In this document: in pieces, positions 1 through 37,657 of the stretch | How the letters are laid out: each line of letters begins with the position of its first letter | How positions within the stretch are numbered: the first letter of the stretch is position 1 | Source of the DNA: Lachnospiraceae bacterium | GTDB taxonomy: Bacteria; Bacillota; Clostridia; Lachnospirales; Lachnospiraceae | DNA length: 37,657 bases | Reading direction: 5' to 3' | Assembly: GCA_017634065.1 (NCBI GenBank) | Contig: JAGBOC010000029.1 | Location: forward strand, 1 to 37,657 | Position numbers and translations under genes: made by a program | The notes under the pieces: generated by a model | The model's database searches: none | What the model was told of the DNA's origin: nothing | What the model saw: the letters and a program-made list of their open reading frames with translations, nothing else

Positions 1-27
1 GCAGTGAATGAAAAACTGCCGTTTTTT
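1..27 (+). terminator. Rho-independent terminator of a gene left of the window
   Basis: GCAGT (1-5) pairs with ACTGC (15-19) and a run of six T follows at 22-27. The stem may extend left of the window. It separates the first secreted-protein unit from whatever lies upstream. Confidence 0.6.
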
Positions 28-73
28 ATTGCTTTATAATGTGTCTAAACTTTGTCATAAATATGTGCGGTAT

Positions 74-130
74 AACCCCCTATGCCAACCCCCTAATTTT
101 TACAACTTGTAGGTGGTTGGTACTGGGGAG
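74..130 (+). repeat. H element copy 1 (conserved hairpin upstream of secreted-protein gene)
   Basis: One of six near-identical ~56-bp elements, each upstream of a secreted-protein gene of this family. It begins AACCCCCTATG and ends TACTGGGGAG. An internal inverted repeat, CCAACCCCCTA against TAGGTGGTTGG (10 of 11 positions complementary), flanks an AT-rich loop, and CCCC/GGGG pair further out. Function is not known; it could be a leader RNA hairpin, a protein-binding site or a recombination site. Confidence 0.8.
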
Positions 131-205
131 GGGTGAGCACGCGCCCGAGCGTTTTTTCCGAGCGTAGCGAAGGAAGTGCGACAAAGCACCCTTGGGGTGC
201 GAGCC
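131..205 (+). repeat. Leader module B copy 1 (GC-rich palindromic module)
   Basis: A ~74-bp GC-rich block in an AT-rich genome. It is nearly identical at 2264-2338, 4418-4491 and 31837-31910, always between an H element and the start codon of a secreted-protein gene. It contains the direct repeat CCGAGCG-TTTTTT-CCGAGCG and the hairpin GCACCC-TTG-GGGTGC. Open frames through it look like low-complexity artefacts and no start site supports translation. Confidence 0.75.
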
Positions 206-234
206 CTAACTAAATAGGTCGTAAGCAATAAATT

Positions 235-1761
235 ATGAAAAAAAGCACAAGAATAGTTAAGAGATTATTTGCACTATTTTTAGTTGTGCTTATGAGTATA
301 AATACATTTGGAGCGGTGGTTTCTGATAATGACGGAAGTGCCTTTATCACAAAGGCCGAATTTGACAGTTTAAAGAATAACTTCCAATCTCAGATTGACC
401 AATACAACACTTCTATAGATAGTAAGATAGACGGTGCGATTTCATCATATTTAGCTGGTATAAATGTCTCAACAGCCGAATCAAAAGCAAATCTTAGCTA
501 TGTTGAAGAGGGTATTACATCCGTACGAGCAAATGACGCTGATATAACTTGGAAAGAAGGTATACTACATTATGATGTAGATATGTACCAGGTTATGGCT
601 AGTGAACCATATGGTATGGAAATCGGTCTAATCAAGATGAGTTCAAAGTCTGCTACTAGTTTTAGAGACCCTGCCATCGTAAATCTAGATCGTACTAATG
701 GATATGCGATTTGGAAAGGGTTGTGTGAATCAATATATGATGTAAGTGGAATGGGTAGCGATCATAATACGAATTATTATACTAGTGGATTTGCAAATGA
801 CGCTTATGTTATACCATACATAGGTTTTCAAAAGCGCGAGAATGGTAGCAGTGAAGATACTAGTGGAAATTACATGTTAAGATGGGGCACATCCGAAAGT
901 AAAACTAGTGCTGTCAACCCAAATCGTATTGGCTCAAAGTGGGAAAACACAGTTATAAATCGAGATACTGCCAATACAAAATATAGCAATATTATTCTCA
1001 CCCCACCATCTGCTGAGTTTAAGCGTTTTGTTGATTATGATAGTTTTCTGGATTTCCAAAATGATACTGACGCGACTGGTCATACGGAGATCACTGTTGC
1101 AAGTGATTGGGTATATTCAGCGTCAACTCAGTCATCAATGTTGCCAATAAATTCTACATTTACGGTTCACAATAAGAATAGAATTTCTGCTGATGACTGG
1201 GCTGCTTCTGCCAGAAGGTCTGGACGACCTAATAGTGCCTTCTGGTTTCCATTCTTTGGATTTGTGTCAGAAATCCAAAATTGGAATGAACTTGCCACAT
1301 CAAAGTATGATAATTTGGTTGGAAACATTATAGAATATAAAAATGATTTAACAATATATCAAGATAAGAATAATGAGAAGCATTTGATGATTTCAGCTGG
1401 TGCCCCAATTGTTGAAGCAAAAGTTGAAGACGTTATACAAATCGATTTAGAATTTGCTGATAAAACCAAGGATTATGATGTATGGTTTAAATGGAATGGA
1501 TGGAAGAAAAATGATGCAATAGAAGTTGATGGGACAGTCGTAAATAGAAATATGATTACTAGCGACAAGCAAGGAACTACTCCTTATGCAAGTGGAACAT
1601 ATGGAAGTAAGTCTATTAAAGTGACAAATGGAGTTGGCACAGTATATGTAAAGGCAGAAGAAAGAGGTTATCTATTTATGAAATGGTCGTTTAGTGGTAA
1701 TAGTGGTGCTGGTGGTGGTACTTGGATGCCACCCAAAACAGTTGCAGTCACATCTAACTAA
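235..1761 (+). CDS. Secreted variable coiled-coil protein, family copy 1 (508 aa)
   Basis: I do not recognise a named family. Residues 1-27 form a signal peptide (basic KKSTRIVKR, then a hydrophobic core ending in TFGA). Residues ~36-72 are a polar predicted coiled coil (KAEFDSLKNNFQSQIDQYN) ending at YLAGI. The N-terminal ~75 residues are nearly invariant in all six copies here. The middle is unique, and the C-terminal ~120 residues look beta-rich, ending with a FMKW motif and GAGGGT. This C-terminus matches copy 5 (VFIKW, NAGGGT), so copies 1 and 5 form a subclass. No sortase motif, lipobox or C-terminal membrane segment is visible, so release from the cell is likely. The start is fixed by the conserved ATG and signal peptide. 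There is no ordinary Shine-Dalgarno; the conserved box TAGGTCGTAAG lies 9 nt upstream. The gene is monocistronic with its own terminator. Confidence 0.93.
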   Translation: MKKSTRIVKRLFALFLVVLMSINTFGAVVSDNDGSAFITKAEFDSLKNNFQSQIDQYNTSIDSKIDGAISSYLAGINVSTAESKANLSYVEEGITSVRANDADITWKEGILHYDVDMYQVMASEPYGMEIGLIKMSSKSATSFRDPAIVNLDRTNGYAIWKGLCESIYDVSGMGSDHNTNYYTSGFANDAYVIPYIGFQKRENGSSEDTSGNYMLRWGTSESKTSAVNPNRIGSKWENTVINRDTANTKYSNIILTPPSAEFKRFVDYDSFLDFQNDTDATGHTEITVASDWVYSASTQSSMLPINSTFTVHNKNRISADDWAASARRSGRPNSAFWFPFFGFVSEIQNWNELATSKYDNLVGNIIEYKNDLTIYQDKNNEKHLMISAGAPIVEAKVEDVIQIDLEFADKTKDYDVWFKWNGWKKNDAIEVDGTVVNRNMITSDKQGTTPYASGTYGSKSIKVTNGVGTVYVKAEERGYLFMKWSFSGNSGAGGGTWMPPKTVAVTSN

Positions 1762-1788
1762 TGTAGTATTTTGATACAAGTGCTGTAA

Positions 1789-1818
1789 AAAATACTGTGT
1801 TTAATCACAGTATTTTTT
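1789..1818 (+). terminator. Terminator of secreted protein copy 1
   Basis: AATACTGTG (1791-1799) pairs with CACAGTATT (1806-1814), six-nt loop, followed by a T run. It lies 30 nt after the stop codon. Confidence 0.9.
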
Positions 1819-1879
1819 ATTGAAATCATGAAAATTTTAGACTTGAAAATAGTATATTTTTTGATGGAATATAACATAA

Positions 1880-2046
1880 AAATGTCCCTTCCCACCAGCC
1901 CACTAAAGATGGGGCAGAACATTAGAAATGATGGCTACATAGTTTTAACGAGCATAAAAAACAAGACCTCTAATACTGTATTTTCTTGAATTAAAAAGGA
2001 ATTTAACTAATTATTTTACGCCACCATCTTTGAGTGGGTCGTATGT
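1880..2046 (-). mobile_element. IS110-family 3' stub 1
   Basis: On the minus strand the segment starts with the last codons of a transposase (TYDPLKDGGVK then stop, 2046 down to 2011) and continues through ~130 bp of non-coding sequence. The same segment, about 85-90% alike by eye, is at 4191-4358, and a longer coding piece is at 35616-35940, which identifies the family (YDP near the C-terminus, as in Transposase_20 domains). CCCACT-AAAGATGG near its distal end and CCATCTTTGAGTGGG inside the coding end are inverted repeats. The coding sequence is cut off exactly where element H begins. Confidence 0.65.
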
Positions 2047-2103
2047 AACCCCCTATGGGTACCCCCTAACTTTTGCAAAATGTAGGTGGTTGGTACTGGG
2101 GAG
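2047..2103 (+). repeat. H element copy 2
   Basis: Same element as at 74-130, in the TATGGGTACC variant shared with copies 5 and 6. It abuts the IS110 stub on its left side. Confidence 0.8.
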
Positions 2104-2130
2104 TCGCGTTTGCATAATGACGAAGTAGCA

Positions 2131-2375
2131 CGTAGGGGTGAGCATCGCGAGCCCGAACGTAGGTAGATGTTGTACTTGCGAACGTATTTTGTGAGCTTAG
2201 TACAACACTATGCCAGATTTCCGTGAAGATGCGAAGCATCTGAATGCTTTTCGGAAATCGGCTGGCGAGCACGCGCCCGAGCGTTTTTTTCGAGCGTAGC
2301 GAAGGACGTGCGATAAAGCACCCTTGGGGTGCGAGCCCGAGTAGTAGAGTAAGGGCGAGCATTGCGAGCCCGATT
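2131..2375 (+). repeat. Mosaic leader of copy 2: modules A, C, B, A
   Basis: Module A (GTAGGGGTGAGCATCGCGAG type, 2131-2155) is followed by module C (2160-2261), module B (2264-2338) and a second degenerate A (2348-2373). Module C contains a GTTGTACT/AGTACAAC inverted repeat, then GATTTCCG/CGGAAATC enclosing AGATGC-GAA-GCATCT, so it is two nested hairpins. The same modules recur in other combinations in front of copies 1 and 3-6. No promoter or translated gene could be supported in this stretch. Confidence 0.75.
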
Positions 2376-2400
2376 AGAATAGGCCGTAAGAAACACATTT

Positions 2401-3954
2401 ATGAAAAAGAGCACAAGAATAGTAAAAAGAGCCTTGGCACTATTTTTAATTGTGCTTATGAGTATAGAGAGTTTTGGGGCGGTGGTGAGTGATAATGATG
2501 GAAGCGCCTTCATCACGAAAGCTGAGTTTGACAGTATGAAAAATGACTTCCAAAGTCAAATCGACCAATATAATACAAGCATTGATAGTAAGATAGATGG
2601 TGCTATAGCAGCTTATCTTGCAGGGATAAAAACAGCAAATAGCGTGCAATATTACTTAGTTTATAGTGGCGAAAATACTCATTTTATGAACGGAGTAATC
2701 GCTCCTACTTTTAGAGTTCCTGAAATGCACTATGTTATTCAAATAGGACATACGAATCTAGCTGAAAATTGTAGAAATGTAACTTGTGCAATGAGTTTAA
2801 ATTATCCTGCTGACTGGGGAACCAGTGAAATAGCATTGAAACCTCTTATTAAACTTGTAGAGGACGAAGCAGTTAATTCAGAGGCCGATATTAGAAAAAT
2901 ATATTGGGATGGTTGCGCGTTGCGCTACCGTGAAATATTGAGTATTGGCCGAATAGAAGCAGCAAACAATTCTTTAGGTTACTATGATGAATACGTTGAT
3001 CATCGTGTGTTAGCTAGTAATGTATTTGCATTTAATAATGTGGGGTATAAAAATGATATAAAATCAGCTCAATTAGTTGCCTCCTCACTAAATTGTCAAT
3101 ACAAAAAGGGTTCTTCCGGCTGGGTAAGTTATTTGCCGAAATCGTATCGGTGGACGGCTAATTCGAATTCTCTTGCTGCGGTTTTGGATACATATAACAA
3201 TAAGACAAAAGACCATTTGCACATATGTAATTATGATAATAAGAGCTGGGAACTTTATAATGAACAATTCGTTAACACTTTATCACTAAGTAGTCAACAA
3301 ACTATAACTGAGACGTCTCTTTATAATGTTGTTAATAGCACAAGTTATTTAAAAAATTGGGGTACTTGGTGTGGAACAGACAAAACAAATTTCGCTTATG
3401 GTACATTATCGATGACATTTACAACTGGTACTGCAAAAATACCATCTGTGGGAAAACTAGTTTCAAATTATAATTCTGATGCTATATATCAATTTAATAA
3501 AGATAAAAAATTTAATTTTCGAAATGAGTGGACTATTGGAAACCCTAATATTTTAGCCGGAATGCCATCCTTTGGTGCTGAAGCAGAAGACAAAGTTACT
3601 TGGGATGTTTATTTTCCAACTTTAAAATGTTATACAAGTGATACGAATTATGAAACAAATCCTTCAAATGTAGAAGTTCGTATATATGTAGCTACCACTC
3701 CTTTTACTGATGGTATAAATATTGATACAACAAAGGGCAAGAAAATAAAATTTAAGGTTGGGAATATTGAGCAAGAGTATATTGATACAAAAGACCGAAA
3801 GGCAAGACTAACTTGGATAATGGATGAAAGCTCTTTTATATATATAAAGTGTATCCCAGTATGGGGAGGTACTAGTTATATTGATAAAGATTGGGATATA
3901 GAAATGGATTTGAATGGTGATTACTCAATAGTACATTTAGACGAATCAAGATAA
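2401..3954 (+). CDS. Secreted variable coiled-coil protein, family copy 2 (517 aa)
   Basis: Signal peptide at residues 1-27, coiled coil at ~36-72 (KAEFDSMKNDFQSQIDQYN), YLAGI boundary, then a unique region. The C-terminal third (from about GKLVSNYNSDAIYQFN) resembles copy 3: a segment with IYQF, then GAEAEDKVTW against GAEKDARITW, then a closing hydrophobic strand FIYIKCIPVW against FIYITWWPED. This suggests a shared C-terminal beta-sandwich-like domain in a second subclass. No anchor motif is seen. The ATG is preceded by TAGGCCGTAAG plus 10 nt rather than a Shine-Dalgarno. Its own terminator follows. Function unknown; probably exported. Confidence 0.93.
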   Translation: MKKSTRIVKRALALFLIVLMSIESFGAVVSDNDGSAFITKAEFDSMKNDFQSQIDQYNTSIDSKIDGAIAAYLAGIKTANSVQYYLVYSGENTHFMNGVIAPTFRVPEMHYVIQIGHTNLAENCRNVTCAMSLNYPADWGTSEIALKPLIKLVEDEAVNSEADIRKIYWDGCALRYREILSIGRIEAANNSLGYYDEYVDHRVLASNVFAFNNVGYKNDIKSAQLVASSLNCQYKKGSSGWVSYLPKSYRWTANSNSLAAVLDTYNNKTKDHLHICNYDNKSWELYNEQFVNTLSLSSQQTITETSLYNVVNSTSYLKNWGTWCGTDKTNFAYGTLSMTFTTGTAKIPSVGKLVSNYNSDAIYQFNKDKKFNFRNEWTIGNPNILAGMPSFGAEAEDKVTWDVYFPTLKCYTSDTNYETNPSNVEVRIYVATTPFTDGINIDTTKGKKIKFKVGNIEQEYIDTKDRKARLTWIMDESSFIYIKCIPVWGGTSYIDKDWDIEMDLNGDYSIVHLDESR

Positions 3955-3961
3955 TTAAAAG

Positions 3962-4054
3962 GCACAGCGAGCAGCCAAAGAGATTAGTAATGAAAGTGAG
4001 AATAAAGGTTTTACTGGAACTATTATAAGTAGCATAGAGTTAGTATTAGATTAA
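3962..4054 (+). pseudogene. Possible 3' remnant of an unidentified gene (30 codons)
   Basis: An open stretch directly after copy 2 reads AQRAAKEISNESENKGFTG and continues to a hydrophobic end and a TAA stop. It has no start codon, no ribosome binding site and a protein-like composition. It is in the same orientation as copy 2 and sits just before the terminator. It could be the old tail of a gene displaced by recombination, or chance. Confidence 0.25.
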
Positions 4055-4060
4055 TATAAA

Positions 4061-4090
4061 AAAATAAGAGTTTCACAACTCTTATTTTTT
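4061..4090. terminator. Bidirectional terminator after copy 2
   Basis: AAATAAGAGTT (4062-4072) pairs with AACTCTTATTT (4077-4087) with a 4-nt loop, A-rich on the left and T-rich on the right. It serves copy 2 on the plus strand and overlaps the stop of the ATPase stub on the minus strand. Confidence 0.85.
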
Positions 4091-4192
4091 TAGTGAATCT
4101 ATATTGATTTTGTAAATATTTTTAGAGTCATCAATTTTATTCAGGAAATCAATCATATATATAGGGTAGTATTGTATTCCATTTCCGCTATA
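4082..4192 (-). pseudogene. 3' stub of a probable DUF4143-type ATPase
   Basis: The minus-strand frame ends NGIQYYPIYMIDFLNKI ... IDSLKK and stop at 4082. The PIYMIDFL ending resembles C-termini of the multi-copy AAA_14/DUF4143 ATPases common in Clostridia. It is short and the assignment is tentative. It is cut at its 5' side by IS110 stub 2, the same arrangement as at 35248-35615. Confidence 0.4.
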
Positions 4193-4358
4193 AATGTCCT
4201 ATCCCACAAATCCACTAAAGATGGAGCAGAACATTAGAAATGATGGCTACTAGTTTTAATGAGCATAAAAAACAAGCCTTCTAATGCAATATTTTTTTTG
4301 AATGAAAAAGGTACTTAACTATTTATTTTACGCCACCAGCTTTGAGTGGGTCGTATGT
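4191..4358 (-). mobile_element. IS110-family 3' stub 2
   Basis: Encodes the C-terminal end TYDPLKAGGVK and stop (4323-4325 on the plus strand) plus the ~130-bp 3' non-coding region also found at 1880-2046. The coding part is interrupted at the same codon as stub 1 by an H element, so the stub-H junction was probably copied as a block. Confidence 0.65.
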
Positions 4359-4415
4359 AACCCTCTATGCACACCCCCTAACTTTCATAACTTGTAGGTG
4401 GTTGGTACTGGGGAG
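4359..4415 (+). repeat. H element copy 3
   Basis: Same hairpin element, variant CCCTCTATGCACACCCCCTA at the left arm; right arm GTAGGTGGTTGGTACTGGGG conserved. Confidence 0.8.
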
Positions 4416-4417
4416 GT

Positions 4418-4491
4418 GGCGAGCACGCGCCCGAGCGTTTTTTCCGAGCGTAGCGAAGGAAGTGCGACAAAGCACCCTTGGGGTGCGAGCC
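4418..4491 (+). repeat. Leader module B copy 3
   Basis: Nearly base-for-base identical to 131-205, followed by the same CCTAACTAAATAGGTCGTAAG approach to the ATG. Copies 1 and 3 therefore share the simplest leader: H plus B. Confidence 0.75.
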
Positions 4492-4521
4492 CTAACTAAA
4501 TAGGTCGTAAGATATACATTT

Positions 4522-6072
4522 ATGAGAAAGAGCACAAGAATAGTTAAGAAATTGTTGGCACTATTTTTAGTTGTGCTTATGAGTATAGAGAGTTTAGGGG
4601 CGGTGGTGAGTGATAATGACGGAAGTGCTTTTATAACAAAGGCAGAGTTTGACAGTATGAAAAACGACTTCCAAAGTCAAATTGACAAATACAACACTTC
4701 GATAGATAGTAAGATTGATGGAGCTATTGCCGCATATTTGTCTGGTATTATGGTTGCTAAAGTTAGTACTGAAAATGTTATTTTTAAAGACTGGAAATCA
4801 GTATCATCTGTTAATTATGTTTTTGAAAATATTTATCAGCCATTAGATTTATCGTGTATTTGGGAAAATAAGAAATGGATATCTTCGTGGGCTGGTAGCA
4901 ATGATACTTATAGGAGCTGCTTTTGGCATTATGCTTTTATAAGGCTCGGGCGAGGCACATCAACAAAACAGCAGATAAATGTAGTTGATGCTGGCACTGA
5001 AGGTAATGCTATTACTAAAGCTTACGTGAAATGGGTAGGCAGAGCCTTAGATTATCAAGATAGTATGAAAGTTACTCTTGGTAACCAGACGATTGGAAAA
5101 TATGGTAACAACAGTGGAGAATGGATCTATACTTATAATACTATGTTTATGTGTTACATCGGGAGAGTTAGTTGCCCAGGATTTGTGGCAAATCTAGATG
5201 ACGCCACTGACACTATATGGACACCATCTGTGTATTCTACTTGTGCAAATCCAAATCAATATTGTGTAACACCAACGACATTGTCAGAATCACTTTCCAC
5301 TGATATCGTGCTTGGAGAGGATTCATCTAATAATACCCTTGAATTTAATCATATTATTCATTATGGGCAATTCACATCAATTATTTGTGCTGATAATGAC
5401 TGGAAAAACACTCTAAATGCATCGGGACAGTTGAAAGCAACTAATTTTAATCTGAAAGAATCAAAAGGTCAGTGGGCCGCCTTAAATGGTCAGACTGGTA
5501 GGAACTGGTGTGAAATAAGAGACGCTAAAAATATTGGCACGTCCTATATCGGAGCTTATGGTAGTAATACTTTAGATCAGAATATACCGACGATCGGGCT
5601 GCTTAATAAAAGTTTTGAAAGTGATGAAATATATCAATTTGATGAAAAAGTGAATGTATCAATAGGAACTGGGAATGTTGAGTTAAGTCCATTATCACTG
5701 TCTCAGGGATTTTGTCTTCTTGGTGCTGAAAAAGATGCTAGAATAACTTGGAAACCTAGATTTACTAATTTATTCGATGATAGTAAAGCAGCAATAGATA
5801 CAAAAATAAATATACAATTCTCAACTAAGCCTTTTTCTGGTACTACTACAAGTTCAGATGCAATAGTTAAGGTTTCATTGAATGGTTCAGCATTAACTGA
5901 CATAGCGACAGTGGAAGCAAATAATGATTTGAACATTGAATGGACTATGCCACAGAGTGGTTTTATATATATCACATGGTGGCCAGAGGACTCAACTATA
6001 AAATCTGCAAATTGGTCAATAGATTTAGATCTTGCTAATTGTAATACATATAAAAAAGAATTAGACTTGTAG
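4522..6072 (+). CDS. Secreted variable coiled-coil protein, family copy 3 (516 aa)
   Basis: Signal peptide (RKSTRIVKK then hydrophobic, ending SLGA), coiled coil KAEFDSMKNDFQSQIDKYN, boundary YLSGI, then a unique middle rich in Trp, Cys and Asn. C-terminal third shares the IYQF / GAEKDARITW / FIYITWW pattern with copy 2. Several cysteines lie in the middle region, possibly disulfides in an exported protein. The start is fixed by the family ATG, with the TAGGTCGTAAG box 10 nt upstream. Function unknown. Confidence 0.93.
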   Translation: MRKSTRIVKKLLALFLVVLMSIESLGAVVSDNDGSAFITKAEFDSMKNDFQSQIDKYNTSIDSKIDGAIAAYLSGIMVAKVSTENVIFKDWKSVSSVNYVFENIYQPLDLSCIWENKKWISSWAGSNDTYRSCFWHYAFIRLGRGTSTKQQINVVDAGTEGNAITKAYVKWVGRALDYQDSMKVTLGNQTIGKYGNNSGEWIYTYNTMFMCYIGRVSCPGFVANLDDATDTIWTPSVYSTCANPNQYCVTPTTLSESLSTDIVLGEDSSNNTLEFNHIIHYGQFTSIICADNDWKNTLNASGQLKATNFNLKESKGQWAALNGQTGRNWCEIRDAKNIGTSYIGAYGSNTLDQNIPTIGLLNKSFESDEIYQFDEKVNVSIGTGNVELSPLSLSQGFCLLGAEKDARITWKPRFTNLFDDSKAAIDTKINIQFSTKPFSGTTTSSDAIVKVSLNGSALTDIATVEANNDLNIEWTMPQSGFIYITWWPEDSTIKSANWSIDLDLANCNTYKKELDL

Positions 6073-6133
6073 TAAATGGTAAATGTTATAAGAAATCTAA
6101 GTAATTTTTCGTAAAGTATAAAAAAACTATGGA

Positions 6134-6169
6134 ATCAAGTGTTGAAAAATGTAACACTTGATTTTTTTG
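6134..6169 (+). terminator. Terminator of secreted protein copy 3
   Basis: ATCAAGTGTT (6134-6143) pairs with AACACTTGAT (6153-6162), followed by seven T. Confidence 0.9.
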
Positions 6170-6243
6170 TTATTTTTCGTAGTAGTTTTACCATCACATT
6201 TTATTGAAATGCAATAAGCATATTTTATCAAGCAATCATTCCT

Positions 6244-6284
6244 TTATGCCCCCTATCTTTTGTAACTTGTAGATAGTTGGCTCT
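6244..6284 (+). repeat. Degenerate H element upstream of recA
   Basis: TATGCCCCCTATCTTTTGT ... CTTGTAGATAGTTGG aligns with the family H element but has lost the outer GGGG arm. The stem now pairs CTATC with GATAG, both arms having changed. No secreted-protein gene follows; it lies 50 nt before the recA promoter. Confidence 0.6.
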
Positions 6285-6334
6285 ATAATTGTATCTAAAA
6301 TCGACTTAAATTAGGTTTAAAGTAACAGTTATGG

Positions 6335-6363
6335 TTGAAAAATATCCCATCTTTTATTATAAT
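6335..6363 (+). promoter_or_regulatory. recA promoter
   Basis: TTGAAA (6335-6340), 17-bp spacer, TATAAT (6358-6363). No GAAC-N4-GTTC LexA box of the Gram-positive type was found around it by eye. Confidence 0.75.
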
Positions 6364-6413
6364 ATAGTTGGTGTAGTACTATTTTAAGCAACAGTATTCA
6401 AAAGGAGAAAAAT

Positions 6414-7535
6414 ATGGCAAAAACAGTATCAAAAGAGCCAGTAAGTCGTGTGACAGGAAATAAGGAGGAAAAGTTAAAAACTCTTGATTCTGCTCTCACG
6501 CAAATTGAAAAGAAATTTGGCAAAGGTTCAGTTATGAAACTTGGCGAATCACTCGTTGACTTGAATGTAGAAGCTATTCCGACAGGTTCTATATCACTTG
6601 ACATTGCTCTTGGGATAGGTGGTATACCAAGAGGAAGAGTGGTTGAAGTTTATGGTCCAGAATCATCTGGTAAGACAACTGTCACTCTTCATATGGTGGC
6701 AGAAGTTCAAAAAAGAGGAGGCATAGCAGCATTTATAGATGCTGAACATGCTCTCGATCCAGTTTATGCGAAAAATATAGGAGTTGATATAGACCATCTC
6801 TATATTTCTCAACCTGATTCAGGTGAACAAGCACTTGAAATATGTGAGACAATGGTTAGATCAGGTGCGATTGATTTGGTAGTAGTTGATTCAGTTGCAG
6901 CATTAGTTCCTCAAGCAGAGATAGATGGTGACATGGGTGATTCAGTGATGGGTATGCAAGCAAGACTTATGTCACAGGCATTAAGGAAGCTTACAGCAGT
7001 TATATCAAAATCAAATTGTACAGTTGTATTCATTAACCAACTCCGTGAAAAGATTGGAGTAATGTTTGGAAATCCAGAGACAACAACTGGTGGAAGAGCT
7101 CTTAAGTTTTATTCATCAGTTAGACTTGAAGTGAGAAGAGTAGAGTCATTAAAATCTGGTGGTGAGATAGTTGGAAATCATGTTAGAGTCAAAGTAGTGA
7201 AGAATAAAGTTGCTCCACCATTTAAGGAAGCGGAGTTTGACATAATGTTTGGTGAAGGCATTTCAAGAGTTGGAGATGTACTTGACACTGCTATTAATTA
7301 TGAGATTATAGATAAAGCAGGAGCATGGATTACATACAATAAAGAGAAGATAGGTCAAGGAAGAGAAAATGCAAAGCAATTCCTTAAAGATAATCCAAAA
7401 CTATTTGAAGAGATAGAAGGAAAGGTAAGAGAAGCATTCAAAAAAGATATGGAAGAAAAGAATGCAACTTATACTAAAAATACTCCTGAAGTTCCTGACG
7501 AGGATGAAGAAGATTTTGACGAGGACGAAGAATAA
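6414..7535 (+). CDS. recA: RecA recombinase (373 aa)
   Basis: DNA strand-exchange ATPase that forms nucleoprotein filaments and stimulates LexA self-cleavage. Walker A GPESSGKT is at residues 81-88. The conserved [19 protein letters not shown] (Walker B) and the L1/L2 DNA-binding loops ([20 protein letters not shown] and the region around [10 protein letters not shown]) follow. The C-terminus is strongly acidic ([12 protein letters not shown]), as usual. The start has AAAGGAGA 5 nt upstream. recX follows. Full length with no anomaly. Confidence 0.99.
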
Positions 7536-7543
7536 TTATTATG

Positions 7544-7571
7544 TAGAGGCGGAAACTTCCGTCTCTATTTT
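7544..7571 (+). terminator. Hairpin between recA and recX
   Basis: TAGAGGCGGAA / TTCCGTCTCTA (one G-T pair) with a 2-nt loop, then TTTT. Likely a terminator or partial attenuator; recX has its own ribosome binding site 40 nt on. Confidence 0.7.
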
Positions 7572-7620
7572 GTATTTAGCGAAGCATTAAAAAGTGAGCA
7601 CTTAAAATCTGGAGGCATTG

Positions 7621-8124
7621 ATGGGATATAATCTTGATGTAAAAAAAATGAGTAAAGAAGATTGGAGTCTTGCTAATTGCAAAGAACGAGCAATCTATAT
7701 CATAACAAATTACAGCAAAACTGAAAAACAACTTCGAGATAAATTAAAAAAAGGAAATAAATATACTGATGAGATAATTGATGAAACTATAAAGTTCTTA
7801 AAAAAGCATAATTTTATAAATGACGTAGAGTATGCAAAAAGATTTGTCGAACTTCATAAAAATACATACTCAATAAAAGTGTTGAAGCAAAAGCTTTATC
7901 AAAAAGGCATAAGTAAAAAGATAAGTGATGACTTATTTGAAAGTGAAGAGATTGTATTTGATGAAGAGAGCATCATAAGGAAACTTCTGCTGAAAAAGTG
8001 TCCTGATTATTTTGAGAGAGAAAGGGATATGGATCCAAAGGAAAAACAAAAGTTGCTTTCATACCTATTTCGAAAAGGATTTAGCTATGATAAGGTGGCG
8101 GATATAATGAAAAGCAATTCATAA
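7621..8124 (+). CDS. recX: RecX regulatory protein (167 aa)
   Basis: RecX modulates RecA filament extension and ATPase. Sequence shows the three-repeat helical fold: KTEKQLRDKLKKGNKYTDEIIDETIKFLKKH, INDVEYAKRFVELHKN, and VLKQKLYQKGISKKI, the family pattern. The ATG at 7621 is preferred over the TTG at 7618 because GGAGG at 7611-7615 is then 5 nt away. Position directly behind recA is the usual arrangement. Confidence 0.9.
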   Translation: MGYNLDVKKMSKEDWSLANCKERAIYIITNYSKTEKQLRDKLKKGNKYTDEIIDETIKFLKKHNFINDVEYAKRFVELHKNTYSIKVLKQKLYQKGISKKISDDLFESEEIVFDEESIIRKLLLKKCPDYFERERDMDPKEKQKLLSYLFRKGFSYDKVADIMKSNS

Positions 8125-8273
8125 CATAAATGATATAAATATGAGCAAATATATTACTTATTTTTATCTATGAAATATTATATAATAAAGCAATAAGTAT
8201 TTGATTAAAAATATTTTATCTATGTGAATCATTTTCTTACATGGCAAATCAAAAAAAATAATTGGAGGATAAC

Positions 8274-9200
8274 ATGAAAAAAATTGTTATTGCACTCGGT
8301 GGTAATGCACTTGGAGATACTGCTATTGAGCAGTTACAACTTGTAGAGGAGACAGCAAAGCCTATTGTTGATCTCATTGAAGATGGAAATCAAGTTATCA
8401 TTGCACATGGTAATGGACCACAGGTTGGTATGATTAATCTCGGTATGAACTTTGCATACGAGCAGGGTAAAGTTAAAGGCGAGATGCCATTTCCAGAGTG
8501 TGGAGCTATGAGCCAAGGATATATTGGATATCACCTTCAAAATGCTATTGGAAATGAACTTAAGAAAAGAGGGATAAAAAAAGATGTTGCCTGTGTAATT
8601 ACTCAAGTTGTTGTTGATGAAAATGATGAGGCATTTAAGAAGCCAACTAAACCAGTCGGTGCATTTTATGATAAAGAGACAGCGGACAAGATGGCGAGTG
8701 AAAAGGGTTGGACATTTGTAGAAGATGCAGGTCGTGGATATAGAAGAGTTGTAGCAAGTCCAAAACCTATTGATGTTGCAGAAAAAAATGTAGTAAATGA
8801 TTTGGTAAATGCTGGACACATAGTTATAACGGTTGGTGGTGGTGGGATACCAGTTGTAGATAAATCTGGAAAACTTGTAGGAGTACCAGCAGTTATAGAT
8901 AAAGATTTTGCATCAGCAAAACTTGCAGAGATAGTAAAAGCGGATTCGTTATTTATACTTACTGCAGTTGAGAGAGTATGTATAAATTATGGAAAGCCAG
9001 ATCAAAAAGAACTTGAGATGATGACTCTTGCTGATTGCGATAAATATATTGCCGAGAAACAATTTGCACCAGGTTCTATGCTCCCAAAAGTCATCGCGTG
9101 TATGAACTTCGCACGAACTGGTGGAGAAGCAATTATAGCTGACCTTAAAAATGCAAAACTTGCACTTAAAGGACAGAGTGGGACAAAGATAGTTAAATAA
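8274..9200 (+). CDS. arcC: Carbamate kinase (308 aa)
   Basis: Catalyses carbamoyl phosphate + ADP to ATP + ammonia + CO2, the last step of fermentative arginine/citrulline (or agmatine) breakdown. Amino-acid-kinase fold: ALGGNALGD at residues 7-15, AHGNGPQVG, and the GGGGIPV loop with the carbamate-kinase-specific GYRRVVASPKP. Length is typical (about 310). No arcA or arcB is next to it, so it stands alone here. Start at 8274 with GGAGG at 8264-8268; the upstream TTG at 8262 would place the ribosome binding site inside the gene. Confidence 0.97.
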   Translation: MKKIVIALGGNALGDTAIEQLQLVEETAKPIVDLIEDGNQVIIAHGNGPQVGMINLGMNFAYEQGKVKGEMPFPECGAMSQGYIGYHLQNAIGNELKKRGIKKDVACVITQVVVDENDEAFKKPTKPVGAFYDKETADKMASEKGWTFVEDAGRGYRRVVASPKPIDVAEKNVVNDLVNAGHIVITVGGGGIPVVDKSGKLVGVPAVIDKDFASAKLAEIVKADSLFILTAVERVCINYGKPDQKELEMMTLADCDKYIAEKQFAPGSMLPKVIACMNFARTGGEAIIADLKNAKLALKGQSGTKIVK

Positions 9201-9208
9201 ATATATAG

Positions 9209-9237
9209 AAAAAACCCTCACTACTTGAGGGTTTTTT
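9209..9237 (+). terminator. Terminator of arcC, overlapping the pgeF ribosome-binding region
   Basis: AAAACCCTC / GAGGGTTTT stem with loop ACTACTT and a T run ending 5 nt before the pgeF ATG. The only Shine-Dalgarno-like bases for pgeF (GAGGG, 9227-9231) are in the 3' arm. Confidence 0.9.
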
Positions 9238-9241
9238 ATAA

Positions 9242-10012
9242 ATGAAATATTTTAGTGTAGAACAATTTAATAAAACGAATCTTGTAAAGACATTGATGGT
9301 ACCAAAAGATCAAGCAAGATGGAGAATATACTCTCATAATGTAGAGGTTTCTATGGAAGACTTAAGATATTATGATGAACTTGGAAAGAGTTTTAGCATA
9401 ACTCCATCAGATATGATAAGAGTTCCACAAGGGCACAGTGTCAATGTTTTAGTTGCTAAAAAATCGGATGCTGGGTCTGGTGTTGTTCACATGGAAATTG
9501 ATGGAAGTTGTGACGGCATAGTTACTAATGAAAAAGAAATTATGCTTTTAACTATAGAAGCAGATTGTGTGCCAGTATATATTCTTGACCCAGTGAATAA
9601 AGCGATAGGTATGGTTCATAGTGGTTGGAGGGGGACTGTTAATAAGATAACAGAAAAGGCACTGGAACTTATGAGAGAAAATTATGGTTCTAAAAAAGAA
9701 GATGTGATGATACATCTTGGACCATCTATCTGCGGAAAATGTTATGAAGTGGGGATGGATTTGATACCAGAGTTTAAGAAGATACTTGAATGTGATGAAA
9801 TAAATAAAGTCTTTATTCCAATAATTGATAAGCCTGAAAAATATCTACTTGATGTAGCAGAGAGTCTAAAGATTTCTCTTCTCAAATATGGCATAAGAGA
9901 AGAAAACATATCAAAATCAGAATACTGTACTTATCATAGCAATGTATTTGATTCTTGGAGACTAAGCGGTGATAAAACAAAACAGATGCTTACAGGTATA
10001 ATGTTAGTATAG
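9242..10012 (+). CDS. pgeF: YfiH/YlmD-family purine nucleosidase-type protein (256 aa)
   Basis: Family formerly called laccase/DUF152; characterised members act on purine nucleosides (phosphorolysis/deamination) and E. coli PgeF removes misincorporated L-Ser from peptidoglycan precursors. Metal-binding residues of the family are present: H65 (VPQGHSVNV), C109 (IEADCVP) and H126 (MVHSGWRG), plus GPSICGKCYEV. Length is typical. No ordinary ribosome binding site; GAGGG in the preceding terminator arm is 10 nt away. Convergent with trmB. Confidence 0.9.
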   Translation: MKYFSVEQFNKTNLVKTLMVPKDQARWRIYSHNVEVSMEDLRYYDELGKSFSITPSDMIRVPQGHSVNVLVAKKSDAGSGVVHMEIDGSCDGIVTNEKEIMLLTIEADCVPVYILDPVNKAIGMVHSGWRGTVNKITEKALELMRENYGSKKEDVMIHLGPSICGKCYEVGMDLIPEFKKILECDEINKVFIPIIDKPEKYLLDVAESLKISLLKYGIREENISKSEYCTYHSNVFDSWRLSGDKTKQMLTGIMLV

Positions 10013-10034
10013 ACTTTATGATGACACTTAATAG

Positions 10035-10055
10035 ATAGTTTATTTTATAAACTAA
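10035..10055. terminator. Weak hairpin between convergent pgeF and trmB
   Basis: AGTTTA / TAAACT stem around an AT-rich loop in a 43-nt convergent gap; weak candidate bidirectional terminator. Confidence 0.35.
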
Positions 10056-10748
10056 CTACAACTTCGCAACTAACTTACAAATCTTATTACCTTTTTTGCT
10101 AAACTTTTCTTCGTATTCAGTCATGATGTTGCCTTCATTCAATTTACTATCATTATGAAGGTCATATGTAAACTCAAGCAATTTAAAACTTGAGTTTTTT
10201 ATTTGCTCAAGTGAGAAATTGAAAAGGTCTAAATTGTCGGTTTTAAACTCTAATAATGAATCGGGTTTTAATATTTGCTCATATTGAGATAGAAACTTCG
10301 TATGAGTTAATCTCCTAACTTCGTGTCTTTTTTTAGGCCAGGGGTCAGAAAAATTGAGATATATTTTGTCAACACTATTTTTTTTGAAGATAGTATCTAA
10401 AGTTTCTATGTTAGTACAAATAAATCTTAAGTTCGTAAGTGTCATAGCAAGTTTATCATCTGGCAAATTATATTTCTTGTTCAAGTCAGAGATTGCCTTT
10501 AATACAATTGTGGCAGACTTTTCTATCCCAATATAGTTTATATTTGGATTTAGTTTTGAAAGTGCTGTTATAAACTTGCCCTTTCCCATCCCAAGTTCCA
10601 AGTGAAGGGGATTAGAAGGATTTGGGAAAATACTTTCTATATCCAATTTGGCATTTTTTATATCACTTTGTGAGGCTTTTTCAATATTTATGCAGAGAGG
10701 AGTATTTAATATATCCACTTCAGCATTTTTTTTATGTCTTAATCTCAT
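10056..10748 (-). CDS. trmB: tRNA (guanine-N7-)-methyltransferase TrmB (230 aa)
   Basis: SAM-dependent methylation of G46 in the tRNA variable loop. SAM motif HLELGMGKGKFI near residues 49-60, and the TrmB hallmark LNFSDPWPKKRHEVRRL; C-terminal KLNEGNIMTEYEEKFSKKG is also typical. The start at 10748 (MRLRHKKNAEV) is chosen because it overlaps the upstream MATE stop as ATGA and matches TrmB N-termini; a 30-codon upstream extension of the frame lies inside the MATE gene. Translationally coupled to the exporter. Confidence 0.95.
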   Translation of the reverse strand: MRLRHKKNAEVDILNTPLCINIEKASQSDIKNAKLDIESIFPNPSNPLHLELGMGKGKFITALSKLNPNINYIGIEKSATIVLKAISDLNKKYNLPDDKLAMTLTNLRFICTNIETLDTIFKKNSVDKIYLNFSDPWPKKRHEVRRLTHTKFLSQYEQILKPDSLLEFKTDNLDLFNFSLEQIKNSSFKLLEFTYDLHNDSKLNEGNIMTEYEEKFSKKGNKICKLVAKL

Positions 10749-12184
10749 AATGTATCGATTTGTTCCACATATGTTTTTTTGAAGAGCATGAGAGTTATTA
10801 TAAATGCTATCGCTTCTGAAAGGATAAAGCAGAACCATACACCTTTAAGCCCAAAGAAATTTGAGAGAATGTATGCAGTAGGTAGTAGTATGATTATCTG
10901 CCTTATCAGTGATATGATAAGAGTATAGATTTCTTTTTTAGTGGCTTGCATAACAGACCCCAAAATTATATTGAAACTTACAAGTGGAAAATGAAGTGCT
11001 ATTACTCTAAAAGCATATATACCTGTATCCATCATTGTGTCATTTGCATTAAACAAATATAATATTTTATCTGTAAATGCAAATAAGATAATTGCACCAG
11101 CAACCATCATATTAAATCCAGCAATTAGTGCAGATTTGATAACTCTATTTATTCTATCTTTTCTGTGTGCACCAAAGTTATATGAAACTATTGGAACCAT
11201 ACCATTGTTAAGACCTATCACTGGCATAAATATAAAACTTTGAAGTTTGTAATAGACACCAAGAACTGCCACAGCAGATTGATACTTGATTAAGATTGCA
11301 TTTAAGCCCATCACCATGAAAGAACCGATTGACTGCATAATGATAGAAGGAAGTCCAACTCTGTAAATATTTTTTATAATATCAAGATTGATACCAGCTA
11401 AATTGAATTTCCAATACGAACCAAATATAGGGTCATTTTTATCTCGTACTTTTAAAAATATAAATCTAAAGCTTAAGTCTTTATTTATAATTTTATTTAA
11501 GATGAATCCGACAAACATTCCGAGTATCTGACCGATTACAGTTGCTATAGCAGCACCACTAGTTCCCATAGCAGGGATGCCATAGTATCCGAAGATAAAA
11601 ATAGGGTCTAGAATTATATTTGTTATAGCACCTGTAAGTTGTGTTATCATTGAGCCAACAGTCTTGCCTGTTGCCTGCATCATTTTTTCAAAAGTAGTTT
11701 GTATAAAAAAACCGAATGAAATAATAGTAATTATAGTGAGATAATTTATTCCTTCTTGCCTTATGTTTTCATCGCTTGTCATAGCATTGAAGAAAGGTTC
11801 TGTAAATAAAAATCCAAGTATGGCAAATATTATGGAATAAATTATAGCAAGAAATAGTCCGTGACTTGCAAAGTCATTTGCTCTATTAAAGTTTTTTTCG
11901 CCGAGTGACCTTGATATGAGAGCAACCATACCTATGTTTGTGCCTATATTTAGAGCGACCATAAGAAATTGCACAGGGTAAGCAAGTGAAAGTGCGGACA
12001 GTGCATCTTCTGAAACTCTTGAAATGAATATGCTATCAACTACATTATAAAGTGCTAGCATAAACATAGAGATGACCATAGGGACTGACATTTTAAATAA
12101 AAGTTGACCTATAGGCAATCGTCCGAGTTCGTGATCTACAGGGTCATCAACTAATTTTCCTTTATAATCAAATGTTTTTGACAT
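10745..12184 (-). CDS. MATE-family efflux transporter (479 aa)
   Basis: Na+- or H+-coupled multidrug/toxin exporter in the cytoplasmic membrane. About 12 hydrophobic segments in two halves; N-terminal LGRLPIGQLLFKMSVPMVISMFM and PVQFLMVALNIGTNIGMVALISRSLGEKN are typical of the DinF/NorM-like branch. Start at 12184 (MSKTFDYKGK) has GGAGGAG 6 nt upstream. The frame stays open 65 codons further because the leader contains 27-bp (9-codon) tandem repeats; that Cys/Arg-rich extension would precede the ribosome binding site and has no family counterpart, so I exclude it. Overlaps trmB by 4 nt. Confidence 0.95.
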   Translation of the reverse strand: MSKTFDYKGKLVDDPVDHELGRLPIGQLLFKMSVPMVISMFMLALYNVVDSIFISRVSEDALSALSLAYPVQFLMVALNIGTNIGMVALISRSLGEKNFNRANDFASHGLFLAIIYSIIFAILGFLFTEPFFNAMTSDENIRQEGINYLTIITIISFGFFIQTTFEKMMQATGKTVGSMITQLTGAITNIILDPIFIFGYYGIPAMGTSGAAIATVIGQILGMFVGFILNKIINKDLSFRFIFLKVRDKNDPIFGSYWKFNLAGINLDIIKNIYRVGLPSIIMQSIGSFMVMGLNAILIKYQSAVAVLGVYYKLQSFIFMPVIGLNNGMVPIVSYNFGAHRKDRINRVIKSALIAGFNMMVAGAIILFAFTDKILYLFNANDTMMDTGIYAFRVIALHFPLVSFNIILGSVMQATKKEIYTLIISLIRQIIILLPTAYILSNFFGLKGVWFCFILSEAIAFIITLMLFKKTYVEQIDTL

Positions 12185-12196
12185 AATTCTCCTCCT

Positions 12197-12347
12197 TGCG
12201 GGCTCGCAGTGCTCACCCCTACGACAGGGCTTACAGTGCTCACCCCTACGACAGGGCTCGCAGTGCTCACCCCTACGACAGGGCTTACAGTGCTCACCCC
12301 TACGACAGGGCTCGCAGTGCTCACCCCTACGACACGACTCGCAGAGT
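12197..12347 (-). repeat. 27-bp tandem repeats of module A in the MATE mRNA leader
   Basis: Five copies, on the minus strand, of GTCGTAGGGGTGAGCACTG followed alternately by CGAGCCCT and TAAGCCCT, so a 54-bp higher-order period is visible. The unit is the same sequence as module A found singly before secreted-protein genes (e.g. 2131, 33632, 36311). The array lies between the exporter promoter and its ribosome binding site. Confidence 0.9.
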
Positions 12348-12350
12348 TTT

Positions 12351-12379
12351 ATTATATTGAAATATTGGTCATATTGCAA
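12351..12379 (-). promoter_or_regulatory. MATE-trmB promoter
   Basis: On the minus strand TTGCAA (12379-12374), 17-bp spacer, TATAAT (12356-12351). Transcription would begin near 12344, so the whole repeat array would be transcribed as a ~160-nt leader. Confidence 0.75.
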
Positions 12380-12482
12380 GCAATAAATACATTTTAAAAA
12401 TATGTATGAATTGAAATAATTTAATGCTAATATATGAATTAAAATAATTTTTCAAAATCAAAATAATCTACAACTGCAAAAA

Positions 12483-12509
12483 TTAGCACTCACTACTTGA
12501 CAGTGCTAA
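12483..12509 (+). promoter_or_regulatory. CIRCE element (HrcA operator) of clpB
   Basis: TTAGCACTC (12483-12491), 9-nt spacer, CAGTGCTAA (12501-12509): matches the CIRCE consensus inverted repeat with one mismatch. Predicts repression of clpB by HrcA and heat-shock release. Confidence 0.95.
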
Positions 12510-12525
12510 CAATTTGTGATAGTAT
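12497..12525 (+). promoter_or_regulatory. clpB promoter
   Basis: TTGACA (12497-12502) lies inside CIRCE; 17-bp spacer; TAGTAT (12520-12525). Bound HrcA would cover the -35 box. Confidence 0.8.
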
Positions 12526-12552
12526 TATTAGTGACGAAAGGAGGAAAGTCCT

Positions 12553-15216
12553 ATGAATATAGAAAAGTTTACAAAAAAATCTATGGAAGCTATACAGAAT
12601 GTTGAGAAGATTGCTATGAATAATGGCAATGCAGAGTTCAAACAGATTCATTTGCTTAAATCACTTATTGATATAGAAGAAAGTCTAATTAAAAACTTAC
12701 TTGATAAGATGGGAGTGAATATAGCTGCTTTAATAAAAACTATTGATGCAGAAGTGGATAAATTGCCAAAGGCGCAGGGCAATATACAATATCATTATTC
12801 AAATGAATTAAACCAAGTAATGATAAATGCGGAAGACTTTGCTAAAAGTATGAAAGACCAGTATGTATCAGTAGAACATTTATTTCTTTGCATGATAAAT
12901 TATGCTGACCAAACTATAAAAAAGATTTTTAATGAGTATAAGATTACAAGAGAAGATTTCTTGAAAGCACTTTCGGAGGTTCGTGGAAATCAATCAGTGA
13001 CATCAGATAATCCTGAAGCAACTTATGATGTATTAAATAAATATGGTTACGACTTGGTTGAAAGAGCGAGAGAAAGGAAACTTGATCCAGTCATTGGAAG
13101 AGATGCAGAGATAAGAAATGCGATAATGATACTTTCAAGAAAGACAAAAAATAATCCGGTGCTTATAGGTGAGCCAGGTGTTGGTAAGACAGCCGTTGTA
13201 GAGGGATTAGCAGAGAGAATAGTGCGTGGTGATGTGCCTACTCAACTTAAAAACAAAAAACTATTTTCACTTGATATGTCATCGCTTGTGGCAGGAGCTA
13301 AATACAGAGGAGAGTTTGAAGAAAGACTTAAATCAGTTCTCTCTGAAGTAAAAAAATCTGATGGTCAAATTATTTTATTTATAGATGAACTTCACACTAT
13401 AGTTGGTGCAGGTGGCAGTGAAGGTGCTATTGATGCTGGGAATATCTTGAAGCCTATGCTCGCAAGAGGAGAACTTCATTGTATAGGTGCTACAACACTT
13501 GATGAATACAGAAAATATCTTGAGAAAGATAAGGCTCTTGAAAGAAGGTTCCAACCTATACAGATAAATGAACCAAGTGTGGAAGATACTATATCTATAC
13601 TTCGTGGTATAAAAGAAAGATATGAGACATTTCACGGCGTTAAGATAACAGATGGAGCACTCGTTGCAGCGGCTGAACTTTCGCATAGATATATAAGTGA
13701 TAGATTTTTACCTGATAAGGCTATAGATTTGGTTGATGAATCTTGTGCTATGATAAAGACTGAACTTGATTCTATGCCACAAGACCTTGATGAAATGCGT
13801 AGAAAGATTATGCAACTTGAGATAGAAGAACTTGCACTTAAGAAGGAAGAAGATAAGGCATCAAAGGATAGACTTACTGAACTTCAAAAGGATCTTTCTG
13901 AACTTAGGGATAAATATAATGTCAAAGTTAGCAAATGGAAAAATGAGAAAGAGTCAGTCGACAGTGTAAAAGTCATAAAAGAAAAACTTGAAGAGATAAA
14001 CAAAAAAATTGAGAAGGCAGAAAATGAAGCCAATCTTGAACTCGCTTCAAAACTTAAGTACCAAGACAAACCACAACTTGAAAAAGAAATAGAGCAGAAA
14101 GAAAATGCTATAAAGGAAAAAGAATTGACATTAGTCCATAATAAAGTTACTGAAGATGAGATAGCGAAAGTCATAAGTAAATGGACAGGTATACCTGTAA
14201 CTAAACTTACAAGCACAGAAAAAGAAAAGACATTACATCTTTCAGAAGATTTGCACAAACGTGTTATTGGACAGGATAAAGCCATTGAGAAAGTTGCCAA
14301 TTGTATTTTGAGAAGTAAGGCGGGGATAAAGGATCCTAAAAAACCTATTGGGTCATTCTTATTCCTTGGACCTACTGGAGTAGGAAAAACTGAACTTGCA
14401 AAAACTCTTGCATATAATTTATTTGATGATGAAAATATGGTTATAAGAATTGATATGTCGGAGTATATGGAGAAACATACTGTCGCAAGACTTATAGGTG
14501 CACCTCCAGGATACGTTGGATATGATGAAGGCGGACAACTTACTGAAAAGGTAAGAAGGAAACCATATTCAGTTATACTATTTGATGAAATTGAAAAAGC
14601 TCATCCAGATGTATATAATGTCCTTCTTCAGATACTTGATGATGGAAGAATTACTGACTCAAAGGGTGTGACTGTAGATTTTAAAAATACTATCATAATA
14701 CTTACTTCAAATATAGGTTCGCAGTTACTTCTTGAAGGAGTAGATAATCCAGTAGGATTTTCAACTGGAAGTGAACAAAAAACCAAGATAAGTGATGATG
14801 AAGACTTAAATCTTAAAATTGGTGGCAGAAGTAAAAACTCGGAGTATTCTCTTATAGAACAAAAAGTTTTAGACGAGTTAAAAGAACATTTTAGACCAGA
14901 GTTTTTAAATAGACTTGATGAGATTATAATGTTTAGACCACTTTCTGAAGAGAATATATCAAAGATTACAGATTTAATTATAGGTGATTTGAATAAGAGA
15001 CTTACGGACAAGAGAATAAGTATAAAACTTACTGATGAAGCAAAAAAGTATGTAATCGAAAATGGTTATGACCCATCATTTGGCGCAAGACCACTTAAGA
15101 GATTCATTCAGGCATCAGTAGAAAATATTGTAGCAAGAGCAGTATTAGAAGGAAAAGCAAAAGAAGGCGAAGAAGTACTTATAGATGTGAAGAATGATGA
15201 GTTATTCATAGCATAA
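12553..15216 (+). CDS. clpB: ATP-dependent disaggregase ClpB (887 aa)
   Basis: Hexameric AAA+ disaggregase working with DnaK. N-domain residues 1-150; first Walker A GEPGVGKT near 206-213; a long coiled-coil middle domain about 400-540 (KASKDRLTELQKDLSELRDK and following), which distinguishes ClpB from ClpA and ClpC; second Walker A GPTGVGKT near 606-613; C-terminal PSFGARPLKRFIQ. It is about 30 residues longer than E. coli ClpB because of a polar insert (around GFSTGSEQKTKISDDEDLN) in the second ATPase domain before FRPEFLNRLDEII. GGAGG 7 nt before the ATG; CIRCE-controlled. Confidence 0.97.
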   Translation: MNIEKFTKKSMEAIQNVEKIAMNNGNAEFKQIHLLKSLIDIEESLIKNLLDKMGVNIAALIKTIDAEVDKLPKAQGNIQYHYSNELNQVMINAEDFAKSMKDQYVSVEHLFLCMINYADQTIKKIFNEYKITREDFLKALSEVRGNQSVTSDNPEATYDVLNKYGYDLVERARERKLDPVIGRDAEIRNAIMILSRKTKNNPVLIGEPGVGKTAVVEGLAERIVRGDVPTQLKNKKLFSLDMSSLVAGAKYRGEFEERLKSVLSEVKKSDGQIILFIDELHTIVGAGGSEGAIDAGNILKPMLARGELHCIGATTLDEYRKYLEKDKALERRFQPIQINEPSVEDTISILRGIKERYETFHGVKITDGALVAAAELSHRYISDRFLPDKAIDLVDESCAMIKTELDSMPQDLDEMRRKIMQLEIEELALKKEEDKASKDRLTELQKDLSELRDKYNVKVSKWKNEKESVDSVKVIKEKLEEINKKIEKAENEANLELASKLKYQDKPQLEKEIEQKENAIKEKELTLVHNKVTEDEIAKVISKWTGIPVTKLTSTEKEKTLHLSEDLHKRVIGQDKAIEKVANCILRSKAGIKDPKKPIGSFLFLGPTGVGKTELAKTLAYNLFDDENMVIRIDMSEYMEKHTVARLIGAPPGYVGYDEGGQLTEKVRRKPYSVILFDEIEKAHPDVYNVLLQILDDGRITDSKGVTVDFKNTIIILTSNIGSQLLLEGVDNPVGFSTGSEQKTKISDDEDLNLKIGGRSKNSEYSLIEQKVLDELKEHFRPEFLNRLDEIIMFRPLSEENISKITDLIIGDLNKRLTDKRISIKLTDEAKKYVIENGYDPSFGARPLKRFIQASVENIVARAVLEGKAKEGEEVLIDVKNDELFIA

Positions 15217-15243
15217 TAGTTAGCTCCCGTTAGCTAAAAAATG

Positions 15244-15272
15244 TTGTCGGAAAAGAATAAATATTGTATAGT
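15244..15272 (+). promoter_or_regulatory. Candidate promoter of a 14-codon ORF
   Basis: TTGTCG (15244-15249), 17-bp spacer, TATAGT (15267-15272), followed 10 nt later by AAGGAG. Sequence match only. Confidence 0.5.
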
Positions 15273-15295
15273 AACAAAATAAGGAGATAATTATT

Positions 15296-15340
15296 ATGGA
15301 ATTGAATAGTATACAAAAAAAAGAATACGATTGGTTTTAG
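15296..15340 (+). CDS. Very short ORF (14 aa) with a strong ribosome binding site; possible frameshifted remnant
   Basis: MELNSIQKKEYDWF behind a good promoter and AAGGAG 9 nt upstream of the ATG. The coding sequence passes through a run of eight A (15313-15320). One extra A would extend the frame to a 24-residue product ending DNYDMLFNK. No family recognised. It could be a leader peptide, a truncated gene, or a homopolymer slippage site. Confidence 0.3.
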   Translation: MELNSIQKKEYDWF

Positions 15341-15416
15341 ACAATTATGACATGCTGTTTAACAAGTAATATGAAAGGGACGGACTTCATTATTCTCAAT
15401 TTTTTTCCTAGTTATT

Positions 15417-15815
15417 CTATTCTGCTAATTCACTAAGTTTCTTTTTATATAGATAATTATGAATCACCTCGTTAAGACCTTTCCATACTGGATAGGTCTT
15501 GCAGGTGTTTCTTTTATTGCATAGACTTTTTTCATCTGATATACAAGATAGGGTGAAAAGTGGACCTTCGGCAGCATCAAGTATTTCACCTATTGAATAT
15601 TTTGAAACAGGCTTACTTAGTTTATAGCCACCATTCTTACCACTTGTGCCGACTAAAAGGTCGTTGTCAACAAGTTTTTTGACTATTGCTTCCAGGTATT
15701 TTTTAGAGATGCCTTGCCTTTTAGCAATATCCTTTAATGGAATATAATCATTGCTATTTTGTTCGGCTAGGTCTATCATGGTTTTTAATGCATTTCTGCC
15801 CTTTGTTGAAATCAT
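15417..15815 (-). CDS. iscR: Rrf2/IscR-family Fe-S cluster regulator (132 aa)
   Basis: Winged-helix DNA-binding protein. N-terminal HTH ISTKGRNALKTMIDLAEQ ... IPLKDIAKRQGISKKYLEAIVKKL; then GGYKLSKP wing. The cluster-ligand cysteines are present: SCISDEKSLCNKRNTCKTYP, three Cys spaced as in cluster-binding Rrf2 proteins. Divergent from iscS; an inverted repeat in the shared intergenic region overlaps the iscS -35 box, so it probably represses the isc genes when holo. Length is slightly shorter than E. coli IscR (162). Confidence 0.92.
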   Translation of the reverse strand: MISTKGRNALKTMIDLAEQNSNDYIPLKDIAKRQGISKKYLEAIVKKLVDNDLLVGTSGKNGGYKLSKPVSKYSIGEILDAAEGPLFTLSCISDEKSLCNKRNTCKTYPVWKGLNEVIHNYLYKKKLSELAE

Positions 15816-15835
15816 ATATACTCCTAAATTTTTAA

Positions 15836-15858
15836 TTACCTATTGACTTAGTAGGTAA
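15836..15858. promoter_or_regulatory. Inverted-repeat operator between iscR and iscS (likely IscR/Rrf2 site)
   Basis: TTACCTA (15836-15842), 9-bp centre TTGACTTAG, TAGGTAA (15852-15858): a perfect 7+7 dyad. The centre holds the iscS -35 TTGACT. Position and geometry suit an Rrf2 repressor. Confidence 0.75.
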
Positions 15859-15871
15859 ATAATAGTATACT
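15843..15871 (+). promoter_or_regulatory. iscS promoter
   Basis: TTGACT (15843-15848), 17-bp spacer, TATACT (15866-15871); initiation near 15878, 34 nt before the ATG. Confidence 0.8.
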
Positions 15872-15911
15872 ATGAGTGCTTGAAAAAGTAAATACTTTTA
15901 GGAGAAAAAAT

Positions 15912-17090
15912 ATGGGCAAATTAATTTACATGGACAATGCAGCTACTACATTTGTAGATAAGAGAGTTCTTGATGCGATGATTCCATATCTAAGTGACAA
16001 ATGTTTCAATCCAAGTAGCATTTACGATGGTGCTCAGGATGTGCATGAGGCACTTGATAATGCAAGGGAAACTATAGCAAAATCTCTAAATGCAAGTCCA
16101 AGAGAAATATATTTTACCTCATGTGGCACAGAATCAGATAACTGGGCTATAAAAGGTGTGGCTCATGCAAATGCAGATAAAGGAAAACATTTAATCACAT
16201 CAAAGATTGAACACCATGCTGTCTTACATACTATGAAAGCACTTGAAAGAGAAGGCTTTGAAGTTACATATCTTGATGTAGACTCAAATGGTTTTGTAAG
16301 TCTTTCTGAACTTGAGAAAGCAATAAGACCAGACACGATTTTGGTTTCTATAATGTATGCAAATAATGAAATAGGAACTATAGAGCCTATAAAAGAAATT
16401 GGTGAAATCTGTCGTAAGAAAGGTGTCTACTTCCATGTTGATGCTGTGCAAGCCTATGCACATGTACCTATAGATGTAGTTGCAGAGAATATTGATATGC
16501 TTTCGGTTTCAGGACATAAGTTTAATGCTATGAAGGGCACAGGATTTTTATACATTAAAAAAGGTGTGAAGATTAATACTTTTATGGATGGTGGTGCTCA
16601 AGAGAGAAATAAAAGAGCAGGAACTGAAAATGTGGCAGGTATTGTCGGAATGGCAAAGGCTTCTGAAATTGCATTTGCAGAAATGGATAAAAGGATAAAG
16701 CATGAGATAGAAATAAGAGATTACATGATAGATAGGATACTAAAAGAAATACCTTATTCAAAACTTAATGGCGATAGAAATAAGAGACTTCCGAATAATT
16801 TGAATATCGGATTTGAGTTTATAGAAGGTGAATCAATGTTACTTGCATTAAATGATTTGGGTGTGTATGCATCATCTGGCTCTGCTTGTACATCAGGTTC
16901 ACTTGACCCATCACATGTACTTCTTGCTATTGGACTTCCGCACGAGAAGGCTCATGGGTCACTTAGACTTAGTATAAGTCATGAGACTACAATGGATGAT
17001 GCAAAATTTGTCTGCGATAACTTACCAAAAATAGTAGAGAGGCTTCGTTCTATGTCGCCATTGTACGAAGACTTCGTAAAGAATAAATAA
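15912..17090 (+). CDS. iscS: Cysteine desulfurase IscS/NifS (392 aa)
   Basis: PLP enzyme that takes sulfur from cysteine for Fe-S assembly. YMDNAATTFVDKRV at the N-terminus, PLP lysine in SVSGHKF (K203), catalytic cysteine in the SSGSACTSG loop (C326). The short active-site loop and overall sequence are NifS/IscS class I. Start at 15912 with AGGAGA at 15900; a 12-codon upstream frame lies in the promoter. iscU follows 88 nt on after a GC-rich repeat-like stretch. Confidence 0.97.
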   Translation: MGKLIYMDNAATTFVDKRVLDAMIPYLSDKCFNPSSIYDGAQDVHEALDNARETIAKSLNASPREIYFTSCGTESDNWAIKGVAHANADKGKHLITSKIEHHAVLHTMKALEREGFEVTYLDVDSNGFVSLSELEKAIRPDTILVSIMYANNEIGTIEPIKEIGEICRKKGVYFHVDAVQAYAHVPIDVVAENIDMLSVSGHKFNAMKGTGFLYIKKGVKINTFMDGGAQERNKRAGTENVAGIVGMAKASEIAFAEMDKRIKHEIEIRDYMIDRILKEIPYSKLNGDRNKRLPNNLNIGFEFIEGESMLLALNDLGVYASSGSACTSGSLDPSHVLLAIGLPHEKAHGSLRLSISHETTMDDAKFVCDNLPKIVERLRSMSPLYEDFVKNK

Positions 17091-17094
17091 GGGC

Positions 17095-17165
17095 TTGTAA
17101 AACTCGCCCGTACAATAGGGCATAAATTAGCCCGTACAACCGTAGGCGCGAGTTGCACGAGCGCA
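17095..17165 (+). repeat. GC-rich repeat-like insert between iscS and iscU
   Basis: Contains AACTCGCCCGTACAATAGGGC, TTAGCCCGTACAACCGTAGG and GGCGCGAGTTGCACGAGCGC in an otherwise AT-rich region. It resembles module A (GTAGGGGCGAGC ... GCGAGCCC) and separates genes normally only a few bases apart. Transcribed intra-operon hairpins are possible. Confidence 0.45.
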
Positions 17166-17178
17166 AAAGGAGATAATT

Positions 17179-17625
17179 ATGGCATATAGTGAAAAAGTAA
17201 AAGATCATTATAAGAATCCGAGAAATGTCGGAGAGATAGAAAATGCTTCTGGAGTTGGGACAGTTGGCAATGCAAAATGTGGAGATATAATGAGAATGTA
17301 TCTCGATATAGATGAGAATACAGGAATTATAAAAGACTGCAAGTTTAAGACATTTGGTTGTGGTGCAGCAGTTGCTACAAGTAGTATGGCAACAGAACTA
17401 GTTAAAGGAAAGACAATAGAAGAAGCTCTTAAAGTGACAAATAAAGCTGTTATGGAAGCACTTGATGGACTTCCACCAGTAAAAGTTCACTGCTCACTTT
17501 TAGCAGAACAAGCAATCCATTCGGCTCTTTGGAATTATGCAGAAAAGAAAGGCATAAAGATTGAAGGACTTGAGAAACCTGTAAATGATGTATCGGAATT
17601 AGATGATGATGACGATGAATTCTAA
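17179..17625 (+). CDS. iscU: Fe-S cluster scaffold IscU/NifU N-domain (148 aa)
   Basis: Receives sulfur from IscS and assembles [2Fe-2S]/[4Fe-4S] clusters. Three ligand cysteines: C34 (NAKCGD, with the neighbouring Asp), C61 (FGCGAAVATSS) and C105 (VKVHCSLLAEQAI). C-terminus has an acidic tail (SELDDDDDEF) beyond the IscU fold, as in clostridial NifU-like scaffolds without the Nfu domain. AAAGGAGA 8 nt upstream of the ATG. Confidence 0.96.
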   Translation: MAYSEKVKDHYKNPRNVGEIENASGVGTVGNAKCGDIMRMYLDIDENTGIIKDCKFKTFGCGAAVATSSMATELVKGKTIEEALKVTNKAVMEALDGLPPVKVHCSLLAEQAIHSALWNYAEKKGIKIEGLEKPVNDVSELDDDDDEF

Positions 17626-17654
17626 ATGTAAAACTTTATATTAGATAAAGATTA

Positions 17655-17680
17655 ATGGACCTAAATCGGGTCCATTTTAA
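17655..17680 (+). terminator. Terminator of iscS-iscU
   Basis: ATGGACC (17655-17661) / GGTCCAT (17669-17675), followed by TTTTAATTT. Confidence 0.85.
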
Positions 17681-17710
17681 TTTGCTATTTAGTACTTATC
17701 TAATCGTTAC

Positions 17711-17739
17711 TTGATATAAAAGTATTTATGTGATACAAT
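17711..17739 (+). promoter_or_regulatory. Promoter of the molybdopterin-binding protein/modABC operon
   Basis: TTGATA (17711-17716), 17-bp spacer, TACAAT (17734-17739). Confidence 0.8.
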
Positions 17740-17741
17740 AT

Positions 17742-17765
17742 CGTATATCTCACGTGAGAATAACG
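17742..17765. promoter_or_regulatory. Candidate ModE-type operator
   Basis: CGTATAT, then the perfect palindrome CTCACGTGAG, then AATAACG: a 24-bp imperfect dyad of 7+10+7, the same geometry and CGT...ACG ends as the E. coli ModE site. It starts 2 bp after the -10 box and covers the start of transcription, in front of a molybdenum operon. No modE gene is in the window. Confidence 0.5.
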
Positions 17766-17792
17766 CTCCATATTTATTCGGGAGGTAAAAAA

Positions 17793-18809
17793 ATGAAAGT
17801 TATTGATGTAGAAAAAGCAGTGGGAACAGTACTTTGTCATGATGTGACACAGATTATACCAGGGCAATATAAAGGTGCAAAGTTCAAAAAAGGGCATGTG
17901 ATTAAAGAAGAAGATATCCCTATACTTCTTTCTATGGGAAAGAAACATCTTTATGTGTATGAGATTGGTACTAATATGCTACATGAGAATGACGCATCAA
18001 AGATGCTTCGCGATATGTGCATAAATGAATATATGACAGAAAGTGAGGTGAGAGAGGGAAAGATCGAACTTACAAGCAAGATTAGGGGTTTCTTAAAAGT
18101 AGATAAAGAAAGACTTAAAAAAGTAAATCTGCAAGATGAACTTGTGATTGCAACCATAAAAGATGGTGATGTCGATGTAGGCACTAAAATAGCAGGTATG
18201 AGAGTAATACCACTTGTCATAGAGAAAGAAAAACTTGATAATGCAAAAAAAATTGTAGGAAGCGAACCACTCCTTAAAATATATCCGTATAAAATAAAAA
18301 ACTTCGGAATGATTGTGACAGGTTCGGAAGTTTATAATAAGATAATAGATGACAAGTTTTCAAAAGTAGTAGAGAATAAACTTTTGAAATATGGAGTGAC
18401 ACTTGTAAAAAAGATTTATTGTGATGATGATAAAAAGATGATAGTTGATGCTATAGAAGATTTACGAAATGAAAAAGTTGATATGATAATATGTACAGGT
18501 GGTATGTCTGTAGATCCTGATGATATGACACCAGGTGCGATTATAGAGAGTAAAGCTAAAGTAGTAACTTATGGTGCACCATTTTTGCCAGGTGCTATGG
18601 TTATGCTCTCATACTTTGATGATGATACTCCGATTTTGGGACTTCCAGGATGTGTTATGTATGCAGCAACGACTGTCTTTGATGTGCTACTTCCAAAGAT
18701 TTTAGCAAAAGTTAAATGGACAAGAGAAGAAATAGTAGAGCTTGGCTATGGTGGATTTTGTAGGCAGTGTCCTATTTGCCATTTCCCAATATGTCCATTT
18801 GGAAATTAA
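17793..18809 (+). CDS. MoeA/MogA-like molybdopterin-binding protein (338 aa)
   Basis: Contains the MoCF-biosynthesis fold: GMIVTGSEVYNKIIDDKF at ~175-192, then ICTGGMSVDPDDMTPGAI and GAPFLPGAMVML, and the LGLPGCVMYAATTVFDVLLP loop. The N-terminal half (GTVLCHDVTQIIPGQYKGAKFKKGHVI) resembles a MoeA domain. The C-terminus ends with a cysteine-rich CRQCPICHFPICPF tail that might bind metal. Not full MoeA (about 400 aa). Start at 17793 with GGAGGT 6 nt upstream; an upstream in-frame ATG overlaps the promoter. It heads the mod operon, implying a role in molybdenum cofactor handling or sensing. Confidence 0.85.
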   Translation: MKVIDVEKAVGTVLCHDVTQIIPGQYKGAKFKKGHVIKEEDIPILLSMGKKHLYVYEIGTNMLHENDASKMLRDMCINEYMTESEVREGKIELTSKIRGFLKVDKERLKKVNLQDELVIATIKDGDVDVGTKIAGMRVIPLVIEKEKLDNAKKIVGSEPLLKIYPYKIKNFGMIVTGSEVYNKIIDDKFSKVVENKLLKYGVTLVKKIYCDDDKKMIVDAIEDLRNEKVDMIICTGGMSVDPDDMTPGAIIESKAKVVTYGAPFLPGAMVMLSYFDDDTPILGLPGCVMYAATTVFDVLLPKILAKVKWTREEIVELGYGGFCRQCPICHFPICPFGN

Positions 18810-18833
18810 TATTTAGTTTAAAGGAGAAGTTTT

Positions 18834-19658
18834 ATGAAGAAGTTTTTAAGGGTAATATTTTCTACTACAATTATTTTATCATTAGTTTCTTGCACGAATT
18901 CTAAAAGTCTTGAGACTATGCAAAAAAAAGATACGGAGATAATAGTATTTGCAGCTGCATCTATGACTGAAACAATGAGTACTATTAAAGATTTATATGA
19001 AAAAGAAAACCCCAATGTCAAAATCATATGCAATTTTGACTCATCTGGGACTTTGCTTCGGCAGATTTTAGCAGGAGCAGATTGCGATATATTCATATCG
19101 GCAGCATCAAAGCAGATGAACCAACTGGATATACGTTGCGATGAAAAAGACAATAAAGACAGAAATGATTTTTTGATGGAAGGGACAAGAATTAATTTAC
19201 TAGAGAATAAAGTTGCTCTTGCAGTCCCTGATGGCAATCCCAAAGATATTAACTCATTTTCTGATTTGATTACAGATAAAGTTTCACTTCTTGCTGTTGG
19301 AAATGCTGATGTGCCAGTAGGTGCATATACAATTGAAATACTTGAGTTTCTTGGCAAAACTATTAGCGAATTTGAAAAAGAAGGGAAAATAACATATGGT
19401 TCAAATGTGAAAGAAGTGACAACTCAAGTAAAAGAAGGTCTTGTCGATGCAGGTATAATTTATGCGACTGACGCTGTATCGGCAAACCTACAAGTTGTAG
19501 ATCTTGCTACAAGTGATATGTGTAAGCAAGTTATATATCCAGTCGCATTATTAAAGGCTACAAAAAATGAGATGGAAGCAAAAAAGTTTTTAGACTATTT
19601 AACTGGTGATGATGCTATGGAGGTATTTACTTCGGTAGGATTTAGTAAAGCAAATTAA
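18834..19658 (+). CDS. modA: Molybdate ABC transporter substrate-binding lipoprotein ModA (274 aa)
   Basis: Lipoprotein signal with lipobox LVSC (Cys20). Mature part starts TEIIVFAAASMTETMSTIKD, the ModA hallmark; oxyanion-binding serines (AAS, SSGTLLRQ), LAVPDGNP, and the IIYATDA motif with the Tyr/Asp that contacts molybdate. Binds molybdate/tungstate outside the membrane and delivers it to ModB. AAGGAGA upstream; 24 nt after the molybdopterin-binding gene and 1 nt before modB. Confidence 0.96.
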   Translation: MKKFLRVIFSTTIILSLVSCTNSKSLETMQKKDTEIIVFAAASMTETMSTIKDLYEKENPNVKIICNFDSSGTLLRQILAGADCDIFISAASKQMNQLDIRCDEKDNKDRNDFLMEGTRINLLENKVALAVPDGNPKDINSFSDLITDKVSLLAVGNADVPVGAYTIEILEFLGKTISEFEKEGKITYGSNVKEVTTQVKEGLVDAGIIYATDAVSANLQVVDLATSDMCKQVIYPVALLKATKNEMEAKKFLDYLTGDDAMEVFTSVGFSKAN

Positions 19659-19659
19659 T

Positions 19660-20313
19660 ATGAGTTTTTATCCCTTATATAATTCATTAAGAATAGCAAT
19701 GATAGCAACAGTCATAATTTTCTTTTTAGGGATTATGGCTGCTTATTATGTTGCAAGACTTCCTAGACTCATTAAAGGATTACTTGATGTTTTGTTGACT
19801 TTGCCATTAGTTTTACCTCCTACTGTTGTTGGATATTTGCTATTATTAATTCTTGGTCCTAAAAGACCTCTTGGAATACTTATCTATGAATTATTTGGCA
19901 CAAAACTTGTTATGACTTGGTGGGCTTCAATACTTGCTTCGGTGGTTGTAGCATTTCCACTTATGTATAGGACTGCAAGAGGTTCATTTGAGTCATTTGA
20001 TGAGACACTTGCCTATGCAGGAAAGACACTTGGATTTAGTAATTCATATATTTTTTGGGAAATAAGAATGCCATATTGTGCTAAATCAATTATTGCAGGA
20101 GTAGTTTTATCATTTGCAAGAGCACTCGGAGAATATGGAGCGACATCAATGGTGTCAGGTTATACACCAGATAGGACTGCTACCATATCAACTACAGTTT
20201 ATCAACTGTGGAGAATTAATGATGAGTATGGAGCAGGTATTTGGGTACTTATTAATATTTTTATATCTGCAGTTTTTTTATTAATATTAAACAGCATTGA
20301 AAAGAAAAGATAG
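19660..20313 (+). CDS. modB: Molybdate ABC transporter permease ModB (217 aa)
   Basis: Five to six hydrophobic segments and the EAA-loop pattern FDETLAYAGKTLGFSNSYIFWEIRMP then ARALGEYGATSMVSG, characteristic of ModB. ATG one base after the modA stop, so translationally coupled. Start lacks its own ribosome binding site. Confidence 0.96.
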   Translation: MSFYPLYNSLRIAMIATVIIFFLGIMAAYYVARLPRLIKGLLDVLLTLPLVLPPTVVGYLLLLILGPKRPLGILIYELFGTKLVMTWWASILASVVVAFPLMYRTARGSFESFDETLAYAGKTLGFSNSYIFWEIRMPYCAKSIIAGVVLSFARALGEYGATSMVSGYTPDRTATISTTVYQLWRINDEYGAGIWVLINIFISAVFLLILNSIEKKR

Positions 20314-20335
20314 TATAATGATTTGATATTAGAAT

Positions 20336-21076
20336 ATGTTGAAAGTATGTATAAAAAAGAAAATAGATAATTTTCTACTAGATATGGATTTTGAAGTAAA
20401 TGGAAATATACTAGGTATGATAGGTGCTTCTGGTTCAGGGAAGTCACTTACATTAAAATGTATTGCAGGTATAGAAAAACCAGATGAGGGATATATAGAA
20501 CTAAATGGAAAAACATTTTTTGATAGCAATAAAAATATTAATGTAAGACCACAAAATAGAAAGGTGGCGTATCTTTTTCAGAATTATGCACTATTTCCAC
20601 AGATGACAGTAAAAAAGAATATACTTGTGTCAGTAAATAAAAAATATGAGGGCATAGAAAGAGAAAAAAAAGTTAGAGAAGTAATGTCGTTACTTCATAT
20701 AGAAGAACTTGAAAAGAAATATCCATTTGAATTATCTGGTGGAGAACAGCAGAGAGTTGCACTTGCAAGAATAATAGTTAATGAACCAGACTTTCTACTA
20801 CTTGATGAACCTTTTTCAGCCATAGATGCTTTTTTGAAGTGGAATCTTGCGAAGGAACTTAAAAATGTGCTGAAGCATATAGGTAAAGAAGTAATATTTG
20901 TTACCCATAATATTAATGAAGTATATTATTTATGTAATGATGTTTTGGTTCTCTCTTGTGGGAAGGTAGCAGAAAGAAGTAGCATAAAAGAACTGATTAA
21001 TAATCCAAAAACTGAAATTGCCAAAAATATTGTGAAATATTCAGACTTTAGTCGTGAAGAACTAGATGAGTTTTAA
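20336..21076 (+). CDS. modC: Molybdate ABC transporter ATPase ModC, short form (246 aa)
   Basis: Walker A GASGSGKS (30-37), Q-loop LFQNYALFPQMTV, signature LSGGEQQRV, Walker B FLLLDEPFSA, H-loop VTHN. It lacks the C-terminal TOBE/Mop molybdate-binding domain (E. coli ModC is 352 aa), so regulation by bound molybdate within ModC is not expected. Ribosome binding site is weak; start set by length and family alignment. Confidence 0.92.
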   Translation: MLKVCIKKKIDNFLLDMDFEVNGNILGMIGASGSGKSLTLKCIAGIEKPDEGYIELNGKTFFDSNKNINVRPQNRKVAYLFQNYALFPQMTVKKNILVSVNKKYEGIEREKKVREVMSLLHIEELEKKYPFELSGGEQQRVALARIIVNEPDFLLLDEPFSAIDAFLKWNLAKELKNVLKHIGKEVIFVTHNINEVYYLCNDVLVLSCGKVAERSSIKELINNPKTEIAKNIVKYSDFSREELDEF

Positions 21077-21090
21077 AACAACTATTTCTC

Positions 21091-21118
21091 TTGTAATATT
21101 TCAAACTTATGATATAAT
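21091..21118 (+). promoter_or_regulatory. Candidate promoter before the DUF1622 gene
   Basis: TTGTAA (21091-21096), 16-bp spacer, TATAAT (21113-21118), in a 117-nt gap. Confidence 0.55.
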
Positions 21119-21193
21119 TAGATTATTAAAGTATCTTATTTAGAAAAGTTATAATACTATTTGAGATGTCATAAATTGACGGGGAATCTAATT

Positions 21194-21559
21194 ATGGATA
21201 TAAAAAATATGATTTATTTTCTTGAGCATACTTTTCTTACAAATGTTGTGTCTATCTGCACTTTTTTGATAGATATGGCAGGAATCGTAGTTCTTATAAC
21301 GACATCAACAAAATGTTTCATTAAGTGGTTAAAGAAAGAAAATAATGTAAAACTTGATTTAGCTCAAGGAATAGCACTTGCACTCACATTTAAAATGGGT
21401 GGTGAGGTATTAAGAACTGTTGTAGTTAGAAATTGGCAGGAGTTAGGAATACTCGGTGCCATAGTGATATTAAGAGCGGCTCTCACGATTATGCTTCGTA
21501 AAGAAATAATTAGCGAATCAAAAGAACTAAATGAGATTGCTTCAAATATAATGAAATAG
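21194..21559 (+). CDS. DUF1622 membrane protein (121 aa)
   Basis: Small integral membrane protein, function unknown. Hydrophobic segments near residues 10-38 and 70-95; the block GGEVLRTVVVRNWQELGILG ... ILRAALTIMLRKEI matches the DUF1622 pattern. Start at 21194 (MDIKNMIYF) is preferred over an upstream in-frame ATG at 21161, with GGGG 8-13 nt before it. Whether it belongs to the mod or the nitrogenase-like operon is unclear. Confidence 0.8.
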   Translation: MDIKNMIYFLEHTFLTNVVSICTFLIDMAGIVVLITTSTKCFIKWLKKENNVKLDLAQGIALALTFKMGGEVLRTVVVRNWQELGILGAIVILRAALTIMLRKEIISESKELNEIASNIMK

Positions 21560-21604
21560 AATTAAATAAAATACCCTGACACTAAAGATTATTCTGAAGT
21601 GAAA

Positions 21605-21659
21605 GATATGGTAGAAGATATTATTTTATTTGCCATATCCTTCGGGGAATGGCATTTTT
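21605..21659 (+). promoter_or_regulatory. Terminator hairpin with overlapping alternative stem before the FecCD permease (possible attenuator)
   Basis: TGCCAT (21631-21636) / ATGGCA (21649-21654) with inner CC-TTCG-GG (a UUCG tetraloop) and five T: a strong terminator ending 4 nt before the permease ATG. GATATGGTA (21605-21613) can pair with TGCCATATC (21631-21639), which would destroy the terminator. Either the end of the DUF1622 transcript or a conditional attenuator. Confidence 0.55.
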
Positions 21660-21662
21660 AAT

Positions 21663-22670
21663 ATGAGTAGTAAAGAGAATAGTTTAAAAACTAATATTCT
21701 AGTGACACTTATGCTTGTAATTCTTCCAATTATGGTGTCTATCATTTGCATTGGTATGGGAAGAGTGCAGATACCTATTTCTGATATCATAAAATATTTT
21801 ACTGGGGAAGAGATACCTGCAGAGTTTAGGATTACACTTTCAAATATAAGACTTCCGAGAATTGTTGCAAACTTAGTTGTAGGGGCTTCGCTACCACTTG
21901 CTGGACTTATATTTCAATCTTACTTTTCAAATCCACTCGCCACTCCAGATACTTTAGGTGTCGCAAGTGGCTCGAGCTTTGGAGCAGCACTAGGCATATT
22001 TTTTGGATTTAATATTTTTGGTATAGAACTTACTGCATTTGCATTTGGCATAATAACAGTGATACTTACTGGTATCACAGGAATGAAGAGAGATGAATCA
22101 AAACAAACTATTATACTTGCTGGAATAATTGTAGCATCTTTATTTCAGTCTCTTATATCATTAGTTAAGTTTGTGGCAGACACAGATACAGTTTTGCCAT
22201 CAATAACTTTTTTCCTTATGGGTAGTTTTCAATCTATTGGTAAAGAGACATTATATGTCAGTATCCCAATAGTTGTGATTTGCATTTTGATTATATTTTT
22301 GCTTCGGTGGAGAATAAATCTTCTAACTGTTGATAATGATATAGCAAGAACTTTGGGAGTAAATATATCAGTGCTCCGTATGATAGTTATAATGTCAGCA
22401 ACGATAATTACTGCAGTATCAATAGCAATGGCAGGTCAGGTCGGATGGGTAGGACTTATAATACCTCATTTTTGTAGAATGCTTGTGGGGGAAAATCACA
22501 CAAGACTTGTGCCATTTACTATAAGTATAGGGATTTGTTTTATGGTTATAGTTGATACAGTTTCAAGGACACTATTTCCTGCAGAGATACCAATTTCAGT
22601 TTTAACTTCTATGATTGGCGCTCCATTTTTTATCTATATGATTAGGAGTAGAGAAGGAGTTAAACTATGA
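21663..22670 (+). CDS. FecCD-family ABC transporter permease (335 aa)
   Basis: Inner-membrane permease of a metal-chelate importer (siderophore, haem, cobalamin type). About nine to ten membrane segments; family blocks RLPRIVANLVVGASLPLAG, FSNPLATPDTLGVASGSSFG and GQVGWVGLIIPHFCRMLVG with the GENHTRLVP loop that contacts the ATPase. Start at 21663 (MSSKENSL); an upstream TTG frame runs through the terminator hairpin. No good ribosome binding site. Stop overlaps the next gene as ATGA. Confidence 0.93.
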   Translation: MSSKENSLKTNILVTLMLVILPIMVSIICIGMGRVQIPISDIIKYFTGEEIPAEFRITLSNIRLPRIVANLVVGASLPLAGLIFQSYFSNPLATPDTLGVASGSSFGAALGIFFGFNIFGIELTAFAFGIITVILTGITGMKRDESKQTIILAGIIVASLFQSLISLVKFVADTDTVLPSITFFLMGSFQSIGKETLYVSIPIVVICILIIFLLRWRINLLTVDNDIARTLGVNISVLRMIVIMSATIITAVSIAMAGQVGWVGLIIPHFCRMLVGENHTRLVPFTISIGICFMVIVDTVSRTLFPAEIPISVLTSMIGAPFFIYMIRSREGVKL

Positions 22671-23449
22671 TTTTGGAAATAAAGGATTTAAGTTTTTCAT
22701 ATAAGGACAATGCAATATTAGAAAATATTTCACTTAAACTAGAGAGCCCTTGTACCTGCTCAATACTTGGACCAAATGGCATAGGGAAAACGACTTTTAT
22801 AAAATGTCTTTTGGGGCTACTTGCAAATGTAAAAGGTGACATTTTTATAGATGAAAAAGATGTAAAGAGAATTGATAGAAAAAAGTTCTATAATATGGTG
22901 GCTTATGTAAAGCAAGGTGGTAAAGAAAACTCAATCTATAGGGTAATTGATACAATACTTCTTGGACTTGCAAGTAGCATAAATCCACTTCTTAAACCAA
23001 AAGACACTGATATAATGAAAGCCTATGCGATAATGAAGGAGTTAAATATTTTTCATTTAAAGGATAAATACGTGTCGAGACTAAGTGGTGGCGAAGCACA
23101 GATGGTTTTTATAGCAAGGGCTCTTATAAAGAATCCAGAGATTTTAATTATGGATGAACCAGAATCAAATCTTGATTATAGAAATCAAATTCTGATACTT
23201 GATATTATAAAGACTCTTGAAGAAAAAGGTAAGTTAATTATTTTTAATACTCACTATCCTGACCATGCTTTAAGATATTCTAAAAAAACTTTAATGTTAA
23301 GTGCTGGTAAAAAATATTTATTCGGTGATACTAAAGATATAATTACTAAAGAAAATATAGAAGAGACATTTAAGATAAGAGCCATAGTAGGAGAATTAAA
23401 AGATGGCGATAAAGTTTATAAAGATATAATACCTTTAGCAATAACATAG
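22667..23449 (+). CDS. FecE-family ABC transporter ATPase (260 aa)
   Basis: Walker A GPNGIGKT (35-42), Q-loop YVKQG, signature LSGGEAQ, Walker B ILIMDEPESNLD, H-loop NTHYPDHA. Pairs with the preceding permease and the lipoprotein at 26709. Overlaps the permease by 4 nt and is followed 15 nt on by the NifH-like gene. Confidence 0.95.
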   Translation: MILEIKDLSFSYKDNAILENISLKLESPCTCSILGPNGIGKTTFIKCLLGLLANVKGDIFIDEKDVKRIDRKKFYNMVAYVKQGGKENSIYRVIDTILLGLASSINPLLKPKDTDIMKAYAIMKELNIFHLKDKYVSRLSGGEAQMVFIARALIKNPEILIMDEPESNLDYRNQILILDIIKTLEEKGKLIIFNTHYPDHALRYSKKTLMLSAGKKYLFGDTKDIITKENIEETFKIRAIVGELKDGDKVYKDIIPLAIT

Positions 23450-23464
23450 GATGAAAGGATGCAT

Positions 23465-24211
23465 ATGAAAAAAATAGCGATTTATGGAAAGGGTGGTATA
23501 GGAAAATCAACCACAGTGTCTAATCTTTCAGCAACACTTGCAAGTTCTGGTAAAAAAGTAATGCAGATAGGATGTGATCCGAAGGCTGATTCAACTAGGC
23601 TTCTGACTAATGGCAAAAAAATTAAGACAGCACTTGATTTGATAAGAGATAAAAAAGATAATTTTGAATTAAAAGATATGGTTAGACTTGGCTTTAAGGA
23701 TGTTGTCTGTGCAGAAGCAGGAGGACCTACACCAGGGCTTGGATGCGCTGGAAGAGGAATTATTTGTGCACTTGAAAAGCTTGAAGAAAAAGGTGCATAT
23801 GTGAAATATAATCCTGACATTGTATTTTATGATGTTCTCGGAGATGTAGTTTGTGGTGGGTTCTCTATGCCGATGAGAAGTGGATATGCTGATAAAGTAT
23901 TTGTGGTGACATCAGGAGAAAATATGTCATTATATGCTACAGCAAATATTTGTATGGCTATAGAAAACTTTAAGGGCAGAGGCTATGCAAAACTTGGTGG
24001 CATCATATTAAATAAGAAAAATGTAAAAGATGAAGAGAAGAAAGTTAAGGAACTTTGCAAAGATTTCAAGACAAAAATTGTAGGGGTTTTGCCATATGAT
24101 GAGATAGTTCATAAGGCAGATGACCTTGATAAAACTGTGATAGAAGCATTCCCAGATAGTGATATGGCAAAAGCTTACCAGAAACTTGCAAAGGAGGTTT
24201 TAAATGCTTAA
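23465..24211 (+). CDS. NifH-like nitrogenase-family reductase (248 aa)
   Basis: ATP-dependent electron donor: a homodimer bridging one [4Fe-4S] cluster. P-loop GKGGIGKS (8-15), GCDPKADST, cluster cysteines C94 ([10 protein letters not shown]) and C130 ([12 protein letters not shown]), matching C97 and C132 of Azotobacter NifH. The Arg after GCAG (site of ADP-ribosylation in NifH) is kept. About 40 residues shorter than NifH, as in BchL/CfbC-like proteins. ATG at 23465 preferred over 23459 because GAAAGGA is then 5 nt away. Overlaps the NifD-like gene by 8 nt. Confidence 0.93.
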
Positions 24212-25532
24212 GGCATTGCATGAACAAAACCAAAGCGTAACTGTAGGAGTAAAACTTAAAGATGTAAATGCTGATGCACCATTTGACACAGGTCTTGAAT
24301 ATGGTTGTCCTGCAAGAGGTATGTGGAATATAGTGCATACTGGATTTTTAGTGCCAGAATGTCACGAGATTTTTGTCTGTGCATCAAATTGCCTTAGGGG
24401 TGTAGTGCTAACTGCTGCTGAAATGGGAACCATGGGTCAGTTTTCTACTATAACAATCAGAGAAAATAATGTACTTGATGGAAATATGGAAGAACTTTTG
24501 ATTGAAGGGACAACTTCTATTATTAATAAACTTAAGAAAAAGCCAAAAGCTATACTTATATATACAAGTTGCATACATCATTTTATGGCGCTTGACCTTG
24601 AACTTTGTTATAAGACTTTAAGAAAAAGATTTCCAAGAATTAAGTTCACTGATTGCTATATGAACCCAATAATGAGAAAAAGTGGTATGACTCCTGATGA
24701 ACTTATGAGAAGACAACTGTATTCTTTACTTGATACGGCATCAAAAAAAGATAATGGTATAAATATAATTGGCAATAATTTAACTACTGATGATAGTAGT
24801 GATTTGATAAGACTAATAAAGAAAAGCAAATACAAACTCCGCGATATAACTTACTGCAAAACTTTTGCTGAATATGAAGAAATGAGTAAAAGTAAATACA
24901 ACATTGCATATTTAGGGACTGCAAAAAAAGGCTTATATGATATAAGTAAGAAACTTATACAAGAGCCAATATTTTTACCGATTAGTTATGATGCTGAAAT
25001 TATAATGGATAATCTAAAAAGATTAGCGAATATCTTAAATGTTGATATAAGTAACTTTGATTTTAAGACTAGTGAAGCAATGAGCAAACTTAAAGAAGCA
25101 AAAGAGATTATAGGAGATACTGCGATAGCAATTGATTATACTTTTACTCCAGCAACCTTAAGTCTAGCAAGACTATTACTTGATAATGGATTTAATGTAA
25201 AAAAAATATATATAGATACTATAAGTGAGAAAGAAATACTTGAAGACCTTAAAGAGAGATATGGAAATAGGGAAATAGTTTTTTATCCTACTGTCAATGT
25301 CATGATGCGAGTAAATGATAGAAGGCAGAAAGAGAAATATTTTGCACTTGGACAAAAGTCAGCATACTTCACTGATACAAGATATTTTGTAAATGAGGTA
25401 GAAGGTGGGGGACATTATGGTTTTGATGGGATTAAAAAACTTGCTGAAAACATGATAGATGCGTATAAAAATGAAAAAGATACTGCTCTACTAATTCAAG
25501 AGAAAGGACTGGGGTGTAACTGTTTATTATGA
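24204..25532 (+). CDS. NifD-like nitrogenase-family catalytic subunit (442 aa)
   Basis: Oxidoreductase/nitrogenase component 1 fold. Cysteines at C35 (YGCPARG), C53/C59/C63 ([12 protein letters not shown]) and C123 (YTSCIHHFM) follow the C62-C88-C154 spacing of NifD cluster ligands. In the region [18 protein letters not shown] (about 399-416), matching the NifD stretch after the FeMo-cofactor histidine, that histidine position is not His by my alignment. C-terminus has CNC. So cluster binding is likely but FeMo-co is not. AAGGAGG in the nifH-like 3' end. Substrate unknown. Confidence 0.85.
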
Positions 25533-26698
25533 AGCAAATACAGACATTTACAAGTACATATACAGCAGATGTATCTGGAGTACCATCGGCACTCTATGAA
25601 CTTGGGGGCATGAGTATAATGCATGATGCATCAGGTTGCAACTCAACTTACAATACTCATGATGAGCCAAGATGGTATGATAGTAAAAGTTTGGTTTTTA
25701 TTACTGGCTTATCTGAAATGGAAGCAATCATGGGTGATGACCAGAAATTAGTTGATGACATTGTGAAAGTTGCTAAAAAATTAAAACCAAGATTTATTGC
25801 AATAGCAGGAACTCCTATACCAATGATTACTGGTTGCGATATAGAGGCAAATGCAAAAGTAATAGAACTTGCGACAGGGATTCCAACATTTGGCATAAAT
25901 ACAAATGGTATGCACTCATATGTTGAGGGTGCTTCAGAAGCATTACTTCACTTTGCGAAAGCATTTGTGAAAAAAAATGTTAGTAAGGTTAAAAACTCTA
26001 TAAATATTCTTGGCGCAACACCGATAGATTTTTCTATAAATGGACAGATAGAATACCTGACATCATTTTTAGAAAATAATGGAGTAAAAGTTATATCGAA
26101 TTTTGCATTATCTTGTGATGTGGATAAGATGATATTGGCAGGGTCGGCAAGTGTCAATTTAGTTGTATCATCTGTAGGAATAAAACTCGCAGAGTATTTT
26201 CAAAAAGAGTTTAATACACCTTATATAGTAGGTGTGCCATATGGCGACAGAATGAAAAAGGATTTATTGGATAAAACTAAGAAAGGTGAGAATACAAGTG
26301 AAGTTTTTCTTTCAGATTTAAGTAAGTCCTATAAGGATGAAAAAATACATATTATCGGAGAGAGTGTCACATCAAAATCACTTGCAAAGTATATTTATTA
26401 TAGATATGGTTTAACTCCAAAGGTTATATCTGCGGTTGAACTTGGGAACACATATCATGGTGATATAGTGAAAGATTTAAAAGTGAGAAATGAAGTGGCA
26501 CTTGAGAAACAAGACATGTATATTGAAGATGAAGATGAGATAAGGGATACGATAAAGAATGCAAAAGTCGTAATTGCAGATCCGCTTTATAAGCCTATAG
26601 TACCAGATAATGCAATATTTATAAATAATCCACATGAAGGATTTTCAGGACGACTATATAGAAAACAAATGATAAATCTTATAAAAGAATTAAAGTAG
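25529..26698 (+). CDS. NifK-like nitrogenase-family catalytic subunit (389 aa)
   Basis: Second component-1 subunit. One cluster-type cysteine, C37 (HDASGCNSTYNTHDEP), in the place of NifK C95; the first ligand site reads SGVPSAL with no Cys, and near the third only C103 (MITGCD) is found. ELATGIPTFGINTNGMHSY and INILGATPID are typical component-1 blocks. With the partner subunit this gives a 3+1 ligand set. Overlaps the NifD-like stop by 4 nt. Confidence 0.85.
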   Translation: MKQIQTFTSTYTADVSGVPSALYELGGMSIMHDASGCNSTYNTHDEPRWYDSKSLVFITGLSEMEAIMGDDQKLVDDIVKVAKKLKPRFIAIAGTPIPMITGCDIEANAKVIELATGIPTFGINTNGMHSYVEGASEALLHFAKAFVKKNVSKVKNSINILGATPIDFSINGQIEYLTSFLENNGVKVISNFALSCDVDKMILAGSASVNLVVSSVGIKLAEYFQKEFNTPYIVGVPYGDRMKKDLLDKTKKGENTSEVFLSDLSKSYKDEKIHIIGESVTSKSLAKYIYYRYGLTPKVISAVELGNTYHGDIVKDLKVRNEVALEKQDMYIEDEDEIRDTIKNAKVVIADPLYKPIVPDNAIFINNPHEGFSGRLYRKQMINLIKELK

Positions 26699-26708
26699 GA
26701 GGAAAAAG

Positions 26709-27857
26709 ATGAAAAAAATATTATCATTAGCACTTGCTATAATTATGTGTTTAACATTTTTTGCTTGTGCAAACAAAAGCAGTGACACTATTGTCACTAA
26801 TGAAGAAGCGGGGACTCACATAGTAGTGGACCACGGTGGAAATGAAGTAAAGGTACCAAATAAAATTGAGAGAATAGTTGTAACAGATATTTTCCCTATA
26901 CCTGCAGTGCTCTCTGTGTTTTTTAATAGTGCTGATAAGATAGTCGGCATAGCACCTACAAGTATGAGTGCAGCAAAAAATAGTTTACTCTCTCACATTT
27001 ACCCAGAAATCTTAAATGCAAAAACAGATTTTATGAGCGGAAATGTCATCAATGTGGAAGAACTAATGAAATTAAATCCAGATGTTGTATTTTACAGCGA
27101 AAATAATAATGAACAGAAAGAAGTTTTAACAAATGCTGGTTTTTGTGCCATCGGAATATCAGCTAATGGTTGGGGATATAATTGCATTGAGACTCTTAAT
27201 AATTGGCTTAAAACTCTCACTGAAGTATTTAAGTATTCTGATGACATACAAGTTTTATCTGATAGAAGTGATAAAGCTCAAACTAAATCAACTAGCATTT
27301 ATAATTTAATTAAAGATAGAACTTCAAAGATTAGTGAAGATGAGAAGAAAAATGTATTTTTCTTATTCCAGTATAATGATAGTATGATGCTAACTTCTGG
27401 AAAGAACTTCTTTGGACAGTGGTGGGCTGATGCAATAGGTTGTAAAAATGTTGCGGAAGAACTTGAGAAAGATAATTCGGTCGCTACTAATCTTGAGCAG
27501 GTATATGTATGGAATCCTGATATGATATTCATCACTAATTTCACAACAGCACTTCCAAAAGATCTGTATGAAAACACTATCGGAAACTATGACTGGAGTG
27601 AAGTGAAGGCAGTTAAAAATAAGGATGTGTATAAACTTCCGCTTGGTATGTATAGAACCTATACTCCAGGTATTGATACACCTATTACTCTACTTTGGTT
27701 TGCTAAAACAGCATATCCAGAACTTTTTAGCGATATAGATTTAGTGAAAGAGACAAGAGAGTTTTACAAAGATATATTTGATGTGAACTTAAGTGATGAG
27801 CAAATAAAAAATATATTCAATCCAGATGCAAATGCTGGAAGAACTTATTTTAATTAG
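26709..27857 (+). CDS. Metal-chelate ABC transporter binding lipoprotein (382 aa)
   Basis: Lipoprotein signal, lipobox FFAC (Cys20). Type-III periplasmic-binding fold: IVVDHGGNEVKVPNKIERIVV at the start, NVINVEELMKLNPDVVFY, then AIGCKNVAEEL and VYVWNPDMIFITNF. Partner of the FecCD permease and ATPase, though separated from them by the three Nif-like genes. GGAGG upstream, 10 nt after the NifK-like stop. Ligand not determinable. Confidence 0.92.
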   Translation: MKKILSLALAIIMCLTFFACANKSSDTIVTNEEAGTHIVVDHGGNEVKVPNKIERIVVTDIFPIPAVLSVFFNSADKIVGIAPTSMSAAKNSLLSHIYPEILNAKTDFMSGNVINVEELMKLNPDVVFYSENNNEQKEVLTNAGFCAIGISANGWGYNCIETLNNWLKTLTEVFKYSDDIQVLSDRSDKAQTKSTSIYNLIKDRTSKISEDEKKNVFFLFQYNDSMMLTSGKNFFGQWWADAIGCKNVAEELEKDNSVATNLEQVYVWNPDMIFITNFTTALPKDLYENTIGNYDWSEVKAVKNKDVYKLPLGMYRTYTPGIDTPITLLWFAKTAYPELFSDIDLVKETREFYKDIFDVNLSDEQIKNIFNPDANAGRTYFN

Positions 27858-27867
27858 TGGTAAGTGT

Positions 27868-28122
27868 ATGGATAGGATAGCTATAGTTAGTATCATAGTT
27901 GAGCAAAGTAGCACAGATACCATTCAGAAAATAAATGATATACTCCATGAGTTTCATGATATAATTCTTGGCAGAATGGGTCTACCCGATAAAGTTCATA
28001 GTGTTAATATCATAAGTGTAGCAGTGTGTGCAACGGAAAGTAAGATTAATGCTCTTACAGGAAAACTTGGAAGAGTTGAAGGCATAAGTGCAAAAACTCT
28101 TTATTCAAAAAACACATATTGA
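27868..28122 (+). CDS. TM1266-type small regulator of the iron-only hydrogenase system (84 aa)
   Basis: NikR/ACT-like small protein found beside hydE/F/G genes. RIAIVSIIVEQ at the start, then INDILHEFHDIILGRMGLPDKVHSVNIISVAV, the family block with LGRMG. Start at 27868 (MDRIAIV); a 14-codon upstream frame overlaps the lipoprotein gene. 10 nt after the lipoprotein gene and 19 nt before hydF, so within the same operon. Confidence 0.88.
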   Translation: MDRIAIVSIIVEQSSTDTIQKINDILHEFHDIILGRMGLPDKVHSVNIISVAVCATESKINALTGKLGRVEGISAKTLYSKNTY

Positions 28123-28141
28123 CAAAAAGTGAGGTAAAGCA

Positions 28142-29362
28142 TTGGGAAACTTAAATGAGACAGCAAATGCAGATAGAATTCATATTGGTTTTTTTGGCTG
28201 TAGAAATGCAGGAAAATCAAGTGTGGTTAATGCGATAACAAATCAAGAGATAGCAGTTGTATCTGATGTAAAAGGTACTACAACTGACCCTGTTACGAAA
28301 GCTATGGAGATACTTCCACTTGGGCCAGTTGTCTTGATTGATACTCCAGGATATGACGATGATGATGAAATGCTTGGGAAAAAGAGAGTTGAGAGAACAA
28401 AAAGAGTCTTGAATAAATCTGATATTGCTGTACTTGTTGTATCATCAATTGAAGGTTTTAGTGTCTATGATAAAGAATTGCTTGAGATTTTCAAAAATAA
28501 AGGAATACCATATGTAATCACATTTAACAAATCAGACTTGATAGATGATATTAGAAAAAAAGATTTAGTTTTGAAACTTGATGAAGAAGCAAAGAAGAGA
28601 TGTTTGTTTGTAAGTGCAGTTACAAAAGATGGAATAGAAGACCTTAAAGTTTCAATATCAAAACTAAAACCTGATGATTCAAATAAGTCTCTTGTAGGCG
28701 ATATAGTTTATAAAAATGATTTTGTAGTTCTTGTGACTCCAATTGATGAATCAGCACCAAAGGGAAGAATGATTTTGCCACAAGTGCAAATGATTAGAGA
28801 TATACTCAATCATGATGCATATTGTATAGTGACTAAAGAAACAGAACTTAAAAATGTGCTTGATAGTATAGATAGGAAACCAAACTTTGTTATTACTGAT
28901 AGTCAAGTGTTTAAATATGTAGATTCAGTTGTCCCAAAGGATATACCACTTACATCATTTTCAATTTTACTTGCAAGATATAAAGGTTTCTTAAAAACTG
29001 CTGTGGAGGGAGTGGAAAAAGTTAAAACTCTTAAAAACGGAGACACAGTTTTAATAGCGGAAGGCTGTACTCATCATAGACAGTGCAATGATATAGGAAC
29101 TTATAAAATCCCAAAGTGGCTTAAAGAATATACAGGGGCAGAGATAAGTATTGCTACTTCATCTGGAATTGAGTTTCCGGAAGATTTATCAAAATATAAA
29201 ATGGTTATTCACTGTGGTGGATGTATGACACCAGATAGGGAAATGTTATATCGTATGAAATGTGCAGTGGATGCAGGAGTGCCTTTCACAAATTATGGAA
29301 CTTTTATAGCATTTGTAAATGGCATATTGGATAGGTCTATAGCAAATATGCCACTTTGTTAG
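28142..29362 (+). CDS. hydF: [FeFe]-hydrogenase maturation GTPase HydF (406 aa)
   Basis: Scaffold that carries the H-cluster 2Fe precursor to apo-hydrogenase. GTPase motifs GCRNAGKSS (19-27), DTPG (67-70), NKSD (129-132); dimerisation domain; C-terminal Fe-S ligands CxH (C309, H311) and HCxxC (H357, C358, C361). TTG start: GAGGTAA 4 nt upstream and no other start for 50 codons. hydE, hydG and the hydrogenase are not in the window. Confidence 0.96.
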   Translation: MGNLNETANADRIHIGFFGCRNAGKSSVVNAITNQEIAVVSDVKGTTTDPVTKAMEILPLGPVVLIDTPGYDDDDEMLGKKRVERTKRVLNKSDIAVLVVSSIEGFSVYDKELLEIFKNKGIPYVITFNKSDLIDDIRKKDLVLKLDEEAKKRCLFVSAVTKDGIEDLKVSISKLKPDDSNKSLVGDIVYKNDFVVLVTPIDESAPKGRMILPQVQMIRDILNHDAYCIVTKETELKNVLDSIDRKPNFVITDSQVFKYVDSVVPKDIPLTSFSILLARYKGFLKTAVEGVEKVKTLKNGDTVLIAEGCTHHRQCNDIGTYKIPKWLKEYTGAEISIATSSGIEFPEDLSKYKMVIHCGGCMTPDREMLYRMKCAVDAGVPFTNYGTFIAFVNGILDRSIANMPLC

Positions 29363-29371
29363 TTAGTTATA

Positions 29372-29400
29372 TTGCTAAATATTTGATTTTGTATTATTAT
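29372..29400 (+). promoter_or_regulatory. Candidate rubrerythrin promoter
   Basis: TTGCTA (29372-29377), 17-bp spacer, TATTAT (29395-29400). Confidence 0.55.
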
Positions 29401-29431
29401 ATTAGAATATCTTATATTAAGGAGGTATTAT

Positions 29432-29971
29432 ATGTCTAAGTATGCAGGAACAAAAACAGAGAAGAATCTCATGGAAGCATTTGCAGGAGAGTCACAAGCA
29501 AGAAATAAGTACACATATTTTGCAAGTGTAGCAAGAAAAGAGGGTTATGAACAAATTGCAGAAATATTTGAAGAGTCTGCTGCGAATGAAAAAGAACATG
29601 CTAAACTTTGGTTCAAAGAATTAGAGGGTATAGGTGATACTGCAACTAATTTGGCACATGCAGCAGAAGGCGAACATGGAGAGCATACTTCTATGTATCC
29701 AAGAATGGCAAAAGAAGCTGAAGAAGAAGGATTTAAGGAATTAGCTGCATTATTTACAATGGTTGGAAAGATTGAAGCTAAACACGAAGAAAGATATTTG
29801 AAAGTTTTGAAAAATCTAAAAGAAGATTTAGTATTTAAGACAAATGATGGACAGACAATGTGGATTTGCAGAAATTGTGGACACATCCATGTAGGAGCAA
29901 ATGCACCAGAATTATGTCCAGTATGCAAACATCCAAAGAGTTTCTTTGAAAGAAAAGCAATGAATTATTAA
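29432..29971 (+). CDS. rbr: Rubrerythrin (179 aa)
   Basis: Peroxide reductase of anaerobes. N-terminal diiron four-helix bundle with E-x-x-H and Glu ligands (FAGESQARNKY, ESAANEKEHA, KIEAKHEERY) and a C-terminal rubredoxin domain with CRNCG and CPVCKHP. Length typical. AAGGAGG 7 nt upstream. Separate from hydF by 69 nt. Confidence 0.98.
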   Translation: MSKYAGTKTEKNLMEAFAGESQARNKYTYFASVARKEGYEQIAEIFEESAANEKEHAKLWFKELEGIGDTATNLAHAAEGEHGEHTSMYPRMAKEAEEEGFKELAALFTMVGKIEAKHEERYLKVLKNLKEDLVFKTNDGQTMWICRNCGHIHVGANAPELCPVCKHPKSFFERKAMNY

Positions 29972-29987
29972 TTCTAAAGTAGTTGTG

Positions 29988-30014
29988 AAAAGGGAGCAAA
30001 TGATGCTCCCTTTT
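29988..30014. terminator. Bidirectional terminator between rubrerythrin and pyruvate kinase
   Basis: AAAAGGGAGCA (29988-29998) / TGCTCCCTTTT (30004-30014), 5-nt loop. The pyk stop codon lies in the right arm. Confidence 0.9.
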
Positions 30015-31446
30015 AATATACAACTTCAATTCTCATAGTGTTGGTATGAGGCTTTATTATCTTATCATGCTCTTTAGTTGACCTTCCAAATGCAACTACA
30101 ACTGTGTCGCCAACTGTGACATATCCATTATTTCGAAGTTGTACTATTGCATCGCCGACTATGGCATCTGATCCATTTGGGCGGTTAAAGTAAAATGGTG
30201 TTACTCCGTAGTAAAGCATTAACTGCCTAACCACAACTTCATTTTGTGAAAGAGCATATATTGGCTCATTTGGTTTATATTTAGATATTACCTTTGCTGT
30301 ATGACCAGATATAGATGGAGTAATAATTGCTTTTGCATTTAATTCATTAGCGGCAACAGTTATACTTTTGCATACAGTGTTAGTTATAGTTTGATCAATG
30401 CCAGTCTGATATAATTCAAGGATTCTATGCTGATTATTTATGTGGGATTCTGTCTCAATAGCAATTTCGTGCATAGTTTTTACTGCTTCCACAGGATATT
30501 TGCCATTTGCTGTCTCACCACTAAGCATTATAGCATCAGTCCCATCATATATAGCATTTGCTACATCTGTGACTTCAGCTCGTGTAGGTCGTGGACTATT
30601 TATCATAGAGTCAAGCATTTGAGTTGCAGTGATGACAACTTTTCCTTTTTGGTTACATTTCTTTATCATCTGTTTCTGAAGGTATGGAACTTCAGTGGCA
30701 TTTACTTCTACACCAAGATCGCCTCTCGCAACCATGATGCCATCTGCTTCATCAATTATTGAATCAAGGTTCTCAACTCCTTCTTGATTTTCAATTTTTG
30801 CAATGACAAGAATATTTGCATTTTGCTTTGCAAGTATTTCTTTAATTTGTTTTATACAATTTGCAGAGCGGACAAATGATGCTGCTATTATGTCAAATCC
30901 TGATTCTATAGCAAAATGAATATCTTTTATATCTTTTTCAGTGAGGTCTGGGAGTTTTATTTTAACTCCTGGCAGATTTACTCCTTTATGTTCACCAAGT
31001 ATGCCACCGGTTACAACTTTGCAAGTAATACTGTCATTATCTTTAGATATAACTTTTAAATCTATTTTTCCATCATCAATTAAAATTGTGTCAGATATAT
31101 TTACATCATTTACAATTCCCTTATATGTGACAGAGATAGTGTCTTGAGTGCAGAGACTGTCATTTACCACAATAGTGACATCGCTTCCTTGCTGTAAGTT
31201 TATTTTTTCTCCATTTTTATTCTCACCAGTTCTAATTTCTGGACCTTTAGTATCAAGAAGGGCTGGGATAGGTCTGCCTGTCTCAATTCGTACTTTTTTG
31301 AGCAATTCAAGTTTTTTTAGATGCTCCTCATAACTTCCGTGTGAAAAATTAAACCTACCGACATCCATATATTTTGCCATACTTTTTAGAGTTTCGTAGT
31401 TCTCAGCATTTGGCCCAAGAGTGCATATTATTTTTGTTCTTCTCAT
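30013..31446 (-). CDS. pyk: Pyruvate kinase (477 aa)
   Basis: PEP + ADP to pyruvate + ATP. RRTKIICTLGPNAENYE, NFSHGSYEEH, LDTKGPEIRTG, the Mg/PEP site IMVARGDLGVEV, and TATQMLDSMINSPRPTRAEVTDVANAIYDG; C-terminal allosteric domain present. It is the ~475-aa form without the extra PEP-utilising domain found in some Firmicutes. AGGTGAT 5 nt upstream of the ATG. Confidence 0.98.
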   Translation of the reverse strand: MRRTKIICTLGPNAENYETLKSMAKYMDVGRFNFSHGSYEEHLKKLELLKKVRIETGRPIPALLDTKGPEIRTGENKNGEKINLQQGSDVTIVVNDSLCTQDTISVTYKGIVNDVNISDTILIDDGKIDLKVISKDNDSITCKVVTGGILGEHKGVNLPGVKIKLPDLTEKDIKDIHFAIESGFDIIAASFVRSANCIKQIKEILAKQNANILVIAKIENQEGVENLDSIIDEADGIMVARGDLGVEVNATEVPYLQKQMIKKCNQKGKVVITATQMLDSMINSPRPTRAEVTDVANAIYDGTDAIMLSGETANGKYPVEAVKTMHEIAIETESHINNQHRILELYQTGIDQTITNTVCKSITVAANELNAKAIITPSISGHTAKVISKYKPNEPIYALSQNEVVVRQLMLYYGVTPFYFNRPNGSDAIVGDAIVQLRNNGYVTVGDTVVVAFGRSTKEHDKIIKPHTNTMRIEVVY

Positions 31447-31478
31447 ATTATCACCTTTTTCTATAATTTCTGCTTATT

Positions 31479-31507
31479 ATCATAGCACACAAAACCCCCT
31501 ATGCCAA
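31479..31507 (-). promoter_or_regulatory. Candidate pyk promoter sharing its -35 box with H element copy 4
   Basis: On the minus strand TTGGCA (31507-31502) within H, 17-bp spacer, TATGAT (31484-31479). Transcription would begin ~25 nt before the pyk start. Confidence 0.45.
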
Positions 31508-31549
31508 CCCCCTAACTTTTGCAAAATGTAGGTGGTTGGTACTGGGGAG
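31493..31549 (+). repeat. H element copy 4
   Basis: Same hairpin element as at 74-130, TATGCCAACC variant. Its left edge lies inside the pyk promoter region. Confidence 0.8.
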
Positions 31550-31910
31550 CATCGCGTTCGCCGGATTTCGCTATCGTGGAACCGCGAAATCGCGATTCCA
31601 CTGACGCTTCATCGGCTCCGCTCTTCAAAAAATGCTAAAAAGAAGCATTTTTTGAGATTGATAGGGCAGACAAGAGGGCGTTTGAAATAGTGAATTAGTA
31701 TAAAAAGCCATCTGTAGGTAGATGTTGTACTTGCGAACGTATTTTGTGAGCTTAGTACAACACTATGCCAGATTTCCGTGAAGATGCGAAGCATCTGAAC
31801 GCTTTTCGGAAATCGGTTAGTAAAATAGTTTGTAGGGGCGAGCACGCGCCCGAGCGTTTTTTCCGAGCGTAGCGAAGGAAGTGCGACAAAGCACCCTTGG
31901 GGTGCGAGCC
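31550..31910 (+). repeat. Mosaic leader of copy 4: modules D, C, A/B
   Basis: Module D (31550-31713) holds GTGGAA-C-CGCG-AAAT-CGCG-A-TTCCAC and the terminator-like AAAAAATGCT/AGCATTTTTT hairpin (about 31626-31652). Module C (31714-31817) has the nested hairpins described for copy 2. Then a GTAGGGGCGAGC start of module A fused to B (31837-31910). D and C are ~98% identical to 36030-36299 by eye. No gene is supported in this stretch. Confidence 0.75.
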
Positions 31911-31932
31911 TGTAGGTCGTAAGCAATAAATT

Positions 31933-33306
31933 ATGAAAAGAAGCACAAGAATAGTAAAGAGAACTTTGGCACTATTTTTAGTTGTGCTTATGAGCATAGA
32001 GAGTTTTGGGGCGGTAGTAAGTGATAACGACGGTTCTGCCTTCATTACAAAGGCTGAATTTGATAGTCTCAAGAATAACTTCCAATCTCAGATAGATCAA
32101 TACAACTCATCTATAGATAGTAAGATTGATGGAGCGATAGCATCTTATCTCGCTGGAGTTGCTATTACTCAAAAGCAAAAAGTTCAAAATCTTTACGATT
32201 TAATTGGTGGGCAAAATATAAAATTTGGATTTCCAAGTATTGACCCAACAGTCGATGAGCTTGTAGGTTGGGCTACTTATTGGGAAAATGGTGATAGATA
32301 TGGAGTTAGTACAGTGAGAATGGGAGCATATAACCAAGGTATTAGAGATCCATCTTCATCGTACTGGACAGATGCTTCTAAGGGCGGTGGCCAATATGGT
32401 AAATTTTTGATTTATAAAGAAAATAAAGGAAATAAGTTTTTAGATAAATATTTTTATGGTATGTTGCAAGCAGTTTTTTCAGGTGGTTGGTGGACGGGTA
32501 TGACTACTGTAAGAAAGTGTATGATAAATGGTCCTTGGGGTGCGTCGGCAGCAGATGTGAATGTGCCATTGACCCCAACCAGTAGTTTGTATGCTGACTT
32601 TTTTACATCTTTTTACAGAGTATATGATAAAGAACCACGTGTGGATCTTTCATATTGGACTTCTGCATATGGTGTGGATACGACCAATAATAAAATATTT
32701 ATTTCTGAAACTAACTTTGGAAAAGCAAATGCACGTATGATTAATAAAGGCTCAGGACTTACTGCGGACACTGAATCAACTGCGGTATATAATTATTACA
32801 ATGGTATGGCAACAACTGATGGCACGGAGCATGATGCAGATGATATCGTATACAATAATGTAGTATTTTATGATTGGGACACAGAAACTAGTAAAACATA
32901 CACAGAGTTATGTCCCGGTTTTTATAATGGGAAGGCATATACTAATAAACTTTATGCTGGAGTACACTTGTTTGAAAGTGAGAAAAGGGGGACAGTAAAA
33001 ATAGAGGGTTTAAAGTTTACAAAATCAGTAGGTGGTTATGTGTGGTTTGCAATCAGTAGTGCACCATTTAGTAATAGTGATACTCTAAGTGGAGATGTCA
33101 AGTTCACTAAAGTTACTAATGCAACTATAGATGGTGCTGACTTAAATCGATATTATGCTTCTCAAGGAGCTGAGGTTACACTGGAATTTGAAATTAAAAA
33201 GGGAATGTATTATATAAAATGTCAGCCTACAAAAACGAAGAGTGCAAGTAATACATTATACTGTGGCATTGAGGATGGTGCTACAATAACTGTAACTTAT
33301 GACTAG
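31933..33306 (+). CDS. Secreted variable coiled-coil protein, family copy 4 (457 aa)
   Basis: Signal peptide (KRSTRIVKR, ending SFGA), coiled coil KAEFDSLKNNFQSQIDQYN, boundary YLAGV, then unique sequence rich in Trp/Tyr/Gly. C-terminal region VKIEGLKFTKSVGGYVWFAI ... ISSAPFSNSD ... VTLEFEIKKGMYYIKCQP follows the strand pattern of copies 2 and 3 (xxPFS, then YIKC), so a related C-terminal domain. Leader and signal-peptide codons are almost identical to copy 6. Shortest complete member. Function unknown. Confidence 0.93.
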   Translation: MKRSTRIVKRTLALFLVVLMSIESFGAVVSDNDGSAFITKAEFDSLKNNFQSQIDQYNSSIDSKIDGAIASYLAGVAITQKQKVQNLYDLIGGQNIKFGFPSIDPTVDELVGWATYWENGDRYGVSTVRMGAYNQGIRDPSSSYWTDASKGGGQYGKFLIYKENKGNKFLDKYFYGMLQAVFSGGWWTGMTTVRKCMINGPWGASAADVNVPLTPTSSLYADFFTSFYRVYDKEPRVDLSYWTSAYGVDTTNNKIFISETNFGKANARMINKGSGLTADTESTAVYNYYNGMATTDGTEHDADDIVYNNVVFYDWDTETSKTYTELCPGFYNGKAYTNKLYAGVHLFESEKRGTVKIEGLKFTKSVGGYVWFAISSAPFSNSDTLSGDVKFTKVTNATIDGADLNRYYASQGAEVTLEFEIKKGMYYIKCQPTKTKSASNTLYCGIEDGATITVTYD

Positions 33307-33352
33307 TGATAATAGTGAACCTTAAATAATTAAGTTTTCAAAATCCCATATT

Positions 33353-33376
33353 AGCAGGCTTTTTAGTCTGCTTTTA
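33353..33376 (+). terminator. Terminator of secreted protein copy 4
   Basis: AGCAGGCT / AGTCTGCT with TTTT loop and TTTTA after. Confidence 0.75.
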
Positions 33377-33395
33377 TATTGCAATTTAAATTTAG

Positions 33396-33566
33396 TCAAT
33401 AATACTTGATATGTCCTACAGTGATGCCATTTAGTTTGTCGTTTACAACATTTGACATAGTTCTGTGCCTAGTGTAGTGCTTGCCAGATTTAATTTCGAT
33501 AGGATACACCTTCCCTTTTTCTTCTATGACAAAATCTATCTCGCCACGTTTTATTGTAACTTTTAC
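33396..33566 (-). pseudogene. 3' stub of a DUF4143-family ATPase, cut by H element 5
   Basis: Minus-strand frame of ~56 codons: RGEIDFVIEEKGKVYPIEIK, SGKHYTRHRTMSNVV, ending HIKYY and TGA at 33396. EIDFV...YPIEIKSGK is the nuclease-like C-terminal signature of the DUF4143 ATPases. The 5' portion is missing and the break coincides with the left end of H (33565). Confidence 0.75.
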
Positions 33567-33623
33567 CCCCCCCTATGGGTACCCCCTAACTTTTATAACT
33601 TGTAGGTGGTTGGTACTGGGGAG
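33565..33623 (+). repeat. H element copy 5
   Basis: TATGGGTACC variant with extra C at the left end. Directly interrupts an ATPase reading frame, so its left edge is defined. Confidence 0.8.
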
Positions 33624-33631
33624 GTTCGCCG

Positions 33632-33689
33632 TAGGGGCGAGCATCGCGAGCCCTAGTAGTATAGTAGGGGTGAGCATTGCGAACCCTAA
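33632..33689 (+). repeat. Two module A copies in the leader of copy 5
   Basis: GTAGGGGCGAGCATCGCGAG (33632) and GTAGGGGTGAGCATTGCGAA (33667) with CCCTA endings; no B, C or D module. Shows that the leader composition varies while H and the ATG-proximal box are constant. Confidence 0.75.
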
Positions 33690-33715
33690 CTAAATAGGTC
33701 GTTAGATACACATTT

Positions 33716-35230
33716 ATGAGAAAAAGCACAAGAATAGTAAGAAAGTATATAGCAACATTTTTGATTGTGCTTATGAGTATAGAGAGTTTTGGTGCTGTGG
33801 TTTCTGATAATGACGGAAGTGCCTTTATCACAAAGGCTGAATTTGATAGTCTCAAGAATAACTTCCAATCTCAGATAGATCAATACAATACAAGTATTGA
33901 TAGTAAAGTTGATGGTGCGATATCATCATATCTTGCTGGGATAAATGTTGCGAAAGAAACAGAAGAAAGGACAATTTACGCACCATCATTTGTTAGATCC
34001 CTTACAAGTTCAGATTATAGATGGAGTGAGGGAACTATGGATATGACTCTTTATGGGTCTTTTTTTCGATTTGGTGGACCTGTGGGTGTCTTCAAAGGTA
34101 CCTTTACGACAGAGAATCCTACAAATTTTAAAGAGGCGCTTATAAAAAATGTTGACTATACAAATGGTTCTGCTGCTTGGCATGCATACTCGGCAACAAA
34201 GCAATATGTTGTAGGTTCAGCTTTCACAATCCTTAGTTCAGGATTTAGGCAATCTGGGCTAAATAGTGTATATGTTTACACGGGTGGTTCGGATAGTATT
34301 TCAGATTCTATATTAACTAATTCAACCTCATTTGTTATACGATTAGGTGCTTGGGGTGGAACACCTTTGGACTCTACAAATACTTTTAATGTTACTAATT
34401 TCATAGATTTTCCTGGCAATCAAGCAAGTTTTAGGCGCGCAGTAATAGATGATAATGCTAACTTTAAAGGCGCATTGATTCTAAATCAACCATCATTGGC
34501 GAATAAATTCAATAACAACGATGAGTTCAGGGATTGGGTAAATGATACAACTTCGACTGGGCACACAGTTACGAATGGATTGGGTGCACTATCTCTTGTT
34601 GGTACTGCACAGACGTACACTATGTCAGCAAATGGTAGCGGAATTGATACAAATCTTATAGATAATGTTTCAATAATTCAACACGATCACACAGGGTCAT
34701 GGAGCGGTTCCCGTGCAAATAGAGTAAAACCATATTTTGGATTTGTAAGACCTATTACTGATTGGAACCAAATATACATTGATGCATTTGATAATATGCT
34801 TGGTGATGTCTTGCTTGATTCAGATCCAAATAAAAGTACAAATACATTGACTGATTCATATGGGGACCATTTGAAACTTGGTGCAGGTTGGCCTATTATA
34901 AAGGCTGATGCTGAAAATAAAATCACATATGAGTTTTCATTTGCTGATACATCACAAGATTATTGGGTATGGATTAAAGAAGGAAGTTTTGATTCATCAA
35001 AAGGAGTTGATGAGGACAAGACAAATTGCATAAAGACATTTGGAATTAAAGATACTACGACTACATATAATACAACACATAATTGCCTTGAAATAAAGAA
35101 TGGTAAAGGAAAAGTAAAATGGACCATGAATAATAAAGCAGTGGTATTTATTAAATGGGCGCATGCAAGGTCTCGCAATGCTGGTGGTGGGACGCTTATA
35201 CCAGCAAGTAAATGTATGGTAGAACGATAA
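33716..35230 (+). CDS. Secreted variable coiled-coil protein, family copy 5 (504 aa)
   Basis: Signal peptide (RKSTRIVRKYIATFLIVLM, ending SFGA), coiled coil, boundary YLAGI, then sequence related to copy 1 over much of its length: a DW-x(8-9)-FDNMLGD segment against NW..KYDNLVGN, LGAGWPIIKADAENKITYEFSFADTSQDYWVW against SAGAPIVEAKVEDVIQIDLEF ... DYDVW, and the closing FIKW/GGGT. The two lie at opposite ends of the window yet are each other's closest relatives here. Function unknown, probably secreted. Start box TAGGTCGTTAG 10 nt upstream. Confidence 0.93.
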   Translation: MRKSTRIVRKYIATFLIVLMSIESFGAVVSDNDGSAFITKAEFDSLKNNFQSQIDQYNTSIDSKVDGAISSYLAGINVAKETEERTIYAPSFVRSLTSSDYRWSEGTMDMTLYGSFFRFGGPVGVFKGTFTTENPTNFKEALIKNVDYTNGSAAWHAYSATKQYVVGSAFTILSSGFRQSGLNSVYVYTGGSDSISDSILTNSTSFVIRLGAWGGTPLDSTNTFNVTNFIDFPGNQASFRRAVIDDNANFKGALILNQPSLANKFNNNDEFRDWVNDTTSTGHTVTNGLGALSLVGTAQTYTMSANGSGIDTNLIDNVSIIQHDHTGSWSGSRANRVKPYFGFVRPITDWNQIYIDAFDNMLGDVLLDSDPNKSTNTLTDSYGDHLKLGAGWPIIKADAENKITYEFSFADTSQDYWVWIKEGSFDSSKGVDEDKTNCIKTFGIKDTTTTYNTTHNCLEIKNGKGKVKWTMNNKAVVFIKWAHARSRNAGGGTLIPASKCMVER

Positions 35231-35247
35231 AATACAGTTATTAAATA

Positions 35248-35615
35248 TTATATATATTCAACAGGAATTATGTAATTATTATTATCAATTTTTTTAAGCT
35301 CACTTGATGTGCATATTATGCCACCTTCACCTACATTAACATTTTTATAATAACTTTTAATAAATCTAAATGACTTTATCGAATCTATACTTGGTGTAGG
35401 ATTTTTCTTAATCTCAATAGGATAGAGAGTGTTATTTTCATAAAAAAGTAAATCTATCTCTTCTTTATTTGAGTTTCTAAAATAATATATATTTGGTCTT
35501 GTACCATTATTTGCAAAACTTTTTAGAATCTCAGACACAACAAATGTTTCAAATATACTACCGCTATATGCACCATTTTCTAAAGTTTTAGCGTCGTTCC
35601 AATCGGTTAGGTAGC
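35248..35615 (-). pseudogene. 3' fragment of a DUF4143-family ATPase, cut by an IS110 stub
   Basis: Minus-strand frame of ~120 codons from CYLTDWNDAKTLENGAYSG (35610) through FETFVVSEILKSFANNG, YYFRNSNKEEIDLLF, YPIEIKKNPTP to IPVEYI and stop. This is the DUF4143 C-terminal half. The N-terminal AAA domain is missing and the break is at the IS110 remnant. A different paralogue from 33396-33566. Confidence 0.8.
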
Positions 35616-35940
35616 AGAGAAGACAAGCCCTCTAATATTGTTTTTTTTTGAATGAAAAAGGAGTTTAACTAATTATTTTACTCCACCAGCTTTGAGTGGG
35701 TCGTATGCAACATCATTTTTTGTAATAAAGTATATGGCTTTCAATACTTTTTTGATGAGATGTCCATAAGCTACACAAGTTTCTTTAGTTTCACGTTTTC
35801 TTTTATAGTAATTATACCATTTAGGGTTATTATGTATTATGACTTGCATACTTTTATAAAATACTTTCCATAGGTGTCTTGAACCTTCATGAGAAACTTT
35901 ATCGCGACTTACAGAGTCGCCAGTTTCAAATCTTTGAGGC
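35616..35940 (-). mobile_element. IS110-family transposase 3' fragment (longest)
   Basis: Minus-strand coding: FKPQRFETGDSVSRDKVSH, EGSRHLWKVFYKSMQ, VAYGHLIKKVLKAIYFITK, NDVAYDPLKAGGVK, stop at 35673. This is the C-terminal Transposase_20 part of IS110-family DEDD transposases. A TGA closes the frame upstream. 3' non-coding region (35616-35672) is truncated relative to stubs 1 and 2. Confidence 0.8.
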
Positions 35941-35961
35941 TTGAAAAAGCCTCATTTTTTT
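35936..35961 (+). terminator. Terminator-like hairpin before H element 6
   Basis: GAGGCTT / AAGCCTC with GAAA loop and seven T. No plus-strand gene ends nearby; it may insulate the copy 6 leader from upstream transcription. Confidence 0.7.
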
Positions 35962-35973
35962 GTCCTTTGGTAT

Positions 35974-36029
35974 AACCCCCTATGGGTACCCCCTAACTTT
36001 CATAACTTGTAGGTGGTTGGTACTGGGGA
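35974..36029 (+). repeat. H element copy 6
   Basis: TATGGGTACC variant, preceded by GGTATAACC exactly as at copy 1. Confidence 0.8.
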
Positions 36030-36332
36030 CTTGCGTTCGCCGGATTTCGCTATCGTGGAACCGCGAAGTCGCGATTCCACTGACGCTTCATCGGCTCCGC
36101 TCTTCAAAAAATGCTAAAAAGAAGCATTTTTTGAGATTGATAGGGCAGGCAAGAGGGCGTTTGAAATAGTGAATTAGTATAAAGAGCCATCTATAGGTAG
36201 ATGTTGTACTTGCGAACGTATTTTGTGAGCTTAGTACAACACTATGCCAGATTTCCGTGAAGACATAAAGCATCTGAATGCTTTTCGGGAATCGGTTAGT
36301 AAACTAGTTTGTAGGGGCGAGCACCGCGAGCC
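36030..36332 (+). repeat. Mosaic leader of copy 6: modules D, C, A
   Basis: D (36030-36192) and C (36193-36299) nearly identical to the copy 4 leader, then a single module A (36311-36332) where copy 4 has A/B. The embedded AAAAAATGCT/AGCATTTTTT hairpin recurs. No gene is supported here. Confidence 0.75.
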
Positions 36333-36354
36333 CGTAGGTCGTAAGCAATAAATT

Positions 36355-37657
36355 ATGAAAAGAAGCACAAGAATAGTAAAGAGAACTTTGGCACTATTTT
36401 TAGTTGTGCTTATGAGTATAGAGAGTTTTGGCGCGGTTGTTAGTGATAATGATGGAAGTGCCTTTATTACAAAGGCTGAATTTGATAGTCTCAAGAATAA
36501 CTTCCAGAGCCAAATCAACCAATACAATACATCAATTGATGCAAAGATAGATGGAGCAATAGCGTCTTATCTTAGTGGTATTAAACTTCAGAAAACGTAT
36601 GAGTTTAAATTACCTTATGAAACTAATAATTTTTGGGTGTATGCAAATCTTCGTCCCAATATACCACATTCTATATCTTCCTGGTTCTATAATAATAGAC
36701 CGGCACGTAATGGGGCGCAAAGGGTGCTTGGTACAGCAACAAAAACCGTTTTTGATAACTATGCTCTCGGTGCACCGCCTATATGGATAAGAAGCGTGTC
36801 ATCGGCAGAAACTTATGTCGCAGAAAATGGTGGATTTGATGATAAAATAGTTATAAATATGACGGGTAATTATGATGGGAGTAACTATTTTAATTTTCCG
36901 GCTGAATTAGATCGTGGTTCTGGTGCTGCGGTAATTGCCTATATATACCGACATGACAATGGTTTAAATATAACAACACATGACTATGAATATCAACCAA
37001 CGAATTATGGTGAAATAAATATGCTATTGTGCCAGTGCGGTAATGATGCAATTATAACGGATTCTGCACCTAATTTTTTAGTATATCAATATGATAAAGA
37101 TGGCTCAACATATATAAATAGAATAGATCAAAATAATAAGGCTGCAATAAACAAAGACTCAATCAATAATTATTTGAATAATATTTCTTTTTCGGCGAAA
37201 AAATATGCACCACTTGTAACTAATTCGGATCAAGAAATATTTGCAATTGAAACGAATGCTACAAATCCTTCACTATATAATTTTGAAGCAACCGGTTTAT
37301 GGGCAAAATTAGATCAAGCTCGGATGTCTGGGGAACATAAAGTATATCTTTATAGCCCAAATCCAAGAGATTTGTCTGCAACTCCAACTATCAAATCGCA
37401 AACCTTTACTGATGATAAATTCTTTTTTGGCTATGATAATGAATACACCAATATTCAAAGACGAACCTATAGTACTGACACAACAGCGTCTGGCTGGATA
37501 ACTTGTGATCAGAGTCAAATCTTAATATTGCCTAATTCTGGAATAATTACAGGGGATAAATTATTTCAATCAATTAATGATGATAAAGGAAACAAGTTTA
37601 AATCTTTTGGTGGAATAAAAATTGCAGATAAAGCAGAAGGAGATGTTTCTTTTAAAA
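36355..37657 (+). CDS. Secreted variable coiled-coil protein, family copy 6 (partial, at least 434 aa)
   Basis: Open from the conserved ATG to the window end with no stop or frameshift. Signal peptide KRSTRIVKR ... SFGA, coiled coil KAEFDSLKNNFQSQINQYN, boundary YLSGI, then unique sequence. Leader and first ~20 codons almost identical to copy 4, while the downstream part is unrelated by eye. The C-terminal domain is beyond the window. TAGGTCGTAAG box 9 nt before the ATG. Confidence 0.9.
   Translation, partial: MKRSTRIVKRTLALFLVVLMSIESFGAVVSDNDGSAFITKAEFDSLKNNFQSQINQYNTSIDAKIDGAIASYLSGIKLQKTYEFKLPYETNNFWVYANLRPNIPHSISSWFYNNRPARNGAQRVLGTATKTVFDNYALGAPPIWIRSVSSAETYVAENGGFDDKIVINMTGNYDGSNYFNFPAELDRGSGAAVIAYIYRHDNGLNITTHDYEYQPTNYGEINMLLCQCGNDAIITDSAPNFLVYQYDKDGSTYINRIDQNNKAAINKDSINNYLNNISFSAKKYAPLVTNSDQEIFAIETNATNPSLYNFEATGLWAKLDQARMSGEHKVYLYSPNPRDLSATPTIKSQTFTDDKFFFGYDNEYTNIQRRTYSTDTTASGWITCDQSQILILPNSGIITGDKLFQSINDDKGNKFKSFGGIKIADKAEGDVSFK

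Follow-up and report, generated by a model that had tools for sequence, protein, structure and literature searches.

Most variable repertoires of exported proteins known so far belong to pathogens. The sapA S-layer family of Campylobacter fetus resembles the family described here in that its several homologues share a conserved 5′ part and diverge in the remainder; it uses one promoter and inversion. The vlhA-type genes of Mycoplasma, vls of Borrelia and pilS of Neisseria are likewise large variable exported sets with recombination inside genes, and they combine one or a few expressed copies with silent archives. The PE/PPE genes of mycobacteria occur in tandem pairs, as do some of our genes. 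Here we describe about 50 genes for different secreted proteins in the genome of an uncultured ruminant gut bacterium. The genes are bipartite: the leader (the pre-ATG box and the signal-peptide codons) groups by genome, and the mature part does not. We read them as a two-part repertoire whose mature parts are exchanged between species, and we consider this reading probable.

The window, that is, the whole stretch of 37,657 nucleotides that was analysed, is contig C28 of the draft genome. The initial annotation had noticed six paralogous secreted-protein genes around a housekeeping block, and this was borne out; the block runs from recA to pyk. The genes are:

235–1761, forward strand: family gene 1 (508 aa), single
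2401–3954, forward strand: family gene 2 (517 aa), single
4522–6072, forward strand: family gene 3 (516 aa), single, upstream of recA
31933–33306, forward strand: family gene 4 (457 aa)
33716–35230, forward strand: family gene 5 (504 aa)
36355–37657, forward strand: family gene 6 (434 aa seen), cut by the contig end

These six paralogues belong to a much larger family. When the whole genome and its relatives were searched with the H element described below and with the family, 52 family matches and 36 H matches were found in the 1.6-Mb draft genome, and the family was present in all 12 genus genomes examined, weakly in three. It occupies 4.8% of this small commensal genome (77,661 of 1,613,923 bases). 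Among 173 sampled genera of the order, it was seen only in the host genus. Across the genus genomes there were 256 family matches, and 175 complete copies from the fetched loci entered the copy-level analyses, none of them from G008, G009 or G010, where matches were weak. The DNA of one G004 copy is identical to that of a copy in the RGIG6119 genome. It was left out of the label-change trees and the reciprocal-pair test, and kept in the counts of synonymous codons, matches of at least 1200 nt, ATG-crossing matches, within-genome pairs and box distances.

No Pfam family was matched at E 0.001 by the 81 members searched; four weak matches (E 0.002–0.007) were to DUFs or Ig-like domains. A PDB search by sequence gave nothing credible for the family proteins. 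Literature listings and the openings of abstracts did not mention this family. An origin in phages or plasmids was rejected (no relatives in IMG/VR for 41 stretches, no match in phages), as were phage tail or virion proteins, with no PHROGs match for the six window proteins.

Each of the six genes is preceded by an H element, GC-rich modules and a pre-ATG box, as had been claimed, with a variant box, GGCCGTA, at gene 2:

73–130, forward strand: H element before gene 1
2046–2103, forward strand: H element before gene 2
4358–4415, forward strand: H element before gene 3
31492–31549, forward strand: H element before gene 4
33566–33623, forward strand: H element before gene 5
35973–36030, forward strand: H element before gene 6
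217–223, forward strand: pre-ATG box GGTCGTA, gene 1
2382–2388, forward strand: pre-ATG box variant GGCCGTA, gene 2
4503–4509, forward strand: pre-ATG box GGTCGTA, gene 3
31915–31921, forward strand: pre-ATG box GGTCGTA, gene 4
33697–33703, forward strand: pre-ATG box GGTCGTT, gene 5
36337–36343, forward strand: pre-ATG box GGTCGTA, gene 6
131–206, forward strand: GC-rich module D6 (more copies at 2263–2338, 4417–4492 and 31836–31911)
2159–2261, forward strand: module D7, 103 nt (more copies at 31714–31816 and 36193–36295)
33631–33653, forward strand: module A repeat (53 matches genome-wide; further copies in the leaders of the window at 2132, 2349, 33664 and 36311)

This arrangement is far beyond chance: the H pattern matched 36 times genome-wide and the reversed control not at all, and the box keeps its distance from the ATG throughout the genus (see below). 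All 35 testable H copies of this genome lay upstream of a family gene, as did 19 of 19 and 8 of 8 testable copies of the H forms of two sister genomes. The idea that H is a stable hairpin found little support: against 200 shuffles, one of the six window copies folded better than every one of them (z −3.3), and the other five gave z from −1.8 to +1.1. The letters GGTGGTAC in H resemble the T-box motif. A T-box-like RNA was rejected, however: at E values of 1 or less, Rfam gave a single hit in window positions 1–4600, an unrelated sRNA (E 0.13) inside gene 2; an Rfam scan of the window at gathering thresholds was empty. The GC-rich modules turned out to be genome-wide repeats rather than family-specific elements. 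The box starts 15–20 nt before the ATG in 121 of the 126 boxed copies of the genus. Its distance is fixed in all examined species that have it, which points to function.

Between the genes, a repeated order of opposite-strand ATPase and IS110 stubs had been proposed. It does not hold between all genes, but three stubs are present after genes 4 and 5:

33399–33566, reverse strand: DUF4143 ATPase 3′ stub after gene 4, ending at H (E 7e-5, under the Pfam cut-off)
35251–35631, reverse strand: DUF4143 ATPase 3′ stub after gene 5 (E 3e-17)
35673–35930, reverse strand: IS110-like transposase 3′ stub after gene 5 (E 0.005, under the cut-off)

Genes 1 and 2 are followed only by remnants of about 170 nt of the IS110-like 3′ end (1877–2045 and 4189–4357), and none was seen after gene 3.

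The first 46 aa or so of the mature protein are near-invariant and by our own reading of the sequence have coiled-coil character; the protein then continues with about 300–550 strongly divergent residues. None of the 175 copies has an LPXTG-like motif among its last 60 residues or a membrane-like stretch in the mature part, so surface attachment, one of the two options raised in the initial annotation, gains no support. We find it likely that, in the samples searched, this is a genus-restricted family of variable secreted proteins that are coil-headed and encoded by genes built in two parts.

Leader and mature part group differently. On trees, the genome label changed 32 times for the leader, 51 times for the coil and 81 times for the mature part, against about 80 with shuffled labels; the great divergence of the proteins makes the mature tree noisy. 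Leaders are thus species-specific, and mature parts are not structured by genome. Synonymous-codon identity within genomes (saturation in brackets) was.64 (.38) for the signal,.53 (.52) for the coil and.50 (.50) for the C-terminal part, in a count whose box test lacked the form GGTCGTG and therefore treated some first genes as second ones; the box distances and the reciprocal-pair test include this form. Of 19 lead-lead reciprocal pairs between species, 17 had signal DNA that was closer to own-genome paralogues on both sides.

Within a genome it is the leader, together with the coil, that the copies have in common; between species it is the mature part. None of 2465 within-genome pairs had mature parts at least 75% identical, and none of 432 within-genome DNA matches crossing the ATG extended beyond +800. 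Eight cross-genome pairs had at least 80% mature identity, the G004/RGIG6119 duplicate included. Mature sequences up to 98% identical were found behind different leaders in different species. For example, one pair from two species is 98% identical from +69 to the stop codon, with unrelated flanks on both sides; its dS is 0.03, compared with 1.02 for recA. Between species dS is mosaic: a single gene pair spans values of.03 to 2.3.

Homology between species begins sharply, mostly at the signal/mature junction. Of 10 distinct cross-genome matches of at least 1200 nt, two begin at the box, one begins at about +440 and one passes the upstream limit. In the pair G000 C12 and G001, crossover was apparently at the far end of the coil; the underlying comparison covered genomes with more than a few copies and used the box test that lacked GGTCGTG. 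As BLAST may extend through the conserved coil, a crossover is placed only within about 150 nt. The pair G005 L171 and G006 L124 has both leader and mature part in common, so the leader is carried along in some transfers. At the 3′ side the limits are near the stop codon, without known homology beyond, and plain double crossover does not explain them well.

The initial annotation had suggested an expandable cassette family, an idea that would fail if the sequences were fixed in all strains with no gain, loss or exchange. The family is indeed genome-wide and genus-wide, and the comparison between species shows that it is not fixed in place and that its parts are exchanged, so at this level the idea is not refuted. 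For example, in none of the eight sister genomes with enough sequence does a family gene lie directly upstream of recA, unlike in the window. Expansion by recent copying of whole units finds no support in the within-genome counts above.

We propose that a resident leader, made up of H, a varying set of GC-rich repeats, the box at a fixed distance from the ATG and the signal-peptide codons, would be homogenised among the loci of one genome. Mature parts would pass between species by recombination, with a 5′ crossover that in most cases falls within, or borders on, the conserved DNA encoding the coil; a newcomer mature part would thereby end up behind the resident leader. RecA-type homologous recombination of imported DNA may perform the exchange. 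The common leader may co-regulate the genes, and the coil may make the proteins oligomerise. The proteins may act outside the cell as a binding or adhesion set, and an extracellular binding repertoire is their putative function. A further, tentative idea, which we hold to be possible though doubtful, is a genus-wide plug-in arrangement: one pool of mature proteins would circulate, with each species' own leader as the docking, regulation and export module, and H and the box would perhaps be recognised by a dedicated factor that spreads leaders and helps to capture newcomers.

Alternatively, a dedicated mobile or site-specific system could insert the units, using H and the box as its sites. H is found at family genes only, the H at 33566 truncates an opposite-strand gene, IS110-like remnants adjoin H in the window, and the two box-start matches between species begin at −25 to −43. 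However, most exchange limits lie at the signal/mature junction rather than at H, and most of 38 surveyed H places have no notable open frame entering H. Moreover, PF00589 and PF00239 both had zero matches in this genome (87% complete), while controls matched in 14 and 10 of 14 genomes. We therefore regard such a system as unlikely. On the same zero counts, integron-type cassettes (tyrosine integrase PF00589) and an invertible-promoter or serine-recombinase system (PF00239) were rejected.

Silent-cassette antigenic variation, with most copies as archives recombining into one expression site, would fit the conserved 5′ ends, the variable mature parts and the mosaic dS inside genes. It could also find support in the RGIG6119 genome, where two loci carry a leader of another kind that includes a normal ribosome site; since the flanks of the two loci differ, they do not represent alternative states of a single site. 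The copies themselves come with start codon, signal peptide and leader, with an internal stop in none of the 52 matches, and a ribosome-site-like motif is still present in 44 of the 126 boxed copies. The dN/dS of mature parts, 0.16–0.75 in nine pairs, also speaks against archives, and we find this explanation improbable.

It is also conceivable that there was no exchange, and that leaders are alike through shared regulation, with which the fixed box distance would agree, or that genomes are chimaeric: all those compared are MAGs, and many contigs end in family genes. Selection on regulation would not yield 98% identical mature DNA with such a low dS beside unrelated flanks. In addition, the G011 copy is on a contig of 279 kb and has the type of leader usual in G011, and similar cases recur in several independent assemblies, which makes this account quite improbable. 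A polymorphic toxin system, in which a constant N-terminus would carry an exchanged C-terminal effector, shares the secretion signal, the variable remainder and the exchange between species, but is very improbable, since variation spans the whole mature part, neither Pfam (81 members) nor PADLOC (six window proteins) gave a match, and in the 12 tandem pairs of this genome the partner is a paralogue whose mature part is related (32–67% identity) and not an immunity-type gene.

The two-part repertoire differs from the described systems in several respects. It belongs to a commensal genome, and the part that stays (regulation, export) is separate from the part that travels. Two questions thereby become testable: how foreign surface or secreted proteins can be acquired by a gut species without their promoters, and whether plant fibre, host, protozoa or phages drive such diversity in the rumen. 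Mature parts that end up behind each species' own leader look like a modular way of building an exported-protein repertoire. In contrast to sapA, every first gene is equipped with a leader of its own, and recombinases of the PF00589 and PF00239 types were not found in this genome. Unlike vlhA, vls and pilS, the copies are intact and have leaders, and the exchange observed is between species. Polymorphic toxins (PMC3482391) likewise combine a constant N-terminal part and exchangeable sequence; here, no toxin domain was found in 81 members and the tandem pairs have no immunity-type partner. A constant N-terminal segment, a variable remainder and many copies are also described for mycobacterial PE/PPE proteins (PMC12209268). 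The present family has no sequence relation to them by Pfam, and it is distinguished by a classical signal peptide and by two-part exchange of leader and mature part.

Each of the six family proteins in the window consists of a signal peptide, a segment like AVVSDNDGSAFITKAEFDSLKNNFQSQIDQYNTSIDSKIDGAIASYLAGI and a divergent remainder. The segment, which on our reading of the sequence has a heptad look and is named the coil here, was compared in 175 complete copies across the genus; its residues D, N, D, G, F, E, F, D, I, Y and G did not vary. The initial annotation had pointed to the shared N-terminus as a probe for further members, and this was borne out. In the own genome the N-terminus gave 52 matches; 49 lay in open frames of at least 414 aa, and no internal stop was present in any. 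The 49 copies longer than 350 aa together occupy 77,661 bases. Within the genus, all 12 genomes examined had a match, at 2 to 52 places each, the weakest having best E values of 8e-12 (G008), 2e-11 (G009) and 2e-4 (G010). Those relatives that are named are uncultured MAGs of Lachnospiraceae or Clostridiales, and where a source is given it is reticulum or omasum, from water deer, goat and sheep. A match was found in 1 of 334 genera in a family-level sample of 397 genomes, and the coil profile found 1 of 173 genera among 392 genomes of the order. No relatives were found in the viral contigs, plasmids and phages searched, and literature listings gave nothing on the family. Among 81 members, no Pfam family matched at E 0.001; four families gave weak matches at 0.002–0.007, each to one or two of the proteins. 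Thr, Asn, Ser, Gly, Tyr and Trp are abundant, a composition that would suit a beta-rich binding protein.

The window is the entire contig C28 of a draft genome (1,613,923 bases, 33 contigs, 87% complete). Contigs C1, C2, C6, C10, C12, C19, C21, C24, C28, C30, C32 and C33 of this genome have a family gene at or close to an end, and the shared leaders are probably what interrupted the assembly there. The true copy number may be higher. Other features of the window are as follows.

1981–2045 and 4293–4357, plus strand: GGTCGTATG at the end of an IS110-like remnant, immediately ahead of H and resembling the box before the ATG
12184, minus strand: likely ATG of a MATE transporter gene
12200–12344: 5.4 copies of a 27-bp unit with module A, just before that ATG
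18834–29362: nitrogenase-like cluster (a NifH-like protein, two nitrogenase-component-1-like proteins and a binding protein), with genes that we take to be for molybdate transporter-like and BtuCD-like transporters, the transporter and maturation names being presumptive

Family copies occur singly or as tandem pairs. The own genome has 12 pairs, whose partners are 32–67% alike in their mature parts. The box was present in 119 of 127 first genes (single copies or first of a pair); the eight lacking it include two with the near forms GGCCGTA and GGTCGTC and three RGIG6119/G004 copies. At two loci of RGIG6119 (L065, about 1870–2017, and L104, 1–147) the leader is of another kind, containing ACAT repeats, a stretch that resembles a terminator, and a clear ribosome site. 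Only 7 of 48 second genes had the box pattern, two of them apparently by chance. The box started 15–20 nt upstream of the ATG in 121 of 126 boxed copies. A motif like a ribosome site was seen in 44 of 126 boxed copies versus 28 of 41 second genes.

The H element, described in the initial annotation as a hairpin at each family gene, held up as a marker of position: its pattern gave 36 matches across the own genome, the control none. On the same strand and less than 500 nt downstream of 34 of these lay a family start; one of the other two was about 600 nt upstream (C16) and one too close to a contig end to judge (C32). The hairpin itself was not upheld, as the fold was not consistently better than those of shuffled sequences. 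A second pattern, derived from H as it occurs in two sister genomes, had 23 matches in G005, 9 in G011 and no control hits in either. Every testable place (19 of 19 and 8 of 8; 4 and 1 were too near contig ends) preceded coding sequence of the family, which in one case was a decayed copy. At that copy (L188, contig C19 of G005, minus strand), the frame breaks soon after the coil start. Elsewhere, this pattern gave single hits in G000 (the own genome) and G003, and the control hit G003 and G006. H is therefore specific to the family in position and variable between species in sequence.

The GC-rich modules did not prove to be family-specific parts. Of 53 module A matches across the own genome (control, 0), 25 fell in family leaders by position. 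The others were elsewhere, including the 12200–12344 array and sites that precede the start codons of other genes by 9–13 nt; thus the modules are genome-wide repeats that also gather in family leaders. In several other genes, for example at L195 333, L196 443 and L201 415, module A lies in sense orientation 11–13 nt ahead of the start codon, as if favouring 5′ untranslated regions.

Within genomes, similarity was concentrated at the 5′ end. Among first genes, codon identity was.64 in the signal peptide against a saturation of.38, and.53 against.52 in the coil, though the coil was 83% alike in protein; in the C-terminal part of related pairs it was.50 against.50 (box labels were imperfect in this comparison). 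Codon-by-codon identity in the own genome was high to about codon 25 and then fell, and none of the 432 within-genome DNA matches over the ATG reached beyond +275. Trees were built for the 127 first genes, which come from nine genomes. Changes of genome label numbered 32 with leader DNA, 51 with coil DNA and 81 with mature protein; over 200 shuffles of the labels the mean was 80, and the lowest counts were 72, 70 and 74, respectively. The mature tree is noisy and its 81 changes would be weak on their own; the firm part is the DNA evidence for exchange.

In 17 of 19 reciprocal pairs of first genes between species, signal DNA was nearer to own-genome paralogues on both sides; of the other two, one was so on neither side and one on one side only. 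The same held on both sides for 5 of 7 mixed pairs and 1 of 3 pairs of second genes. There were 10 distinct cross-genome matches of at least 1200 nt, omitting the RGIG6119/G004 duplicate: six started at +46 to +90, two at −25 to −43, one at about +440, and one ran past the upstream limit. The clearest case, between G011 and RGIG6119, covered 1530 nt at 98% identity. It ran from +69 up to the stop codon, and the sequences on either side were unrelated; dS was.03 in the mature part versus 1.02 in recA (G004 standing for RGIG6119 in recA). A match between G005 and G006 was 97.8% identical from −43, with differing upstream regions, and mature dS was.04 versus 1.12 in recA. In other pairs, dS ranged from.03 to 1.6 or 2.3 within one gene, which makes such genes mosaics. 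Over nine pairs, dN/dS of the mature part lay between 0.16 and 0.75: the mature parts are constrained and not clearly under positive selection. Immediately upstream of recA, no family gene was present in any of the eight sister genomes with enough sequence, and a ninth has just 0.4 kb in that place. G003 does have a family pair about 2.1 kb upstream of recA, separated from it by two genes.

Conserved coil DNA beside the signal/mature junction would be a natural anchor for homologous recombination. Exchanged stretches often end near the stop codon, a 3′ limit that such anchoring does not explain. The own genome gave no match to tyrosine recombinases or serine resolvases although the controls were detected; in an 87% complete draft this is not proof. 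This draft has no PF00589 match, and XerC/XerD-like recombinases are absent from it.

Of the features that define silent cassettes, integrons and polymorphic toxins, those tested with a clear outcome (copies lacking a start, a tyrosine integrase in the own genome, a toxin domain among 81 members) were not found, yet the family works like others with a constant 5′ end and a variable remainder, such as sapA, vlhA and PE/PPE.
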